Shown here: one piece after another, positions 1-64,000 of the stretch
Position numbering within the stretch: position 1 is the first letter of the stretch
Layout of the letters: each line of letters begins with the position of its first letter
Assembly (NCBI RefSeq): GCF_040822085.1
Contig: NZ_CP162006.1
Coordinates: 3,286,001 to 3,350,000 of the forward strand
Length of the DNA: 64,000 nt
Direction: 5' to 3'
From: Rhodoferax sp. WC2427
GTDB lineage: Bacteria > Pseudomonadota > Gammaproteobacteria > Burkholderiales > Burkholderiaceae_C
Program-made: the position numbers and the translations under genes
Notes under the pieces: model-generated
Database searches by the model: none
What the model saw: only the letters and a program-made list of their open reading frames with translations
What the model was told of the DNA's origin: nothing

Positions 1-2726
1 AGGTCGGCCATCTGCACGGTGCCAGCCACGGGCACCGACGCAAACGCGCCCAGCCGCCCGGTCAGGGCGCTGAGGTTGGCGCTGTAGTTGGGTTTGATGA
101 AATAGTCGGTGAACAGCACCCGGCCATTGACCAGGCTGATGCCGCCAAAGCGCACCACCGCGCCGCCGGGCTCGGTTTCTGTTTTGATGTCTTTGGGGGC
201 GCTAGCGCTTATGGCGGGGGCGGTAGCAGCTACTTTTTTGGTAGCAGAAGCGGTGTCGGCCGGACTGGGCTTGACCAGGTCTTGCAGGTTCAGGCGGCCG
301 TTTTCGTTGAGCACCAGGCGGGCATAGAAGTCGCTGAGGGCGGTTTCCTTCACGTCCACGGTGGTGGGGCTGGTGGGCGACATGGATACATCCACCCCGC
401 GCAGGTTCAGCAGCTTCCAGCGCAGCAGGGCCTGTTCGCTGGAGGCATCGGCCACCTTCGCTGCCGTAGCGGCAGCACCCAGCGGTGCGGAACTGGGTGC
501 CGCGGGGGCACTGGCCTGGATGGCGACCATGGCCACGCCGTTGTTGGCGCGGAAGTCTTCCAGCGTGCCGTCGCCCTTGACCTTGAGCACCGGGCCGGCC
601 GGGCTGGCGGTGTAGGCCACCTGGCCCTTGAAGCTGGTGTCGGCGCGCACGATGTCCACGTTGAGCGACGCGCCGAAATACGGCTCCAGCGCATGCAGCG
701 GCAGGTGCAGCAGATCAACCTGGCCCACGACGGCCAGCGGCTGCAGGGCCAGCGTGCCCTTGAAAGCCAGCCGCCCCGGCTCGGTGTTGCGCGTGTTTTC
801 GGCGCCGATGCGGGCGCTGATGTTCAAGGGCGAAGCCTTGGCGCTGCCGGGCACCAGGTCTTTCATCTGTACGCTGAGCGCGCTGATGTCCATGGCCACC
901 GGCTGGTAGGTCGACTGGTCGAGGTAGGACAGCGCACCGCCGTCCAACGCCAGATCGGCAATGCTGACCGACCAGGGAGCGCTGGCGGGCGCGGGGCGGG
1001 ACAGCTTCGGGTCGGCACTGGCCGCCGGGGTTTTCAGCCAGCGCTCAAACATCCAATGGCCGTCGGTGCTGCGCTCCACTTTGGTGCGCGGCTCGGTGAG
1101 AACCAGTTTGCCGATCTGCACGCGCTGCGCGGACACATCCACCACCGCCTGGCTGAGCTGCAACTGGCGCAGGCTGAACAGGCTGGAAGCGGCCACTTTG
1201 CCCTTCGCGGGCGTTTCGCCCAGGGCCAGTCGGTCCAGCGTGAGCTGCTTGGCCGTGACCAGCAGCGCGCCCGCGGCCTGCCAGTGCACCTGCAGATCAG
1301 CCCCCAGCTGCCCGCTGAGCCGGGACTCCAGGGTGTTGGCCAGGTAGGGCGCGGCGATGGCCAGCGGCAGGCCACCCAGGGTGGCATCGACCGTGGCCTC
1401 GACATCGGTGGCGGTGCCCGAGAGCTTCAAATCGGCAGGTGTGGTGGAAGCCGTACCGCCTTCGACCTGCGCCGACGCGTTGAACGCCAGCGGTTGGGTG
1501 AAGGGCCAGGTGATGGCCGAGGCCTCCAGCGCCACGCCGTGCAAGGCCGCCTCGGCGGTGGGGCGGGTGCTGGCATCCGACCAGCGCAGCGTGCCGTCTT
1601 GCAGGGCCAGCTTGGCGACGCTGACTTTCCAGCCCGTTTCGTCTTTGGAGTCTTTTGCGGCGCTGGCGCTTGCTGCATCGGCGGGAGCAGCTACTTTTTT
1701 TATAGTACTTTCAATTTTCGCGGGCGAGGTGAATTGCAGCTGGCCGGCTGCGTCGCGGCGCAGATCGACCACCGGGGCACCCAGCGCGATCTCGCTGATC
1801 TTCACGCTGCGCTCCAGCGGGCGCAGCTCGTCCAGCGCCACCTTGAGCGAGTCCAGTGCCAGCCATTTGTCGCCCTGCGGGTTGGCGATCTTGAGGTGCT
1901 CGGCCTGCACCGTGCCGCTGAGCACCACCGACATCTTGGGGGTTTGCTCAAACGCAAATTGCAGGTCGCCACTGAGCACTGCGCCCTGCAACTGCACGGG
2001 CAGGCTGGCGGGCAGATAGGCCAGGTACGGAGACAGGTCGAGCTGGTCGAGCCGGATGCGGGCGTGGGTCTTGCGGCTGGGGTCAAACGGGATGGACTGG
2101 GCAGCAGAATCAAAGCTGCTGCCGTTGAGCTTGAAGGCCAGGTGCGGCTCGGTCTGGATGGCGCGCTGCGAATCCAGGTTGCTCAGAAACGGCAGGTTCA
2201 GGTTCAGGTCCCGCAGGGTGTGGGTGGTCTTGAAGGTCTGGTCGGTCAGATCGACCGAACCGCCCTTGAGCGCGATGTTGTAGATGGCAAAGCTGGGCGG
2301 TGCGCCCGCGGGCTTGTCGGACGGGGTATTGAGCCTGGCCAGCACATCGTCGAAATCATAGTGGCCGTCGCCGAGGTAGGTGGCCTTGATGGTGGGCTGG
2401 TCTACGGCGATTGCGTCTACCACCGGCGCCAGCCGACGAATCGACTGCCACAGCGCGGCATCGAGCAGGACGCGCTGGATGTGGACCTGGGGCGTGGCAT
2501 CTTTGGCGCTGGCAATGGAGAGGTCGTCCAGGGTCAGCAACAGGGTCCAGGGGTGGAAGTCGGCACGGCCCACGGTGACAGTGCGGCCCAGTGTGGCGCT
2601 GCCGATTCTTTCCACCTCGTACTTCACCAGTGCAGGTACCGCCAGCCAGGTGACAGCCCACAGGCCCAGCAGCCCCGCCACACCCCAAGCCGCACGGCGC
2701 AGCCACTTGTTTTGTATAAATGTCAT
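1..2726 (-). CDS. AsmA-like DUF748 family envelope protein, 3' end outside window
   Basis: The minus-strand frame is open from the ATG at 2726 to the left edge (over 908 codons), so the C-terminus is missing. It starts with a basic stretch and one N-terminal membrane segment (about residues 9-28, LRRAAWGVAGLLGLWAV), then a long periplasmic region of repeated beta-rich AsmA/DUF748-type sequence. AsmA-like proteins are inner-membrane-anchored periplasmic proteins linked to lipid transport and envelope integrity. An in-frame ATG at 2735 is an alternative start. Two alanine-rich inserts correspond to the copies of the short host repeat at 197-248 and 1657-1710. Family assignment is from overall sequence character; the exact role is unknown. 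Confidence 0.8.
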   Translation of the reverse strand, partial: MTFIQNKWLRRAAWGVAGLLGLWAVTWLAVPALVKYEVERIGSATLGRTVTVGRADFHPWTLLLTLDDLSIASAKDATPQVHIQRVLLDAALWQSIRRLAPVVDAIAVDQPTIKATYLGDGHYDFDDVLARLNTPSDKPAGAPPSFAIYNIALKGGSVDLTDQTFKTTHTLRDLNLNLPFLSNLDSQRAIQTEPHLAFKLNGSSFDSAAQSIPFDPSRKTHARIRLDQLDLSPYLAYLPASLPVQLQGAVLSGDLQFAFEQTPKMSVVLSGTVQAEHLKIANPQGDKWLALDSLKVALDELRPLERSVKISEIALGAPVVDLRRDAAGQLQFTSPAKIESTIKKVAAPADAASASAAKDSKDETGWKVSVAKLALQDGTLRWSDASTRPTAEAALHGVALEASAITWPFTQPLAFNASAQVEGGTASTTPADLKLSGTATDVEATVDATLGGLPLAIAAPYLANTLESRLSGQLGADLQVHWQAAGALLVTAKQLTLDRLALGETPAKGKVAASSLFSLRQLQLSQAVVDVSAQRVQIGKLVLTEPRTKVERSTDGHWMFERWLKTPAASADPKLSRPAPASAPWSVSIADLALDGGALSYLDQSTYQPVAMDISALSVQMKDLVPGSAKASPLNISARIGAENTRNTEPGRLAFKGTLALQPLAVVGQVDLLHLPLHALEPYFGASLNVDIVRADTSFKGQVAYTASPAGPVLKVKGDGTLEDFRANNGVAMVAIQASAPAAPSSAPLGAAATAAKVADASSEQALLRWKLLNLRGVDVSMSPTSPTTVDVKETALSDFYARLVLNENGRLNLQDLVKPSPADTASATKKVAATAPAISASAPKDIKTETEPGGAVVRFGGISLVNGRVLFTDYFIKPNYSANLSALTGRLGAFASVPVAGTVQMAD
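197..248 (-). repeat. Copy of dispersed host repeat, inside DUF748 gene
   Basis: Read on the minus strand this stretch follows the pattern (A/T-rich hairpin) AGCTGCT...AAGCGCTAGCGCC that recurs at 1657, 9693, 14341, 17971, 20381 and 62416. It is translated in frame as an alanine-rich insert in the DUF748 protein. Confidence 0.55.
1657..1710 (-). repeat. Copy of dispersed host repeat, inside DUF748 gene
   Basis: The minus strand reads an A-rich stretch, then AGTAGCTGCT, then AAGCGCCAGCGCC, the same order of blocks as the other copies. It lies in frame in an alanine/serine-rich linker of the DUF748 protein. Confidence 0.55.
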
Positions 2727-2805
2727 AGCACCCATTTTGCCGCCAGACCGCGCAGGGTCTGCAAGCGAATGTGCGCCAGGAGCCAGGGGGTGTGCCAAAA
2801 ACTAA

Positions 2806-2841
2806 AAGCCCGGCATCCGATTCGCATCGGGTGCCGGGCTT
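2806..2841 (-). terminator. Strong rho-independent terminator after 6S RNA
   Basis: Arms AAGCCCGGCA(T/C)CCGA at 2806-2820 and 2827-2841 form a near-perfect 15-bp stem with a 6-nt loop. Read on the minus strand the stem is followed by a T-rich run. It overlaps the 3' end of the predicted 6S RNA. Confidence 0.75.
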
Positions 2842-3035
2842 GACGGCGAACTTGCGGTTCATGCCGTCGGGGCTGCAAGGGAGAGATTGATGTCCCCCAT
2901 TGCGTTGGAAGCAAGAGATTGCTTCCATTAAGTACCGGGGCTGCTGCACACCACCATCGCACAGTGTCAGGTGGCATTGGCTCCTACCGGTGAGCGCCTG
3001 TTTGCACAGGCAGTGACAATTTAACCCAAGCCCGG
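2834..3035 (-). ncRNA. ssrS: Probable 6S RNA
   Basis: This is a non-coding stretch of about 200 nt. Its ends pair: CCGGGCTTG at the 5' end (3035-3027) with CAAGCCCGG at the 3' end (2842-2834). The inner part contains a short hairpin (GCCTG...CAGGC) and a terminal hairpin with 8-bp arms (TGGAAGCA/TGCTTCCA). The 3' arm TTGCAGCCCCGACGGCAT resembles the conserved TTACAGCCTGCGGCGGCAT of E. coli 6S RNA, and GAGCCAAT in the 5' arm resembles GAGCCGAT. Known 6S RNA binds sigma70 RNA polymerase in stationary phase. The identification rests on these motifs and the rod-like fold; no covariance search was possible. Confidence 0.7.
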
Positions 3036-3137
3036 TGGGAATACAAATCTGCTTTTCAATCCATCTACGGCCCGTGATTGAACCAATGGGCTTGACAACT
3101 TCTTGTGTAGGGGCAACATCACCTTACACATGGCGTG

Positions 3138-3163
3138 AAAAAGGCCGCAAAAGCGGCCTTTTT
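3138..3163 (-). terminator. Terminator of the amino-acid-binding protein gene
   Basis: Arms AAAAAGGCCGC (3138-3148) and GCGGCCTTTTT (3153-3163) form a perfect 11-bp stem with an AAAA loop, just beyond the stop codon at 3186. Confidence 0.85.
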
Positions 3164-3185
3164 AAATCACACGGTCAGACCGGGA

Positions 3186-4319
3186 TCAGTACGTACCCAG
3201 AGCCGAAGGAGCGCCCGCCTTGAAGGTGTAGATGGTGATCGGGGCGGCCTTCAGGTTGCCCTTTTCGTCAAAGGCGAAAGTGCCCGACATGCCCTTGTAC
3301 GAGGTCTTGTAGATCTCGGCGCCGACCTTTTCAGGATCGACCGTACCGGCCTTTTGGATCGACTGGCCGACGAACATGGTCTGGTCGTAGAACGAAGGCG
3401 CGTAGGCATCGGGTTCGATGTTGAAACGCTTCTTGTACTTGGCCTTGAAGGCAGGGCCCTCAGCAGTCTTGTCCAGCACCGCGCCGCCCTGGGCGCAGAA
3501 AGCGGTGTCGGTGGCGGCTTCACCGGCCAGTTTGCCCAGTTCGGCGGTGCAGATCGCGTCGCCGCCCAGCAGCTTGGCAGTGATGCCCAGCGACTTCATC
3601 TGGCGCAGCATGGGGCCGGCCTGGGGTGCGTAGCCACCCAGCAAGATCACGTCGGGGTTCTTGGCCTTCAGGCTGGTCAGGATGGCGGAGAAGTCGGTGG
3701 CTTTGTCGGTGGTGAACTCATTGCCCACGATGTTCAGGCCCAGCTTCTTGGCTTCTTTGCTGAACTCGTCTGCCAGGCCTTGGCCGTAGGCGGTGCGGTC
3801 ATCGATGACGGCCACGTTCTTGACCTTCATGATGTTGGCCGCGTAGAAGGCCAGGCGTGCGCCGATTTCGTTGTCGCCCGCCATGATGCGGAACAGATTC
3901 TTGTAGCCACCCATGGTGACCTTGGGGTTGCTACCGACGGTAGACACCACCACATTGCCCTGGCTGTACACGCGGGAAGCGGGAATAGCCACGCCAGAGC
4001 AGTACGGGCCCATCACAAACTTCACATTGCCGTCCACCAGCTTCTGGGCCACGCTCACGCCGGCTTTGGGATCGCACTGGTCGTCTTCCGATTCCAGTTC
4101 GAACTTCAGGGTCTTGCCACCCACCACGATTTTCTTGGCGTTGAGGTCTTCCACGGCCAGACGGACGCCGTTTTCGTTGTCCTTGCCGATGAAGGCATTG
4201 GGACCCGACAGGGGGCCGGTCACGCCGATTTTGACGGTTTGTTCCTGGGCATAAGCACCCCCGGCGAGGGCCATGGTGGCGGCGCATGCAAGGGCGATTT
4301 TTGTAAATGTGGATGGCAT
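3186..4319 (-). CDS. Branched-chain-type amino acid ABC transporter, periplasmic binding protein
   Basis: A 377-residue periplasmic binding protein of the LivJ/LivK type (Peripla_BP_6). The start at 4319 is chosen because it gives a clean signal peptide (lysine near residue 6, hydrophobic core, GGAYA cleavage site); the longer frame to 4433 would bury it. Mature features include GVTGPLSGP near the N-terminus and GPYCSG and GDNEIG in the ligand-binding lobes. It has its own terminator. Permease and ATPase genes are not in the window. It sits 135 bp downstream of the hydroxyproline dehydrogenase gene, on the same strand, so the ligand may be hydroxyproline or a related amino acid (inference). 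Confidence 0.88.
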   Translation of the reverse strand: MPSTFTKIALACAATMALAGGAYAQEQTVKIGVTGPLSGPNAFIGKDNENGVRLAVEDLNAKKIVVGGKTLKFELESEDDQCDPKAGVSVAQKLVDGNVKFVMGPYCSGVAIPASRVYSQGNVVVSTVGSNPKVTMGGYKNLFRIMAGDNEIGARLAFYAANIMKVKNVAVIDDRTAYGQGLADEFSKEAKKLGLNIVGNEFTTDKATDFSAILTSLKAKNPDVILLGGYAPQAGPMLRQMKSLGITAKLLGGDAICTAELGKLAGEAATDTAFCAQGGAVLDKTAEGPAFKAKYKKRFNIEPDAYAPSFYDQTMFVGQSIQKAGTVDPEKVGAEIYKTSYKGMSGTFAFDEKGNLKAAPITIYTFKAGAPSALGTY

Positions 4320-4454
4320 TGACGGTGTCCTAAAGTGGAAGTTGTGGAACAAGGGATTTGTCACGGTCGCACTGTAGTGCGGGAACCGCTCCAACGGGGG
4401 AAATGTGTTTCTATATGTAGAGAATATGAACAACTAGAAGCAAAACTTATATGT

Positions 4455-5705
4455 TTATTCTCCTTTTAGCGGTATAGCAGCAAGCGTGCCAATGCGCGCG
4501 GGTGCCAGGGGGTTGCGGGGTGCAGGCTGCTCCCAGCCGCGTAGAAACTGCATTGCCGTGCCGCAAACCCGGCCCTGGCAGGCCCCCATGCCGCAGCGGG
4601 TGTGCAGCTTGGCATCGGTCCAGCCCGTGCAGGCTTGCACCGCAGCATAGGGCACGTCTTCACAGCGGCAGACCAGGGTGTCGGCCTGGGGCAATTCTTT
4701 CAGTTGCGGAGCCAGTGCAAAGCGGTGCGCCAACTGCCCGGCAAAGGCCTGCCAGCGGCTGCGCTCGGGCCACAGTGCCTGGGCTGCAGTCTGGTTGCCC
4801 ACGGCGGCCAGACCGGCGATGCGGCCCTGCACCAGGGCGCGCTCGCTGCCGCCCACACCGGTGCACTCCCCTGCCGCGTAAATGTGCGGCTGGCTGGTGG
4901 CCTGCCAGTCGTCTACCGCCAGCCCGGTCGGCGTGAGGCGGCAGCCCAGCAGTTGGCCCAGCTGGGTGTTGGGCACCAGGCCAAAGCCGCAGGCCAGGCG
5001 GTCGCAGGCGATCTCGACCCGGCGGCTCCCCTGCTGCAATTGCACCGACTGCACCCTGCCCTGCCCTTGCACCGCCACTACATGGGTGCCGGTGCGGTAC
5101 TGCGGGTGCATCAGCGTCAGTGCCTGCCATGCCTTGCCCGGCGACCCGGCCAGCCTCGCAGCAAAGCCCAGCACGGCCCCAAGCCCCGCTTGCTCGGCAA
5201 TGCGCACCACTTTGGCCCCTGCCTTGTGCGCCGAGGCCGCCGCGGCCAGCAACAAGGGGCCGCTGCCCGCCACCACGATGCGTTCACCTGCCACAGGCAA
5301 GCCGGATTTGATCAGCGCCTGCAAGCCGCCCGCGCCGGTCACGCCCGGCAGCGTCCAGCCGGGGAACGGCAGCAGCAGCTCGCGCGCGCCGGTGCACAGA
5401 ATGAGGGTTTTCCACTGGAGGGTCCAGCCATGCTCGGCATCTTCCAGCAGCAAGGTGCGGGAAGCCGGGGCGGATATGACGCGCGCCCCGCTGTGGATGC
5501 GCACATTGCTGCAAGATGTCAGTTGTTCGCGCATGCGCTGTGCGGCGACCGGCACCTGGGCGTTGGGGCCGTCGCGCCAGATCTGGCCGCCGGGCGCGGG
5601 GTTGTCGTCGACGATGGCAATCGACGCGCCGCTGGGAGCCGCCGCCAAGGCCGCCGCCATGCCTGCAGGGCCTGCGCCGATGATGAGGATGTCGCACTGG
5701 GTCAC
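4455..5705 (-). CDS. FAD-dependent oxidoreductase, probable D-hydroxyproline dehydrogenase subunit (HcnB-like)
   Basis: A 416-residue flavoprotein with a GTG start. The N-terminal dinucleotide fold (ILIIGAGPAGMAAA) and a second GxGxxG near residue 145 (VVAGSGPLLLAA) show the two-nucleotide layout of the HcnB/SoxA alpha-like family. The C-terminus has a BFD-like cysteine cluster (CRCEDV ... CGMGACQGRVC) that would bind an iron-sulfur centre. It overlaps the ferredoxin-like gene upstream by 4 nt. With that gene and the DadA-like subunit it forms a three-part dehydrogenase. The adjacent hydroxyproline epimerase points to D-hydroxyproline as substrate. Confidence 0.82.
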   Translation of the reverse strand: MTQCDILIIGAGPAGMAAALAAAPSGASIAIVDDNPAPGGQIWRDGPNAQVPVAAQRMREQLTSCSNVRIHSGARVISAPASRTLLLEDAEHGWTLQWKTLILCTGARELLLPFPGWTLPGVTGAGGLQALIKSGLPVAGERIVVAGSGPLLLAAAASAHKAGAKVVRIAEQAGLGAVLGFAARLAGSPGKAWQALTLMHPQYRTGTHVVAVQGQGRVQSVQLQQGSRRVEIACDRLACGFGLVPNTQLGQLLGCRLTPTGLAVDDWQATSQPHIYAAGECTGVGGSERALVQGRIAGLAAVGNQTAAQALWPERSRWQAFAGQLAHRFALAPQLKELPQADTLVCRCEDVPYAAVQACTGWTDAKLHTRCGMGACQGRVCGTAMQFLRGWEQPAPRNPLAPARIGTLAAIPLKGE

Positions 5706-5941
5706 CGCGTGGCCTCCACCCGCATGCCTGGGCTACAGGTCGTTTGGCAGGCCAGTCGGCGCACGCCATTGATGCTCACCCGGCATTCCTGGCAGATGCC
5801 CATGCCGCACAGCGGCGCGCGGGCTTCACCGCTGACGGAGGTGCGCGCCACACCGTTGCCCGCGATGGCCAGCGCGGCGGCGACCGAGCAACCTGCGGGT
5901 ACAGAAACCGGCTGGCCGTTGATGTGGAGGTTCACGCGCAT
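5702..5941 (-). CDS. (2Fe-2S)-binding small subunit of D-hydroxyproline dehydrogenase
   Basis: A 79-residue plant-type ferredoxin-like subunit. The pattern CSVAAAL ... CGMGICQECRV ... ACQT gives the cysteines expected for a [2Fe-2S] cluster in HcnA/SoxA-like small subunits. The start at 5941 overlaps the 3' end of the DadA-like gene by 10 nt, and the stop overlaps the next gene by 4 nt, so the three are translationally coupled. It would pass electrons between the FAD subunits and the respiratory chain (family knowledge). Confidence 0.85.
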   Translation of the reverse strand: MRVNLHINGQPVSVPAGCSVAAALAIAGNGVARTSVSGEARAPLCGMGICQECRVSINGVRRLACQTTCSPGMRVEATR

Positions 5942-7038
5942 GCCACCTCCGCAAAACGTTGCAGGCCGTAGGGCGCTGCATCCAGGGGCGGCGTGCCGCC
6001 GGTCATCAGGGCGGCCAGCACATGGGCGGTACCCAGGGCCGTGGTCACACCCAGGCCCTCGTGCCCCACGGCCAGCCACAGGCCGTCGCGCTGCGGGTGG
6101 GCACCCAGGATGGGCAGGCTGTCGGGCGTGGCGGCGCGCAGGCCGCACCAGCTGCGGATGGCGTTGAGGTCGGCCAGGCCGGGCATATACGTCAGTGCGC
6201 GTTGCAGCATGGCTTGCAGCATCTCGGCCTCTACCGTGGTGTCCATGGTGTCGAACTGGCGGCTCGACCCCAGCAGCAACTGCCCGGTGGGGCGCGGCTG
6301 CAGATTGAAAGCCACCGACGGCCCCACGCTGTGGTGCGCGCTGGTCACGTAGCCCAGCTCTACCAGTTGGTGGTGCACCGTGCCGGGGTAGCGGTCGGTG
6401 ATGAGGAGATGGCCCTTTTTGGGGCGGATGGGCAAGCCGGGGCACAGCGTGGTGGCGTGGATGCCGTTGGCCAGCAAAATCTGCGGGGCCTGGCGCGTGC
6501 TGCCGTCGGCCAGTTGCACTTTTTTGCCATCGATTTCGGCCACTTGCGCCCATTCCACCTGCACGAGATGCTCGTATTTTGATAGTAGCCAGCGGGCGGC
6601 GTTGGGGGCGTAGACAATGCCGTCGCCCGGTACTTTCAGCGCGCCCGCCAGGCCGGGGCGCAAGGCGGGTTCGGCCTGGGCCAGCGCTTGGGTATCCAGC
6701 AAATGGCAGGCAATGCCATGGTTGTGCAGGCGCTGGTGCTTGTCTTCGGCCGCCGCCATTTCCTCCGCATCGGCCGCCACCCACAGCGTGCCGCAGCCGC
6801 TGAAGGCGCAGTCTGCGGGCATCTGCGGGGCCAGGGCCCGCCACTGGGCCACGGAATACTGGCTCAGCGCCAGCTCGGCCGGGCTGTCGTCCATCACTAC
6901 CAGGTGGCCCATGCCCGCACCGGTGGCCCCACCCATGCGCGCGTCCAGCACCAGCACGCGCTGGCCCGCCTGCGCCAGGGCGTGGGCGCAGGCCGCGCCG
7001 ACGATGCCCGCACCGATGACGATGACGTCCGGGTTCAT
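5932..7038 (-). CDS. FAD-binding oxidoreductase, DadA-like catalytic subunit of D-hydroxyproline dehydrogenase
   Basis: 368 residues of the DAO/DadA superfamily. The N-terminus [18 protein letters not shown] is the FAD-binding Rossmann motif, and the C-terminus has [15 protein letters not shown], typical of glycine-oxidase-like enzymes. The start at 7038 overlaps the epimerase stop (ATGA), so it is coupled to the gene that makes its likely substrate. In related clusters this subunit oxidises cis-4-hydroxy-D-proline to pyrroline-4-hydroxy-2-carboxylate. Substrate is inferred from the neighbours. Confidence 0.85.
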
Positions 7039-7973
7039 GCCAGAGAAATTCCCCAGGCAAACGGGTCGTCTTCGGCAATCAGCAAGGTGGACTCGGCGCA
7101 CACATGGGCGCGGCCCCGGATGGTGGGAATCACCTGGCCGCCCTCCACGGTGTACGAGGCCTCGAAGCGGCTGCCGATCACGCTGGCTTGTTGCCATAGC
7201 GCCCCCGGGGCCAGCTTGCCGTCGGCCGCCAGGCAGGCGATCTTGGCGCTGGTGCCGGTGCCGCAGGGCGAACGGTCGTAGGCCATGCCGGGGCACAACA
7301 CGTAGTTGCGGCTGTCGGCACCCTGGTCGTCCGGTCCGAACAATTCAATGTGGTCGATCTCCGCGCCATCGGCTCCGGTGATGCCCTGGGCCCGCAGCGC
7401 CGCGCTGAGCGCGCAGGCGTAGGTGGTGAGTACCGCCAACTGGTCGCTGGCCACGCGCAGGCCGTGGTCGTTGACCAGAAAGAACCAGTTGCCACCCCAG
7501 GCGATGTCGCCATGCGCCACACCGTAACCCGGCACGTCCACCGCCACCTGCGTGGCAAAACGGTAGGCGGGCACGTTGCGCACGCTGACCGAGCCGTCGG
7601 TGTGCAAGGTGGCCTCCACCGTGCCCACCGGGGTTTCGATCTTGTGCACGCCCGGCCCAATGCGGCCCATGTGCGCCAGGCTGACCACCAGGCCGATGGT
7701 GCCGTGGCCGCACATCCCGAGGTAACCCGTATTGTTGAAGAAGATGACCCCGGCAGCCGCATCGGCAGCCACCGGTTCGCACAGCAGCGCGCCCACGATC
7801 ACATCGTTGCCGCGCGGCTCCAGCACCGTGGCGGCCCGCCATTGGTCGTGCTGCGCGGCCAGCACGGCCCGGCGCTCGGCCATGCTGCCTTGCCCCAAGT
7901 CGGGGAAACCGCCCACCACCAGCCGGGTAGGCTCGCCGCCGGTATGGGAATCAATGATCTGGATGCGTTGCAT
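7035..7973 (-). CDS. lhpA: 4-hydroxyproline 2-epimerase (proline racemase family)
   Basis: 312 residues starting [17 protein letters not shown], the signature start of this family. The two catalytic cysteines are visible: C88 in MCGHGTIG and C237 in [10 protein letters not shown]. That Cys/Cys pair distinguishes epimerase/racemase members from the trans-3-hydroxyproline dehydratases, which have a Thr at the second place. It converts trans-4-hydroxy-L-proline to cis-4-hydroxy-D-proline. Two bases separate it from the DapA-like gene upstream, and it overlaps the dehydrogenase gene downstream by 4 nt. Confidence 0.9.
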
Positions 7974-7975
7974 AT

Positions 7976-8890
7976 TTACATGACCGATTGGTACTTGGTA
8001 GGCCGGGTCGCCAGGGCCTTGGCCACCACGCCTTCAATATAAGCGCGCTCTTCGCCGATCAACGGCAGGCGCGGGCGGCGCATGTGCTCGCTGCCCACAC
8101 CCACCAGCAGGTCGATCAGCTTCAGGTTTTGCACCAGCTTGGTAGACACGTCCAGGTGCAGCATGGGGGTCATCCACTGGTAGAGTTTGAGCGCTTCGGC
8201 CCACTCGCCAGCCTGCATCAGGTCGTACAAGGCCACGGTCTCGCGCGGGAAGGCGCAGCCCACACCGGCCAGCAGGCCGTCGCAGCCCAGGGCCAGGCCC
8301 TCAAAAGCCAGATCGTCCACGCCCAGGAACAGCTGGTAACGCGTGCCCAGCAAATTGCGCAGGTCGGTGATGCGGCGGATGTTGTCGGTGCTTTCCTTGA
8401 TGGCCACAATCCATTCGCAGTCGGCCAGCTCCTGCATGTGCTCGGGCTTCAAATCCACGCGGTAGGCCACCGGGTTGTTGTAGACCATGATGGGTTTTTG
8501 CGCCGCAACGGCCATGGTGCGCACATTGAGCATGGCTTCGCGGGCGTCGGCCACGTAGATGACGGAGGGCATGACCATGTAGCCGTCTACACCCAGCTTG
8601 TTGCCGCCTTCGATGTAGCGCAGGGCTTCACGGGTGCTGGTCTCAGACACATTGGCCAGCACCGGGATGCGGCCCTTGGCGGCCTTGAGGGCGATCTCGG
8701 CAACCTGCAGCTTTTCTTCCAGCGTCAGGGTGCTGGCCTCGCCCAGCGAGCCGCAGGTGACCAGGCCGTGGATGCCGTTGGCGATCTGGAACTCGATGTG
8801 CCGGGCGGTGCCTTCGGCGTCGATGCTCTCGTCGGCGTGGAACTTGGTGGTGATGGCGGGGAAGATGCCTTTCCAGCGGGGCAGTGTCAT
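7976..8890 (-). CDS. DapA-family lyase, probable pyrroline-4-hydroxy-2-carboxylate deaminase
   Basis: 304 residues with the DHDPS/NAL TIM-barrel pattern: [10 protein letters not shown] near residue 47, Y137 in VYNNP, and the Schiff-base lysine K165 in VAIKEST. In hydroxyproline clusters this family deaminates pyrroline-4-hydroxy-2-carboxylate to 2-oxoglutarate semialdehyde. It is the first gene of the minus-strand operon, and faces the GntR regulator across about 120 bp. The semialdehyde dehydrogenase that would finish the pathway is not in the window. Confidence 0.85.
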
Positions 8891-8935
8891 GGTGTAAATC
8901 CTGGTTAGATGGGTGGGTGGTGGGTTCTCGGCTGC

Positions 8936-8971
8936 AATATTAATATATTAGCAACATATCTAAAATATTTT
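8936..8971. promoter_or_regulatory. AT-rich divergent control region of hydroxyproline operon and GntR gene
   Basis: Between the divergent starts at 8890 and 9010 the GC-rich sequence turns into an AT-only tract (AATATTAATATATTAG, then CATATCTAAAATATT) with imperfect dyad symmetry. It is the natural place for both promoters and for the GntR operator. The exact operator was not defined. Confidence 0.45.
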
Positions 8972-9009
8972 TTTGAGATTACCATCGGGTTGTACAAAAC
9001 CCAAGCACC

Positions 9010-9672
9010 ATGCCCAAAGCCCCGCCCTCCCCCGCGCCCAAGCGCCGCGCTGCCGACCTGGCCTACGACGCCATTGAGACGCTGATCTCCACGCTGAAGC
9101 TGGCCCCCGGCAGCCCGGTGGTCGAGGGCGATCTGGTCGAACTGACGCAGCTGGGCCGCACCCCCGTGCGCGAGGCGCTGCTGCGCATGGTGTCGATCGG
9201 GCTGATCGTGCAGCAGCCCCGGCGCGGCCTGCTGGTGTCCAACATCGACCTGGCCGACCACCTGGATGTGGTGCAGACGCGGCGCGTACTCGAATGCCTG
9301 ATAGCGGCCTGCTCCGCCCGCCGCGCCACCGCCTTGCAGCGCAAGGACATCGTGCGCTGTGCCGAGAAAATGGTGCAGGCAGCGGCGCGCGGCAACCTGG
9401 CCGACTACATGGCCGCCGACCTGGCGCTGGACCAGGTGAACCACCAGGCCAGCCACAACCATTCCGCCGTCAAGGCCGTGGTGCCGCTGATCGTGCAGTG
9501 CCGCCGCTTCTGGGTGGCCTACCAGCACGCGGGCGACATCATGGAAGCCGCGCAGGCCCACCTGGAGCTGGCCCAGGGCATCGCCACCGGCGACGAGGCG
9601 GCCGCAGTGGGCGGGGCCACGCGGCTGATGGACTACCTGCAGGGCTTTGCGCGGCGGGTGATTGACAACTGA
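9010..9672 (+). CDS. GntR-family regulator with FCD domain, of hydroxyproline catabolism
   Basis: A 220-residue regulator. The N-terminal winged helix-turn-helix (about 15-85: AYDAIETLI ... GRTPVREALLRM ... RGLLV) is a FadR-type GntR domain. The rest is a helical FCD ligand domain with the metal-ligand residues seen in family members (D and H in LALDQVNHQAS and the AHLELAQ segment). It is divergent from the hydroxyproline operon, so it most likely represses or activates that operon in response to hydroxyproline or an intermediate. Confidence 0.85.
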   Translation: MPKAPPSPAPKRRAADLAYDAIETLISTLKLAPGSPVVEGDLVELTQLGRTPVREALLRMVSIGLIVQQPRRGLLVSNIDLADHLDVVQTRRVLECLIAACSARRATALQRKDIVRCAEKMVQAAARGNLADYMAADLALDQVNHQASHNHSAVKAVVPLIVQCRRFWVAYQHAGDIMEAAQAHLELAQGIATGDEAAAVGGATRLMDYLQGFARRVIDN

Positions 9673-9692
9673 GTTCGACAGCTGAAACGCTT

Positions 9693-9755
9693 TGCTCCTG
9701 TTTTTGACATCAAAAATAGGAGCTGCTTACGCTCATCCTATAAGCACAGGAGGCC
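9693..9755 (+). repeat. Copy of dispersed host repeat, intergenic
   Basis: It contains TTTGACATCAAAAATAGGAGCTGCTTACGCTCATCC... followed by TAAGCACAGGAGGCC, the full order of blocks of this repeat. It lies between convergent genes and could act as a transcription end. Confidence 0.6.
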
Positions 9756-9772
9756 GATTTGAGTCTTAAATT

Positions 9773-12700
9773 TCAGGCCACATCTTCGAGGGCTTGCAGC
9801 GCCACCTCAAACTCGTAATCGGACAGCGCCTGCGCCACGGTGTCAAACCGTCCTTCCAGGCCCACCCGCAGCAGGCTGGTATGGTCGCGCCAGACATCGG
9901 CGGCGCGCGGGTCGTCCTCGGCCAGCAGGCCAGCGAGCTGCTTGCGCACGGCCTTGAACTGGTCGGCATCGAAGGCGCCTGCCACCGCATCGCCAGGCCC
10001 GTCCTGCAGCCCGGGCAACTGGACCGCCAGGCCGGCCACCAGCGGGTCGAGCCGGGCGGCACAAGCCCCGATGAGCCCGTCGATGGCCGCCCGGGGCTGG
10101 TGCTGGCGGATCGCGGTCTCCAGCGCGGTCGCCTCCTCCTGCAACGCGGTGGCGCCCAGGCTGCCAGCCAGGCCGCGCAAGGTGTGGGCCAGGCGCTCGG
10201 CCGTGGCGGCGTCGTCCGGCAGCACCGTAGCGATCCGCTGCAGCACATCGCGCTGGCTGGTGGCGAACTTGGCCAGCATCGACAGGTACAGGCTCTCCCG
10301 GCCAAGCATCTGGCGCAGACCCCGCGCCACGTCGAGCCCGTCTATGGTCGGCAGGCGCTGGTCTCCCTGCGCAGCAGGTAGCGGCGCGGCGGTGGGTGCA
10401 CCGCTGCCCAGACCGGCGCGCGGCCGGATCCACTGCAGCAAGGCGCGCCACAGCGCGGCGGGGTCGATCGGCTTGGTCACCACATCCACCATGCCGGCCG
10501 CACGGCAGCTCGCCAGGTCCTGCTGCATGGCGTTGGCGGTCATGGCCACGATGGGCAGGTCGGCCAGCCCGGGCAGTTGCAGGATCGCCTCGGTGGCCTC
10601 CACGCCGCCCATCACCGGCATCTGCATGTCCATCAGCACGATGTCGTAGTCGGCACGCTGCACCATGTCCAGGGCGATCTGGCCGTTGTCCGCCACCTCG
10701 ACCGCGAAGCCGTAGCCATCCAGCAGGCCCAGCGCCACCTCCTGGTTGATCTCGTTGTCTTCCACCAGCAGGATGCGCGCGCCAGCCAGCGCCTGCAGGG
10801 ACGGCTGGTCGCCCGCCGCGGCGCCCAGCCGCACCGCCCCCCCTGCCGACCGCGTCCCCACCCGCCGGGTCTGCATCACGGCGTCGAACAGCGTGGAGGC
10901 GTTCACCGGCTTGACCAGCACCTCGGCGATGCCGACTTCGGTAGCCAGCGCCATCACCTCCTCGCGGCCAAAGGCGGTGACCATCACCAGCCGCGGCGGC
11001 CGCACCAGGCCCAGCGCACGGATGGCGCGCGCGGTCTCGATGCCGTCCAGCCCGGGCATGCGCCAGTCTACAAACGCCCAGGCGAACGGCGTGCCCGCGG
11101 CATCTGCGGCCTGCGTGGCCTGCACGGCGGCCTGCCCGGCGTCGACGGCGGTGACCACGAAGCCCATGGTGTCGAGGATATTGGCCAGGATCAGCCGGGC
11201 GCTGTCGTTGTCGTCCACCACCAGCACGCGCAGTCCGTGCAGGTCGGGCGTCGGCTGCCGCATGGCCTGGCCCTGGCCCTTGCGCAGGTAGGCGGTGAAC
11301 CAGAAGTCGGAGCCATGCCCGGGCTCGGAGGCCACACCGACCTCCCCGCCCATCAGCCCGGCCAGGCTCTTGGCGATGGCCAGCCCCAGCCCGGTACCGC
11401 CGTAGCGCCGCGTGGTCGAGGCATCCGCCTGGGCGAAGCTGTGGAACAGCCGCCCGAGCTGTTCGGGCGTGAGGCCGATGCCGGTATCGCGCACGCCGAA
11501 CTGCAACCGCAGGCCGCCCGCGTCTTCCCCGAGATTGCGGATGTAGATGGTGATGTCGCCGCTGTCGGTGAACTTCACCGCATTGCCGCCGTAGTTGACC
11601 AGGATCTGCGCCAGCCGCAGCGGATCCCCCACCAGCGTCCACGGCACGTCGGCGCCGATGTCCAGCAACAGTTCCAGGCCCTTGGTGGCGGCCTTTTCGT
11701 TGACGAAGTTGACCACGTTGTCGAGCACGGTGGTGAGGTCGAATTCGAGCTGTTCGACGCTGAGCTTGCCCGCCTCGATCTTGCTGAAATCGAGGATGTC
11801 GTTGATCAGCGCCAGCAGGTGCCGACCCGACTGGTCGATCCGCTGCACGTAATTGAGCTGGTTGGGCGCCAGCGGCGTGCGCAGCGCCAGGTGGGCCATG
11901 CCGATGATGGCGTTCATCGGGGTACGGATTTCGTGGCTCATGTTGGCCAAAAAGTCCGACTTGGCCCGGGTGGCGGACTCCGCCGCGTCCAGGGCCGCGG
12001 ACAAGGCGGTGTTGGCGTTGGCCAGTTCGCCGGTGCGCGTCGCCACCTGGTTTTCGAGATCGGCCTGGTAGCGCAGCACGGCGGCCTCGTTGCGCATGGC
12101 CTCCAACACCTGCGCGGTGCGCGCCGCCAGGGTCTGCATCACCGCGGTGGCGCGTTCGGGACGGGCCAGCGGCTGGCGTCCGACCACGGTGATGCAGCCC
12201 AGCGGCGCGCCCTGCGAGTCCCACAGCATCGCCCCCACCAGGCTTTGCGCACGCCAGTCCCGCAGCAGGGTGTTATCCGGCAGCGTCTCGCAAACCGCCC
12301 GCGGAATCACCACCGTGCGCTTGCTCTCGCGCAGCATCTCGTAACCGCTGCCTTGCGCCAGGAAGCCGAAGTTCGGCTGCACCTCGCCGTCGTGCAGCAC
12401 CATGGCGGTTTCGGCGCGCGCGTCGTCGACCCAACGCACGACGACGCCGCCTTCGCACTGCAGCGCCTTGCACAGGAAACCCAGCAATTGCGCCAGGAGC
12501 ACGCCGTGGTCGTCGGCGTTGCCGTTGTGCTCGGCCACGAAGCGCAGGGCCGAGTCGATAAGCTTGCGCTCGGTGATGTCGGTATAGGAGGCCCGCAACA
12601 ACCTTTGCCCCCGGTACGGCAGTTGCACCAGGTGCACGGCGCAACGGCTCAGCTCGCCGCTGCGGGCGTTCACCACCGAGCGCTCGAACCGGACTTCCTC

Positions 12701-14164
12701 GCCGCCCAGCGCGCGCCGGGTGTTTTCGGCGATCGAGGTATGGATGGCCCCGCCACCGTCAACCCCCTCGCCGTACAGGCGCTCCATGCCACCGGCCAGC
12801 AGTGTTGCGCGGTCGCAGCCGAACAGATCGACCGCCTTGGCATTGGCATCCACCAGGTGGCCCTGGTCGGCGTCAAAGACGGTGATGGCATCGGGCGCGG
12901 TCTCGATAATCACCCGCAGCCGGGTCTCGCTCTCGATGGCGTCCAGCTCGGCCTGGCGCAGCCGCCGCGCCTGCATCGCCAGGCCGAGCAGGGAAAAACC
13001 CATGACCAGAAACGCAGCCGCCGTCGCCAGCACCTCGGTGCGGTACTGCGCCCACAGCGTCGGTGGCCGGTTCAGCACAACGCTGCCCGGGGGCAACAGG
13101 TCGGGATCGAGGTGCCAGCGCTGCAGCCGCAACCAATCGAACAGCGGCGTGCTGTCTGCCCGGATGAAGCCCCCCGGCCCCCCCGGCGGCAGCTCGCCCC
13201 GCAGAGTGCGCAGCGCCAGGCGCATCACCTGCCGGCCGAAGGCGTTGTCCAAAAAGACCAGGCCTCCCGTGGCGCCCTGCTTCAAGGTGGCATCCGTGGT
13301 GCCGAACACCGGTGCCGCCGCAACCTCGACGACCTGCGCCAGCACATCAAAGGGGACGTAGGCCATGCCCGTGACATCGCCGAAAAGACTCAGGTAGAAG
13401 ATCACCGTACCACGGTCCACCTGCGCCACGCGCTGCAGTATGGCGTCATGCGCCAGGCGGTCGGTGTACTCGAACTCCAACTGGCCCTTGAAGTGGGGCT
13501 CCACCCGGCGCATGTCGTCCAAAAACGGTTTGTCGCTCAGCGACGCACCCACCACCACCAGCACCCGGTGCACCTGGGGCATGACGGTCATGGCCAAGCG
13601 CACCGCCTTGTCGTAGTCGACTCCCATGGGCATGTGTACCTGTGCGTGCGGGCTGAACAGCGTGGGGGGTACCGCCTCGCGGGCCGTGCTCAGCACCGTG
13701 GCGTCGGGAAACAGCTCCCGGCCTTCGTTGGCCAGAAACCGCGTGGCCAGATTGCCTTCGGCAACCACCATCGCCACGTTTTCACGCCCCAGCTTTTGCT
13801 GCAGGTGGGCGGCCAGCGCGCTGCGGTCGGCCGGCGTGGGGCGCCGGCTCAGGTCCAGGTATTCAACAAAGATGCGCGCAACATTGAACTTTTCTTCCCG
13901 CGCCTGGGCAAGGATGCCCTGCGAAACCGCGTCAAACACCGGAAAACCGATATTCTGGGAATGCAGCACCACGATCACCGGCATACCCTTCGCGCCCGGT
14001 TCGGCGGCGCTTGCCGTCGGCAAACCCGGCACCAGCAGCACCCACAAGGCCCAAAGCCCTCCGCCCAGGAGGCGCTGACAGAGTCGCTGGCAACGGCCGC
14101 GCCTATCACCGCCACACATCGCAACACGTATCAAGTTGTGCACCGCCCCGACGATGGTTGTCAT
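9773..14164 (-). CDS. Hybrid sensor histidine kinase with ABC-binding-protein-like sensor, PAS, GAF, two receivers and HPt
   Basis: About 1,463 residues from the ATG at 14164; an upstream in-frame start at 14215 also exists. Residue numbers below count from the longer form. Order: signal/membrane segment (50-70), periplasmic region like ABC-type binding proteins (78-385), membrane segment (395-413), PAS (425-550), GAF (560-710), coiled coil, HisKA with H761 in NMSHEIRTP, HATPase, receiver 1 ([11 protein letters not shown]), receiver 2 ([11 protein letters not shown]), and a C-terminal HPt with AHTLRG. It is a membrane phosphorelay kinase of BarA/TorS-like layout. No cognate response regulator is adjacent and the ligand is unknown. 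Confidence 0.9.
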
Positions 14165-14340
14165 TGCGACCCGTAATGGAACTAAGGCGTACTCTGGCCG
14201 AGGGCAAAAATACAATTAGTCACAATAATAGAGTGAACGGCGTTTCGGAACCACTAGTGCAAACCTGCAACCCGCAGGGCGGCCCCCACTGCCGACGGGT
14301 CCGTGGAACGCCGGACCATCGGCCACACCGCCAACCTGTT

Positions 14341-14392
14341 TGCTTTTTATTTGATAGCAACAAATGCAATAAGGATAAGCGCAAACTGCCTT
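14341..14392 (-). repeat. Copy of dispersed host repeat, intergenic
   Basis: The plus strand reads TTTGATAGCAACAAATGC... followed by GATAAGCGCAAACTGCC, matching the hairpin and AAGCGC blocks of the other copies with an altered middle. It lies just beyond the LysR stop. Confidence 0.45.
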
Positions 14393-15344
14393 ATTTATCC
14401 GCATCCACCGGGTCGGCCAGCCCCGCGCCAAAGCCCCCTGCCAGCGCCTGCCGCAGGTAGTTCACAAAGGCCGTCACCGCGCGCGGCACATGGGCGGTGT
14501 AGGGGCGGATGGCGTAGAGCTGGTCGGCGTAGCCGCCCACCAGCTGCCAGTCGGGCAGCACCGGCACCAGCTTGCTGCCGCGCAGGCTGCTGGGCAGGCT
14601 GAAGTCGGGCAGCAGTGCAATCCCCAGCCCGGCCACGGCGGCATCGCGCAGCGCCTCGCTGTTGTTGGCCGACAAGACACCCGAGACCGGTACCGTCACC
14701 CGCTCGTCGCCCTGCGCAAAAGTCCAGGCGGGCGTGTCCTGCGCGCGCGGGTAGTGCAGGCAGCTGTGGGTGCGCAGGTCTTCGGGGCGCAGCGGCGTGC
14801 CGCGTTTGCGCAGGTAGGCGCGGCTGGCTACCAGCAGCGAGCGGGTGGCGCACAGCGTCCAGGCCACATGGGTATCGGGCGGCGCGGCGGTGTGGCGGAT
14901 GGCCAGATCAAACCCTTCGGTGGCCAGGCTGGACAGCCGGTCGGACAGCTCCAGTTCCAGCCGCACATCCGGGTACTCGCGCAAAAAGTCGGCCAGCCGG
15001 GGCACCAGCTGCTGGCGCGCGAAGGCCACCGGGGCGGTCACCCGCAACAGCCCGTGCGGCGCGTCGGCCAGGTCGCGCACCTGGGCGAAGCTCTGGGCGA
15101 TCTGCTCGAACGAGGCGCGGGTGTCGTCCACCAGGCGCTGGCCCGCCTCGGTGAGACGCACGCTGCGGGTGGTGCGGCGCACCAGCGGCACACCCGCCAT
15201 GCGCTCCAGGTCGGCCATGCGCTGGCTCATGGCCGCCTTGCTGACGCCCAGCCGGGCGGCCGCCGCGGTGTAGCTGCCCTGCTGGGCCAGCACGGTGAGC
15301 CAGTGCAGATGGCTCCAGAGTTCGTTGATTTTCTGCTCGTTCAT
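14391..15344 (-). CDS. LysR-family regulator divergent from mmsA
   Basis: 317 residues from the ATG at 15344 ([19 protein letters not shown]). The helix-turn-helix ([27 protein letters not shown]) is followed by the periplasmic-binding-like effector domain ([20 protein letters not shown] ... [12 protein letters not shown]), as in CrgA-type LysR proteins. The frame extends to 15371, but that would run into the divergent promoter region. Placement across 105 bp from mmsA suggests it controls mmsA and itself. Effector unknown. Confidence 0.88.
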
Positions 15345-15449
15345 GCCCCTATTGTTCACCATTGCGAACAATCAATTCAAAGTTTCGGGCTTGTGAGGCA
15401 GGGGTGGCGTGCCTACACTGCAGCCTCACTCCACACCACGAGACACTCC

Positions 15450-16973
15450 ATGACCACCGCTACCGACTCCACCGAAATCGCCCAGTACCTGCAAGGCGAG
15501 CGCACTACCGGCCACGGCACCCGCACCCAGCCGGTCTACAACCCGGCCACCGGCAAGGTCAGCCGCAACGTGCGCCTGGGCAACCAGCAGGACGTGGATG
15601 CTGCCGTGGCATCGGCGCTGGCCGCCTTCCCCAAGTGGGCCGACACACCGCCCATCCGCCGTGCCCGCGTGCTGTTCAAGTTTCTGGAGCTGCTGAACCT
15701 GCACAAGGACGAGTTGGCCCACCTCATCACCGCCGAGCATGGCAAGGTGTTTACCGATGCCCAGGGCGAAGTCTCGCGCGGCATCGACATCGTCGAGTTC
15801 TCCTGCGGCATTCCGCAGCTGCTCAAGGGCGACTTCACCGACCAGGTGAGCACCGGCATCGACAACTGGACGCTGCGCCAGCCCCTGGGCGTGGTGGCCG
15901 GTATCACCCCGTTCAACTTCCCCGTGATGGTGCCGATGTGGATGTTCCCGGTGGCGATTGCCGCAGGCAACACCTTTGTGCTCAAGCCCAGCCCCATCGA
16001 CCCCAGCGCCAGCCTGTTCATCGCCGATTTGCTCAAGCAAGCCGGTCTGCCGGACGGCGTGTTCAACGTGGTCCAGGGCGACAAGGAAGCCGTGGACGCG
16101 CTGCTGGTGCACCCCGACGTGAAGGCGGTGAGCTTCGTGGGCTCCACACCCATCGCCAACTACATCTATGAAACCGGTGCCCACCACGGCAAACGCGTGC
16201 AGGCCCTGGGCGGCGCAAAGAACCACATGGTGGTGATGCCCGATGCCGACATCGACCAGGTGGTGGATGCGCTGATCGGCGCAGGCTACGGCTCCGCTGG
16301 CGAGCGCTGCATGGCGATCTCGGTGGCCGTGCTGGTGGGCGACGTGGCCGACAAGGTCATCCCCAAGCTGCTGGCCCGCACCAAGACACTCAAAGTGCTC
16401 AACGGCACCAACCTGGCCGCCGAAATGGGCCCCATCGTCACCCCCGCCGCCCATGCCCGCATCACCGGCTACATCGAGCAAGGCGTGAAAGAAGGCGCAC
16501 AGCTGCTGGCCGATGGCCGTGGCTTTGACGGCGCCCAGGCGGGCGACGGCTGCGGCGAAGGCTTCTGGCTGGGCGGCACGCTGTTCGACCACGTCACGCC
16601 CGACATGCGCATCTACAAGGAAGAAATCTTCGGCCCGGTGCTGGCCTGCGTGCGCGTGCCAGACCTGGCTACCTCGATCGAGCTCATCAACGACCACGAA
16701 TTCGGCAACGGCGTGGCCTGCTTCACCCGCGACGGCAACGTAGCCCGCGAATTCAGCCGCCGCATCCAGGTCGGCATGGTCGGCATCAACGTGCCGATCC
16801 CGGTGCCCATGGCCTGGCACGGCTTTGGCGGCTGGAAGAAGAGCCTGTTTGGCGACATGCACGCCTACGGCGAAGAAGGCGTGCGCTTCTACACCAAGCA
16901 AAAGTCCATCATGCAGCGCTGGCCCGAGAGCATTGCCAAGGGGGCTGAATTTGTGATGCCTACGGCAAAGTAA
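15450..16973 (+). CDS. mmsA: CoA-acylating methylmalonate-semialdehyde dehydrogenase
   Basis: 507 residues of the aldehyde dehydrogenase superfamily. The NAD site and catalytic region show [19 protein letters not shown], the [16 protein letters not shown] fold segment, and the nucleophile in [11 protein letters not shown]; the C-terminal [14 protein letters not shown] is typical of MmsA. It oxidises methylmalonate semialdehyde or malonate semialdehyde to propionyl-CoA or acetyl-CoA in valine and beta-alanine breakdown. The open frame extends upstream to 14490, but that part is the antisense of the LysR gene. A hairpin terminator follows. Confidence 0.93.
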
Positions 16974-16986
16974 GGCACTTTGAATG

Positions 16987-17012
16987 AAATGGGCGGCTTC
17001 GGTCGCCCATTT
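16987..17012 (+). terminator. Terminator after mmsA
   Basis: AAATGGGCG (16987-16995) and CGCCCATTT (17004-17012) form a 9-bp stem with an 8-nt loop, 14 bp after the stop codon. Confidence 0.7.
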
Positions 17013-17086
17013 GCGTTTCTGGGCCAAGGGCCGGTAAGCTAAGGTATCACCTTGGCACCACGATGAAACGCGGCGGAGCTCCCGCT

Positions 17087-17506
17087 TTAGCCCAAACCCG
17101 CCCTGTCCCCCACCCAGTTCTCCACCTCCAACCCAGGGTAGTCTTTGAAATCCGCCTCGTTGTTGGTCACCACAATGAGGCCCAGGCTGAGGGCGTGGGC
17201 GGCGATCAGGCGGTCCATGGCATCGCGGCGGCGGTCGCGCACGGCGGCGGCCAGCACGCCATAGCTTTCGGCAGCATGGGTTTCAAAGGCGAGTACCGGC
17301 ACGCGCTGGATCAGGCGCTGAAGGGCGGCGGCTGCGAGTTCCCGGTCGGGTGCGGTGCAGCGCTCCACGCCGTGGCACAGCTCGGCGTAGGTGACGACCG
17401 ACATCACCACATCGCCCAATGGCTGCGACTTGAAGCGCTGCAGCACCTCGGGCGGCTGGGCCGCAATCAGGTAGATGCAGATATTGGTGTCGAGCAGGTA
17501 ACGCAT
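17087..17506 (-). CDS. vapC: VapC-family PIN-domain toxin
   Basis: 139 residues. The N-terminus MRYLLDTNICIYLI carries the first PIN acidic residue (D6); E42 (TYAELCHG), D95/D98 (RRDAMDRLIAAHA) and D119 (NNEADF) complete the Mg-binding set. VapC toxins are ribonucleases that usually cleave initiator tRNA or 23S rRNA. It starts 3 bp after the stop of the AbrB-type antitoxin gene, the standard VapBC operon order. Confidence 0.9.
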   Translation of the reverse strand: MRYLLDTNICIYLIAAQPPEVLQRFKSQPLGDVVMSVVTYAELCHGVERCTAPDRELAAAALQRLIQRVPVLAFETHAAESYGVLAAAVRDRRRDAMDRLIAAHALSLGLIVVTNNEADFKDYPGLEVENWVGDRAGLG

Positions 17507-17509
17507 GGC

Positions 17510-17782
17510 TCAGTCGGGCTTTTTGCCGCCAGCCGTTAGGCCAAAGCCGCTCCAGTCACGCTCGGCCTGCTCATGGAACTCCCGCCCCTCGGCCATAAAG
17601 CTCTTGGGAAACGCCGCCAGGATGTCGCCCAGGTCTCCGATAGTTTCCTGCGCCACCAGCCGCAGCACCAGGGTGTTGCCCACGCGCTCCACCTCTACGT
17701 CTTGCGCGCCATCGACAAACCCCAGCTCTTTGGGGATGCGCACGGCCAGCGAATTGCCGCTTTTGAACACGCGTGTCAGCAT
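17510..17782 (-). CDS. vapB: VapB-type antitoxin with AbrB/SpoVT swapped-hairpin domain
   Basis: 90 residues. The N-terminal part (MLTRVFKSGNSLAVRIPKEL) is the AbrB/MazE DNA-binding fold; the C-terminal half (FPKSFMAEGREFHEQAERDW) would thread into the toxin. AGGAGA lies upstream of the start. It neutralises VapC and should repress its own operon through the dyad at 17807-17823. Confidence 0.9.
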   Translation of the reverse strand: MLTRVFKSGNSLAVRIPKELGFVDGAQDVEVERVGNTLVLRLVAQETIGDLGDILAAFPKSFMAEGREFHEQAERDWSGFGLTAGGKKPD

Positions 17783-17806
17783 GGGATTTTCTCCTGCAAA
17801 GCCCGA

Positions 17807-17823
17807 GTATATACAGGATATAC
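17807..17823. promoter_or_regulatory. Probable VapB operator
   Basis: Inverted repeat GTATAT-N5-ATATAC lies 24 bp upstream of the vapB start, where the operon promoter should be. AbrB-type antitoxins bind such short AT dyads. Confidence 0.55.
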
Positions 17824-17827
17824 AGCC

Positions 17828-19057
17828 CTACACCACCCCCGCCGCCCGCAGCGCAGCAATCGCCTCCGCATCCAGCCCCAACCCCGCCAACACCTCGTCG
17901 GTGTGCTCCCCCAAGCCCGGCGGCGGGCGCAGCAGCACGGGTGGCGTGGCGGTCAGGCGCAGGGGGCTGGCTACGCTTACTATGTTTTCAATAGCTGCCT
18001 GGGCTTGTCCTGTGGGCGCTACAGGCTGATTGACCTTCAAACCCCTGGCCTGCACCTGGGCATCGGCAAAGGCCTGGTCCATGGTGTTGATGGGGCCGCA
18101 GGGCACGGCTTTGTCCTCCAGCAGGGCGATCCACTGGGCGGTGCTGCGGCTGCGGGTGATGGCCTCCAGCGCGGGCGTGAGCTCGGTGCGGTGGCGCACC
18201 CGCTGGGTGTTGGTCGCAAAGCGCGGGTCGGTGGCCCACTCGGGGTGTTCGGCGGCAGCGCAGAAGCGGGCGAACTGGCCGTCGTTGCCGATGGCCAGCA
18301 GCATCGCGCCGTCGGCCGTGGGGAAGTCCTGGTACGGGGCCAGGCTGGGGTGGGTGTTGCCCTGGCGCTGGGGCACCTTGCCAGTATTCAGAAAACCGGC
18401 GGCCTGGTTGGCCAGGATGGCCATGCCCACGTCGAGCAAAGCCATGTCGATGTGCTGGCCCACGCCGGTGCGGTGGCGCGACTCGATGGCGGCCAGGATG
18501 GCGCTGCAGGCGTAGACCCCGGTAAACACGTCGATCACCGCCACGCCGACCTTTTGCGGTGCGCCGCCCGCCGGGCCGGTGATGGACATCATGCCGCTCA
18601 TCGCTTGCACCATCAGGTCGTAGCCCGCACGCTCGGCATACGGCCCGGTCTGGCCGAAGCCGGTGACCGAGCAGTAAATCAGGCGCGGGTTGAGGGCCTG
18701 CAGGCTGGCGTAGTCCAGCCCATAAGCGCTAAGGCCGCCGACCTTGAAGTTCTCTACCAGCACGTCGCTGGTCGCGGCCATCTGCCGGATCAGCGCCTGG
18801 CCTGCCGGCTGGGCGATGTCGATGGTGATGGAGCGCTTGTTGCGGTTGCAGGCGGTGAAATAGGTGGCCTGGTCGGTGTCATGGCCGTCCGCGTCTTGCA
18901 GGAAGGGTGGCCCCCAGTGGCGGGTATCGTCGCCCACCACCGGGCGCTCGACCTTGACCACATCGGCCCCCAGGTCGGCCAGCATCTGGGTGCACCACGG
19001 CCCGGCCAGCACGCGGGACAGGTCCAGCACCTTGAGGTGGCTCAGTGCGGCGGTCAC
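17828..19057 (-). CDS. Class III (CaiB/BaiF) CoA-transferase, probably glutarate CoA-transferase
   Basis: 409 residues from a GTG at 19057, one base after the stop of gcdH; an upstream in-frame ATG at 19111 would overlap gcdH. Family hallmarks are the N-terminal LKVLDLSRVLAGPWCTQMLADLGADVVKVE, RNKRSITIDIAQPAG, and DVLVENFKVGG. The catalytic aspartate region fits YDLMVQAMSGMMSITG. Coupling to glutaryl-CoA dehydrogenase suggests it activates glutarate with CoA from succinyl-CoA (inference). The last 50 residues or so include a copy of the dispersed repeat. Confidence 0.85.
   Translation of the reverse strand: MTAALSHLKVLDLSRVLAGPWCTQMLADLGADVVKVERPVVGDDTRHWGPPFLQDADGHDTDQATYFTACNRNKRSITIDIAQPAGQALIRQMAATSDVLVENFKVGGLSAYGLDYASLQALNPRLIYCSVTGFGQTGPYAERAGYDLMVQAMSGMMSITGPAGGAPQKVGVAVIDVFTGVYACSAILAAIESRHRTGVGQHIDMALLDVGMAILANQAAGFLNTGKVPQRQGNTHPSLAPYQDFPTADGAMLLAIGNDGQFARFCAAAEHPEWATDPRFATNTQRVRHRTELTPALEAITRSRSTAQWIALLEDKAVPCGPINTMDQAFADAQVQARGLKVNQPVAPTGQAQAAIENIVSVASPLRLTATPPVLLRPPPGLGEHTDEVLAGLGLDAEAIAALRAAGVV
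17971..18026 (+). repeat. Copy of dispersed host repeat, inside CoA-transferase gene
   Basis: The stretch reads TTTTCAATAGCTGCCTGGGCTTGTCC followed by GGGCGCTACAGGC, close to the intergenic copies. It is read in frame near the C-terminus of the CoA-transferase. Confidence 0.5.
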
Positions 19058-19058
19058 G

Positions 19059-20255
19059 TCAGTTTCCAAAGGCGGCGATGCCGGTCTGGGCGCGCCCGAG
19101 AATAAGGGCATGGATGTCGTGCGTGCCTTCGTAGGTGTTGACCACCTCCAGGTTCACCAGATGCCGCGCCACGCCAAACTCGTCGGAGATGCCGTTGCCG
19201 CCCATCATGTCGCGCGCCAGCCGGGCGATGTCCAGCGACTTGCCGCAGGAGTTGCGTTTGAGCAGCGAGGTCAGCTCCACCGAGGCCGTTCCCTCGTCCT
19301 TCATGCGGCCCAGGCGCAGGCAGCCTTGCAGGCCCAGGGCGATCTCGGTCTGCATGTCGGCCAGCTTTTTCTGGATGAGCTGGTTGGCGGCCAGCGGGCG
19401 GCCAAACTGCTTGCGGTCCAGCGTGTACTGGCGGGCACGGAACCAGCAGTCTTCGGCCGCCCCCAGTGCGCCCCAGGCGATGCCGTAGCGGGCGCTGTTG
19501 AGGCAGGTGAACGGCCCCTTCAAACCCTGCACCTCGGGGAAGGCGTTGTCTTCGGGGCAGAACACCCCGTCCATCACGATCTCGCCGGTGATGCTGGCGC
19601 GCAGGCCCACCTTGCCGTGGATGGCCGGGGCACTCAGGCCCGCCATGCCTTTTTCCAGAATGAAGCCGCGGATGGGGCCCACGTTGCCCGCCGCGTCCAC
19701 CTCTTTGGCCCAGACCACAAACACGTCGGCGATGGGGCTGTTGGAGATCCACATCTTGGAGCCGCTCAACTTGTAGCCGCCCGCCACCTTGTGGGCGCGG
19801 GTGGCCATGGAGCCGGGGTCGGAGCCGTGGTCGGGCTCGGTCAGGCCGAAGCAGCCAATCCACGCGCCGGTGGCCAGTTTGGGCAGGTATTTTTGCCGCT
19901 GCGCTTCGGTGCCGAATTCAAAGATCGGCACCATCACCAGCGAGCTTTGTACGCTCATCATCGAGCGGTAGCCCGAGTCCACGCGCTCCACTTCGCGGGC
20001 AATCAGGCCGTAGGCCACGTAGTTCAGGCCGGGGCCGCCGTACTGTTCGGGAATGGTGGGGCCCAGCAGGCCCAGCTCACCCATCTCACGGAAGATGGCC
20101 GGGTCGGTGCTTTCGGTGCGAAAGGCCTGCAGCACGCGGGGCAACAGCCGGTCTTGGCAGTAGGCCGCCGACGCATCGCGCACCATGCGTTCGTCATCAC
20201 TGAGTTGCTGGTCGAGCAAGAACGGGTCTTGCCATTGGAATGCGGCGTGGGCCAT
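19059..20255 (-). CDS. gcdH: Glutaryl-CoA dehydrogenase
   Basis: 398 residues of the acyl-CoA dehydrogenase family. GCDH-like features: [14 protein letters not shown] at the N-terminus, [15 protein letters not shown], the FAD-contacting [17 protein letters not shown], and the catalytic glutamate in [17 protein letters not shown] near the C-terminus. It oxidatively decarboxylates glutaryl-CoA to crotonyl-CoA in lysine and aromatic breakdown. The start at 20255 fits family length; the frame is open to 20303. It forms an operon with the CoA-transferase. Confidence 0.93.
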
Positions 20256-20380
20256 GGGGTGTCTCCTGGGGAATAAGCGCCATGGTAGTGCCCGCGGGGA
20301 CATGCGGGCAAACGATTTGTTTGCACCCAGTTATGCGTTTTTAAGATACTTAAAGTTTTCAGGATTTAGAAAATTTCAAG

Positions 20381-20424
20381 GGTTACCGCTTATTCTTTGA
20401 GCGTAAGCAGCTATCAATAATGCG
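20381..20424 (-). repeat. Copy of dispersed host repeat, between gcdH and LysR gene
   Basis: The minus strand reads TTATTGATAGCTGCTTACGC followed by AATAAGCGGTAACC, matching the core of the repeat. It lies in the divergent promoter region, about 37 bp upstream of the LysR start. Confidence 0.5.
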
Positions 20425-20460
20425 TTGTGCCTACACCATATTGTGTATATTTCTCACACT

Positions 20461-21369
20461 ATGCGCCGCAAAATCCCCTCGCTCCAAGCCCTGGCCTGCC
20501 TCGATGCCGCCGCCCGCCACGAGAGCTACACCCGGGCCGCGCAAGAGCTGGCGCTGAGCCAGGGCGCGGTGTCGCGCCAGATCACCGCGCTGGAGGCCTT
20601 TGTGGGCGTGCCGCTGTTTCGCCGCACCCGCCACGGCGTGGCGCTCACCCCCCAGGGGGCCGAGTACGCGCAGCAGGTAGCAGTTCGGCTGCGCGGGCTG
20701 GAGCAAGACACGCTAGATGCTATGTCGCACCAGGGCCGCGGCGGCACGCTGCACCTGGCCTCGGTGCCCACCTTCGCCACCCGCTGGCTGATCCCGCGCC
20801 TGCCCGCCTGGACGGCCCTGCACCCCGACACCACGGTGCATATCGAAACCCGCACCCGCCCCTTCCTATTTGCCGACACGCCATTTGACGCCGCCCTGTA
20901 CAGCGGCACGGCCGACCAGGTGGCGCAGTGGGCAGGCACCCGCGCCGTGCGCCTGCTGGGTGAAGACATGGTGCCGGTGTGCAGCCCGGCGCTTTTGAAC
21001 GGTGCCAGCGCATTCACCGCAGAAGCCATCGCCGAACTCCCCCTGCTGCAGCAAAGCACCCGCCCCGACGGCTGGCGGCAGTGGTTCGACGCCATGGGTG
21101 TGCCCGCCCCGCTGGCCCGGCGCGGCCCGCGCTACGAGCTGTTTTCCATGACCGCCGCGGCCGCCACCTGCGGCCTGGGCCTGGCCCTGGTGCCGCGCCT
21201 ACTGGTCGACGCCGAGCTGGCGCGGGGTGAACTGGTGCTGGCCTGCGCGCAGCCGCTGCCGACGGGCGGCGTCCATGACCGGGCCTATTACTGCGTGCTG
21301 CCCGAGCGTACGGAGAACCGGGCGCTGGTGGAGGCGTTTGTGGGGTGGATGCAGCACGCAGTGGGCTAG
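20461..21369 (+). CDS. LysR-family regulator of gcdH (GcvA-like)
   Basis: 302 residues from ATG 20461 (MRRKIPSLQALACLDAAARHE). The helix-turn-helix TRAAQELALSQGAVSRQITALE is followed by the effector domain (GTLHLASVPTFATRWLIPRL), the pattern of GcvA-type regulators. It is divergent from gcdH across 205 bp, the usual place of the glutarate-pathway activator. Its stop at 21369 is about 80 bp before the stranded mutS start. Confidence 0.88.
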   Translation: MRRKIPSLQALACLDAAARHESYTRAAQELALSQGAVSRQITALEAFVGVPLFRRTRHGVALTPQGAEYAQQVAVRLRGLEQDTLDAMSHQGRGGTLHLASVPTFATRWLIPRLPAWTALHPDTTVHIETRTRPFLFADTPFDAALYSGTADQVAQWAGTRAVRLLGEDMVPVCSPALLNGASAFTAEAIAELPLLQQSTRPDGWRQWFDAMGVPAPLARRGPRYELFSMTAAAATCGLGLALVPRLLVDAELARGELVLACAQPLPTGGVHDRAYYCVLPERTENRALVEAFVGWMQHAVG

Positions 21370-21450
21370 CAGCCGTCGCCGATAATCGGCCCCCGCCCGC
21401 ATCCCTTCGCACCCCCTTTGCACCCCTTCGCACCTCCTGGAACCACGATC

Positions 21451-21558
21451 TTGAGCGCCAAAGCCCCCACTTCGCCGATTGCTCTGTCCACCGACGTGCC
21501 CGCTGCCGTCCACACGCCCATGATGGCTTGGTGCCTTCAGCAGGGAAAATTGGCCTAG
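21451..21558 (+). pseudogene. mutS: Stranded 5' end of mutS (26 host codons), cut by the prophage
   Basis: From a TTG at 21451 (with GGA about 10 nt upstream) the frame reads (M)SAKAPTSPIALSTDV, then HTPMMA, then WCLQQGKLA and stop. HTPMMA is the conserved start of MutS domain I and is identical to residues 19-24 of the intact mutS at 61,297. The last 10 codons are phage DNA beyond attL. This was the native mutS start, separated from the gene body by about 39.8 kb. It could still be transcribed and give a 35-residue peptide. TTG as the native start is inferred from the lack of an in-frame ATG. Confidence 0.85.
21511..21527 (+). other. attL
   Basis: CACACGCCCATGATGGC matches 61297-61313 at 16 of 17 bases, with 11 identical bases (CCCATGATGGC) at 21517-21527. 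It marks the junction of host mutS (left) and prophage (right). Confidence 0.88.
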
Positions 21559-21566
21559 AGGCGATA

Positions 21567-21588
21567 GAGTTACGCCAAAACCTACGCC
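21567..21588. repeat. Left-end copy of phage end repeats (possible Int/Xis arm sites)
   Basis: GAGTTACGCC (21567-21576) also occurs at 61102-61111 near attR. CTACGCC at 21582-21588 is the complement of GGCGTAG, found twice near attR (61082, 61116). Shared short motifs at both ends are expected of integrase arm-type or excisionase sites. Confidence 0.45.
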
Positions 21589-21607
21589 CGCCAAGAAACC
21601 AGTAACA

Positions 21608-21623
21608 CTGTATATTTATGCAG
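21608..21623 (+). promoter_or_regulatory. LexA (SOS) box
   Basis: CTGTATATTTATGCAG matches the LexA consensus CTGTATATATATACAG at 14 of 16 positions, and the flanks extend the symmetry (CACTG...CAGTG). It lies 80 bp inside attL and upstream of a small plus-strand ORF. The included TATATT could be its -10 element. Confidence 0.75.
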
Positions 21624-21658
21624 TGTTTTTTTATGTCTACCCCCTTCGCATCAACGGT

Positions 21659-22015
21659 TTGCGACTGACTCAGCTGACTGTGCAGACGCATGCACCCGTC
21701 TATGGCCGCCTTGTCCTTCGCAAGCCATCCCACGACCACTTTGGGCCAGACGCTCTTTGCGCCTCGCTTTACGACAAGGAAAGCAAGGAGGTGTTGCCCG
21801 AACTTGTGAATGCCAAGGTCGCCAAGATCAACGTGGGGATGCACCTCACCGGCTACGAGCAGCATGGCCGAGGGCGAAAAGGCCGGATCGACCGGCATCC
21901 ACAGTCCTGGCTTTGCGCGCTGACTCCGGCGGATCTGACACTACTTGTACAGATGATCCCGCCGCGTAGAAGCGGTGGCAGCGGGTTTGACCCGGAGGAT
22001 GACGACCGGGCGTGA
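21659..22015 (+). CDS. Small protein of unknown function behind a LexA box
   Basis: The frame is open from 21623 to 22015. No start has a clear ribosome site. TTG 21659 (LRLTQLTVQTH...) gives 118 residues; GTG 21623 lies in the LexA box and GTG 21680 is a shorter choice. The sequence looks protein-like (GRLVLRKPSHDHFGPDAL, KINVGMHLTGYEQHGRG) with an acidic C-terminus, but I do not recognise it. Its place at the phage end, convergent with the lysis genes and under LexA, resembles the position of SOS-controlled antirepressors such as Tum of phage 186 (analogy only). Confidence 0.55.
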   Translation: MRLTQLTVQTHAPVYGRLVLRKPSHDHFGPDALCASLYDKESKEVLPELVNAKVAKINVGMHLTGYEQHGRGRKGRIDRHPQSWLCALTPADLTLLVQMIPPRRSGGSGFDPEDDDRA

Positions 22016-22020
22016 TCACT

Positions 22021-22305
22021 CTACAGCGGAGCGGGCCCTGTATCGAAGGACTTCTCGACCGCGTGCCGCTCGCTCTCGATCTTGAGGATGCCGTATTTGT
22101 CGCGCAGCAACTGGCCCAGGTCAAGCCAGTCCGGGCGGCTGATGGGCGCTCGGCTACCGTCGGCCAGGAATCCCGAAATGTACGCCCGCTTGCCTCCCAG
22201 CAATTGCGCAGTGGCCACGCTGGCGAACTTGTCGCGGGCGGCATAGCTCTTGCCATCCTCAAAGCGCCGCAAAGTCAGCGTGATGGGCTCGGCGTGCCAA
22301 GTCAC
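22021..22305 (-). CDS. Hypothetical phage protein, last gene of the late operon
   Basis: A 94-residue soluble protein (MTWHAEPITLTLRRFEDGKSY...) overlapping the end of the Rz-like gene by 4 nt, so it is coupled to the lysis cassette. No membrane segment or signal peptide. The sequence RPDWLDLGQLLRDKYGI suggests a small globular fold. Function not recognised. Confidence 0.65.
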   Translation of the reverse strand: MTWHAEPITLTLRRFEDGKSYAARDKFASVATAQLLGGKRAYISGFLADGSRAPISRPDWLDLGQLLRDKYGILKIESERHAVEKSFDTGPAPL

Positions 22306-22790
22306 TCTGGCCCCCCGTGCCGCGCGGCCTCAATGTCCAGGATCTGGTCCAGCTGGCTCACGGCCTCGGCGTAGCGGGCTCGGCAAACGGCGATAGCCCG
22401 GGCGGTGTCTCGGTCAGTCGAAAACCGGAGGCCTCCACCGGCGGAAGCGGCTGTAGGCGTACCCGCAGGTTCGCTGGCAGCGGCTCGCACTGGCTCACCA
22501 CCGATGGCGTTGAGCACGCCGACAGTGCCAGGATCAAGGCACTCGCGGCCAGATAGCGTTGCAATTTTTTCACGGGCGTTTCCTAGTTGGTTGGATAGTT
22601 GGGCGACCACAGCGGCGTGCTCGCCGCCTGCACCGTCGCTGTATTGATGTTGGCGGATGGTGTCGGCCCGCCGGGCGCTGGCGGCTGCCATGTCGCGCTG
22701 GGCGATGAGGCCAGCGTGGTACTTAATGCCGGTGGCCAGCCCCGCCACGAACAGCGCGAAGGCCAGCACCAGCTTGGCGGCGGTACTCAT
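22302..22790 (-). CDS. Rz-like inner-membrane spanin
   Basis: 162 residues from ATG 22790. An N-terminal membrane anchor (about 4-24, AKLVLAFALFVAGLATGIKY) is followed by a long helical periplasmic region (QRDMAAASARRADTIRQ ... VAQLSNQLGNAREKIATL). That layout, its place after the endolysin, and a nested lipoprotein gene in another frame define an Rz spanin. It overlaps the endolysin stop by 4 nt. With Rz1 it fuses inner and outer membranes at the last step of lysis. Confidence 0.85.
   Translation of the reverse strand: MSTAAKLVLAFALFVAGLATGIKYHAGLIAQRDMAAASARRADTIRQHQYSDGAGGEHAAVVAQLSNQLGNAREKIATLSGRECLDPGTVGVLNAIGGEPVRAAASEPAGTPTAASAGGGLRFSTDRDTARAIAVCRARYAEAVSQLDQILDIEAARHGGPE
22358..22573 (-). 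CDS. Rz1-like outer-membrane lipoprotein spanin, nested in Rz
   Basis: A 71-residue ORF wholly inside the Rz gene in a different frame. It has a lipoprotein signal (MKKLQRYLAASALILALSAC, lipobox LSAC with Cys20) and a mature proline-rich peptide (LQPLPPVEASG ... TETPPG), the hallmarks of Rz1. The nested arrangement is known from lambda-type phages. Confidence 0.85.
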   Translation of the reverse strand: MKKLQRYLAASALILALSACSTPSVVSQCEPLPANLRVRLQPLPPVEASGFRLTETPPGLSPFAEPATPRP

Positions 22791-23245
22791 ACCAGCGCCT
22801 GGATGCCGAGCTGCGCGCCAGCATCGGTAATCGTGATCACACGGTTGGCAGGCTTGTCGGGCACGCGGGTGCTGATGTGCACCCACTGCTTGCCGCGCAC
22901 GCCTTCCAAAATGATTTGGCCGATGCCCAGCACCGACACCTGGGGTGCCAGGGCCTTGGCAATGTCGTACGGCGTGCCGTAGCCGGGTGCCACGATGTCG
23001 GCGGCCATGCCGAGCATGTGGTCGCTGCTGGTTACCCCGCCGACGGCTTTGTTAAGCGCCGGGCAGCGGTAGCCACTGGTGACGCTGATGGGCGTGTCCA
23101 GATAGGTGCGCACGCGCTCCAGCAGGTCGGCCAACTTGCGCAGGCGGGGCAGCACCTCGGGCGGGGCGGCGTTGTCAATGCGCAGTTGTGCAGCCTTGGT
23201 GCTGGCCTGCAGCTCAGCCAGGGAGAAGTGTTCGGTGAGTTGCAT
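22787..23245 (-). CDS. Endolysin, peptidase M15 family (L-Ala-D-Glu or D,D-carboxypeptidase-like)
   Basis: 152 residues. The zinc site of the M15 family is visible: H76 and D83 in SSDHMLGMAADIV and H123 in WVHIS. The upstream SGYRCPALNKAVGG is the usual lead-in. It has no signal peptide, so it needs a holin for export. It lies directly after two membrane proteins and before Rz/Rz1, so it is the phage cell-wall hydrolase. Confidence 0.9.
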   Translation of the reverse strand: MQLTEHFSLAELQASTKAAQLRIDNAAPPEVLPRLRKLADLLERVRTYLDTPISVTSGYRCPALNKAVGGVTSSDHMLGMAADIVAPGYGTPYDIAKALAPQVSVLGIGQIILEGVRGKQWVHISTRVPDKPANRVITITDAGAQLGIQALV

Positions 23246-23247
23246 GG

Positions 23248-23565
23248 TCAGCCTTCTTTAAAGCGGGTGCGGATGATGAGAATGGCGAAGCCCAGGATCA
23301 GGGCAACGTCTTGCAGGGTGGGTGGCTCGAGCCGCATGAGGGGAGTTACCAGTGCGCCCGCGCCGCCCGCGCTGAGCAGCAGCCAGGCCGCGCACTTCAG
23401 CCAGGCAGCGATGCGTTGGGGGCGGGTCAGGCCGGGCGCCAAGGGCGCTGTGCGCTCCAGCTTGTTGAGCGACTCGGCGAAGACGATGAGGCCTGCAAAC
23501 CAGTGCAGCATGCTGAGAAGCCAGACCGGAATGAAGCTGAAGACATCGGGGTGGAGGGCAATCAT
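23248..23565 (-). CDS. Membrane protein of the lysis cassette, possible holin or antiholin
   Basis: 105 residues with three likely membrane segments (about 10-30 VWLLSMLHWFAGLIVF, 57-75 AWLKCAAWLLLSAGGAGAL, 86-100 DVALILGFAILII) and a charged C-terminal end. It sits between another small membrane protein and the endolysin and overlaps the upstream stop by 4 nt. Which of the two membrane proteins is the holin cannot be told from sequence. Confidence 0.65.
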   Translation of the reverse strand: MIALHPDVFSFIPVWLLSMLHWFAGLIVFAESLNKLERTAPLAPGLTRPQRIAAWLKCAAWLLLSAGGAGALVTPLMRLEPPTLQDVALILGFAILIIRTRFKEG

Positions 23566-23945
23566 GGCTTGCCCTCCACCCTGCCTGCGAAACGCTCGAC
23601 GGCCACTGACAATATTTTTTGTGCACCCGCACCGATGAGGAAACTGTAAAAAAGTTGGCTGGCGATGGCCGAGTTTTCGGCGAACACTGGGACCATGTAG
23701 CCCGCCGTGAGCGAGCTGGCCACCGCCACGAAGCCGCGGCGCACGGTGGTTGCCAATAGGTTGGGGAGGGTATCGCCGCTGGAAGGCACTGTGTTGAGCA
23801 GCACCATTGCGGCCCCCGCCCCAAGGAAACCAGCCAGCAGCACATCAGCCCGCAGGCCGAGCGGCACACCAAAGGCGGTGAGGACGGGAATGGCTGCGCC
23901 GACGGCGACGAAGGTGGCCGCGGCGGAAATAGTGGGTTCTGCCAT
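23562..23945 (-). CDS. Probable holin-like membrane protein
   Basis: 127 residues from ATG 23945 (MAEPTISAAATFVAVGAAIP). Three or four hydrophobic segments (VAVGAAIPVLTAFGVPLGL; VLLAGFLGAGAAMVLLN; FVAVASSLTAGYMVPVF) and a basic C-terminus fit a phage holin. It is the first gene of the lysis group and overlaps the next gene by 4 nt. Confidence 0.6.
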   Translation of the reverse strand: MAEPTISAAATFVAVGAAIPVLTAFGVPLGLRADVLLAGFLGAGAAMVLLNTVPSSGDTLPNLLATTVRRGFVAVASSLTAGYMVPVFAENSAIASQLFYSFLIGAGAQKILSVAVERFAGRVEGKP

Positions 23946-23949
23946 CGCA

Positions 23950-24444
23950 CTATGCCTTCGTAATGGTGAAAACGGGGACCGCCAGAAACGACTTGTCCGG
24001 CAACGTGTAGATGCGGTACCCCGCCTTGAGGGCCAGCCGCCCGCCCAGCAGGGGATACCGCAGCCACCACAGGCCGCCGCGCTCGTAATAGCCAGGCGCA
24101 CCGGGCCAGCCTGCAGCGGTGGGCACGCCGAACCATGCCGCGAAGCCATGCACGCGGTTGCGCACCCCCAGCCAGTACCAGGCGCAAAAAAAACGCCCGA
24201 AGCGCTTGTAGATGGAGAGGACGGCGGGCTCGTACAGCCCGCCCGGCAATCGCTCATCGGGCGTGCCCAGCCAGGCCATCCAGCCCGGCAGATCGCCACG
24301 GGTGGCGGGGTAGCGACCACTGGGGTCCAGGCTGAGATCTGCATCCCAACGGACAAACGGCAAGGCCAGCAGCACCAACACCGGGGCAAACAAGGCGACG
24401 ACTTGGATCAGCAGCGCGATCAGGATCGGTTTGAGGTGTTTCAT
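23950..24444 (-). CDS. Hypothetical phage membrane-anchored protein
   Basis: 164 residues. One N-terminal membrane segment (PILIALLIQVVALFAPVLVLLAL) is followed by an aromatic, glycine-rich domain (GFAAWFGVPTAAGWPGAPGYYERGGLWWLRYP). No recognised motif. It lies between tail-fibre-associated genes and the lysis cassette and overlaps the upstream gene by 4 nt, so it belongs to the late operon. A role in lysis, or as a small tail-associated protein, is possible but unsupported. Confidence 0.6.
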   Translation of the reverse strand: MKHLKPILIALLIQVVALFAPVLVLLALPFVRWDADLSLDPSGRYPATRGDLPGWMAWLGTPDERLPGGLYEPAVLSIYKRFGRFFCAWYWLGVRNRVHGFAAWFGVPTAAGWPGAPGYYERGGLWWLRYPLLGGRLALKAGYRIYTLPDKSFLAVPVFTITKA

Positions 24445-24743
24445 CCCAAAATCTCCGGTGCAAGGCGGGGTAGAAATGCCTGGTGTCTGGCCTGTTCATT
24501 TGCCGCGACCACCTCGTTCCGAAACGACTCCACGGCGGCGCTGGTGCTGCGCTGCTGCTTGGAGTTTTCCACCAGCAGGATGGGCATCCACGTGATAGCG
24601 CAGCCGCGCTCGTCCACCTGCTCGCCGGTCGCCGGGTTGGTGCCCGCAAGCTGGGTGAACCAGGCGCAACGGTGGATCTTGTTGTCCCGAATCTCTTCGC
24701 ATTTGGAGCCCAAAGGGCAGGTCAGGATGGTTTCGATGGTCAT
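24441..24743 (-). CDS. Hypothetical cysteine-containing phage protein
   Basis: 100 residues from ATG 24743 (MTIETILTCPLGSKCEEIRD). Cysteines at CPLGSKC, HRCAW and RGCAI might bind a metal. It is coupled by 4-nt overlaps to genes on both sides. I do not recognise the family. Confidence 0.6.
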   Translation of the reverse strand: MTIETILTCPLGSKCEEIRDNKIHRCAWFTQLAGTNPATGEQVDERGCAITWMPILLVENSKQQRSTSAAVESFRNEVVAANEQARHQAFLPRLAPEILG

Positions 24744-25048
24744 GGCTGCACCTCTGCGGCTTGGGCGGCTAGCAACCGGGCGCGGGATTCTGCATCCATC
24801 CACGACAGGTCTTCATCGCGAACCACCCATGCGCCCGCTGTGGTGTCGAAAGCGGCTTCTTTACCAGCTGCTAGCCCTGCAGGCGGTGCTTGCAGTGTGG
24901 TGTTTGGCGGTAGGTGGACAGGTTCTCGGTCCATGTTGTCCGGGAACTGGTACATGCCAATGTAGGAAAAATCAGCGCCCCATTGGTAGCCGGTTACAAG
25001 CTGTTCCGGCTCTTTTGCGGGGGCGGTGTTGGTGGTGGTATCGGTCAT
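24740..25048 (-). CDS. Hypothetical protein downstream of tail fibre, possible fibre-associated factor
   Basis: 102 residues from ATG 25048 (MTDTTTNTAPAKEPEQLV). The middle (YQFPDNMDREPVHLPPNTT) and end (DEDLSWMDAESRARLLAAQ) resemble short proteins found next to tail fibre genes. That position would fit a fibre assembly protein; the family match is not certain. Confidence 0.55.
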   Translation of the reverse strand: MTDTTTNTAPAKEPEQLVTGYQWGADFSYIGMYQFPDNMDREPVHLPPNTTLQAPPAGLAAGKEAAFDTTAGAWVVRDEDLSWMDAESRARLLAAQAAEVQP

Positions 25049-25055
25049 AGGGGCC

Positions 25056-26030
25056 TCAGTTTTTGGTACAAACAATCAGATCAAGATAGCGCGGGGTCCA
25101 GTTGGTTTGGCTTGAGCCGTTGTCTGTTCCGCCTGAGTGGGTATGGTTGGCGGAAGCCCCAACGGTGTAAACACCCGTACCCGAACTGCTGGTCAAGGGG
25201 CTTGTTCCATACGCCTGCACACCCGTCTTCCCATTCACGGCACTGATACCCACAGTTCCGTAAACACTGTTGTCGTACGGCACGCCAGACACATGGTTGT
25301 GACCCGGGTCACCAATGCCGTGGCTATGGTCTGCGCTCATGGTTCCTGTCGAAAAGCCGTGCGTGTGCGACGCCACGACGTTGCAATAGGTAGGGTCCAT
25401 AGTCCCGCCAACACCCCCGCCCCCAGAAGCCACGACCCGCAGCATGCGGTTATTGGCCGTATCAGTGACATCCCGGGTCCAACCCGTTGGGGCGGCAGCC
25501 TGAGCAAACAGCAGCCGTGTTCCAGCGACAAAACCCAGTTCAGCCTGGGCACCCAGCGCTGCACGGGCCGCGGCAGGCGTTCCCAGATCCACTTGCGCCC
25601 CCAAATTGGCGCGGGCAGCGGCCGCTGTAGTGGCCCCTGTGCCGCCATTGGCTACCGATTGGATGGAGATAGGATTCCAGTGTGAAGGGTCGCCACTGGG
25701 GTCGGTGATGCCGCTGCCGAGCGCTATGCGGCGGTACAGGCGCTGGTCGGCTGGGCTCCACACCACCACGTCGGCGGCATAGACAACGCCTGTTACCCAG
25801 CGGCCCGCGCCCGCATAGGCCGCGGCAGCGTTGGCGCTGCCCAAGGCGGCGGCGGCGCTGAGGTCGGCATCATCGGCATCCGCGGATGCAGACACGGCGG
25901 CAGCATTAATGGCCACGCGAGCCGCCTCGGCCTGCGTGCTGAAGGCGGGTAGCTGGGTCAGAAAGAACGTGTCCAGATCGGTTTTGAACGTGGCGCTGGT
26001 GCGGTCCAGGGAGGGTAGCGGGTTGATCAT
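25056..26030 (-). CDS. Tail fibre protein with His-rich collar-like C-terminus
   Basis: 324 residues. The N-terminal helical part is alanine-rich; the middle has a carbohydrate-binding-like repeat (WVTGVVYAADVVVWSPADQRLYRR ... SHWNP) and a fibre motif (NGGTGATTAAAARANLGA). The C-terminus LFAQAAAPTGWTRD with HTHGF, DHSHGIGDPGHNH, NHTHSG is typical of phage fibre tips with metal-chelating HxH repeats. The start lies at the stop of the preceding gene. It is the likely receptor-binding protein. Confidence 0.85.
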   Translation of the reverse strand: MINPLPSLDRTSATFKTDLDTFFLTQLPAFSTQAEAARVAINAAAVSASADADDADLSAAAALGSANAAAAYAGAGRWVTGVVYAADVVVWSPADQRLYRRIALGSGITDPSGDPSHWNPISIQSVANGGTGATTAAAARANLGAQVDLGTPAAARAALGAQAELGFVAGTRLLFAQAAAPTGWTRDVTDTANNRMLRVVASGGGGVGGTMDPTYCNVVASHTHGFSTGTMSADHSHGIGDPGHNHVSGVPYDNSVYGTVGISAVNGKTGVQAYGTSPLTSSSGTGVYTVGASANHTHSGGTDNGSSQTNWTPRYLDLIVCTKN

Positions 26031-27085
26031 TAGATTAGGCCTTCAACTTCTAGGGAACAGAGGTGGTAATCGGGGTACTCGACGCTGATGGTGAAGTCTG
26101 GGAAGAACCCATACAGCAGCAGCGGCTCGTAGCCAAGTTCTTCCGCGCCGACGTACACCGCGGGCGTGGCGCGCAACGAGGCCAGCGCACGGTAAATGCC
26201 GTTAAAACGGAATTTCTCGGTGAGCACCTGGAACGTGGCGCGCTTACGGTAAGAGCGCTCAACGATGGTGGTAGCACCGAAGGCATCGGTAGCCTTGACG
26301 CTGTAGTCGATGATGGACACCTGTGGCTTGGCCAGGGTGCGGCCAACGGCGATAGTGCGACCAGGCTTGCATACGCCGCAGGCCACGCTGCCGCTGCTGG
26401 CGGTGATGCTGAGGGCCAGCTCGCAGCTTTCGAACTGGCCGGGCAAGTCGGTAAATGCAATGTCGGACCGCTGCTCGAATTCGGCAAAAAACCAGTCGTA
26501 GACCGACTCGACCACGGAGCCATCCAGGTCGATCGTGCGGCTGTAGATGATGGTGCCGCCGGGTGCATCTTTCATGGTGATGGTTGCCTGGCGGCCTACA
26601 AGCTCCATGAGGCCGATGCCAGACACGGAACCCGGGCGCAGCACCACCGCCAGGGGCGAGGCCACCGCGGTGGCGGTGCCCACGGCTGCATCGAACATGG
26701 CCCAGCGGTTATTGGCACCCACCAGGGTCCACTTAGTGGGGTCTGCCAGCGGCTGGCCGATATTGCCCGCCGCGGCAGACTGGTAGACCAGGTGGGCGAC
26801 GTTGTCTTGCACACGGTCTCCCAGGGCGTAGGTGGCGGCACCGCTGTACGCCTGGTACACAGTACAGAGCAAGCGCCACCACGAGGGGGAGCTGGCGGGC
26901 GGGTGCCCGGCATTGCCCGCCTGGAGCGACTGGTACACACTGACTAGGCCCGCCGCACCCGCTACGCTGGCATTGCTACCCGCTGCATAACTGGTGCCCG
27001 CACTGTAGGCGGCGGGGGCCAGCTCCAGCGCCGTGGTGCTGGTGAGCATGGCCGCACTGATGTCGGTCGGTTTGATAACTTTCAT
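26030..27085 (-). CDS. Distal tail protein with two carbohydrate-binding-like repeats
   Basis: 351 residues. Two consecutive segments near the N-terminus (AYSAGTSYAAGS ... YQSLQAGNAGHPP ... WWRL and AYSGAATYALGDRV ... YQSAAAGNIGQPL ... WTLV) have the pattern of small CBM5/12-like modules. The C-terminal two thirds (FAEFEQRSDIAFTDLPGQ; FRFNGIYRALASLRATPAVYVG) are unfamiliar and end in an acidic aromatic tail. Coupled to the tape-measure stop (ATGA) and the fibre gene. Probably part of the tail tip. Confidence 0.6.
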   Translation of the reverse strand: MKVIKPTDISAAMLTSTTALELAPAAYSAGTSYAAGSNASVAGAAGLVSVYQSLQAGNAGHPPASSPSWWRLLCTVYQAYSGAATYALGDRVQDNVAHLVYQSAAAGNIGQPLADPTKWTLVGANNRWAMFDAAVGTATAVASPLAVVLRPGSVSGIGLMELVGRQATITMKDAPGGTIIYSRTIDLDGSVVESVYDWFFAEFEQRSDIAFTDLPGQFESCELALSITASSGSVACGVCKPGRTIAVGRTLAKPQVSIIDYSVKATDAFGATTIVERSYRKRATFQVLTEKFRFNGIYRALASLRATPAVYVGAEELGYEPLLLYGFFPDFTISVEYPDYHLCSLEVEGLI

Positions 27086-30000
27086 GCCGTGACTACCTGG
27101 ACTGCGATGGAATTGCCATCAGGGGTGACGCGCTGCAACACCTTCGAGATGCTGGTGTTGCTGACCGCGGTGGAGCGGGTTTCAGCGCTGATATTCATGA
27201 GCAATTGCTCAACACGCAGCAGCACGGCCTGGCTGTCGCCGCTGGCAGCCGGGCCATTCAGGCGCTGCATCAGCTCGCGGTTGTCGGCCGCGGGGATGAT
27301 GCGCTCGCCCGTGTGGATCTGTGCCAGCATGTCGGTGGGCACGACGTTGGTGCCCACCGCGAAGCTGGGCACCGTGAGGCCATACTTAGCCACCAGGCTG
27401 GCATTGGTGGCCTGCAGGCTGGCCAGCATCTGCGCCTGGATGGTTTTGAGGTCCAGCGCGGTGCTGACGTTAGACGCAGCCAGATCGAGCACGGTCTTGC
27501 TGAGACCCGGTAGGGCTGCAGCGGCGGTTTGGTCGCCTGCATTGGCCTGGGCTGTGGCAATCGCAAATTGCGACTGGGCCGCGGCATAACCCACCGTGCC
27601 TGTGCCTGCCAGGACCCCGTTGATACGGTTTACCTCTGCGACGATGCTGTCGCTGGCTGACTGGAAAGCCTTCTTGATCTCAGCGGCCGCCTTGGCGGCA
27701 GCATCGGCCTGCGCCTGCAGTGCATCGGCCTGTACTTTGGCCGCAGCCTCTACGGCAGCGGCAGCGGCATCTGCCGTGGGCGTGATGGCCGCGAAAGCCC
27801 CGCTTAGGTTCAGCAGTGTCAGGTAAGTAGCCTGGCCCGATGCCGTGGCCAGGTCTTGCGAGTCCACCAGGTCACGGAAGCCGTCGCGGGTGGTGGGTAG
27901 GGCTAGGCCCAAGGTGGCAAACGAAGCCTCCAAGTCCTTTACCGTCTTGGCATTGCGCTCGGCGTCGCTGTAAAAATTTTGGTAGTAGCTGTCGAACTTG
28001 CTGCTGAATGCATCCAGGCCGCCAAACAACGTGAGCAGCGCTTGGCTGGCGCTGGTGCTGCTGTCGAGGACTTTGCTGAGATTGTTGTCGAGCCCAGCAT
28101 AGGCCTGGCTGAGGACCTTCACCTGCAAGGCTTCATTGATGCGCTGCTGCAGCAGCTTGCTGTCTGAACCAATATCCACGCCGGCCAGGTAGTCCTTGAT
28201 TTGCTGAGCGATGTTGGACTTTTCCAATCCAGCGTAAACGGCACGGATGGATTCGTCGGCAAGGGCGGCTTGCAGGGCTTCGTTGCCACGGTCTACGTTT
28301 TCAATACCGCCCAGGCGATCGCCACGGTTGTAGGCTTCTACCCCGTTGACGGTGCTAGCCACCTGCAGTTGGGTTCGCGCAGTGCCCTGGGGATCCATGG
28401 CAAATGCCACTCCAGACAGGAGCTGGCTGGTGGTATCACCCAATTGTGCAGCGGTAACTTTAAATCCGGCCTCGATGCTGCTGGTCACGGCCTTGGCGGC
28501 ATCCGAGGTGGAGGCATCTGCCAGGCTGGTGACCCCGGTACCAGCATAAGAGCCTTGTTTGGGCCCGCCGCCCTTACCGCCAAAGATGGAATAGGCGGCA
28601 ATTGCCGCAAGGGCTACCCAGCCATAAACGGGAATAGCGCTCAGTGCCCCGGTAACGCCTCCGGCGACCGTTCCGGTTGCTGCGGTGCCAGACGCTACCC
28701 CTGCAGCTGCAGCAGCCTCCGCGGCAGATGCACCGGCGGCGGCAGCAGCTGCAGATGCTTCCGTACCCGCTGCGATCACGGCAGCAGAACCGGACGATGC
28801 ACCCAGACCCAGAGCCGTAGAGGCATAGCTCAAAGCCCCACCGACCATCCCGGTCCCGTTCGTGATGCCGGTATAGGCCGAATACAAACTGGAGGCGTTG
28901 CTGGCGGTGTTGAGCAGTCCACCCGCGCCGCCCGAGCCACTTATGCCCAGTGCCGAGGTCACGCCTTGCGCAACCGGGTTGACCACGGCACTGATGATTG
29001 GGCGCAGCACCAGAGTCTTGAACATATTGACCAGGGTGTCACGCAGGTTTTGGGCGAAGCCTTTGCCAGCCTCAAAACCGCGCAGCAGTGCATCGGTCAG
29101 CGACTGGTTGATGCTGTCGGCAGTTTTGTTCCACTCGTCGGCAACCACCTTGGCCACCGCGACCTGCTTGTCTTGTAGCGCCGTAGCATTCACGGTGTCG
29201 CGCAGCGCTTGTTTGTCGGCTTCGGTGGCACCGGAGCGGTCAATGGCGGCGATCTGCTTGGCGACTTCAAGATCCACCTTGCGGATGGCCAGGGTCTTCT
29301 GCCGTTCCAGCGTCGTCATGCCTGCCAGCTTGGCTTCATCGGCATAGGCGACAGCTTCTTCACCCACGGTGCGGGCATATTCCTGCGCCTGCTGGTTCAA
29401 CGCTTTGAAGTCGGCCACCTGGGCCTGGGTAACCAGGCGCGCCTGCTCGGCGGCTTTGAGGCGCAGCGCCGACACATAGGCAGGATCGTAGGAGCCCTCG
29501 CTGCCGCCTTCGACTTCGGCCAGTTTGGCATTGATCAGGGCCAGACGGTACTGCTCAATGGCCACCTTGCCCGCACCCCACATGGCATTGGAGGCAGCGA
29601 GTTCATCGGCCTGGGTGCCGAGGGTTTGGGCTGATTTTTGGGTCTGGTCGATCAGGGCAAGATAGGCCTCTTTGGACTTCTTCAGGCCGTCGATGCGCAG
29701 CAGCTCACCTTCTACCTGTTTATCCACAGCAGCCTGGCTTTCGGCTGCGGCCAGCGAGCGCATTTTGTCGGCACGTGCCAGGCCGCTGATGCTGGTGGTC
29801 AGGTCTTGCTTGATTTTGATGACCAGCTTCTCGCCGTCGGTCAGCTTCAAGGCTTCAGCACCCTGGGTGCGCAGCAGGTTGAGGTAGCGCTGTTGCTCAA
29901 GGGTGCGGGCCTTGATGCCAGCTAGTTCGGATTCACCGCCGGAGGCTGGGCTGGTGTACTTCTTCTCGATATTGGCAATTTGGGTGCGCAGGTCTTTTTC

Positions 30001-31512
30001 AGTGATCAGACCCGCGGCGATGAGCGCCTGGCCTTCGGTCGTCGCCTTGGCGATCTCTTTTTGGCGTTTGGAGGCATTGGATTCGAACTGGTCGATTTGC
30101 TTATCCCACGCAAATTTCTGCTCTGCCAGTTTGACGCGCTGTGCGTCCGATTCGGCCGTCGATTTTTGTACGACGTTCAGCCGCTCGATCAATGCAATTT
30201 GCGCGATGAGTGACTGGCGTTCTTTTTCGTAGTCCGCTTTTGCCACTGGCAGGCCAGGTGCGCCTGCGGAATTCAGCCGTTCCAGCGAGGCCTTGAGGCT
30301 TGCCAGTTGGTCAGAGCCGGTTTGCGGGCGGCCAACCCCCAACATGGCATCCCAGGCCTTGGCGGCAAAGGAGCCCACACCCTTCCAGGCAATTTCAAGC
30401 CCACCCAAGTTTTCCGTGATTTGCTTGGACCGGCTGCCAATGGCATCGGCGTAAGCATTCTGGGCTACCCGGGCGGCCTCGGTGGTGCGCCCCTGCTCTT
30501 CCAGGGATTTGATCTGCTCGTAGGTGGTCAGCGTCAGGTAATGCAGCGATTCATTGAGCTTGAGGGTGGCTTGCAGCGGGGCTTTCCCCAGATCTGTGAA
30601 GGCCTGGGCAGTCTTGTCCAGGGATTGGCCAATGGCGCGCTCCGCGTCAATGGCCACAGCGGCAAACTTTTGCAAGTCGGCGCGGCCAACAGCGCCCGAT
30701 TGCACCAACGATGCGAGCGCCTCGGCCGATTTGCCTTGGGTGTAGTTGCCCTCGGCCAGCGCCCTGGACATGTCTTGCAACTGGCTTGTGGTGGTGCCTG
30801 CAACATTGCCCGACAGAATCAAGGCCTTGGTGTAGTTCTCTGCCTCCTTTGAGCCGTTGTAGTACGCCAGAGCCACCAGGCCGACGGCAGCGGCGGCTAA
30901 GGCGTACGGGTTGACCAGATCCAGGACGTAGCCGCCCAGGGCCTTGGCGGCGTTGCCTGCACCACCGAACATGTCTTTGAGCTGGCCACCCTGCTGCAGC
31001 AGGACGGTGAGGGGCTTTTGGCCGCCCTGCAAGCCGACGATGATGTCGGTGAACTGGGCGGGTATGCCACGCAGGGCGGCGGCTGTTTGCGCAGCAGAGA
31101 TGCCCATGGTGCCGAGGGCTGCGCTACCGCCCGCGATAGCCTGCGCGGCTTGGAGCTGCTTGGCCTTGAGCGCATCGAGCTGGTCCAGGTAGGGCTTGAT
31201 AATGTCGAGCTTAACCCCACGCTGGCGGGCCAGTTCTTCCTGGTAAGCACGCTCGCCCTTGCCAGCGGCCTCGGTCACCGCGATCTTGCGCTGCAGGCTG
31301 TTGACCTGGCTGCGGGTGGCCGCATCTACTTTGGCGGCAGCTGCAGCGGCACCGTCACCGGATTTTGCCAAGGCATCGCTGGAAGCCTTGCCCGCCTCGG
31401 TAACGGCAGCACGGAAACCGCTGATGGACTTTTTGGCGGTGCCGATGCCCGCCTCGACACCCGTGGCATCGGCACTGATGTCGATGACAGCAGAGAGGTC
31501 TTTTTCAGCCAT
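27082..31512 (-). CDS. Tail tape measure protein
   Basis: 1,476 residues, the longest gene of the phage and therefore a guide to tail length (roughly 0.2 micrometre, using about 1.5 angstrom per residue). N-terminus with heptad-rich helical sequence (GIGTAKKSISGFRAAVTEAGK), a hydrophobic stretch near 200-215 (YALAAAAVGLVALAYYN), extensive coiled coil, and an alanine/glycine-rich hydrophobic zone around 860-990 that may contact the inner membrane. The C-terminal SFAVGTNVVPTDMLAQIHTGERIIPA motif is typical of lambda gpH-like tape measures. Confidence 0.93.
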   Translation of the reverse strand: MAEKDLSAVIDISADATGVEAGIGTAKKSISGFRAAVTEAGKASSDALAKSGDGAAAAAAKVDAATRSQVNSLQRKIAVTEAAGKGERAYQEELARQRGVKLDIIKPYLDQLDALKAKQLQAAQAIAGGSAALGTMGISAAQTAAALRGIPAQFTDIIVGLQGGQKPLTVLLQQGGQLKDMFGGAGNAAKALGGYVLDLVNPYALAAAAVGLVALAYYNGSKEAENYTKALILSGNVAGTTTSQLQDMSRALAEGNYTQGKSAEALASLVQSGAVGRADLQKFAAVAIDAERAIGQSLDKTAQAFTDLGKAPLQATLKLNESLHYLTLTTYEQIKSLEEQGRTTEAARVAQNAYADAIGSRSKQITENLGGLEIAWKGVGSFAAKAWDAMLGVGRPQTGSDQLASLKASLERLNSAGAPGLPVAKADYEKERQSLIAQIALIERLNVVQKSTAESDAQRVKLAEQKFAWDKQIDQFESNASKRQKEIAKATTEGQALIAAGLITEKDLRTQIANIEKKYTSPASGGESELAGIKARTLEQQRYLNLLRTQGAEALKLTDGEKLVIKIKQDLTTSISGLARADKMRSLAAAESQAAVDKQVEGELLRIDGLKKSKEAYLALIDQTQKSAQTLGTQADELAASNAMWGAGKVAIEQYRLALINAKLAEVEGGSEGSYDPAYVSALRLKAAEQARLVTQAQVADFKALNQQAQEYARTVGEEAVAYADEAKLAGMTTLERQKTLAIRKVDLEVAKQIAAIDRSGATEADKQALRDTVNATALQDKQVAVAKVVADEWNKTADSINQSLTDALLRGFEAGKGFAQNLRDTLVNMFKTLVLRPIISAVVNPVAQGVTSALGISGSGGAGGLLNTASNASSLYSAYTGITNGTGMVGGALSYASTALGLGASSGSAAVIAAGTEASAAAAAAGASAAEAAAAAGVASGTAATGTVAGGVTGALSAIPVYGWVALAAIAAYSIFGGKGGGPKQGSYAGTGVTSLADASTSDAAKAVTSSIEAGFKVTAAQLGDTTSQLLSGVAFAMDPQGTARTQLQVASTVNGVEAYNRGDRLGGIENVDRGNEALQAALADESIRAVYAGLEKSNIAQQIKDYLAGVDIGSDSKLLQQRINEALQVKVLSQAYAGLDNNLSKVLDSSTSASQALLTLFGGLDAFSSKFDSYYQNFYSDAERNAKTVKDLEASFATLGLALPTTRDGFRDLVDSQDLATASGQATYLTLLNLSGAFAAITPTADAAAAAVEAAAKVQADALQAQADAAAKAAAEIKKAFQSASDSIVAEVNRINGVLAGTGTVGYAAAQSQFAIATAQANAGDQTAAAALPGLSKTVLDLAASNVSTALDLKTIQAQMLASLQATNASLVAKYGLTVPSFAVGTNVVPTDMLAQIHTGERIIPAADNRELMQRLNGPAASGDSQAVLLRVEQLLMNISAETRSTAVSNTSISKVLQRVTPDGNSIAVQVVTA

Positions 31513-31516
31513 GGTT

Positions 31517-32214
31517 TCAGTCTTTGTGGTTCATTGCAGCCAGGGCTGCGTTTTCAAGGATGCGCATTTCGCTGAAGAGCAGGGCCCACTCGTTGGGCGG
31601 TAGACCCATGCGGTCCATCAGCGGATACATGGCGGGGTAGTCGAGGCCGCAGGCACCATTCACGCCGGTGCGCCACTGCGTGCCGAGCACCAGCAGCAGT
31701 TCCACCGCCCGGGCGTTTTCAGGCCAGTACAGGACGATGTCGGCATCCAGGTCGGCCTGGGTGAGCCCTGCGGCATGGATCTCTTCCGCGCTGGCCTGTT
31801 TTTGGTAGAGGGCTGTGGCGACCTCTTCTAGTTTTTTACGCGGCCTTCGCTGATGGCCATGCGGTAGGCCGCCGGGATGGCGGAACCGGCAGCGGGGAAT
31901 TCATTCACCAGCGCCTTGACGTTGGCTTCGGTGAAGTCTTCTTCCAGGTCCCAGCCATTGGCGCAGCCCATGATGTAGCGGACCTCATCGGCCTGGGTCT
32001 TGCGGTCTTGCTCGACTACATCGAAGCCAGGCTCGGTGGAGGGGGTCGGTGGGGACTTGATGCCGGGGTAGATTTCGTCGATGAACTGCGCGAATTCAGC
32101 GCGGTCGCGGTATTTGAAGTCCATCACCACGTCGCCCGTGCCGCCTTTGAGCAGCGGGAATGACACTTTTTGGGTGAAGGATTTGGGAGCCGAGCCAAGT
32201 TTGATTTTTGCCAT
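31517..32214 (-). CDS. Tail assembly chaperone G-T-like fusion made by -1 frameshift
   Basis: The extended product: after the slip at 31831-31837 the new frame begins with LEEVATALYQKQASAEE and continues without a stop through a DUF1799-like end (TQWRTGVNGACGLDYPAMYPLMDRMGLPPNEW) to 31517. No good start of its own exists for this second part, only an internal GTG at 31705. Total about 231 residues. As in lambda gpGT, the rare fusion is expected to recruit tube subunits to the tape measure during tail assembly. Confidence 0.75.
31828..32214 (-). CDS. Tail assembly chaperone (G-like)
   Basis: 128 residues from ATG 32214 (MAKIKLGSAPKSFTQKVSF). Contains DFKYRDRAEFAQFIDEIY and an acidic helical C-terminal half (GWDLEEDFTEANVKALVNEFP). 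Its place between tail tube and tape measure genes defines it as the tail chaperone. It ends at TAG 31828-31830, immediately after a slippery heptamer A AAA AAC in the right frame. Confidence 0.82.
   Translation of the reverse strand: MAKIKLGSAPKSFTQKVSFPLLKGGTGDVVMDFKYRDRAEFAQFIDEIYPGIKSPPTPSTEPGFDVVEQDRKTQADEVRYIMGCANGWDLEEDFTEANVKALVNEFPAAGSAIPAAYRMAISEGRVKN
31831..31837 (-). promoter_or_regulatory. -1 ribosomal frameshift slippery heptamer
   Basis: The minus strand reads GTA AAA AAC TAG in the chaperone frame, so the heptamer A AAA AAC sits directly before the stop. Slipping by -1 opens the second chaperone frame. This heptamer is a classical efficient bacterial -1 site. Confidence 0.8.
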
Positions 32215-32270
32215 GATGTTGTGGTGTGGTGGAGAAGAAAAAGGCCCGACTGGGAATGACCCGCGGGCAT

Positions 32271-32294
32271 GAAAAAGGCCCCAATAAAGGGGCC
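32271..32294 (-). terminator. Hairpin between tail tube and tail chaperone genes
   Basis: GGCCCC (32277-32282) and GGGGCC (32289-32294) form a stem; on the minus strand it is followed by TTTTT. It would lower expression of the genes after the abundant tail tube. Confidence 0.65.
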
Positions 32295-32311
32295 CTGGGC
32301 AACGGATGAAT

Positions 32312-32956
32312 TTAAGTTGCGTAGCGCACCGGACGGCCCTGCAGGGCGATACCGGCTTTGACCGACATGAGGTTGCCCTTGCTGAGCGACGGGGTTTCGT
32401 CAAAGGCAAAAATGCCCGAGTACAGGATGAAACCGCCTTGGGGCAAGGTGGCGCGCATGGCCGTGTTGGAGCGGCTGAGCGCGGTGGCTTTGAGGGCCTG
32501 GTAACCGGCGAGGGTGGGATCGTCGGCAATTTCCAGCGCAATGGACTGCGCGCTGGTGGTGGTGGGGATCTGGCTGTCAAAGTCCTGCTCCAGGAAGGAG
32601 TAGGTTTGGTACTGCGGATCACCGCCGGAGCTGGTGCAGCTAAGCACCTGCGTGACCTGCGTCCAGGTGTTGATGCGACGCACGGTGCCGACACCCGAGC
32701 CCGCCGGGAACTGGGTGGTGCTGGACGTGTCGAAACCCTCCAGCACCAGGTTGGCACCGGTGGGCGACTTGACGCGGAAGATACGGTTGTTGGCACGTGA
32801 CCAGCCGCTGACGAATTCGACATAGTCGCCCGCCGTGTAGGTATTGGTTACGGTTAAAACCGCTTCGGACGCATTGGATGCGGCGGTGACGGAGAGCGCT
32901 GCAGCGTATGCCGTGGCGATTGCCAGCACGATGCCGTTGGGGAGTGAAACACTCAT
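32312..32956 (-). CDS. Major tail tube protein
   Basis: 214 residues (MSVSLPNGIVLAIATAYAA...). Beta-rich with alternating sequence such as VLTVTNTYTAGDYVEFVSGWSRANNR and TYSFLEQDFDSQIP, consistent with lambda gpV-like tail tube proteins. It lies just upstream of the frameshifted chaperone pair, the invariant place for this gene in siphophages, and is bounded by hairpins on both sides, as expected for a highly expressed subunit. Confidence 0.85.
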   Translation of the reverse strand: MSVSLPNGIVLAIATAYAAALSVTAASNASEAVLTVTNTYTAGDYVEFVSGWSRANNRIFRVKSPTGANLVLEGFDTSSTTQFPAGSGVGTVRRINTWTQVTQVLSCTSSGGDPQYQTYSFLEQDFDSQIPTTTSAQSIALEIADDPTLAGYQALKATALSRSNTAMRATLPQGGFILYSGIFAFDETPSLSKGNLMSVKAGIALQGRPVRYAT

Positions 32957-32996
32957 TTCGAGGCCTTTCTTTGGGATGCACCCGGCAAGCGGGCAT

Positions 32997-33030
32997 AAAA
33001 AAACCCGCCTTGAACTGCTCCAAAGCGGGC
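32997..33030 (-). terminator. Terminator upstream of tail tube gene
   Basis: CCCGC (33004-33008) and GCGGG (33025-33029) pair; on the minus strand the stem is followed by seven T. It lies between the tail terminator gene and the tail tube gene. Confidence 0.6.
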
Positions 33031-33080
33031 TGCTGTTGCCATTGCGGGCAATAAAAATGCCGCTGCGGGTGAGTGCAGCG

Positions 33081-33200
33081 GCTGGGGGAAACTGGGTAGC
33101 CTTGCGGCCTATGTCACGCGGCTGGGGGAAACTGGGTAGCCTTGCGGCCTATGTCACGCGGCTGGGGGAAACTGGGTAGCCTTGCGGCCTATGTCACGCG
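33081..33200. repeat. Perfect tandem repeat, 3 x 40 bp
   Basis: Three identical 40-bp units at 33081-33120, 33121-33160 and 33161-33200, each starting GCTGGGGGAAACTGGGTAGC. The rightmost copy contains the last codons and stop of the DUF3168-like gene. The lack of any mismatch between units points to recent expansion, or an assembly artefact. Confidence 0.95.
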
Positions 33201-33550
33201 GGGGACCAGATGGTGAAATCCTGCCTGGTGCCGTACAGCCTTAGATCTGGTTCGTGGACGGCAACCCAGGCGGCCAAGGGCTCACCCTGGAAGTCGGTAC
33301 AGAGCTTGATGGCATCTTCCACCTGACCCGCCAGCGCACTGGCCGCCAGGCGGGTATCGGCCCATACATTGATTTGCACGCGGGCGTTGCGTTTACCGAC
33401 CACAGCCCGCTCCAGGAAGTTGACGGCCACGCCGCCCACCTGCTGGTAGGTGATGTAAGGGCGCGGCGGCAACGGGTCGCCCGCTATGTCAGGATAGACG
33501 CGCGAGCACAGCATGCCGAGCAGCGTGGCCAGGGTAGTTTCAAGTGCCAT
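33194..33550 (-). CDS. Tail terminator/completion protein (DUF3168-like)
   Basis: 118 residues (MALETTLATLLGMLCSRVYPD). The opening, the PLPPRPYITYQQVGG motif and NARVQINVWADTRLAASALAGQVEDAI are typical of DUF3168 proteins that cap the tail (gpU-like). It overlaps the preceding gene by 11 nt. The stop codon lies in the 40-bp tandem repeat. Confidence 0.85.
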   Translation of the reverse strand: MALETTLATLLGMLCSRVYPDIAGDPLPPRPYITYQQVGGVAVNFLERAVVGKRNARVQINVWADTRLAASALAGQVEDAIKLCTDFQGEPLAAWVAVHEPDLRLYGTRQDFTIWSPA

Positions 33551-33980
33551 GGATTACCTTTTGCGCCAGCTCGACCAGCTTCATGTGCGATGCGTCGAGG
33601 GCAGCTTGCTTTTGGGTGTCATAGGCCGGGCGGATGTATGGCTGGGCGGGCGTTTTGGCGGTGCCGTGCTCTACAAAGCCGCCGTAGTAGGCTTTTTTGC
33701 GGTTAAAGCTGATTTGGTAGTAGGCCTTGCCTTCGACGCTGCGGTCTTTGCTGTAGACCTGGTAGATCGCATCGCGCAGGTTGCCGGGGGCAAAGGCTTT
33801 AGGCTTGCCTTTGTAGCCGTGCACCTTGGTGCCCACGGGGGCGCGCAGGCGGACCTCTTCGTAAAACACCTGTGCACCGGCCTGGGCGACGGGGCGCACA
33901 GTGGCCTGGAGGCCACCACCAAGGGCATCGAGCTGGGCCAGCAGGTCAGCATCGTCAAAGGACATGGAAATATCAGCCAT
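33540..33980 (-). CDS. HK97 gp10-like tail-head joining protein
   Basis: 146 residues from ATG 33980 (MADISMSFDDADLLAQLDALG). Features: LRAPVGTKVHGYKGKPKAFAPGNLRDAI, FVEHGTAKTPAQPYIRPAYD, and C-terminal helices, all classic for the HK97 gp10 family. The start overlaps the stop of the head-closure gene by one base. Confidence 0.88.
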   Translation of the reverse strand: MADISMSFDDADLLAQLDALGGGLQATVRPVAQAGAQVFYEEVRLRAPVGTKVHGYKGKPKAFAPGNLRDAIYQVYSKDRSVEGKAYYQISFNRKKAYYGGFVEHGTAKTPAQPYIRPAYDTQKQAALDASHMKLVELAQKVIHGT

Positions 33981-34312
33981 CAGACCCCCACGCTCGCGGG
34001 CAGTAGCTCGCACACCAGGTCAATATGCTGTTTGCCTTGCTCGTCGGGTAGCACGGCTTTGATCTCATAGATGTTGGCGCGGTGCTGGACGCGCATGGCA
34101 GCAGTGATGTCCAGCCGGTACCGGATGCGAATGCTGGCCTGGACGACAGACGTTTCGGCATCAGCGCGGATGGCGGCAGCGCCGGACAGGTGCTTGATGT
34201 TGGCCCAGGGTTTGGCGAACTGCACCCAGGCGCTGCTGGGCTGGCCTGCGGCATCCTGGCCGGGTTGCTGGTGCAGGATAGTCACCAGACGGTTGAGTTT
34301 GCCGATTTCCAT
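33980..34312 (-). CDS. Head closure protein (HK97 gp7 / SPP1 gp16-like)
   Basis: 110 residues: MEIGKLNRLVTILHQQPGQD at the N-terminus, WANIKHLSGAA and RYRLDITAAMRVQHRANIYEIKAV follow the head-tail adaptor family pattern exactly. It plugs the connector so the tail can dock. It lies one base after the stop of the connector gene. Confidence 0.88.
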   Translation of the reverse strand: MEIGKLNRLVTILHQQPGQDAAGQPSSAWVQFAKPWANIKHLSGAAAIRADAETSVVQASIRIRYRLDITAAMRVQHRANIYEIKAVLPDEQGKQHIDLVCELLPASVGV

Positions 34313-34313
34313 T

Positions 34314-34889
34314 TCAGAACCCCCAGACTTTTTCGGTGTTGAGCAGGTCCACAGCGCCGAGGGGTATCTCCTCCAGCTTGAGCGTGGACACGGCCTGGTT
34401 GTTCTCGTGCAGGTGGGTGAGGATCAACAGCAGCGCGGAGCGGATGGCATCAGGCAGGGTCGCGGCGGTGTAGCCGCACTCGTATTGCACCTTGACCGCA
34501 TCCCACTGGGCGCGGGTGATAGGCCAAATGGTGCCGTAGCCGGGGATGGCCTGGTGCTGCCGACCGTAGTCGTTCAGCGCGTAGCTGTTGAGTCCACACG
34601 TCTGCACTACACCGGCCGCATCGACGTACTTGATGGACGCGAGCGATGTGACTGGGGAAAAGGGTAAGGGCAGTTCCCATGCGGGGAAGCACGATAGCGC
34701 CAGCTCCAACGTCTGCTTACCAATGGCCTGCTGGGTGTGGTGCTGGGCGAAGTCGCACGCGGCACCGCAGCGGGCCAGGATGAGGGCATCCAGCTCGTTG
34801 ACCTGGTCAGGGTCGTCGAGCTTGAGGTGGGTGCGCATCTCCAGCAGCGTGAGGGGAAGTTCGCGCTTGACGAGGGTTTTGGTGGGCAT
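34314..34889 (-). CDS. Head-tail connector protein (gp6-like)
   Basis: 191 residues. The N-terminal helix MRTHLKLDDPDQVNELDALILARCGAACDF and the beta region (PLPFSPVTSLASIKYVDAAGVVQ ... YGTIWPITRAQWDAVKVQYECGY) are typical of gp6-like connector adaptors with DUF3199-like fold. It is the first of the connector set, separated from the capsid gene by the fibre, esterase and cargo genes. Confidence 0.87.
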   Translation of the reverse strand: MPTKTLVKRELPLTLLEMRTHLKLDDPDQVNELDALILARCGAACDFAQHHTQQAIGKQTLELALSCFPAWELPLPFSPVTSLASIKYVDAAGVVQTCGLNSYALNDYGRQHQAIPGYGTIWPITRAQWDAVKVQYECGYTAATLPDAIRSALLLILTHLHENNQAVSTLKLEEIPLGAVDLLNTEKVWGF

Positions 34890-34904
34890 ATTTTGGATAC
34901 AAAA

Positions 34905-34932
34905 AAGCCGCCGGTGTTGCCACGGGCGGCTT
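34905..34932. terminator. Hairpin terminator upstream of connector gene
   Basis: AAGCCGCC (34905-34912) and GGCGGCTT (34925-34932) pair; six A precede it on the plus strand, giving a T run on the minus strand. Confidence 0.65.
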
Positions 34933-34982
34933 GGGTGCTGGTACTTACCGGCAGGGGATGGGCAACATGCGGTTAGTCCATG

Positions 34983-35002
34983 AAAAAACCCGCCGAAGCG
35001 GG
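34983..35002 (-). terminator. Terminator of the PEP-CTERM gene
   Basis: CCCGC (34989-34993), CGAA loop, GCGGG (34998-35002), with a T6 run on the minus strand. It lies 21 bp after the stop at 35024. Confidence 0.75.
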
Positions 35003-35023
35003 TCAGTGGTACGAAGCTGCGGG

Positions 35024-35533
35024 TCAGCCCAATTTTCGTTTGCGCGTCGCTGCAAGTACAGCAAGTCCCAGACCCAGAAGGGCCAACGACCCTGGCTCAG
35101 GCACCGCGTTCGCGCCCGAGCTGATCGCAAAAACAAGCTTCCCGGCATTGGATGCATTTCCGTTGTTCCAATGAATTGTGATGCTGTCGCTGGTGAAACT
35201 AAAGTCGCTCAGCATATCCCCGCTAAAGCCCGTGTTGGAAAGCAGGGACAAGCCGGTGATCGGCACATCAAAGCCAGAAAAAGTAAAGTCGCCGAAGCCC
35301 CCCCAACCGACGCCCCAAAGAGCCGTAAAAGTCAGCGTGTCCGCGCCGAAGTCAACATTGCTGGCCAGTTGGCCCGGTTTCCATTGAAATTCGACGCCGC
35401 TTCCAACTGTCGCGCTAGCTGGCGATAGTCCGGGCCCACTCGCACTAACATTGCTGCCAACCAATGAAGCGTTGGCAGAGCCGACTGTCAACGCTGCGAT
35501 CAGCACGAGAGATGAGAAAAGAGGAAACTTCAT
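35024..35533 (-). CDS. PEP-CTERM-type exported protein, cargo gene in the head region
   Basis: 169 residues. Signal peptide (MKFPLFSSLVLIAALTVGSANA), a threonine/glycine-rich beta-type middle, and a C-terminal tripartite sorting tag: VPEPGSLALLG, a hydrophobic stretch (LALLGLGLAVLAA), and a basic end RKRKLG. That tag is cut by exosortase, an enzyme of host exopolysaccharide systems. It has its own terminator and follows no phage function, so it is probably a lysogenic-conversion gene expressed apart from the late operon. Confidence 0.85.
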   Translation of the reverse strand: MKFPLFSSLVLIAALTVGSANASLVGSNVSASGPGLSPASATVGSGVEFQWKPGQLASNVDFGADTLTFTALWGVGWGGFGDFTFSGFDVPITGLSLLSNTGFSGDMLSDFSFTSDSITIHWNNGNASNAGKLVFAISSGANAVPEPGSLALLGLGLAVLAATRKRKLG

Positions 35534-35608
35534 ATGCCCTTTGTGGTTATGTTTCTTTCAAGCAAGATCCGATCCAGCAAATCAATTCAATGACTTAGCG
35601 AGTGTTTC

Positions 35609-35783
35609 TTAGGGACATGTAAAGTATTTCGTCATATTCCTGATGCCGCAAGTCTCGGTCAACCAGCGTTTTTGTCCGTAGTCACTTTTCACTTTCATCC
35701 ACTTCTCGCTGCGGTCGATCTCAACCAGCGGCGGGTAGAGCACGGCATAACAAGGGCTGTGCGGTCACCTTCTTTTTAGACAT
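35609..35783 (-). pseudogene. Possible frameshifted small gene
   Basis: An ATG at 35783 with GGAG upstream opens MSKKKVTAQPL but stops early. In the +1 frame the sequence continues YPPLVEIDRSEKWMKVKSDYG ... RNMTKYFTCP to a stop at 35609. The two parts could be one small gene with a single frameshift, or a 44-residue ORF from GTG 35743. Nothing else is evident in the gap 35534-35837. Confidence 0.3.
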
Positions 35784-35837
35784 GGATTTCTCCGTGGGTG
35801 CCCGGCAAGGGGATGGGAATGCATCCAGCAAAATGCT

Positions 35838-36722
35838 GTGATGCACAAAATCTACGCTATTGCCGCTGGCATCTTGCTGGCCATCTCTCTATCTGCTTAC
35901 GCTCAGAGCACTCCGAAACAAGGCAACGGGGCTGCCGGTCATAGCTTGACTGAAGCAACACAGCGCCAGGCACAGGCAAGTGCCGACACCCACCCAGCCC
36001 AAAGTGCGGCGTTTCCAGCTTCGCCCATCCAGACCGACAACCAAAGCGCAGGCAGCCAAAAAGGAAAATATGAGACTGACAATCGAGAGGAGCGTAACCT
36101 CAAAGCCACTGAACGCTCCGCCGATGCTGCCGTAGATCAGGCTGAATATGCCAAGTGGACGCTCGGAATCTCGATTGCTGGCACCGTAGGCCTGTTCGCA
36201 ACGATCATATATACCCGAAGGTCCTTCACACTTGCCAAACAGGCAGCCGATGCGGCCACTACTGCCAACCAGCTCTCTATGGACAAAGACAGGCCCTGGG
36301 TTGGTTGCGCCGGCGTTCTCTACCTTAGTCCTAGCACGGAAACCGCGCTTCCCACAGGCCTGGTCATAGTTGTAAAAAACTTTGGTGTACGCCCCGCCAG
36401 AACTACCGTACGCGTGGTAATCCGCCCCATCTACCGCGAGGATGAGATCACGTTCTACTATGACACCAACCAACCTGCGGAAGGAGTAGTTGTCAGCACC
36501 AGCATTATCTTCACCACCGGTGACACCAAAATCCACGCACCTCTTGCAGGCCTCGATTTCTACGAAAACACTATCCTCAATGGAACGAATATTTGCGTAC
36601 TGCAGATGCTGATCGCCTACGGTGATGTGGTAACTGGGCTCACGTACCAGACGCGGGTCAGCATGTATCGCCGCGAGGACGGGGTTTGGGACCTGACAAA
36701 TAACCACAATGAGAGCACATAG
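35838..36722 (+). CDS. Membrane protein of unknown function, opposite-strand cargo gene
   Basis: 294 residues. N-terminal hydrophobic signal (IYAIAAGILLAISLSAYAQ), a polar linker rich in Ser, Gln and Ala, a second membrane segment (about 106-126, WTLGISIAGTVGLFATIIYT), a helix (AKQAADAATTANQLSMDKDRPW) and a beta-rich C-terminal domain. The DRPW...YLSP...GLVIVVKNFGVRPA pattern is common in small membrane proteins of unknown role carried by bacteria and phages. It is the only plus-strand gene in the late block, which marks it as a separately transcribed moron. Confidence 0.75.
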   Translation: MMHKIYAIAAGILLAISLSAYAQSTPKQGNGAAGHSLTEATQRQAQASADTHPAQSAAFPASPIQTDNQSAGSQKGKYETDNREERNLKATERSADAAVDQAEYAKWTLGISIAGTVGLFATIIYTRRSFTLAKQAADAATTANQLSMDKDRPWVGCAGVLYLSPSTETALPTGLVIVVKNFGVRPARTTVRVVIRPIYREDEITFYYDTNQPAEGVVVSTSIIFTTGDTKIHAPLAGLDFYENTILNGTNICVLQMLIAYGDVVTGLTYQTRVSMYRREDGVWDLTNNHNEST

Positions 36723-36751
36723 GGATGAACGCAGAAATTGCCGCAGCATCA

Positions 36752-39385
36752 TCAACGGCACATCAGAGCAAGCAGTGACGTGGTTCGCAGGATCGTGAAC
36801 TGTGCGGCCCCGGTTGACAGCGCCGTGTAAGTTCCCTGAGCTGGCTTGCCAGACTTGGGTAGGCCCAGCAGACTTGGCGATGTGTCGTACAACACCGAGG
36901 CTTGCGCGTCCGCAAAAAGCTGCGTCTGCGCCGCCCGGCCAGTGGTGTCCACGGAACCTCTCTTACCCGGGCGACCATAGAGGTACAGCACATCGCAATC
37001 CACGCCAGGGTCTGCTGCCAGCGTGATGCGGACCGTGTTGCTGCCGGTAATGGCCGTGGAGCTGATTGCCAGAATGCTAGTGAATCCGTTGGTGGACACA
37101 TCAAAACCGGACGGGGCAGCGCCTCCGACGGTTTGCAGCGCAAAGCCACCTTCCAAGGCAAATGTCACGTCAATGACTGCACCAGTGCGCACCGCAGAGA
37201 CGGGTAAGGGCCCGTCCGCTGAGATTGTGCTGCCCACACCAATCTTAAATAGCAGCGCCCGCAGTAGTCGGTCTGCCTCATAGCGCTTGAGGGCCGGGGT
37301 TGCCGGATGCACGCCGTCGTTCGTCAGATCAAAATCGGTGAACTGTCCGCCTGAAATGATGTACGGATCGGCGGCGTTTGCCCGCAGCCACTCTACTTGC
37401 AGTTTTCGCATCGCCCAAATACCGGCGGTTCCATCCACAGACTCCATCACGTTACTGGTCGGCGGAATCACGAGAACGCAATTTGCACCGTAGTTTGCGT
37501 GCATCTTGACGGGGACAGCATCCAGCTTCGGGCCGTATGTGGAAGTGAACGCAGTATCCGCATGACCCTGAGCCCAGATGAACCAGCCGACACTTAGCGC
37601 CTTTGAGGCAGCCAAGTCCGCAGCGCGCTTGGACCACTCAGCATCGGCGTTGAGCACGTCAATGCTGGTGCCGCCTCGGCAGCGGTTGTAGATACCCACC
37701 ACGCAATCTGCAGTCTCGCTCAGATAGTTCCCAAAATAGGTTTCAGTGTCTCTCGCCTCTGCAGTGGTCAGTTGACGGTGCCAGCTTGCATCGGGCGCAA
37801 AGGTTCCGAACGAGTAGGCTGTGGTGTCGTCGTACAGATTGGTGGCAGAGAGGTAGTTGGAAACATACGTGTTCGGGGCAAGGGCTGAAGGAGCAACAGG
37901 CCACCCGAGGAAAAGCGACTGACCTGCAAACTCGACGTACTCACCGACGCCAAAAGTAACACCTGTCTGTAGGTAGTCGGTCCCACCCACCTTTCGCATG
38001 CGCAGAGAAAGCCAGCGCTTGCCCTTCGGCACATTCGTCAAAACTCCGGACCATGTGCCTGCGGATGCAGTAAAGGACGCTACCGCAGCTTCGGCGACAA
38101 CAACAGCGTCGTTTGACGCATTGCGTAGCTCGACAAGAACTCCCGATGGTGCGGAACCCAGGTAAACACCGCTTACCGGTACATCCCGAACGCCGCCGAT
38201 GTGCTGCACCACGCGCCCAGGCGGGATAGGGTCAACATATACAGCATTGGGCTTTTCGGTCGAATCGACAAGCACGCCGGGAGACGCTGCCCAAGAAAAT
38301 GCAGTGCGGGCGATGTAGCCGCCACCATACTGCGCGCGATTCAATGTGGTCGAGCTAAGGGTGTTGTACTCCCATTCGACATACGCAAGAGTCCCAGACA
38401 GTGGAAGGCGCACATTACTACTGCTGGCAGCCAAGGTGTACGCTTCTCCAACGCTCCCTGTCGTCTTGTGGAATATGCGCAGCGCAGAACTACCGGTTGC
38501 CACATACGTCGCAACGCTGATATTCGCGTCAGCGCTCGCGTTCAGGAATGCGGCAAGTGCGGTCATTGTCGCAGGACCATCTGCACCAATATTGACCTGA
38601 CTGCCAGTCGCGCCAGACGCCACAAAAGTCACCGTCGTGCCGTTGAAAGTAACTGTAGTCCCTGCGGTAGGCACCCAGATCGCCATGGTGTCCTGCACGC
38701 TCGTTGAGCTCGCTGTGCGGAATCGAATCATCCCGCGTGCGGCCCGTGTCGTTTTGTCCAGTGAATTTGGTGATGCGCCTGCGGCTATCTGCGCCATCTC
38801 AGTCACAGTTACTGCTTTGTCGGAAAAGTGAAACGGTGCATCAACAGAGTGCGCGTATGGCAGTGTGCCGCCGTAGCTGCTTAATCCAAACTGCCCGATT
38901 TGTATCGCTGCGAACCCAGTCCACGCATTGACAGAGTTGCCCATCTTTTCAGGGCTCTGCCCAGGCTTAACGATCCACAGCTCTACGACACCGGAAACGC
39001 AGCGGACAATGTTTAGAACAGTCCCTGTATCACCGGTTTCATACTGACGCTTCCCGTAGCTCGTGTACATCGGTGCTGGCGCGGAGCCGACAGAGCTTCC
39101 AATCCGATTCCCTGCTTTGTCTGTACCGTTCAGCCACAAGCGGCGGCGGTCATTTACTGTTGTGATGCTGTTGCCGGTGTCGTAGACCGACAGCTGATCA
39201 TTGGCCGCCATAGTGGCCGAAAGACTGGCTGGGTATGTCGATTGGGTCTGGAATGCGATGCCCCCACCAGCCGCCGCGTTACCGCTGTGTTTCGTCCAAA
39301 ATCCAATCGTCCATGCGGCGCCAGTCAGGTCACAATAGAAATCTCCGAGCTGATTGCCGGATGCTGCAAAATTTAAGGCCGCCAT
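36752..39385 (-). CDS. Virion-associated SGNH/sialate-O-acetylesterase-like enzyme with lectin-like N-terminus
   Basis: 877 residues. The first 200 residues resemble a LamG/concanavalin-like fold (AWTIGFWTKHSGNA ... LWLNGTDKAGNRIGS). A middle region (about 225-450) is repeat-like beta sequence. From about 470 a SGNH-type esterase domain follows: nucleophile in FAGQSLFLGW, and the C-terminal Asp/His pair in TNDGVHPATPALKRYEADRLL. The last 150 residues are beta-rich. Such enzymes deacetylate surface polysaccharides. It lies between capsid and connector genes, next to a fibre-like protein, not with the tail genes. Confidence 0.75.
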   Translation of the reverse strand: MAALNFAASGNQLGDFYCDLTGAAWTIGFWTKHSGNAAAGGGIAFQTQSTYPASLSATMAANDQLSVYDTGNSITTVNDRRRLWLNGTDKAGNRIGSSVGSAPAPMYTSYGKRQYETGDTGTVLNIVRCVSGVVELWIVKPGQSPEKMGNSVNAWTGFAAIQIGQFGLSSYGGTLPYAHSVDAPFHFSDKAVTVTEMAQIAAGASPNSLDKTTRAARGMIRFRTASSTSVQDTMAIWVPTAGTTVTFNGTTVTFVASGATGSQVNIGADGPATMTALAAFLNASADANISVATYVATGSSALRIFHKTTGSVGEAYTLAASSSNVRLPLSGTLAYVEWEYNTLSSTTLNRAQYGGGYIARTAFSWAASPGVLVDSTEKPNAVYVDPIPPGRVVQHIGGVRDVPVSGVYLGSAPSGVLVELRNASNDAVVVAEAAVASFTASAGTWSGVLTNVPKGKRWLSLRMRKVGGTDYLQTGVTFGVGEYVEFAGQSLFLGWPVAPSALAPNTYVSNYLSATNLYDDTTAYSFGTFAPDASWHRQLTTAEARDTETYFGNYLSETADCVVGIYNRCRGGTSIDVLNADAEWSKRAADLAASKALSVGWFIWAQGHADTAFTSTYGPKLDAVPVKMHANYGANCVLVIPPTSNVMESVDGTAGIWAMRKLQVEWLRANAADPYIISGGQFTDFDLTNDGVHPATPALKRYEADRLLRALLFKIGVGSTISADGPLPVSAVRTGAVIDVTFALEGGFALQTVGGAAPSGFDVSTNGFTSILAISSTAITGSNTVRITLAADPGVDCDVLYLYGRPGKRGSVDTTGRAAQTQLFADAQASVLYDTSPSLLGLPKSGKPAQGTYTALSTGAAQFTILRTTSLLALMCR

Positions 39386-39388
39386 GGG

Positions 39389-40159
39389 TTACACCCCATC
39401 CACGACGTAGCTGTTGACGTTCGAACCACGCTGAGTGATGCCAAAAGCAAAGTTGCCCGAAGCTGCGCGGGTGAGTGTCGTAGCTGCGCCGTTACCAGTC
39501 GTACCAGTGAACGCCACCGAGGTAGTACCAAAAGGAATTACTACGCAGCGGAACCCAGCAGGCAGTCCAGCGGGAACAGTCAAGGTGGCGGTTGCCATGC
39601 ACTCCAGCACCAAGCCGTTGTCCGTCGATGCCAGCGGGCGAGACCCACCAACCTGCACGGGCGCGGTAGGCAGGCTGCTACCGCCACCGGGGATAGTCAC
39701 CGTCACATCGCCACCGGCTGCGGTAGCCACAACCCCGGCTCCAGCGAAGTTCAGCGACATAGTGGATGAGGCAATGGTCGTGCCCTCGTCTTTTGCAACG
39801 ATAGGCGAGGAATTCCCACCCCCATCCACCGAAGCGAATGCTCCTGCAGCACCAAGACCAGAGACCCGCCACAGAGCGCTGACGGTGGAATTCAGAACCG
39901 TCGAGCCGACCGGGTAGGCGATGGTGCCGGCCAGGATGGCCGCGTTGATGGCGGTGATCTCTGATGCTGTGCGCACGCCGATGTACATGGGCGAATCGGA
40001 CGGTTCGAATTTACCGCTGGACACGAGCAGCACGGCATCGGCCATGGGCACGAACGAGCTGGTGCCACGCAACCAGACTTGCTGTTTGCCTGTGATGCCT
40101 ACTTCGGATAGTCGCTCTTCGACGCCGATGTAGCGCACGCGTAAGGTGTTGTCTGCCAT
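39389..40159 (-). CDS. Fibre-like virion protein encoded beside the capsid gene
   Basis: 256 residues. N-terminal domain (MADNTLRVRYIGVEERLSEVGITGKQQVW) could anchor to the virion. The remainder is glycine-, alanine- and threonine-rich beta sequence (GGDVTVTIPGGGSSL; LTVPAGLPAGFRCVVIP) and ends in NSYVVDGV, like fibre tips. It precedes the esterase gene with a 3-bp gap, suggesting the two work together as an anchor and an enzyme. A head fibre is one reading; a relocated tail fibre is another. Confidence 0.6.
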   Translation of the reverse strand: MADNTLRVRYIGVEERLSEVGITGKQQVWLRGTSSFVPMADAVLLVSSGKFEPSDSPMYIGVRTASEITAINAAILAGTIAYPVGSTVLNSTVSALWRVSGLGAAGAFASVDGGGNSSPIVAKDEGTTIASSTMSLNFAGAGVVATAAGGDVTVTIPGGGSSLPTAPVQVGGSRPLASTDNGLVLECMATATLTVPAGLPAGFRCVVIPFGTTSVAFTGTTGNGAATTLTRAASGNFAFGITQRGSNVNSYVVDGV

Positions 40160-40191
40160 GTGGATCTCCGTGGGGGCGCTGCTGCGGTGGC

Positions 40192-40569
40192 TTAGGTGGG
40201 TTGCTGGGTTTCGGTCGCTGCGGGGTCTTCAGCCTGGTCGGATGCCACGGTTGAGGTATCAGACTCGATAGGGACGTCGGTCTTGACGGCTGCGGCAGGT
40301 TGGTCTGTACGGGTATCCGCACCATCCACGCGGGCGGCAAAGCTGGCCGGTGCGGGTGGGACAGCCTTGTTCTTGGGAACCGATGGCGCCCGGCGTGGAG
40401 TGGATGGGGCGGTTGCGGATTTTTCGACCTCGCACCAACCCTCTTCATCAACGGCTACGCGGATCAGGTCGGCATCCGTGGTGTCGATGGTGTCACCAGG
40501 GACGTATTCCTTGATGTCGACGTGGCGGTGCGCCCACTTGAACGGTTCTATTACATTGAGCTTTGGCAT
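40192..40569 (-). CDS. Small head-region protein with disordered C-terminus
   Basis: 125 residues. An N-terminal folded part (MPKLNVIEPFKWAHRHVDI, VPGDTIDTTDADLIRVAVDEEGWCEV) is followed by a proline/threonine-rich disordered tail. Proteins of this type are common just after HK97-type capsid genes; the function is not known to me. A strong terminator lies between it and the capsid gene. Confidence 0.65.
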   Translation of the reverse strand: MPKLNVIEPFKWAHRHVDIKEYVPGDTIDTTDADLIRVAVDEEGWCEVEKSATAPSTPRRAPSVPKNKAVPPAPASFAARVDGADTRTDQPAAAVKTDVPIESDTSTVASDQAEDPAATETQQPT

Positions 40570-40580
40570 GGTGATTCCAT

Positions 40581-40607
40581 AAAAAAGGCCCCGGTAAAGG
40601 GGCCTTT
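40581..40607 (-). terminator. Terminator after major capsid gene
   Basis: GGCCCC (40587-40592) and GGGGCC (40599-40604) form a stem with a 6-nt loop, flanked by A6, which gives a T run on the minus strand. It lies 41 bp after the capsid stop. Confidence 0.75.
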
Positions 40608-40644
40608 AGGTTGCTGGCTGGCGCTGCTTGCAGCGCTGTACGGG

Positions 40645-42030
40645 TCAAGCCGTGGCGATTTTCAGGAGCTTGATGGCCTGGGTGTTGCGCAACTTGCCGC
40701 CCATGCGCTTGCGGATGTAGAACTTAACGAAACCGGGGGTGGTGATCTCGTCGCGGGTCATGCGCAGGCCCTTGATATCGGTGATCAGGTAGCCTTCCTT
40801 GAAGTCACCAAACGCCAGGGGAAAGGAGTTGGCGGCCACTGCGGGCATGTCTTCCGCCTCGGTGATGCCGTAACCCAGGAAGCTGGCAGGCTGGCTGGCC
40901 GACAAGGCCGGTTGCCACAGGTATTGGCCGGTGGTGTCCTTGTACTTGCGCATAGCGGCCAGGATCAGCTTGCTAGTGACCCACTGGGCGTTGGTGCGAT
41001 AACGTGCACGCAGGCCATAAATGATGTCGTAGAACAAGTCCGTGCTGGTCGGCATGGCTGCGGCCTGGCCGGATGCAATGTACTGCAGGGTGCCGAAGGC
41101 ACGGGCACTGTCTGCCGTAGCGACTGGAGCAGGGCCTGCCAGGAAGCCGGTGGGCTTTTTAGTGCCATTGCCGGAGATGAAGGCAGCGCCCTCACCCGCC
41201 GCGATAGCTTCCGATGCAGACGAAATCAGCCAGTCTTCCACATTGAAGAACAGGTCATCCAGGGATTCTTCCGATGCCTGGGGCTTTGCGGAACCCATGC
41301 CGAAGGTAGGCGCGCACTCGGCCAGGTCGGGGGTGTTGGTTTGGTTGCGGGTATCCGTTTCACCAACCCACTCGAAGGTGGCACCGTTCACATCGAACAG
41401 CTCTTTGTAGTCGGTGGTGCCGACCTGGCGGACAGTTGCGAGCTGGCGGATGGGCGACATGTCGACCGACAAACGGGCAATATTCCGTTCGATTTCTTCA
41501 GGCAGTGCAAAGCCGCCTGCAGCGCCCGTCGATGTGACGGTTTGGGTAGCGCGGGTTTCGCGGCCATCTGCGCGCTGCTTGGCTTCCAGCGCCTTTTGTG
41601 CCTGGGTAGCGCGCTGCTGGCGTTCGCCATCGCCTGGAGCGCGCACCCAGTCGAAAAAGGCTTCTTTGTACTCCACCGATTCCGCGGATTCGCGGGCTTC
41701 ACGGTTGCCACTTTGCGCGCCGGGGCGGGCAAGCTTGGTTTCCATCCGCTCCAGGCGGGTCTTTGCATCGGTGATGGAGTTGATGTGCTCGTCCATGCGG
41801 GCAAGTTTGGCGTCGAGCTCGGCAGTGCCCTGGCCTTTCTTGATGGCCTCGATGCGGCTGTCGTTCGTCTTTTTGTACTCGTCGAACGCAGTGGCGATCT
41901 TGTCCAGGGCGTCGGCCACAGATTTGATGCTGGGGTCTTCGCGCTTTTCGTACACGCCGAGAGTTTCGGTCTTGGCACTGAATGCGGCGAAATGCAGGGC
42001 CATGATGGCCATGAGGGAGATATTTTTCAC
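40645..42030 (-). CDS. Major capsid protein, HK97 fold, with N-terminal delta domain
   Basis: 461 residues. The first 110 residues form a coiled-coil scaffolding (delta) domain (IATAFDEYKKTNDSRIEAIKKG ... TRLERMETKLA), which the protease should remove. The rest is HK97-fold: GGFALPEEIERNIARL, FNVEDWLISSASEAIAAGEGAAFISGNGTKKPTG, ASFLGYGITEAEDMPA, FYIRKRMGGKL. The natural partner of the protease gene 11 bp upstream. Confidence 0.95.
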   Translation of the reverse strand: MKNISLMAIMALHFAAFSAKTETLGVYEKREDPSIKSVADALDKIATAFDEYKKTNDSRIEAIKKGQGTAELDAKLARMDEHINSITDAKTRLERMETKLARPGAQSGNREARESAESVEYKEAFFDWVRAPGDGERQQRATQAQKALEAKQRADGRETRATQTVTSTGAAGGFALPEEIERNIARLSVDMSPIRQLATVRQVGTTDYKELFDVNGATFEWVGETDTRNQTNTPDLAECAPTFGMGSAKPQASEESLDDLFFNVEDWLISSASEAIAAGEGAAFISGNGTKKPTGFLAGPAPVATADSARAFGTLQYIASGQAAAMPTSTDLFYDIIYGLRARYRTNAQWVTSKLILAAMRKYKDTTGQYLWQPALSASQPASFLGYGITEAEDMPAVAANSFPLAFGDFKEGYLITDIKGLRMTRDEITTPGFVKFYIRKRMGGKLRNTQAIKLLKIATA

Positions 42031-42041
42031 GATTGGGTCTT

Positions 42042-42752
42042 TCAGGTGGTGGACAGAGAGAGAAGGAGCTTGTCGGCTGCCTTCATGGCTTTGGCGGTCG
42101 AATCGACGGAATCACTCCGCTCTTCTCCCATCCGCATGACGCGCGACACGAAGGCCGTAGCGTCGCCTTTGCTGAATCCGGCATCGCGCAGGATTCGCTC
42201 GGCATCTTTGGGTAGGAACAGGTCGCTACTGGACGCCTTGACGTTAGTGACCCGTGCCTTTTCGTTTGCGGGGAAGGTGACCAGGGAGACCTCCCACAGG
42301 TCGATCTCGGTGAGGGTGCGGACGTCGGTTTCGCGGTCGTATGCCCATTGCTTGGAGATGAAGCCGATGGACAGGCCGGTAAGCGCGCCCATCTTGAGCA
42401 GGGCGTAGGCTTCCTTGCCGAGGACAGTTTCCAGCGCGAGCTTGCCTTTGATGCGCAGGCCGTTGGAGTCTTCGACCATGTCCATCCAGATGCCGATGGG
42501 CTGACTGGCGTTATGCTGCCACAGCATGGCAGGCATGGTGCCTGCAGCTTTGTGGGCATTGAGCGACGCCAGAAAGGCACCAGGCGCGATGACATCGTCG
42601 TAGTTGTCACGCACGCCGAAGACACTGCCGTAGCCTTCGACGGTGCCGTCCTCGCCCACGGCCTTGAGGCTGAGGACAAAGGAGCGGGTTTCGCGGGTGC
42701 CCATGGCTGGGGCGCTGGATTTGCGCTCAAGGCGCGGTGTCGTCGTTCGCAT
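42042..42752 (-). CDS. HK97-family prohead protease
   Basis: 236 residues of peptidase family S78. Catalytic residues are visible: H80 in MLWQHNASQPIG and S128 in GALTGLSIGF, with GYGSVFGVRDNYDDVIAPGAF near the N-terminus and EVSLVTFPANEKA downstream. It cleaves the capsid delta domain during head maturation. It overlaps the portal gene by 26 nt. Confidence 0.93.
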   Translation of the reverse strand: MRTTTPRLERKSSAPAMGTRETRSFVLSLKAVGEDGTVEGYGSVFGVRDNYDDVIAPGAFLASLNAHKAAGTMPAMLWQHNASQPIGIWMDMVEDSNGLRIKGKLALETVLGKEAYALLKMGALTGLSIGFISKQWAYDRETDVRTLTEIDLWEVSLVTFPANEKARVTNVKASSSDLFLPKDAERILRDAGFSKGDATAFVSRVMRMGEERSDSVDSTAKAMKAADKLLLSLSTT

Positions 42753-43947
42753 CGCTGTTTCCTTGGGGTTTTTGGGTCATGTTCATAGGGGTCAATGGCT
42801 CGTCAAGTCCCGGCAAGGGGTCTTTGCCTTCTTCTTCGCGTAGTTCGTTGCGGGTGTAGATGCCCATTTCGCCCATGGTGCGGGTCCACTGCGAGCGGTC
42901 CTTTACTGAGCCGGAGCGCATGTAGCGGGTGTCGAACTCGGCGAACAGGGGGCCGGAGCCGTCGAGCAGGGTTTCGTCCAGACGCTGGGTCCAGGCGTTG
43001 TGCCAGGGCGTGAGGCAGTGAATGAGATGGGCCGAGAAGAAGGCTTCGGAGCTGGCGAAGGTGGCGGTCTTGTCAGAGTGGCCGATCATGATGGGGAACA
43101 CCCCGAAGACACGGCAGATCTCTTCGATCTGCAGGCGGCGGGTTTCTACGTGCTGGGCGTCCACGCCGGTCATGGCGGTGCTGACCCATTTGGCAGCGCG
43201 GTCGAGCACCATGGGGTTGCCCACGTTGCTAACCCCGCCTTGCTTCTTCAGCCAGCCGGTAAGTTTTTCGTGCTGCTCTGGACTGAGGTTGCCCTCTACC
43301 GAGTAGACGCCGCTGGGCCGCATAGCATTGCTGTGCATGGCAACCTGGCTTTTCTCGGTCGCCATGGCCAGGCCGATGGCTGCGCGGGCCAGGATGACGG
43401 GGTTGAGGGACTTGGTCCATTCCCACTGCAGCCCATGGAGGAGGAACACGTCGTCCTGCGAGAACTCGCCGATGATGCCGAATTCATCCCAGCAGGTGTA
43501 GAGTAGTTCGTAGCGCGAGGTGCGCCGCATGTTCCAGCTACCGGGGGCCACGGGGATGAGCTCACGCAGACGGCGGTTATCGCCGCGTACCTTGATGGAC
43601 AGGCCGGTGCCGGTGAGGCAGGCGTGAACAGTCATCATGCGACGCCATTCGAGGGCTGTCTGCCATTCGTTGGGGCGGCGGGCCAGCAGGCGGTATTCCG
43701 GGATGTTGAGGGCGCGCTCGCGGGTTCGGTCTGGCTTCTGGCGGTAGACGTGCAGCTGGGGCGTGGCGCAACCATCAGCGATGGCTTTGACGCAGGCCAG
43801 CACCGTGGAGACTTGTAGCGCCGTTTTTTCATTTACGTGCACGCCCGCTACGGTGCGACCGCCAGTGCCGTCGATCAAACTGGCAATCTGCTGGTAGGTG
43901 AGCTGGCTGGATTTTCGCTCCGATACGGCTTGGGCCAGGAATCCCAT
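42727..43947 (-). CDS. Portal protein, HK97 family
   Basis: 406 residues from ATG 43947. Typical segments: STVLACVKAIADGCATPQLHVY, LLARRPNEWQTALEWRRMM, DDVFLLHGLQWEWTKSLNP, EEICRVFGVFPIMIGHSDKTATFASSEAFFSAHL. It forms the dodecameric DNA entry pore. The start overlaps the stop of the small membrane protein gene by one base. The longer open frame to 44088 reads across that gene in another frame and was not used. Confidence 0.93.
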   Translation of the reverse strand: MGFLAQAVSERKSSQLTYQQIASLIDGTGGRTVAGVHVNEKTALQVSTVLACVKAIADGCATPQLHVYRQKPDRTRERALNIPEYRLLARRPNEWQTALEWRRMMTVHACLTGTGLSIKVRGDNRRLRELIPVAPGSWNMRRTSRYELLYTCWDEFGIIGEFSQDDVFLLHGLQWEWTKSLNPVILARAAIGLAMATEKSQVAMHSNAMRPSGVYSVEGNLSPEQHEKLTGWLKKQGGVSNVGNPMVLDRAAKWVSTAMTGVDAQHVETRRLQIEEICRVFGVFPIMIGHSDKTATFASSEAFFSAHLIHCLTPWHNAWTQRLDETLLDGSGPLFAEFDTRYMRSGSVKDRSQWTRTMGEMGIYTRNELREEEGKDPLPGLDEPLTPMNMTQKPQGNSDANDDTAP

Positions 43948-44138
43948 TACGTAGCACCTCGGGCCATCAGGACACCGCCGACAAGGGCCAGTACGCCGCC
44001 CACGATGTAGCCCGCTGGCAGATAGATGAGGCCTACCCCATAGACCAGGGATGCACCGCCACAGGCGATGAAGGTGTCGGGCAGCCATGCGGCTGCTACG
44101 GCTGGCAACTTCTTTAATTGCTCCGTGAATTTGTTCAT
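43947..44138 (-). CDS. Small membrane protein between terminase and portal
   Basis: 63 residues (MNKFTEQLKKLPAVAAAWLP...). Two membrane segments: IACGGASLVYGVGLIYL and GYIVGGVLALVGGVLMA. Overlaps the terminase stop by 4 nt and the portal start by one base, so it is translated with them. Role not known. Confidence 0.7.
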   Translation of the reverse strand: MNKFTEQLKKLPAVAAAWLPDTFIACGGASLVYGVGLIYLPAGYIVGGVLALVGGVLMARGAT

Positions 44139-45862
44139 GCTGTTTCCCAAAAGGATGTACCGTCGTCTGCTGGATCTGCAGCTAAGGCGCGGTTCATTGC
44201 GACGATGGTGCCAATGGCAGCGTCGATCTTGTTGGCGGCCCGCGATTTGCGGGGGAATACGTTTTCGTTGCGGTCTTCTTTGACCTCTACATTGCTGAGC
44301 TGCCACACGTAGCAGGGGTTGCCGTCGTGGTGGAAGCGGCCTGAATCGACTAGGGCGGCAATCTCTTTCATAGGCTCGCTGAGGTAGCGGACCTGCTGGG
44401 GAATGTCCACCACGGTGATGCCCTGCTCTTCCAGGTTGGCACCCATCTGGTGTCCGCCCCAAGGGTCTTTCGCTACTTCTTTGGTGCCGATTGCCTTGGT
44501 GGTCTCGATCACTTCCTCTTCGATCTGAGACAGGGAGATCATGTTGCCGGGCGTAGCGATCAGATGCCCTGCGTTGACCCATGCTTGGTAATGCGCGTTC
44601 TCGGGTTTCGCTAGCGCGGCGTCCGGGATGTAGTTTTTGGAGAAGGCGTAGTAGTGGCGAGCCTTGGCTTCGCCGAGCCAGCAGAGGGTGACAGCGCTGG
44701 CAATGTCTTGCTTGCTGGCAAGGTCGAGGCCGATGGCGCTGCCGTCCCATTTGTGGCTGTCAATGGTCAGGGTGGTGTCGCCGGCCTGCTGGAGGTTGTA
44801 CAAGTTGAGCCACGGGGAGGCGGCGGCTACCCATACATTTAAGTGCTTTGTCTTGAAGACGTTTTGCTTGCGCGGGTCGGACTGGGCATCGCGCTGCTGG
44901 AGCTTCAGGAACTCAGCGTCTACCGATATGCCGTAGTTGGGGTTGGCCTTGCGCAGGGCGTCTTCGCTGGTCCAGTCGTCGCCGTCGTCCATCGTGAAGA
45001 TGAGGCCGAAGCGCTGGTCGTTTTCGACCACGCCTTCGAGGATCTTCTGCAGCTCGACCTGGTGCATGTAGCAGGGGCCGGATATGTCAGCACCTGCTGT
45101 GGTGATCATCAGGATCAGTGGCTGCGACCGGGCACCCATGCCGGTCTGCATGGTGTCAAAGAGCGCCGATTCTCGGTGCTCGTGGTACTCGTCAACGATA
45201 GCGCAGCTGGGGGATGCGCCGTCGCCAGGGTTGCCGATGACGGGTTCGAACTTGGAGTTGTTTTCCCTTATCGACAGGTTCGACACGTTGACGGTGACGC
45301 CGTACGTCTGGCAGTAGCGCGGCGTGGCCTTGGCCATGAGCAGCGCGGGCCGGAATACTTCCATCGCCTGGTCTTGCGATGTGGCGCCCGAGTAAATCTC
45401 GGCACCGAACTCTTCGTCGGGGCCGAGCATGTACAGGCCAATGACGGCTGCAATGGTCGACTTCGCGTTTTTGCGCGGGACGATGATGTCGGCGATGCGG
45501 AAGCGGCGCTTGCCGGTGGTGACATGCACCCACCCGAATATGCTGGTGAGGATAAAGACCTGCCAGGGCTCCAGCTTGATCAGCTGCCTGCGGGCGGCCC
45601 AGTCGCCCTTGATGTGGGGCATGAGGCCAGCAAACTTGCAGACTCTCTCGGCGGGGCGGTACGGACGGCCCTTGCTGTTCTGGAGCTGGGGGTTCCACAC
45701 ATAGGGGAACCCTTCGGAACCGATGCGAGCGAGATCCTTTATGTGGCGCTGGCATGCCAGGCGGTGCCACTTGCAGGAGATGATGCGCCCGGCGACAACG
45801 TCTTTAGCGTACGCGGTGGCAACGTCTGCGAACTGGGTGTCCAAGTTCACAGCGCGTTCCAT
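44135..45862 (-). CDS. Terminase large subunit
   Basis: 575 residues. ATPase domain with Walker A-like VPRKNAKST (128-136), Walker B CAIVDEYHEH, and coupling motif LILMITTAG. Nuclease domain with GLDLASKQD and a C-terminal DAAIGTIVAMNRAL. This is the HK97/P27-type two-part terminase that cuts concatemers and packages DNA. It overlaps the small subunit by 16 nt. Confidence 0.95.
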   Translation of the reverse strand: MERAVNLDTQFADVATAYAKDVVAGRIISCKWHRLACQRHIKDLARIGSEGFPYVWNPQLQNSKGRPYRPAERVCKFAGLMPHIKGDWAARRQLIKLEPWQVFILTSIFGWVHVTTGKRRFRIADIIVPRKNAKSTIAAVIGLYMLGPDEEFGAEIYSGATSQDQAMEVFRPALLMAKATPRYCQTYGVTVNVSNLSIRENNSKFEPVIGNPGDGASPSCAIVDEYHEHRESALFDTMQTGMGARSQPLILMITTAGADISGPCYMHQVELQKILEGVVENDQRFGLIFTMDDGDDWTSEDALRKANPNYGISVDAEFLKLQQRDAQSDPRKQNVFKTKHLNVWVAAASPWLNLYNLQQAGDTTLTIDSHKWDGSAIGLDLASKQDIASAVTLCWLGEAKARHYYAFSKNYIPDAALAKPENAHYQAWVNAGHLIATPGNMISLSQIEEEVIETTKAIGTKEVAKDPWGGHQMGANLEEQGITVVDIPQQVRYLSEPMKEIAALVDSGRFHHDGNPCYVWQLSNVEVKEDRNENVFPRKSRAANKIDAAIGTIVAMNRALAADPADDGTSFWETA

Positions 45863-46395
45863 TCGTCTTGGGTGCCTTCCTCAAAAAGTCCGCCTTGGCG
45901 GTTATCGCTGGTGGTAACCCGGGAGCGGGACGATGGCGACAAGCCGAACAGGTCGAGGTAGCGCTTAACCTCGGATGCCGCATGCTTTCCCACCACCCAA
46001 TGGTGCGAGTACGTGAAATTGCCGTTTGCCGTCTTGATCATCAAGCCGTCGCCACCGGTGTATTCGAGGCCAGCGGCCTCGGCCTTCGCCATGGCATCGT
46101 CGGCCAGCTTCATTGCACGCGACAGTTGACGCTCGGCCCAAACCATCTTGGCCCAGGCCTGGCAGTACAGCACCAAAGCAGCCCGATCCAGCTTCGACAC
46201 CAGGCCGTAGCGTTCCAGCTCGACGGTGATGCGCTTCCATTCCTTCTTCGCTTCGGGCCAGATCCACGACGGGAAGTCGGGTATCTCGACCTCAGGCCGG
46301 AACTCGTCAAGAATTGCAGCCAGCGGTTTCTTGCTGGCGTTGCCACGCAGGTGGTGAACATTCGCAGGCAACGGCTTTGGACCTCGTTGTCCCAT
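45847..46395 (-). CDS. Terminase small subunit, P27 family
   Basis: 182 residues from ATG 46395 (MGQRGPKPLPANVHHLRGN), the signature start of P27-type small terminases. WPEAKKEWKRITVELERYGLVSKLDRAAL follows the family pattern. It recognises the packaging site, expected just upstream at 46396-46566. Confidence 0.92.
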   Translation of the reverse strand: MGQRGPKPLPANVHHLRGNASKKPLAAILDEFRPEVEIPDFPSWIWPEAKKEWKRITVELERYGLVSKLDRAALVLYCQAWAKMVWAERQLSRAMKLADDAMAKAEAAGLEYTGGDGLMIKTANGNFTYSHHWVVGKHAASEVKRYLDLFGLSPSSRSRVTTSDNRQGGLFEEGTQDEWNAL

Positions 46396-46566
46396 AGAAC
46401 ATCCAGTAAAAGTAGTGAGTGCAGACGTGTGGACGGCAGCCATTTAGGCAGGGGGGTACCCCCCCCTCCCCAATACTCCCGCACGAAAAAATTTGGCTAA
46501 CCGTTCGGTTTCCGGTTGAAAAGCGGTGGACTTTTGATCCCCCCTACCCTTTTGGCCTGGGTCTGG
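46396..46566. other. Non-coding gap, candidate cos/packaging region
   Basis: A 170-bp gap between the HNH and terminase genes contains a perfect GC palindrome GGGGGGTACCCCCC (46451-46464). In HK97-like phages with an HNH-TerS-TerL order the cos site lies in this gap. Assignment by position only. Confidence 0.4.
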
Positions 46567-46929
46567 CTACCCTCCAAACGCCCGGTGTCGGCCCCTGCTG
46601 GCCTCTGTGAGGCTCTTGGCGTCGTGGCATGCATCGCACAGGCCTTGCTCGTTCGATTGATCGTCAGCACCTCCCTCGGCCAGCGGGATGATGTGGTCGC
46701 GCTGGGTTGCCAGCATCACCACACCCAAGGCCTTGCAGGCAACGCACAGCGGCGCACGGCGGAACAGATCGGCGCGCATGGCCTGCAGCTTGCGGCCCGT
46801 GATGCGCTTGGTGGCGGTGGGCTTCTTGGTCCACTGGGGACGCGGATGCTTGGCACAGCGCGACGATCCATCGCGTACCAGCACACCGCAACCAGGATGG
46901 CTGCAGGGCTTGGCGGCGGCTTGAGGCAT
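46567..46929 (-). CDS. HNH endonuclease
   Basis: 120 residues. Zinc-finger cysteines (CSHPGCGVL ... RCAKHPRP; CVACKALG ... LCDACHDAKS) surround the HNH core QRDHIIPLAEGGADDQSNEQGLC. In HK97-like phages this nuclease acts with the terminase to cut cos DNA. Its place directly before terS agrees. Confidence 0.93.
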   Translation of the reverse strand: MPQAAAKPCSHPGCGVLVRDGSSRCAKHPRPQWTKKPTATKRITGRKLQAMRADLFRRAPLCVACKALGVVMLATQRDHIIPLAEGGADDQSNEQGLCDACHDAKSLTEASRGRHRAFGG

Positions 46930-46946
46930 GGAGGGGGAAATAAAAA

Positions 46947-46966
46947 AGCCCTCAGAGGTGAGGGCT
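46947..46966 (-). terminator. Terminator after Q-like gene
   Basis: AGCCCTCA (46947-46954), loop GAGG, TGAGGGCT (46959-46966), with A6 on the plus strand giving a T run on the minus strand. A late antiterminator would need to act on this site to express the HNH and packaging genes. Confidence 0.75.
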
Positions 46967-47039
46967 AAGACACGAGGCGTTACCGCTTCGGATCAGGAGA
47001 CACGTTGGAAGCAGCTTGCCAGAAATGTAGCAACAAACT

Positions 47040-47435
47040 CTATGACGTAAAACCCCTGGCCTTATCTTTGTCGCGCTCGGCCTTGTCACCAAACCAGGCC
47101 GACAGCGCGTGGTCCGCAGCCTCCAGCAGCGCGCTGACCGTGGACACCGCAATGCCCTGCGCCCGCGCTGCGCCCTTGATGCCGGTGTTCTCGATGTAGA
47201 TCAACTGCAGCGTCTGGTACAAGCGTGGCCTGGTCAGCTTCAAGGACTCGACAGCAACGTTGGTCTGCTCGCCATCAATCTCCAACACCGGGATGATGTT
47301 GCCCGCGTACCGGGTGTCCGATGCCTCCGCCAGCAGCACCGACCGGGTGGCAAAGCCCAGGCCACCGCCTTCATTACGGGCCTTCCACAGCGCCCAGTTG
47401 ACCAGCTTCTGTTTCACCCATTCAATGCGCGCCAC
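47040..47435 (-). CDS. Q-like late gene regulator (sigma-like HTH)
   Basis: 131 residues. The C-terminal half (IYIENTGIKGAARAQGIAVSTVSALLEAADHALSAWF) is a helix-turn-helix like sigma region 4, as in antitermination or late-activator proteins of lambdoid phages. N-terminus MARIEWVKQKLVNWALWKAR fits the same group. It lies at the head of the late operon, directly before a terminator, the expected place for Q. Confidence 0.7.
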   Translation of the reverse strand: MARIEWVKQKLVNWALWKARNEGGGLGFATRSVLLAEASDTRYAGNIIPVLEIDGEQTNVAVESLKLTRPRLYQTLQLIYIENTGIKGAARAQGIAVSTVSALLEAADHALSAWFGDKAERDKDKARGFTS

Positions 47436-47733
47436 GGGTCACCTCCATCGGCCAGATGCAGCAGGCATCCACCCCGAACTGCACCATGTTGACCGCCACC
47501 GCGGCGTTGATGGCAGAGATATTGAACGGCGTGCCGACCACGTAGCCACGCTCCATGGCATAGAACCGGTTGACCTCCCCGCGCAGCCCTTGCCTCACCC
47601 ACACATAGGCATCGTTGCCTACCTCTGCCGCCTTGTCCTGGATCATCTTGTACACCGTAGGCATACGGGTCTTGATCAGTTCAACCTTGTCGCCCACTGG
47701 TTGCTTTACCGCTGAAGTGTCCATGGTGTCCAT
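47422..47733 (-). CDS. Hypothetical phage protein upstream of Q-like gene
   Basis: 103 residues (MDTMDTSAVKQPVGDKVELIK). A soluble protein with a helical middle (MPTVYKMIQDKAAEVG) and a hydrophobic C-terminal part (SAINAAVAVNMVQFGVDACCIWP). It overlaps the Q-like gene by 14 nt and is coupled to it. No motif recognised. The repeated start codons contain two GTGTCCA elements. Confidence 0.65.
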   Translation of the reverse strand: MDTMDTSAVKQPVGDKVELIKTRMPTVYKMIQDKAAEVGNDAYVWVRQGLRGEVNRFYAMERGYVVGTPFNISAINAAVAVNMVQFGVDACCIWPMEVTRGAH

Positions 47734-48088
47734 CCTTTTCTATTGAGATATGGGGGAGTGATAACCGCGTCGAGCGCGAGCGCGAGCGCACTGCGCCCAC
47801 CACGCCTGCCCGCCTTGCCTATCCACCGTGGGCCACAATCCTCCAGACAATGCAGCAGCTCCAACCCCTCAAACTGGGGAATATGGATTTGCTACAGAGT
47901 CCATAGAAAACCATGGACACCGTGGACACATGGACACTTACGTCATAGGTCCGTGCGCAGACTTCCCCGCTACCGCGCCACAATGGAAGTGCATCGCAGC
48001 ACCCTCCAGCCCTTCGGGCGCACCGACGCGAATCGCGCCTCCCTCGGTGCTTGCAACACGGCGCGTTTGTTGCGCCGTGACCTGTTGG
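47734..48088. other. 355-bp non-coding gap with TGGACAC direct repeats
   Basis: No supported gene on either strand. It holds three direct copies of TGGACAC at 47914-47920, 47923-47929 and 47931-47937; the complement GTGTCCA occurs twice just left of it, at 47717-47723 and 47726-47732. It lies between the primase and Q-like genes, a possible origin or regulator site. Confidence 0.4.
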
Positions 48089-50719
48089 TCAGAACGGCAC
48101 ATCGTCTGCGTCCTCATCTATTGCGACCGCGCTGCCACCTTCCGGCTGCGCTGCCACCATCTCATCGCCATCATCGGTAGCAGGCCAATTGCGTGGCCGC
48201 ACGAACACCTGCGCCCGCACGTTGTTCACCTGCTTCTTGGCCTTCTCCCACCCCTCGGAGATCATCCAGGCCGTGACCTCACGGGCAAGGCCTGGGCTCG
48301 CCTTGGCCGCATCCGCCCCCAGAGCTGCAGTCAACTGGCTCAGCGTTACATACTGGGTGAATTCATTCAGCAGCAGACCCGATCCAGTCGGGGTCGGCGA
48401 GCGCGTCAACAAATGCAGCAGCTCGCTCTCCACCGGTGTTTCCATCAAGCGGCTGGCCTGCATTGGCGCAAACAGTCGGCGCTCCTGGTCCGCCGTCGGC
48501 GTATAGGGCACACCCTGGCCGAACAGCGTAAAGGCCTCGGCAAACACCTGGTCGCGGTACTTGGCCACCCAGTCGGTATTGATCTGGTGCTTGACGGGGA
48601 TAGGCCAGAACCGACGGTTGCCTGTGCGGTCGCGCAGATATGAATTCTCATTTGTCGAACCCACCAGCACGCACTGCCGGGCATGCGCTGCCACGGTGGC
48701 GGCATACGCCGCACGGAAACGGTCCACTTTCGACGAAATAAACGCCTTGATAGCGCCCACTTCCGTCTTGCTGAAATGCATCAGCTCTGCAATCTCGTAC
48801 ACCCACAGGCCCTGCACCTGTTCCTGGGCTTCTTTGCCTTTGCCCACCTGGAATGGCGTGTCGCTGAAATGTTTGGACCCGGCCAGGATCTCCACCAGGG
48901 TGGACTTGCGCAGGCCACCAACGCCCTCCAGCACCGGGCAGTAGTCGAACTTGCAGCCGGGTACCATCACCCGGTTGACCATGCCCAGCAGCCAGTAGCG
49001 GCCCACCAGCTGCAGATACTCCAGCATGGGTGCGGACAAGGTATCGGGCGACTCCCCCAGGGCATGCACCAACCACTTATCGATACGTGATTTTTGGTCC
49101 CACACCACCGCTTTCAAATACTCGCGGATGGGGTGGAAGCGGCGGGAGTAGCCCACCGTGGTGATAGCCTCTTTCAAGAATGCCCGGTTCATGCTGGGCA
49201 GCCCGTAGCGTGATGTCAGGTACTCCCCCAACATTAAATCCACCTCTTCGGTGATGTCGCCTACCTGGGCATGCGGCCAAGGCCACAAGGTCCGCGCCTC
49301 TATGTTGTGCGTCAATTCGTTGTACGCCAGCACCTCGCACAAAGCCGGGTCGGTGCGCAGCGCCGCAATCACCAGCTCCCGCGAAGTTTCCCAGCGGTGG
49401 CGGCGCTCGCTGTAAAACGGCAGCAGCCACATGGGCACCGACTTGCCACCGATCCACTCGGCTGCGCCGTCATCATTACCACTGCCCTCAGTGCTAACGA
49501 GACGTTCGCGTTTTTTTTCTGCAACCGGCACCGCGCTGCCGCCACCAGGCGGCAAGGCATACGCCTGGCCGAACAGGGCCAGCACGCGTTCAAAATCCCA
49601 GCCGTCCACCTCGATGGCATCGCGGCAGTCCCAGCCATCGGCCACTGCACCAGGTGCGGGAATGGGCAGCAGCTGCACCGTGCAGGTGTGTGCATCCCGC
49701 AGCAGCGCGCCAATGCCCAGCATCGCAGCCATACCGCCCTGCTTGTCAGCGGGCAGCAGCGGCTTGGCTGCGCGCGCGGCTTCCAGCGCGATTGCATCCG
49801 AGCAGGCAGCTTCCTCGGCTTGGGTCAGGTTTGCGCGCTTACCATCGCAGTCAGGCCACAGCAGCACCGTGGTGCCAGCCAGCCAGCTCCAGTCTGCCTT
49901 CTTCCAGGCCTTGCAACCGCCCACCCAGCTTGCCACCACGTACACACCTGGTGCGCCTGCGTCCAGCAGCAGCTGCAACACCTCGGCCTTGACCTCCCCT
50001 TCCACCAGGACCACGGTGCGCTGGCCGGGCGACGTGCCACCGGGCAGGTAAAGCGGCCGGGGGTCATTCCAACCCCGCCAAATCCACTTGCTACCGCCAT
50101 CCTTACTGCTTGCGCAAAACACATAGGGCAGCGTGGCCTTGCCCCCATCGCTCTTAGTGAAGCGCACGACAAAGCCATACAGCGCACCGTCCCGTGCATA
50201 CCGGGCTATATGCTGGGGCGGGTAGTCGCGGTAAAAATGTTTGTGATCGGGTTCCTGCGCGTAGCCAGGCACAGGGGCGATCGGTGTCCACCCCTCTTTG
50301 TCAGCTTGAGGTTTTGCCACGGCTGGCAGCTTCACAGGTGCAGGCCGTGGCTGGGCCGATGCAGCAGGCTTGCCCTGCACATTCGCCACCTGTTCCAGCC
50401 CATACTGGCGGGCCAGCTCGACCGCCGCATGGCCGTTGTCCATGCCGTGGATGGAGGCGTACAAGCTCACCAGGTCATTGCCCCGGTGGTCACCGCCAAA
50501 GTCGGCCCACCGGCCCGCGTTCTCGCCGGTCAGGCGCACGCTCAGACTGGGGGACTTCTCAGACCGCCAGTAGCTAGCCACCAGGTACTCGCCATTGCTC
50601 ACCTTGCCGCCGGGCAACCACAGGTTCACCAGCATGTCCGCATTGGGCAGCAAAGCCTCCGCCAGGGCGCGGATGTTCAAGGGCGGCAGGGGTGCCCGCC
50701 CTGGTATGTCACCCGCCAT
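48089..50719 (-). CDS. Phage primase-helicase (Toprim plus VapE-like AAA domain)
   Basis: 876 residues. The N-terminal domain (SYWRSEKSPSLSVRL ... GRWADFGGDHRGND) resembles the CHC2/primase lead-in; a Toprim segment follows (VVLVEGEVKAEVLQLLL ... VLLWPDCDGKRA). The C-terminal half is a VapE-like helicase: PVLEGVGGLRKSTLVEIL as Walker A, then WVYEIAELMHFSKTEV and STNENSYLRDRTGNRRFWPI. It should start phage DNA replication. It overlaps the small winged-helix gene upstream by one base. Confidence 0.92.
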   Translation of the reverse strand: MAGDIPGRAPLPPLNIRALAEALLPNADMLVNLWLPGGKVSNGEYLVASYWRSEKSPSLSVRLTGENAGRWADFGGDHRGNDLVSLYASIHGMDNGHAAVELARQYGLEQVANVQGKPAASAQPRPAPVKLPAVAKPQADKEGWTPIAPVPGYAQEPDHKHFYRDYPPQHIARYARDGALYGFVVRFTKSDGGKATLPYVFCASSKDGGSKWIWRGWNDPRPLYLPGGTSPGQRTVVLVEGEVKAEVLQLLLDAGAPGVYVVASWVGGCKAWKKADWSWLAGTTVLLWPDCDGKRANLTQAEEAACSDAIALEAARAAKPLLPADKQGGMAAMLGIGALLRDAHTCTVQLLPIPAPGAVADGWDCRDAIEVDGWDFERVLALFGQAYALPPGGGSAVPVAEKKRERLVSTEGSGNDDGAAEWIGGKSVPMWLLPFYSERRHRWETSRELVIAALRTDPALCEVLAYNELTHNIEARTLWPWPHAQVGDITEEVDLMLGEYLTSRYGLPSMNRAFLKEAITTVGYSRRFHPIREYLKAVVWDQKSRIDKWLVHALGESPDTLSAPMLEYLQLVGRYWLLGMVNRVMVPGCKFDYCPVLEGVGGLRKSTLVEILAGSKHFSDTPFQVGKGKEAQEQVQGLWVYEIAELMHFSKTEVGAIKAFISSKVDRFRAAYAATVAAHARQCVLVGSTNENSYLRDRTGNRRFWPIPVKHQINTDWVAKYRDQVFAEAFTLFGQGVPYTPTADQERRLFAPMQASRLMETPVESELLHLLTRSPTPTGSGLLLNEFTQYVTLSQLTAALGADAAKASPGLAREVTAWMISEGWEKAKKQVNNVRAQVFVRPRNWPATDDGDEMVAAQPEGGSAVAIDEDADDVPF

Positions 50720-51027
50720 TACTCTGCCTCAGCCCGTGGCGTGCAAATCGACACACCACGCCAGGCGGCCCAACCGTCCGCAGGCTTCAAGGTAGCCATC
50801 TTGCTGCAGGCGTACTCGGCCACTGGGCAATTGCGGTAGTCCACCTTGCGCATACGGGGAATATGCAACAGCCCTGCGCGGCGCAGGTTGTCTATCGTGC
50901 GACGTGCGGCCAGCTGACCTACGCGCGCCTTTTGGGCCAGCTCACGTACGGTGGGTGCTTGCTCGTCTGTAGCCAGCGCCACCGCCGCAGCAAGGAGTGC
51001 CTCGCGCACTTCGCCTACGGGCCTCAT
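50719..51027 (-). CDS. Small winged-helix DNA-binding protein
   Basis: 102 residues. The first 60 residues form a helix-turn-helix: APTVRELAQKARVGQLAARRTIDNLRRAGLL. The C-terminus (RNCPVAEYACSK) is short. It lies between the CII-like and primase genes with overlaps of 4 nt and 1 nt, the place of replication initiation accessory genes in lambdoid phages. Confidence 0.72.
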   Translation of the reverse strand: MRPVGEVREALLAAAVALATDEQAPTVRELAQKARVGQLAARRTIDNLRRAGLLHIPRMRKVDYRNCPVAEYACSKMATLKPADGWAAWRGVSICTPRAEAE

Positions 51028-51494
51028 GCGCCAACCCCTGTAGGCAAGCCCGCCTCATGGCGCCGGCGCATGGTGCGCAGCATATCCAGGCCGCACACCG
51101 TCAGCGCGCCCCACTTGCGCTCGGCATCGGCCAGCTCGTTGGCAGTGACCACATTGTCCAACTCGGCCATGGTGATGCTGGACACCACGGCTGCAAGACG
51201 CTCCAGCAGCGCGGGCAAGTGCTGCCCTGCCCCTCCCACGGCATCCAGCCCCTCGGGCAGTGGCACCACCGCGCAGTTGCGGTGCGCGGCAATAGCCAAC
51301 AGGATCAGGTTGTTGTCGGCCAGATCCATGATCTTTACCGCATCCACCAGGCCCAGCTTGGCCGAACCCTGGCCGCGCAACTCATGCGCCAAGGTAGACG
51401 CGCTCTTGTTCGGCATGCGGGGGGCTAAGGAACCCGCACCGCCCGGGTAGTCATTTACGGTGTTGAAAGCTGCATCCAGCGGATTCATAAGCAT
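51024..51494 (-). CDS. CII-like phage regulator (Phage_CP76 family)
   Basis: 156 residues (or 154 from the second in-frame ATG at 51488). MNPLDAAFNTVNDYPGGAGSLAPRM is the family's usual opening, followed by the DNA-binding segment LAHELRGQGSAKLGLVDAVKIMDLADNN. The rest is helical. CP76/CII proteins activate repressor or integrase promoters in P2-like and related phages. It is the second gene of the leftward early operon after the Cro-like gene. Confidence 0.75.
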   Translation of the reverse strand: MLMNPLDAAFNTVNDYPGGAGSLAPRMPNKSASTLAHELRGQGSAKLGLVDAVKIMDLADNNLILLAIAAHRNCAVVPLPEGLDAVGGAGQHLPALLERLAAVVSSITMAELDNVVTANELADAERKWGALTVCGLDMLRTMRRRHEAGLPTGVGA

Positions 51495-51637
51495 GGCAAA
51501 TTCCCTAATTTTTTGCTATAGATAAAATAGCTAACAACGCCCATGATTCGGGCATGAACACGCAAAATCACCCAATAATCAAATCTAACCAAGCCTGCAG
51601 GCGGGGCACTCCATCCCACTCGAGATTTGCCAACGCA

Positions 51638-51892
51638 CTACACATGAGCGGCTCCCTCAGGTTGTGTAGGGGCGGCCGAGGCGAGTTCTGGCCAGATTTG
51701 CGCCCAGTCATCGGGGCGAAGAGCGCGGCGGGTGACTTTTCCGCCTGTCGCTTTCTCGATGGGCCAACAGTAATTTGCGGGCACCGAACCGCGCTTGAAC
51801 CAGCCTGCCACGGCCGACTGGACAACACCGCAAACATTCGCCAACTCACGCTGGGAGCCGATGATGCTGATAGCTTCAAGTAGAGGTTTCAT
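51638..51892 (-). CDS. Cro/YdaS-like helix-turn-helix repressor
   Basis: 84 residues. A single HTH (GSQRELANVCGVVQSAVAGWFKRGSVP) with the C-terminal PIEKATGGKVTRRALRPDDW segment typical of YdaS/Cro proteins. It is divergent from the CI-like gene, and operator O1 lies 12 bp upstream of its start. It would switch the phage to lytic growth. Confidence 0.85.
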   Translation of the reverse strand: MKPLLEAISIIGSQRELANVCGVVQSAVAGWFKRGSVPANYCWPIEKATGGKVTRRALRPDDWAQIWPELASAAPTQPEGAAHV

Positions 51893-51903
51893 CCCCCCAT
51901 TAA

Positions 51904-51970
51904 ATCACGAACGTGATAACAAAACAATCACCAAAGTGATTAATATTTCTAGTCAAATCACTTTCGTGAT
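51904..51970. promoter_or_regulatory. Operator cluster O1-O3 between cro-like and cI-like genes
   Basis: Three copies of ATCAC-N4-GTGAT: 51904-51917 (N4 = GAAC), 51927-51940 (CAAA), 51957-51970 (TTTC). Centres are 23 and 30 bp apart. The third covers the GTG used as the cI start (51966). Confidence 0.88.
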
Positions 51971-52610
51971 CACAATTGCAGAGCGCCTTAAACAAACACG
52001 GGAACATCTTGGGATGAGCCAGGGCGACCTTGCGAAAGCCGCGGGTGTATCCCAAGGAACCATTGGCAACGTAGAAAGCGGGTTCCGCAAAAACCCACGT
52101 GAACTTCTTGCGATCGCCAAAGCACTGCGGGTGCATCCGGAGTGGCTCAGGGATGGCAAAGGCCCTCAACACTTAAACACTGGCGACCTGACGGAAGAGG
52201 CCAGGCCCGCAATCATCAAATACGCGCACCGCGCTGGTGTGGTTCAAGGTGGGGACAATGGCTTTATCGAGACTTACGACCCCGCGCCGACATTGCAAGA
52301 ATCTGAACCAATCGCCTACGTCTCCACCAAAAGTGATGAGCAAGCCTATGCGGTCAAGGTGCGTGGCAACAGTATGGAGCCAACCATCATGGCTGGGTGG
52401 GATGTTGTTGCTTCGCCCGCTCGATCAGCCGAACCGCCAGATCTGTGCGTGGTTCATTTCACCAACGAACGCAAGGCCCTCAAACGCCTTGTCTGGGTTC
52501 GCGATGGCATGGTGTGCCTTGAGTCTTTGAATGCAGCGCACCAGAAAATCACCGAGCCCACTGCGAACATCATCCGCATGGACAAGGTGATATCCATCGT
52601 TCCGAACTGA
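51966..52610 (+). CDS. CI-like repressor, HTH plus S24 autoprotease
   Basis: 214 residues from GTG 51966, the first start that keeps the full HTH (TIAERLKQTREHLGMSQGDLAKAAGVSQGTIGNVESG). The C-terminal S24 domain has the serine in VRGNSMEPTIMAGWDV and a lysine in NERKALKRLVW, so RecA-stimulated self-cleavage on DNA damage is expected. No Shine-Dalgarno is clear and the start lies within operator O3, which suggests tight autoregulation or a leaderless message. The frame opens upstream to 51795 but crosses the operators and the cro gene. Confidence 0.9.
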   Translation: MITIAERLKQTREHLGMSQGDLAKAAGVSQGTIGNVESGFRKNPRELLAIAKALRVHPEWLRDGKGPQHLNTGDLTEEARPAIIKYAHRAGVVQGGDNGFIETYDPAPTLQESEPIAYVSTKSDEQAYAVKVRGNSMEPTIMAGWDVVASPARSAEPPDLCVVHFTNERKALKRLVWVRDGMVCLESLNAAHQKITEPTANIIRMDKVISIVPN

Positions 52611-52640
52611 CACCCCAACTACCTCACACTGTCCAGCACC

Positions 52641-53012
52641 ATGCTTGTTTGCCAGCGCATCGCCAACCCTCCAGTTGTTCCCACCGATTTTGACGCACGC
52701 TGGAATGGCCCAGATTTTGGGCTAGTGTGCGCTTGGCTGCGCGGCATTGAAAAGGCTAAAGAAGCACCCGACCTGGCGCAACGCGCCGCGGCTGGTGAGT
52801 TGATAGTGCTGCCCTGGAAAGGCGGCGTATCTACCGCCATAAAGGGCACCAACAAAGTCGGCGCTCTGCTGTACGTAGCAATGTGGCTCGGCATGCGCGG
52901 CAATGATTTGGTGTTGGACACCGAACTAGAGCTGCAGATGGTGTGTACCCGCACAGGCGTGCCAGTCACCTACACCCGTGACTCGGCCAAACTCTCCACC
53001 GCAGAACCCTAA
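52641..53012 (+). CDS. Hypothetical protein downstream of cI
   Basis: 123 residues (MLVCQRIANPPVVPTDFDAR). Contains WNGPDFGLVCAWLRGIEKAKEAP and KGTNKVGALLYVAMWLGMRG; soluble, mixed alpha/beta. It follows cI by 30 bp and so should be transcribed in the lysogen. Function not recognised. Confidence 0.65.
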   Translation: MLVCQRIANPPVVPTDFDARWNGPDFGLVCAWLRGIEKAKEAPDLAQRAAAGELIVLPWKGGVSTAIKGTNKVGALLYVAMWLGMRGNDLVLDTELELQMVCTRTGVPVTYTRDSAKLSTAEP

Positions 53013-53025
53013 CTCTAGAGGCCCC

Positions 53026-53649
53026 ATGGCAACAGATCTCCGAATCGCTGCCTCGATCCAAAACCGGAGCCTCACCCGGGCCACACAAATGCTCAGTGGT
53101 CTGGTGATGGGCCTGGTCGCCGACGGTCAACTTGTAGACGCTGAGATCTACATGCTCCACACCTGGCTGACAGCCAACGCGGAAGTCACACAAACATGGC
53201 CCGGTTCCGCCATTGCTCGGCTGTTGAGCGAGGTGCTGAGCGATGGCGTGATTACAGCCGAAGAAAAGGCCCATCTACTCACCAACCTGCAGAGCCTGGT
53301 GGGCAGTGACTTTGCGGAAACCGGCTCAGTATCCCCAACTACCGATAACCTGCCGTTCGATCAAGTCAGCAGCCTGGCAGTGCAGGATGCTGTGTTATGC
53401 CTTACCGGTGAGTTCATGTACGGAACCCGGAACGCCTGCGACCAACTTTGCACCAAAGCCGGAATCTTGACGCACCCCACTGTCACCAGAAAAGTTTCCC
53501 ACCTGGTTGTCGGCACACATGCATCCCCAGCATGGGTGAACACTAACCACGGCCGAAAGATCCAGAAAGCCATGGAACTACGAGATGCGGGACATACCAT
53601 TCTCATCATCCCCGAGCGCATCTGGCTTGACTCCCTAAGCGCGACGTAA
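53026..53649 (+). CDS. Lysogeny-expressed protein with TerB-like helical domain and C-terminal BRCT domain
   Basis: 207 residues from ATG 53026. The N-terminal half (GLVMGLVADGQLVDAEIYMLHTWL ... VLSDGVITAEEKAHLLTNL) has the DG...ID/E spacing of TerB-like acidic helical domains. The C-terminal half is BRCT-like: VLCLTGEFMYGTRNACDQLCTKAG ... VSHLVVGTHASPAWV ... KIQKAMELRDAGHTILIIPERIW. It ends the cI transcript at a strong terminator. Possible roles are lysogenic conversion or superinfection exclusion (inference). Confidence 0.75.
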   Translation: MATDLRIAASIQNRSLTRATQMLSGLVMGLVADGQLVDAEIYMLHTWLTANAEVTQTWPGSAIARLLSEVLSDGVITAEEKAHLLTNLQSLVGSDFAETGSVSPTTDNLPFDQVSSLAVQDAVLCLTGEFMYGTRNACDQLCTKAGILTHPTVTRKVSHLVVGTHASPAWVNTNHGRKIQKAMELRDAGHTILIIPERIWLDSLSAT

Positions 53650-53665
53650 AAACACCTGCTTCGAG

Positions 53666-53689
53666 AAGCCCGCTGATTGCGGGCTTTTT
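53666..53689 (+). terminator. Terminator of the immunity transcript
   Basis: AAGCCCGC (53666-53673), loop TGATT, GCGGGCTT (53679-53686) then TTT. It separates the repressor operon from the rightward early promoter. Confidence 0.85.
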
Positions 53690-53705
53690 GCATTGTTGAA
53701 ATTTA

Positions 53706-53743
53706 ATCACTTTCGTGATTGACTTTTAAATCACGTACGTGAT
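53706..53743. promoter_or_regulatory. Operator cluster O4-O5 at the rightward early promoter
   Basis: ATCAC-TTTC-GTGAT at 53706-53719 and ATCAC-GTAC-GTGAT at 53730-53743, the same consensus as O1-O3, 31 bp before the first rightward early gene. CI should silence both early operons. Confidence 0.88.
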
Positions 53744-53773
53744 AATTCAGCCATCCCAACCCGGAAGGCTGAA

Positions 53774-54250
53774 ATGCAAACCACCACACAACCCGCAGAC
53801 CCCGCGTCTGCACCCCTAACGCCCCCCGCGCCCGGTGCTGCCGCCAGCACAGACCGGCAGCTCTTCGCCACGCTACGTTCTTCCATCGAGGCCGCAGCGT
53901 TCATGCAGTGCCTGGTCACTGCTGAGGCGGAAGCGCTGGACGGCCCCATCGACCATGAACAGTTTGCCCAGGAGTGCATGCGCACTGGGGCGGCACTGGC
54001 ATGGCAGATGCATGACAAGCAGGACGCCACAATTTTCCACGCGAATCTCAAGGCCATCCGTTCGCTGCTGCAACGCATCCAGCGCGATCCCCGGCTAGCG
54101 TACTACTTCGACCAGTGCAGCCAGTCGTTCGAAGACCTGACCGCTGCGCACGCGATCAACTACAGGCTGGACCTGGCGCTGTTCCGAAAGGAATTTGCGG
54201 GCACGTTGACATATGAAGCGCCCCCAGTGGCGCAGGGTGATGGCGCATGA
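53774..54250 (+). CDS. First gene of the rightward early operon, hypothetical
   Basis: 158 residues. A proline/threonine/alanine-rich first 28 residues, then a helical domain (RSSIEAAAFMQCLVTAEAEALDG ... IFHANLKAIRSLLQRIQRDPRLAYYFDQC). Soluble, mildly acidic. It lies right behind operators O4-O5 and overlaps the next gene by 4 nt. No recognised family. Confidence 0.7.
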   Translation: MQTTTQPADPASAPLTPPAPGAAASTDRQLFATLRSSIEAAAFMQCLVTAEAEALDGPIDHEQFAQECMRTGAALAWQMHDKQDATIFHANLKAIRSLLQRIQRDPRLAYYFDQCSQSFEDLTAAHAINYRLDLALFRKEFAGTLTYEAPPVAQGDGA

Positions 54251-54543
54251 GCCAACCCAAGCCCACCCGCACTTGGCACCGCGGTCCTCCGCCCCACATC
54301 GGCTGGTGGCAAGCCTCCAGCGGCCGCAGCACCCGCACCTGGCGCTGGTGGAACGGCACCTGCTGGAGCATCGTCGCGTTTCCCGAAGACGACCTGGCCA
54401 GCGTGGCTATGTGTGCCGCCACACCTACCGAATCAACAAATGTGGAATGGACCACGTATTGGCCTGACTTTGCTCGCGTGCCGCGCACTTCGCCATTGAT
54501 TCCTCCCCTGAACCTGGATGAACTATGGGGAGACGCAGCATGA
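54247..54543 (+). CDS. Hypothetical early protein, tryptophan-rich
   Basis: 98 residues with nine or more tryptophans (TWHRGPPPHIGWWQAS; TWRWWNGTCWSI; EWTTYWPDF). It starts on the stop of the previous gene and ends at the start of the next. Such Trp-rich early proteins are common in Burkholderiales phages; the function is not known to me. Confidence 0.65.
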   Translation: MSQPKPTRTWHRGPPPHIGWWQASSGRSTRTWRWWNGTCWSIVAFPEDDLASVAMCAATPTESTNVEWTTYWPDFARVPRTSPLIPPLNLDELWGDAA

Positions 54544-54710
54544 ACGCCCTGACCAAATGGCTGGTCTCCGCCCTGGCGGCCCTGCTGCTGGGCTCTACCT
54601 ACCTGCTGGACGGCCCCAGCGCCATGGATGTCGAGCGCGATACCGCAACCGATGTGCAGACGGCCCAGCTCGACGCACAGCAGTCCAACCGCGCCGAGGT
54701 GCAGCCATGA
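54540..54710 (+). CDS. Small membrane peptide
   Basis: 56 residues from ATG 54540 (MNALTKWLVSALAALLLGSTYLL): one membrane segment followed by an acidic soluble end (DVERDTATDVQTAQLD). Coupled by 4-nt overlaps to genes on both sides. Confidence 0.6.
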   Translation: MNALTKWLVSALAALLLGSTYLLDGPSAMDVERDTATDVQTAQLDAQQSNRAEVQP

Positions 54711-55069
54711 ACGCATTTGTCCACACGTCTGCACTGCAGCCCGAAGCGGATCTGTTTGGCGCCGCACCCACCCACCGCGAGGCCCCTCACGTGGTGCTGG
54801 ATGCCACGTTGACCCGCAATGCAGAGGTGCGCAACAAGCCGGTGGGCGATGGGGATCACGTGTTCCCCGTGCTCAGCCTGGAGCTGCGCACCGCTACCGA
54901 CCTGCAGCAGACCCTGCACGTCGAGCAGGTGTTTTCCGAGTCCACCCGCCACCTGGCGGAAAAGCTGGCCGCCACCCTCAAGCGCGGCGACCACGTCCGC
55001 ATTACCTCCACCCTCATCCACATGCACGTGCGCCTGCCGCACGCCCAAACCATCGAGCGCCTCCAATGA
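54707..55069 (+). CDS. Hypothetical early protein, possible single-strand-binding-like fold
   Basis: 120 residues. DGDHVFPVLSLELRTATDLQQTLHVEQVF followed by LKRGDHVRITSTLIHMHVRLPHAQTI reads like an OB-type beta barrel with a solvent-exposed basic strand. That would fit a small DNA-binding replication accessory protein, but there is no firm family match. Overlaps with neighbours are 4 nt on both sides. Confidence 0.6.
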   Translation: MNAFVHTSALQPEADLFGAAPTHREAPHVVLDATLTRNAEVRNKPVGDGDHVFPVLSLELRTATDLQQTLHVEQVFSESTRHLAEKLAATLKRGDHVRITSTLIHMHVRLPHAQTIERLQ

Positions 55070-55728
55070 CTACCACCGCACCCTTCATTGCCCACTACCC
55101 CCGCATCATCGGCCTCACCGGCCTGATGGGCAGCGGCAAAGACACCATCGCCGAGATCCTGCGCAAGCAGCGCAACTACGTGCCCGTGGCCTTTGCCGAC
55201 CCGCTGCGCCAGGAAATCATGGACGCGTTTGGCATCCCCATTGAGGTGCTGACCGACCGCGCCACCAAAGAAGCTGCCACGCCCCAGCTGGCGCTATCGC
55301 GCTGCCGCGACTTCGACTTCGAGGCCTGCATGATCAACTACAACAAAACGCCGCTGCTGGACATGACGCTGCCGCGCTCGCCCCGCTGGATCATGCAGCG
55401 CTGGGGCACCGAATACCGCCGCGCCCAGGACCCGCACTACTGGACCAAGGCCATGAACCGGCGACTGAGCCACCTGAGCCAGCAGGGGCAATGCATAGCC
55501 GTAACCGACGTGCGCTTCATGAACGAGGCCCTCCTGGTGCGCGAACACGGCGGCTACATCTGGCAGGTGAACCGCGGCTTCACCATCGCTACGCCAGGTG
55601 CGCACAAGAGTGAAACCGATGGCGGTCAGTTCTGGCCCGATCGGACCATCGACAACAGCGGCGACCTGGCGCAGCTGCAGAGCCGCGTGCTGGCTTTAGT
55701 GCCTGCCGTCACTGGAGTTACAGCATGA
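55066..55728 (+). CDS. Deoxynucleoside monophosphate kinase
   Basis: 220 residues from ATG 55066. P-loop GLTGLMGSGKDTIAEIL, then VAFADPLRQEIMDAFGI and SPRWIMQRWGTEYRR, and IAVTDVRFMNEALLVREHGG, the pattern of phage dNMP kinases such as T4 gp1. It supplies dNDPs for phage replication. Confidence 0.85.
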   Translation: MTTTAPFIAHYPRIIGLTGLMGSGKDTIAEILRKQRNYVPVAFADPLRQEIMDAFGIPIEVLTDRATKEAATPQLALSRCRDFDFEACMINYNKTPLLDMTLPRSPRWIMQRWGTEYRRAQDPHYWTKAMNRRLSHLSQQGQCIAVTDVRFMNEALLVREHGGYIWQVNRGFTIATPGAHKSETDGGQFWPDRTIDNSGDLAQLQSRVLALVPAVTGVTA

Positions 55729-56006
55729 GCAACACCAAAATGAAAGGCCCACCCAAACCCAATCGCCAACCGCGATTAGTTCGGCAGCACGAGCAACTCG
55801 ACTTAAATGACCTCCCCAATGTCATCGTGGCTATGTTGGGCAACCTTGAGACAGCTTTGATATCGGCTGGCGCAGTAGCAAACAAAGACTACTACTGGCC
55901 GATGCTCATCGAAGGTGCAATCAAGCTGGCGGCCGAAGCGGGTTTCCTCAAAGACACAAACGTGATTCTTGAGGACATTGAATCTTCACCAGGCTCCTTC
56001 CTATGA
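55725..56006 (+). CDS. Hypothetical early protein
   Basis: 93 residues. A basic N-terminus (MKGPPKPNRQPRLVRQHEQL) and an amphipathic helical rest (NVIVAMLGNLETALISAGAVANKDYYWPML). Coupled by 4-nt overlaps between the kinase and ParB-like genes. Not recognised. Confidence 0.65.
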   Translation: MSNTKMKGPPKPNRQPRLVRQHEQLDLNDLPNVIVAMLGNLETALISAGAVANKDYYWPMLIEGAIKLAAEAGFLKDTNVILEDIESSPGSFL

Positions 56007-58123
56007 ACGCCCCCACCTTCGCCGACCTCCCCCTGTCGGCCATCACCCCCAGCCTGACCAATCCGCGCAAGACCTTCCATCCTGCGCGCCTGGCAGAGCT
56101 TACCGCCAGCATTGCCTCCAGCGGCGTGCACCAGCCCATACTGGTGCGGCCGCTGCCTGCGTCGCGCCTTGAAGACACCTCGAAGACAAGCCCGCGCCCC
56201 GAATACGAACTTGTCGCCGGTGAGCGCCGCTACCGTGCCAGCCTGGCCGCCAAGCGCGACACCATCCCGGCCATGGTGCGCGACCTCACCGACGACCAGG
56301 TGCTTGAAATCCAGATTGTGGAAAACCTCCAGCGCGAGGACATCGCCGCCCTGGAAGAAGCCGAGGGCTACGAGCGCCTGATGCAGCACAGCAGCATCAC
56401 CGCCGAGCAGGTTGGCGACAAGATTGGCAAAAGCCGCAGCTACGTCTACGCCCGCCTCAAGCTGCTGGACCTGTGCCAGGAAGCGCGCAGCAGTTTGCGT
56501 GATGGCAGCATCGACTCCAGCCGCGCCCTGCTGATTGCCCGCATCCCGGACCACAAGCTGCAGATCAAGGCCATCGAGGATATCCTGATGGGCGTTCACG
56601 ACTACAGCACGGGCGAAACTGCACCCATGGGGCAACGCGCCGCTGCGGCCTACATCCAGCGTAAATACATGCTCAAGCTGGACACGGCCAAGTTCGACAT
56701 TCTGCGTGTGGACCTTGTGCCCAACGCAGGTAGCTGCAAGACCTGCGCCAAGCGTACCGGCCACGAGCCCGACTTGTTTGCCGACGTCAAGAATGCAGAT
56801 GTGTGCACCGATCCACCCTGCTTTCACAAGAAAGAAGAAGCTCACAACGCCACCATGGTCGCCGAGGCCCAGGCCAAGGGCCAAACCATCATCGCGGGCA
56901 AGGAAGCCCAGGAGCTGATGCCCCAGCACAGCTACAACGCCAAGTTCAAAGGCTACCGCCGACTGGACGATGCAGCCGACAGCCCCACCAACCAGCCGCT
57001 GCGCAAGATCATCGGCAAGCAAATGGACGTGGAAGGCATTGCCCAGGTGATGATCGAGCACCCCTACTCTAAAGGCACGCTGGTTGCGGTGCTGGCTAAC
57101 GAGGTGGTGCTGCGCCTGCTCAAAACCGTGCAGGGCCAGGCAGCAGCAGCCACCAAGACGGTGGACAAAGAAGTCCAGCAGTTCGCCGACGAGAAAGCAG
57201 CAAAAGCCCAGGCCAAGGCTACAGAGCAGTTTGAGCAAGGTTGGCGCGACACGCTGCTGTCGGATACCTGGCATGCCGTCAATAAAGACGATGTGCCGGT
57301 AATGTCCAGCATGGAGTTTTGCCGCTATTTGGCCCGCCGCGAAGCCATCAACATCCACCAGGACAACGCCGACGCGCTGTGCAAGCTGCTGGACCTGGGC
57401 AAGGTGTCTTCGCACAGCGCGGTGGTGGACTTTGTCAAAACCACCGACCGCCCCGACCTGGCGCTGGCCTTGCTGGTAATGCAGCGCGATTCCGGCCGCA
57501 ACCACTATGCCCATGGCCGTCCGCCGAACGAGGGCCTGATGCTGGTGGCTGAAATCGCCTTTGGTGACAAGCTGAAATCAGTGATCAAGGACATAAAAGC
57601 CGAGGCGCAAGAGCGCTTTTTGCCGAAACCCAAAGCCGCAGAACCGCTTCTACCCCACTCCCCTGCTGCGCAAGCTGAGGGGGAGGCGGGGGGAGGTAAG
57701 AGCAAAAACGCGGATGGGTCCAAAAAAACGCGCCCCGCTGCGCCTGCGGCGAAAGCCAAGACTACTGCGGAGGAAGCCGCTCTAGGCATCGCCCAGGCGA
57801 TGCAAGGCATTGAGTCCGCCGCACTGGCGGCGGAGGGGTCCGATCTGGGCGCTGACGCGCAGGGAATTGATGCCACCGCACTTGCGGTGGCGGGCACGTC
57901 TGAACGGCCCGCACAGGAACCATCGGCGGCGGCGATTGAGATTGGTCAACGTGTGCGGGTGCTGGTGGGTGTGAAAGGCCCCAACGCCAAGTACGTGGGC
58001 AAGGAAGGCCTGGTGCGCAGTCGATTGGGGGCGGCCTGGATGCTGATGTTTACAGGCAAGGGCAGCAAAGTGGGTTCGATGGCCAGCTTTGATCGGAATG
58101 AGCTCGAGGTGGTGGAATCATGA
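56003..58123 (+). CDS. Large ParB-like nuclease/partition-domain protein with C-terminal KOW-like domain
   Basis: 706 residues. The N-terminus is a ParB/Spo0J CTPase-type domain: SLTNPRKTFHPARLAELTASI, GVHQPILVRPLP, YELVAGERRYRASLAAK, IVENLQREDIAALEEAEGY. An HTH follows (EQVGDKIGKSRSYVYARLKLLDL). A cysteine motif (SCKTCAKRTGHEPD ... CTDPPCF) may bind zinc. A long helical region, a low-complexity linker and a final KOW-like beta domain (GQRVRVLVGVKGPNAKYVGKEGLV) complete it. There is no ParA, so partition is unlikely; it is probably a phage DNA-binding regulator or replication factor. Confidence 0.88.
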   Translation: MNAPTFADLPLSAITPSLTNPRKTFHPARLAELTASIASSGVHQPILVRPLPASRLEDTSKTSPRPEYELVAGERRYRASLAAKRDTIPAMVRDLTDDQVLEIQIVENLQREDIAALEEAEGYERLMQHSSITAEQVGDKIGKSRSYVYARLKLLDLCQEARSSLRDGSIDSSRALLIARIPDHKLQIKAIEDILMGVHDYSTGETAPMGQRAAAAYIQRKYMLKLDTAKFDILRVDLVPNAGSCKTCAKRTGHEPDLFADVKNADVCTDPPCFHKKEEAHNATMVAEAQAKGQTIIAGKEAQELMPQHSYNAKFKGYRRLDDAADSPTNQPLRKIIGKQMDVEGIAQVMIEHPYSKGTLVAVLANEVVLRLLKTVQGQAAAATKTVDKEVQQFADEKAAKAQAKATEQFEQGWRDTLLSDTWHAVNKDDVPVMSSMEFCRYLARREAINIHQDNADALCKLLDLGKVSSHSAVVDFVKTTDRPDLALALLVMQRDSGRNHYAHGRPPNEGLMLVAEIAFGDKLKSVIKDIKAEAQERFLPKPKAAEPLLPHSPAAQAEGEAGGGKSKNADGSKKTRPAAPAAKAKTTAEEAALGIAQAMQGIESAALAAEGSDLGADAQGIDATALAVAGTSERPAQEPSAAAIEIGQRVRVLVGVKGPNAKYVGKEGLVRSRLGAAWMLMFTGKGSKVGSMASFDRNELEVVES

Positions 58124-58632
58124 ACGGCCTACGCAAACCCCGCCAGGTGCGCTGGACGAAATGCGCAGACACCATCAGCACCGCCATCCTGGGTGCCACC
58201 AAGCTGACCGCAACCGAGCGCGCCAGCGTGTTGGAACCGCTGCAGGATGCCCACAAAGCCCTGCGCGAAGGTGTAGCCACCCAGTGGCAGTGGACGCAGT
58301 TCGCCAGCGCCATGGAAGTGGCCCAGGCAATAGAGCAACGCGGCGTGGTGCGCGGCCTCAAAGCCCACCTGTACGCCGCTGAGCTGGCGCTGCAAGCCAT
58401 CGAGCGACGAGCCATGCGGTGCAAGACCTGGCAGGCTGTACCGCTCGACCTGGAGGAGCTGGACACCCTGGCCATCGCCATCAACTTGCACGAATTCCAA
58501 CTCACCCAGCTGGGTGCCAGCGAGTTTCACGCCGCCGTCAAAACAGCCCTGGGCCATATCACCAGCAGCGCTGGCCAGGTGCTGAGCATCAAGCCACCAT
58601 CAATCGAAAGCCGTAGCCATGCCGCAAGCTAA
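58120..58632 (+). CDS. Hypothetical early protein, helical
   Basis: 170 residues, largely helical (ATERASVLEPLQDAHKALREGV; HLYAAELALQAIERRAMRCKTW). Starts on the stop of the ParB-like gene and overlaps the next by 14 nt. Resembles small proteins of unknown role next to phage ParB-like genes in Burkholderiales; function not recognised. Confidence 0.65.
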   Translation: MNGLRKPRQVRWTKCADTISTAILGATKLTATERASVLEPLQDAHKALREGVATQWQWTQFASAMEVAQAIEQRGVVRGLKAHLYAAELALQAIERRAMRCKTWQAVPLDLEELDTLAIAINLHEFQLTQLGASEFHAAVKTALGHITSSAGQVLSIKPPSIESRSHAAS

Positions 58633-59047
58633 ACCAACGCCCGGCACCGGGCAATCGTCTGAGGCAGAAACCGCCCAGGTGCTCTACATCATCCGCGCCA
58701 GAATCGACACCGGCCGCAGCAGAGGTGCCCGCCAGCTCACCAGAGACATCCGCGCCCTCAAGCGTGCCGAGGCCGAGATTGTGCGGCTGCGGGCCGCGCT
58801 GGACCAGCCATTGGTCGCGCAGCCATTAGAGGTGCAGCCGTTGCCGGGCTGGCTCCTTGTCCCAATGACGATCACTTCCGAGATGAAACAGGCAGGTGGT
58901 CACGTAAATTCTGAGTGGCTGAACGATAACGCTCCTATTGGAGAGACTCGATACGCCATGCCAATGCAGGGAATCTGGGATGCCATGCTGGCCGCCAACG
59001 GCATCCCGCCCACCAAAAGCGAAGGGGTGCGCCATGAACAGAGCTGA
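58619..59047 (+). CDS. Hypothetical early protein
   Basis: 142 residues. A basic helical N-terminal half (DIRALKRAEAEIVRLRAALDQ) and a C-terminal segment (ITSEMKQAGGHVNSEWLNDN ... MPMQGIWDAMLAANGI) reminiscent of short phage domains linked to nucleotide or DNA handling. No firm match. Overlaps both neighbours by 14 nt. Confidence 0.62.
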   Translation: MPQAKPTPGTGQSSEAETAQVLYIIRARIDTGRSRGARQLTRDIRALKRAEAEIVRLRAALDQPLVAQPLEVQPLPGWLLVPMTITSEMKQAGGHVNSEWLNDNAPIGETRYAMPMQGIWDAMLAANGIPPTKSEGVRHEQS

Positions 59048-59579
59048 CATTAGCCGCCTTGCGCGACAGGCTGGGTTGCAAGGCCTGGCCACCGATGTGG
59101 TCTGCCAATGGTCTGAAATTGAGCACTTCGCCGCCCTGGTCGAAGCCTTCATTCGCGCCGCGCAGCCAGCAGTGCCAGCATCTGGGGTGCAAGGGGGTGA
59201 GCCGCCAGAGGGCTTACCGTACGGGATCATCGACCCCGACTATGCCAAGGTATTCACCACGGCGCGCATCATTGCCTGGCAATATGGCTTTGCCCTGGTG
59301 ATGCACGGTAGTTTCACGCGGGATCTGGACCTTCTGCTGGTGCCATGGGAGAAACACGCTTGCGCAGATGGCGCGGAGTGTGTTGTGGCAATGATTGCCG
59401 ATGCCTGTGGCCTGACTATCAACGGCCAACCGGGCATCAAACCCCACGGTCGGTTGGCCCACACGCTTCTGTTTCCGGGCTTCGCCGACCCGCGATGGGT
59501 GGACTTGTCTGTGATGCCCATACCCGCCGCCCAGCCAGCAGAGGTGCGGCCTGCAAAGCTGGAAGGCAAAGCCGTATGA
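59034..59579 (+). CDS. Hypothetical early protein with nucleotidyltransferase-like core
   Basis: 181 residues from ATG 59034 (MNRADISRLARQAGL). A stretch with GFALVMHGSFTRDLDLLLVPW looks like the GS-x-(D/E)-D-L-D core of nucleotidyltransferase-fold proteins, followed by TINGQPGIKPHGRLAHTLLFPG. It may be a degenerate nucleotidyltransferase, but this is from motif resemblance only. Overlaps its neighbours by 14 and 4 nt. Confidence 0.6.
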   Translation: MNRADISRLARQAGLQGLATDVVCQWSEIEHFAALVEAFIRAAQPAVPASGVQGGEPPEGLPYGIIDPDYAKVFTTARIIAWQYGFALVMHGSFTRDLDLLLVPWEKHACADGAECVVAMIADACGLTINGQPGIKPHGRLAHTLLFPGFADPRWVDLSVMPIPAAQPAEVRPAKLEGKAV

Positions 59580-59854
59580 GTATCGCCATCAATATCCGCC
59601 CAGCAGCCCTGGAGCCGCCTGATGCTGCGACCTATGTCGCCCTGTCGGTGACGACCGTGGAGCGCCTGGTGCGGGAAGGTAAGTTCCCGAAGCCACGGCA
59701 ACTGTCTGGCCGCCGCGTAGGCTACCTGGTGCGTGAGTTGGATTCGTGGCTAGACGACTGCCCGGTGTCGGACCTGCTGCCACCGCCCAACACTAGCCGA
59801 CGCGCGGCAAAGGGGTCGATGCCAGGACTTCAAGATGCTCAGCCAGGCGTGTGA
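59576..59854 (+). CDS. AlpA-like HTH protein, probable excisionase
   Basis: 92 residues from ATG 59576. The segment ALSVTTVERLVREGKFPKPRQLSGRRVGYLVRELDSWL is a MerR/AlpA/Xis-type winged helix. It ends the rightward early operon and its 3' end overlaps the end of the convergent integrase gene by 62 bp. That position supports an excisionase or integrase-control role. Confidence 0.8.
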   Translation: MSIAINIRPAALEPPDAATYVALSVTTVERLVREGKFPKPRQLSGRRVGYLVRELDSWLDDCPVSDLLPPPNTSRRAAKGSMPGLQDAQPGV

Positions 59855-61070
59855 GCCACAACCGCCGCTCTTTGTCGTAGGAGTGCCGGTTGTACACCGC
59901 CTTGATTCCCTCGGGCATGTGCCCCAATAAGGCCTCGGCGACCTCGTCGGGGCACCCCATCGCGGCCAGCATGGTGCGCACCGTGCGTCGCAAGTCGTGT
60001 GGGGACCAGTGCGTCACGGTCAGCCTGGGCCTAACGTTTTTCGGCGTGGTCTTTGAATAGGGCTGGTGGTAGTGCACAGCCGTTTGTACCGCTTTTTGGC
60101 TGAGGTAGCCCTTTGCCGCAGCAGATGGAAACAGAAACCCCTTTGACAGAAGCATACGCCGTCGCACAACCGCCTCGGCACGCCCACCCAGGGGGACGCG
60201 TAGATCAGTGGCGAGCTCGTGCCTGGCGTTCTTGGTTTTTGCCTTTGGCAGCGTCCACCACAGGCCGTCCACTTCTTCTGTGATCTCGCAGTGCTCCATT
60301 TGCACCACCTCGGCCCCACGCGATCCGGTCCACAGGTAGAGGGTCAGCACGTCGCAAATCGCTTTGCTGAAGTTCGGTAGCCACCGAATGAGCTCACCGG
60401 CCTCAGCATCGGACAGAAACCGCTTTGTCACCCCAATATGCTTGCCTTCGATGCGCTTGCCCTTGCTCTTGAGTCGGCCGCGCATGATCAAGCGCCACCA
60501 GTTGGGCGTATCTTCCGGCAGCCTGCCCGCATCGAGCACGTAGTCCCAGGCCGCCCCGAGCTCTTGGCGGATCTGCTGGGCCTGTACAGGCGTTTCTACC
60601 AGACCTTCGAGCAAGGAGAACGCCTGCGACCGCTTGAGGGTCGCAGCTTCCTGGTCAGCAATGGGCGCGAGAAGCTTTTTAAACAGGCGCTCGACCTCGG
60701 CCGCACCCTTGGCCTTGCGGCGTAGCTTTATGTGCCCGGCAATGTAATCGCGGCACACTGCAGCCACGGTGTACGTCTCGGCTTTCGGGGCGGCCGCTTT
60801 GGAGCGGGCGGCCTTCTTCTCTTTGGACAGGTCCACACCGCTGTCGCGCTTCGAGCGCAAGACCGCCCATTCGGTGGCGGCCGCCACTGCCGACATGGCT
60901 GGCCAGCGCCCAATTGCCACCTGGCGCATGTTGCCGTCGGTGGGCGATTTGTACCGGTAGATCCATGTGCGCGTTGTTGCGCTGGCCTCCAGGCGCAAGC
61001 CTGGACAGCCGTCCACGATAATGCGCTCACCAGGCTTCAAAAGCTTCGCAGTACGAGCATCAAACTGCAT
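59793..61070 (-). CDS. int: Tyrosine-type integrase
   Basis: 425 residues. The N-terminal arm-binding domain is DUF4102-like (GCPGLRLEASATTRTWIYRYK), followed by a core-binding helical domain and the catalytic domain: R251 (WTGSRGAEVV), H358-xx-R361 (HWSPHDLRRTVRTMLA), H384 (LLGHMPEG) and a tyrosine near 393-398 (AVYNRHSY). It catalyses insertion at mutS. It starts 173 bp from the mutS start and is convergent with the AlpA-like gene. Confidence 0.95.
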   Translation of the reverse strand: MQFDARTAKLLKPGERIIVDGCPGLRLEASATTRTWIYRYKSPTDGNMRQVAIGRWPAMSAVAAATEWAVLRSKRDSGVDLSKEKKAARSKAAAPKAETYTVAAVCRDYIAGHIKLRRKAKGAAEVERLFKKLLAPIADQEAATLKRSQAFSLLEGLVETPVQAQQIRQELGAAWDYVLDAGRLPEDTPNWWRLIMRGRLKSKGKRIEGKHIGVTKRFLSDAEAGELIRWLPNFSKAICDVLTLYLWTGSRGAEVVQMEHCEITEEVDGLWWTLPKAKTKNARHELATDLRVPLGGRAEAVVRRRMLLSKGFLFPSAAAKGYLSQKAVQTAVHYHQPYSKTTPKNVRPRLTVTHWSPHDLRRTVRTMLAAMGCPDEVAEALLGHMPEGIKAVYNRHSYDKERRLWLTRLAEHLEVLASTPLPRVG

Positions 61071-61081
61071 TCACGCCTCAC

Positions 61082-61122
61082 GGCGTAGGTTTACCGGATT
61101 CGAGTTACGCCGCCCGGCGTAG
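61082..61122. repeat. Right-end copies of phage end repeats (possible Int/Xis sites)
   Basis: GGCGTAG at 61082-61088 and 61116-61122 flank GAGTTACGCC at 61102-61111. The same motifs lie near attL at 21567-21588. CTACGCT at 61148-61154 is a diverged inverted copy. Confidence 0.45.
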
Positions 61123-61124
61123 CA

Positions 61125-61242
61125 TTGCAAAATTCAGTACCAATTTCCTACGCTAGCGCCGGAGTGTAGTGCTGTTTAGTGCTGCTTCGTGAAGACTTAG
61201 CAATTCCGCCACGCCAGACCTTTCCCTAATCAAATCAACAAC
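61125..61242 (+). promoter_or_regulatory. Phage-supplied upstream region of mutS
   Basis: The only sequence between int and mutS. TTGCAA (61125-61130) with an 18-bp spacer to TACGCT (61149-61154) is a weak sigma70-like promoter. TAGTGCTG occurs twice at exactly 10-bp spacing (61167-61174, 61177-61184), on the same face of the helix, as for a cooperative binding protein. No clear ribosome-binding site precedes the ATG at 61243. Confidence 0.4.
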
Positions 61243-63882
61243 ATGGGCACTGTCACCCAATCAGATCAAGTACTTGCGAAAGTAGACTTTTCGGGGCACA
61301 CCCCCATGATGGCCCAGTACTTGGCCATCAAGGCCGAGTACCCCGACACGCTGGTTTTCTACCGCATGGGCGATTTCTACGAGCTGTTTTTCAGCGATGC
61401 CGAGAAAGCCACCGCCCTGCTCGACATCACCCTGACCAAGCGCGGCCACACGGCAGGCGTGCCTATTCCCATGTGCGGCGTGCCCTTCCATGCACTGGAG
61501 GGCTATCTGGGCAAGCTCATCAAGCTGGGCGAGTCGGTGGCGATTTGCGAGCAGGTGGGCGAGGTCACGGGCAAGGGGCCGGTGGAACGCAAGGTGGTGC
61601 GCGTGGTCACCCCCGGCACGCTCACCGATGCCGAGCTACTGTCCGACAAGACCGAGTCCGTGCTGCTGGCCATCCACCAGGGGCCGCGCAATACCTGCGG
61701 CCTGGCCTGGCTGAGCGTGACGCGCGCCGAAATCCACCTGGCCGAGTGCCCCAGCGACGAGCTGGAAGCCTGGGTCACCCGCATCGCCCCCAGCGAACTG
61801 CTGCACAGCGCCGACGCCAGCCACAGCCTGGAGCAGCGCATCCAGGCCCTGAAGCGCGCCACCGCGCCCGGCGTGGCCTTGTCCACCACCGCCCGCCCGG
61901 CCTGGCAGTTCGATGCCGCCCTGGGCCAGCGCAAGCTGCTGGAGCAACTGCACGCCGCCACCCTGGCCGCCTGGCAGGCGGACGACCTGCCCCAGGCCCA
62001 CGCGGCGGCGGCCGCCTTGCTGACCTTTGCCGAACACACCCAGGGCCGCGCCCTGTCGCACGTGCAAACCATCCGGGTGCAAAAAGGCGATGCCGGCATC
62101 CACCTGCCGCTCTCCACCCGGCGCAACCTGGAGCTGACGCAAACCCTGCGCGGCGAGGACAAACCCACGCTGTTCTCGCTGCTGGACACCTGCAGCACCA
62201 GCATGGGCAGCCGGGCCCTGAAGCGCTGGCTGCTGGAACCCCAGCGCGACCGCAGCGAAGCCACGCTGCGCCTGCAGGCCATTGCCACCTTGCGTGAAGC
62301 CGGGCAGGGCCAGCGCCTGCGCGAGCAGCTCAAGGGTAGCGGCGATGTAGAACGCATCAGCGCCCGCATCGCGCTGCGCCAGGTGCGCCCGCGCGAGCTG
62401 GTGGCCTTGCAGTACACGCTACAAAAAGCAGAGCTGCTCACGCCCTTCATACCAGCGCAAACGGCACTTTTGACCCAGATTTCTGCAGCACTGCGGCCGC
62501 CCGAGGGCTGTGCGGCCCTGCTGCAAAGCGCCATCCTGGACGAACCCGCTGCCCTGGTGCGCGATGGCGGCGTGATCAACCGCGGCTTCGATGCCGAGCT
62601 CGACGAACTGCGCGACATCCAGACCAACTGCGACGCGTTTTTGCTCGACCTGGAAACCCGCGAAAAAGCCCGCACCGGCATTGCCAACCTGCGGGTGCAG
62701 TTCAACAAGGTGCATGGCTTCTACATCGAAGTCACCCAGGGCCAGATCGACAAGGTGCCCGCCGACTACCGCCGCCGCCAGACCTTGAAAAACGCCGAGC
62801 GCTACATCACCCCCGAGCTGAAGGCCTTTGAAGACAAGGCCCTGAGTGCCCAGGAGCGCGCCCTGGCCCGCGAGAAATGGCTGTTCGAGCAGGTGCTGGA
62901 TGCCCTGCAGGCCTTTGTGCCCGCCTTGGGCCAACTGGCCTACGCCCTGGCCGCGCTGGACGTGCTGTGCACCCTGGCCGAGCGCTCGCTGACCCTCAAC
63001 TGGTGCGCCCCGGTGTTCGCCAAAGAGCCCTGCATCGCCATCCAGGGCGGCCGCCACCCGGTGGTGGAGGCCCGCCTTTCTGAGCTCAGTAACGCCAGCT
63101 TCATCGCCAACGACACCGCCCTGGGCCACCGCCAGCGCATGCAGATCATCACCGGGCCCAACATGGGCGGTAAATCAACCTATATGCGCCAGGTGGCCAC
63201 CATCGTGCTGCTGGCCAGCATGGGCAGCTTTGTGCCCGCAACCGCCTGCCGCCTGGGGCCCATCGACGCCATCCACACCCGCATCGGCGCGGCCGACGAC
63301 CTGGCCAACGCGCAATCCACCTTCATGGTGGAGATGACCGAGGCCGCGCAGATTTTGCACAGCGCCACCGCCCACAGCCTGGTGCTGATGGACGAGATTG
63401 GCCGCGGCACCTCCACCTTCGACGGCCTGGCCCTGGCCAGCGGCATTGCCGCGCATTTGCACGACAAGACCCAGGCCTTCTGCCTGTTTGCCACCCACTA
63501 TTTCGAGCTGACCGAGTTCCCGGCCCAGCACCATGGCGCGGTGAACATGCATGTGAGCGCCGCCGAGTCGGGCCGCGATATCGTGTTTCTGCACGAGCTG
63601 CAGCCCGGCCCGGCCAGCCGCAGCTACGGCATCCAGGTGGCCCGCCTGGCCGGCATGCCCACCGCGGTGCTGAACCATGCGCGCCACACCCTGGCCGCGC
63701 TGGAAGACCACGCGCTGGGCCACCAGGCGCAGGTGGATCTGTTTGCGCCGCCGCCCGCCGCCGAGCCGGCTTCTGTAGGGGTGGTGGAAGCCGCCGTGGC
63801 CGCGTTGGACCCCGACACGATGAGCCCCCGCGAGGCCATGGAAGCCATCTATCAACTTAAGAAGTTGTTACAAATGTATTAA
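61243..63882 (+). CDS. mutS: DNA mismatch repair protein MutS, with phage-encoded start
   Basis: 879 residues, full family length. Residues 1-18 ([18 protein letters not shown]) are encoded by prophage DNA; from H19 (HTPMMAQYL) the protein is host MutS. The mismatch-contact motif is F45-x-E47 in MGDFYELFF. The ATPase has [13 protein letters not shown] (Walker A), [15 protein letters not shown] (Walker B/signature) and [10 protein letters not shown]. The replaced tail lies before the folded domain I, so activity is probably kept. Expression now depends on phage sequence. A copy of the dispersed host repeat lies in frame near residue 392-409. Confidence 0.95.
61297..61313 (+). other. attR
   Basis: CACACCCCCATGATGGC, 16 of 17 bases identical to attL at 21511-21527; codes for HTPMMA of MutS. 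The one differing base (G to C) is a silent third position if read ACG/ACC. Confidence 0.88.
62416..62469 (+). repeat. Copy of dispersed host repeat, inside mutS
   Basis: ACGCTACAAAAAGCAGAGCTGCTCACGCC followed by ATACCAGCGCAAACGGC follows the order of blocks of the intergenic copies. It is read in frame in the lever/core region of MutS. Confidence 0.45.
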
Positions 63883-64000
63883 TTTGTGTCGATAACAGGC
63901 TAGTAAATGTCGCATCGTTCTATTTGGCTCCGAACCGTTGCCCTACGATGGAACGGCGTTTTAGCCGTGAGAAGCTGATCCGGTCGCCTTCCTTGTTCCT
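63883..64000. other. Intergenic end of window
   Basis: 118 bp after the mutS stop with no supported gene, no clear terminator, and no further sign of phage sequence. Confidence 0.5.

Follow-up and report, generated by a model that had tools for sequence, protein, structure and literature searches.

The window, i.e., the whole 64,000-nucleotide stretch of Rhodoferax sp. WC2427 DNA that was analysed, carries a set of phage genes between a host LysR-type regulator gene and a full-length mutS. They are listed below with their profile matches in brackets.

20425-21369, plus strand: host LysR-type regulator gene in the left flank, directly upstream of the native mutS start (Pfam HTH_1, LysR_substrate)
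21623-22015, plus strand: 130-aa open reading frame behind a LexA-like box, without a family match and with an uncertain start codon
22787-23245, minus strand: endolysin (phrog_894, 4e-39)
27082-31512, minus strand: tail tape-measure protein (phrog_25966, 2e-227)
33194-34889, minus strand: connector genes (tail terminator, Neck1/tail completion, head closure, head-tail adaptor)
40645-42030, minus strand: major head protein
42042-42752, minus strand: head maturation protease
42727-44088, minus strand: portal
44135-45862, minus strand: terminase large subunit
45847-46443, minus strand: terminase small subunit
46567-46929, minus strand: HNH endonuclease (phrog_144, 1e-26)
48089-50719, minus strand: primase/helicase with a VapE-like domain
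51024-51494, minus strand: CII-like regulator (phrog_101, 6e-17)
51795-52610, plus strand: CI-type repressor, HTH and S24 peptidase (HTH_3, Peptidase_S24; phrog_4, 2e-33)
54628-55728, plus strand: deoxynucleoside monophosphate kinase-like protein (phrog_139, 1e-45)
56003-58123, plus strand: ParB-like partition protein
59345-59854, plus strand: AlpA-type regulator, likely excisionase (Phage_AlpA, 3e-7; phrog_66 excisionase, 4e-8)
59793-61070, minus strand: tyrosine integrase, 425 aa, divergent from mutS (Arm-DNA-bind_3, Phage_integrase)
61243-63882, plus strand: MutS of the lysogen, 879 aa (TIGR01070, Pfam)

Integrase, repressor, packaging, head, connector, tail and lysis genes were all found and, judged by this gene content, the element is a complete-looking temperate tailed phage with all main modules, probably of the siphovirus type. 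The integrase gene adjoins mutS, 172 bp from its ATG, and the MutS of the lysogen is intact, as illustrated by a TIGR01070 score of 971.8 bits (cut-off 641.7) and five Pfam MutS domains.

Insertion site and the two mutS starts

The features at the two ends of the element are the following.

21451-21528, plus strand: host mutS start of native type, now orphaned; 26 codons, TTG through HTPMMA (from the N-termini of L002-L005)
21511-21527, plus strand: attL core CACACGCCCATGATGGC (both flank matches to the empty site L003 coincide over these 17 bp; core position)
21566-21587, minus strand: likely integrase arm-type sites (exact sequence present only twice in the 64-kb window)
21606-21625, plus strand: LexA-like box CACTGTATATTTATGCAGTG, phage left end
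61083-61126, plus strand: likely arm-type sites GCGTAGGTTT at 61083 and GCGTAGCATT at 61117, in the gap between the integrase gene and mutS
61243-61296, plus strand: phage-supplied mutS start, 18 codons from ATG (sole in-frame ATG/GTG/TTG upstream of HTPMM)
61297-61313, plus strand: attR core CACACCCCCATGATGGC (L003 flank matches; core position)

The two junctions share 17 bp with one mismatch, CACAC[G/C]CCCATGATGGC, at 21511-21527 and 61297-61313. The exact core CCCATGATGGC starts at 21517 and 61303, inside the HTPMMA codons and hence within the HTPMMQQ motif of mutS, which gives an element of 39,786 bp. An uninterrupted site was found in the genus-mate locus L003, whose intact mutS is collinear with both flanks. 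The left flank, with its LysR-type gene, matches at 88% across 1,093 bp up to L003:1523, and the right flank at 92% across 2,462 bp from L003:1507 onwards, with zero DNA left between them. Because the two flank matches overlap by exactly the 17-bp repeat, the repeat is beyond chance. This is in line with the initial annotation, which had proposed mutS as the attachment site of a phage and had set the end points at 21511 and 61313, the very limits of the repeat. The host stub of 26 codons that it described was confirmed as well, its last codon ending at 21528 instead of 21527.

The stub consists of TTG followed by SAKAPTSPIALSTDVPAAVHTPMMA, after which the frame runs into phage DNA and a stop. 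Its SAKAP-type N-terminus, which had been suggested as a marker to look for in phage-free relatives, was indeed found in the same-genus loci L002, L003 (the empty site) and L004, while L005, of the same genus, has a TTG start with a different, shorter N-terminus. L004 has an additional in-frame ATG upstream of its TTG, and the same-genus locus L021 has a different ATG start. Position 61243 was considered as the native mutS start and rejected, as L002-L005 use another start. The expectation that the phage brings a replacement N-terminus and upstream region held, with 18 codons in frame from the ATG at 61243 and an upstream region of putative promoter activity. As had also been predicted for excision, rejoining the flanks in silico at the cores placed the host start back in frame, yielding an 881-aa MutS.

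At the left end, the arm-type sequence AAACCTACGC occurs exactly at 21578-21587, and a second candidate, AGAGTTACGC, was recognised by eye at 21566-21575 with 3 mismatches. Paired arm-type sites 12 bp apart are also present in L101, L138, L155 and Acidovorax phage Aval.

Known elements and the ready-made start in other phages

Elements at the mutS HTPMMQQ motif have been described across hundreds of Beta- and Gammaproteobacteria, bringing with them a promoter and a start; some appear to be prophages, that of B. multivorans CF2 being named (Chu et al., 2017; PMC5296598). The present phage resembles them in the mutS codons used, the stranded host start, the element-supplied start and upstream region, and the integrase beside mutS. 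Besides, scarless excision was detected by PCR in the three strains tested, E. coli 536, P. putida F1 and B. multivorans CF2, with the frame preserved as in our in silico joining, whereas excision of the Vibrio 12B01 element leaves a 2-bp frameshift scar (PMC5296598), which is not expected here. Hence, the view of the initial annotation that an intact phage keeping mutS open with its own start would be a different version did not hold, the 2017 report covering prophages and scarless excision, and the phage in the window is a further example of the arrangement described there, not a new kind of system. That study, however, took integrated elements as its starting point and obtained the attP sequence once excision had occurred, and start-carrying free phages are not discussed in the portion of it considered here.

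More distant likenesses are found in the SpyCI islands of Streptococcus pyogenes, phage-type elements at the 5′ end of a mismatch-repair gene, and in SXT/R391, which integrates into the 5′ part of prfC and restores a functional gene (PMC12210918). However, SpyCI is a chromosomal island at mutL, and most carriers tested were mutators (PMC3430984), whereas the window holds a full phage, with structural and packaging genes, at a mutS kept open. SXT/R391, for its part, is a conjugative element in another gene unrelated to mismatch repair.

The ready-made start is widespread among related elements. An in-frame start was present in 43 of 44 leaders (L047 being excluded from these counts), against 4/44 and 15/44 in the other two frames; the exception, L060, has no in-frame start between the integrase gene and HTPMM. 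In three genera, mutS genes that clearly differ from one another (69-78% DNA identity, the 78% over 349 of 900 bp) follow a single 232-bp leader conserved at 98.7-100% identity. The attP anatomy of the window's phage also occurs in viral contigs and in an isolated phage: eight contigs without mutS behind the core carry the same ready-made start, and the isolated Acidovorax phage Aval (OP131589), whose integrase is 58% identical, has an attP with an ATG leader ending EHTPMMH-stop, arm-type sites and a 16/20 LexA-like box at the same end. Unlike the window's phage, Aval is reported as a myovirus (PMC11619371), and "mutS" does not occur in the main text of that paper. On this evidence from the isolated phage and the viral contigs, the replacement start is a permanent component of the genomes of such phages.

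The integrase itself has a broader range. The gene adjoins mutS in 12 of the 18 loci from genome contigs (in one of the 12, L047, mutS lies ~2 kb away and the integrase is damaged). Among 24 integrase copies retrieved from 399 family genomes, our own included, 10 have mutS as a neighbour. Viral loci were kept for 80 of 233 relatives; 48 had fewer than 50 bases upstream of the integrase gene, so that 32 could be read, and the HTPM site was absent from 13 of these. Since the isolated relative phage KS9 likewise has no HTPMM on its integrase side, members of the integrase family are not bound to mutS as a target. Other targets of the family include a 2-hydroxyacid dehydrogenase gene, a DeoR regulator gene and tRNA-Gly. 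Towards E. coli, the window integrase matched ET665 (30.4% over 434 aa, E 9.7e-50) and a fragment from strain 536 (27.6% over 174 aa, E 1.1e-9), and was not similar to that of isolate 58 (E 0.52). The integrase tree omits L071 (start misplaced, 14 aa extracted), L050 (regarded as nearly a copy of L031, having the same identity to the window), L078 (unrelated integrase), L081 (249-aa fragment) and the partial integrases L045-L048.

Integration, excision and mismatch repair

These observations are best explained by a temperate tailed phage integrated at the mutS HTPMM codons, whose attP carries a ready-made mutS 5′ end and whose excision would restore the host start, a reading to which we give a probability of about 0.93. 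On this reading, the tyrosine integrase inserted the phage into the conserved HTPMM codons near the mutS 5′ end, attP holding the upstream region, the ATG and 18 codons in frame with them. As the comparison with the empty site shows, integration has parted the host start from mutS and fused the phage start on, and the gene now encodes a full-length MutS that begins with a different N-terminus; excision between the cores would return the host start to frame. The most likely reason for retention of the phage start is that loss of MutS would be costly to a lysogen, so that the start cassette may make a conserved target safe to use.

The LexA-like box scored 16/20 against the LexA consensus, and 0 of 60 Markov sequences reached 15; the same scan of host genes gave 16/20 for a UvrD-like gene (named by eye), 14 and 13 for lexA, and 12 for recA. 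A strict search for the consensus with up to 3 mismatches returned nothing, and the loose CTGT-N9-CAG pattern occurred at chance level (9 found, 10.4 expected). The stretch holding the box may alternatively be an intrinsic terminator, with a stem at 21604-21627 followed by T's. With the strict search empty, the loose one at chance level, recA at only 12 and the box open to a terminator reading, SOS control is a hint rather than a finding.

Control of the mutation rate by lysogeny is possible, if improbable. As a mutator switch, in which the phage upstream region would alter the level or timing of mutS and SOS-driven excision would revert it, the proposal appears rather doubtful. Upstream region and start codon are exchanged, from TTG to ATG, the likely arm sites lie between the integrase gene and mutS, the place expected for any phage promoter driving mutS, and the LexA-like box together with the S24 repressor makes an SOS response plausible; yet this box, a potential terminator, is at the far end and faces away from mutS, which keeps an open reading frame whether the phage is integrated or excised, unlike in Vibrio 12B01. 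That nearly every leader has an in-frame start agrees better with safeguarding MutS function than with switching. A fixed, non-excising prophage, which would leave mutS permanently under the phage start and the stub as a relic, is unlikely: no broken gene was seen among the open reading frames examined, a subset of all, and the integrase, AlpA, repressor, packaging, head, tail and endolysin genes all have open frames, with arm sites also in place, even though one mismatch in 17 bp separates the attL and attR cores and excision of the published mutS element of E. norvegicus FF-162 was not detected (PMC5296598). Slightly more improbable still is a leader that under-expresses MutS, making the lysogen a constitutive weak mutator, SpyCI-like without growth-phase switching. 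No Shine-Dalgarno sequence was visible by eye before 61243, the leader has no recognised promoter, and a weak terminator-like match lies at 61148-61169, between the integrase gene and the new ATG; however, no strong Shine-Dalgarno was visible by eye before the host TTG either, a simple sigma-70-like scan, which is a weak test for this type of host, found no promoter in either mutS upstream region (0.2 expected in shuffles), and the start is kept in nearly all leaders. Finally, an assembly artefact or gene duplication, to which two HTPMM copies 39.8 kb apart might point, is rejected with near certainty on the single mutS match in the genome (E ≤ 0.001) and the empty site in L003, together with the single-contig genome, the phage att anatomy of the junctions and the same insertion in other genomes.

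The integrated phage with its own mutS start thus provides a clean example, in a complete genome and with an empty-site relative, of a phage that attaches in a DNA-repair gene without breaking it. The integrase tree offers several separate targets for the study of site change by integrases. As the start cassette is a standing one, the published idea that such elements re-wire mutS becomes directly testable. Quite tentatively, the cassette may be kept for a purpose, and because it sits among the likely arm sites and opposite the integrase start, MutS synthesis in the lysogen could be set by phage regulators. If this were true, lysogeny and SOS induction would change the mutation and recombination rate of the host on the schedule of the phage.

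Insertion into mutS and the native start

The initial annotation had described a mutS stub (the host start cut off by the phage) together with a full-length mutS; both were found in their described places, and the full-length product was intact, with the five Pfam MutS domains and a TIGR01070 score of 971.8 bits, the cut-off being 641.7. A genome-wide MutS search of the single-contig 4.78-Mb genome returned one mutS match only. The features are as follows.

21451-21528: mutS stub, TTG start, 26 codons, HTPMMA at its end
21511-21527 and 61297-61313: repeat common to both junctions, 17 bp, one mismatch
21517 and 61303: exact core CCCATGATGGC, giving an element length of 39,786 bp
21578 (-) and 61083 (+): ten-base motif GCGTAGGTTT, found once at each element end and nowhere else in the 64-kb window as an exact copy
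21606-21625: LexA-like box directed toward a 130-aa ORF without known family, at the outermost left end of the phage; alternatively read as a terminator
59793-61070 (-): tyrosine integrase (int), divergent from mutS, 172 bp from int start to the new mutS ATG
61243-63882: full-length mutS, ATG start, 879 aa

Other phage genes

Structure and packaging: small and large terminase subunits, portal, protease, major head protein, four connector proteins, tape measure
Replication and related: VapE-type primase/helicase, HNH nuclease, ParB
Regulation and metabolism: CII-like regulator, dNMP kinase-like protein
Repressor: CI type with S24 peptidase
Lysis and excision: endolysin, AlpA/excisionase-like protein

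Since no sheath or baseplate family was matched among the 45 window proteins (a subset of the ORFs) scanned against PHROGs, the phage would be of the siphovirus type.

A MutS query was run against seven same-genus genomes. A TTG was present at the stub-equivalent position of mutS in four of them (L002 to L005), with a SAKAP-type N-terminus common to L002, L003 and L004 and a shorter, different one in L005; L004 carried an additional in-frame ATG a few codons upstream of the TTG. The mutS of L021 (genome G004) had an ATG start of another kind, and only C-terminal pieces were returned from G001 and G006. From this conservation, the TTG is probably the true mutS start. Judged by sequence comparison, the uninterrupted locus L003 is the decisive one among these genomes as to which start is native: its match to the left flank, including the LysR gene, ends at base 1523 and its match to the right flank begins at base 1507, the overlap being exactly the 17-bp repeat. 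The claims that the stub start is of the native type and that the element lies between the two flanks were thus borne out. So was the proposal that prophage removal would restore the host start, as the flanks rejoined in silico gave an uninterrupted 881-aa mutS reading from the TTG. The phage circle built in silico gave a reading of 33 residues followed by a stop.

Attachment sites in an isolated phage and in viral contigs, and integrase targets

Within 170 bp beside int, one to four copies of GCGTAGGTTT at up to two mismatches were detected in 27 of 27 integrase relatives (window, genomes, and the isolated phages Aval and KS9), with shuffles giving means of 0.08-0.20 copies; no such motif lay beside int in the two E. 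coli elements tested. These copies are most likely integrase arm-binding sites. Since every type of target has them, they go with the integrase and not with mutS.

The integrase of the Acidovorax phage Aval (OP131589) is 58% identical to that of the window. Divergent from int, Aval carries MQEKTEPNQQLAGIPISEHTPMMH, then a stop, then arm-type sites and, at the same end as in the window, a LexA-like box of equal score. Aval is called temperate, with turbid plaques, and the word mutS does not occur in the main text of its description (PMC11619371). An IMG/VR scan gave 233 relatives, of which 80 were kept and 32 had enough DNA upstream of int. The HTPM site was found in 19 of these 32 loci: 10 continue into mutS, one leaves the contig and eight end within 11-29 codons without mutS. 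The latter look as un-integrated attP would, and may be free phage DNA. At least one left arm site was present in six of the eight, at a distance of 56-57 or 68-69 bases from where the HTPM codons begin; this distance is 67 in the window, and 55 and 67 in Aval. The remaining two contigs (L120, L157) are weaker attP cases because they had no left arm site at two mismatches. Besides, a scaffold of Methylomonas fluvii (L048, scaffold2) holds a decayed integrase and a chromosomal attP-like leader ending in HTPMMQERMYIVFQGDY and a stop, unconnected to mutS.

Among 18 relatives in genome contigs, 12 were at mutS, five at a DeoR-type regulator and one was the decayed L048 copy; 11 of the 12 lay within about 320 bp of mutS, and the damaged integrase of L047 about 2 kb away. 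In 399 family genomes, 24 copies from 23 genomes passed the cut-off of E <= 1e-60: 10 at mutS (including that of the window), seven at a D-isomer 2-hydroxyacid dehydrogenase, six at tRNA-Gly(ccc) and one at a contig end.

Targets other than mutS (the DeoR and dehydrogenase names rest on Pfam checks of a single representative, L040 and L056 respectively)
D-isomer 2-hydroxyacid dehydrogenase, 5' end: L056, L057, L063, L065, L066, L068, L072
DeoR-type regulator: L039-L041, L045, L046
tRNA-Gly(ccc), tRNA 5' end toward int: L062, L064, L067, L069-L071

In a tree of 39 integrases, each of the three non-mutS targets, as judged from those of its copies that were in the tree, had a single, fully supported origin; mutS users were dispersed, with three changes of target, at least two of them forced by well-supported branches. 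That mutS is the ancestral target is only suggested, because sampling started from an integrase that itself uses mutS.

In E. coli, a 401-bp probe spanning the start of K-12 mutS had 5,547 matches, spread over 5,369 records with no more than two in any genome; the site is therefore present twice in about 178 records. Two of these (isolate 58 and ET665) and strain 536 were opened, and an integrase gene or fragment stood beside mutS in all three. As these integrases show weak or no kinship to that of the window, the mutS site appears to be used by more than one integrase lineage. The leaders of ET665 (MSTIENLDS) and 536 (MSTPENFDA) both resemble the native MutS start, MSAIENFDA. In the K-12 derivative NZ_CP025268 (hit H60), the probe match was confined to the first 145 bases, probably a laboratory mutS disruption.

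Maintenance of the in-frame start

Leaders, the DNA between int and HTPMM, were compared in 44 cases (25 from genomes, Aval and E. coli, and 19 viral; L047 excluded). An in-frame ATG, GTG or TTG preceded any stop in 43 of 44, against 4 and 15 of 44 in the other two frames of the same DNA, and in 36 of 37 against 4 and 15 after removal of near-copies, these related leaders not being independent events. For the first 25 leaders, 24 such starts were observed, whereas composition shuffles averaged 10.7 and never exceeded 18. The sole leader lacking such a start was L060; there, translation of MutS may begin within the motif, MutS may be impaired, or the start of int may have been wrongly placed. 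Three leaders from Burkholderia, Pseudothauera and Pigmentiphaga (L036, L038, L043) are 98.7-100% identical over 232 bp, and the initial 900 bp of the mutS genes that follow show 69% identity for two of the pairs and, for the remaining pair, 78% over the 349 bases that could be aligned; to judge from the sequences, they are natural leader swaps. Their integrases are near-identical too, across Burkholderiaceae, Zoogloeaceae and Alcaligenaceae, which suggests recent transfer across families.

The initial annotation had presented a prophage supplying its own mutS start as a different version of known systems. Such elements, prophages included, had already been described: Chu et al. (2017; PMC5296598) report elements of 4 to >150 kb in the same mutS motif of hundreds of Beta- and Gammaproteobacteria, part of which appear to be prophages and which provide promoter and start, with scarless excision by PCR in three strains. 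With this class as presented there, the window element shares the position in the motif, the orphaned host start, the element-supplied start and upstream region, and the integrase gene beside mutS; an integrase related to that of Vibrio 12B01 is a further feature of the class. Among the matches listed in a literature search by title and abstract start, none was a more recent study of elements that lie within mutS; this search is one whose coverage lies mostly outside subscription journals.

As far as the protein sequence, the mechanism has good support. In the window, the arm-type sites lie in the very stretch where a phage promoter for mutS, if there is one, would have to be. Chu et al. raised the possibility of mutS changing over between two regulatory regions; control of the mutation rate by the element, which may operate here, is an idea already published for the class.
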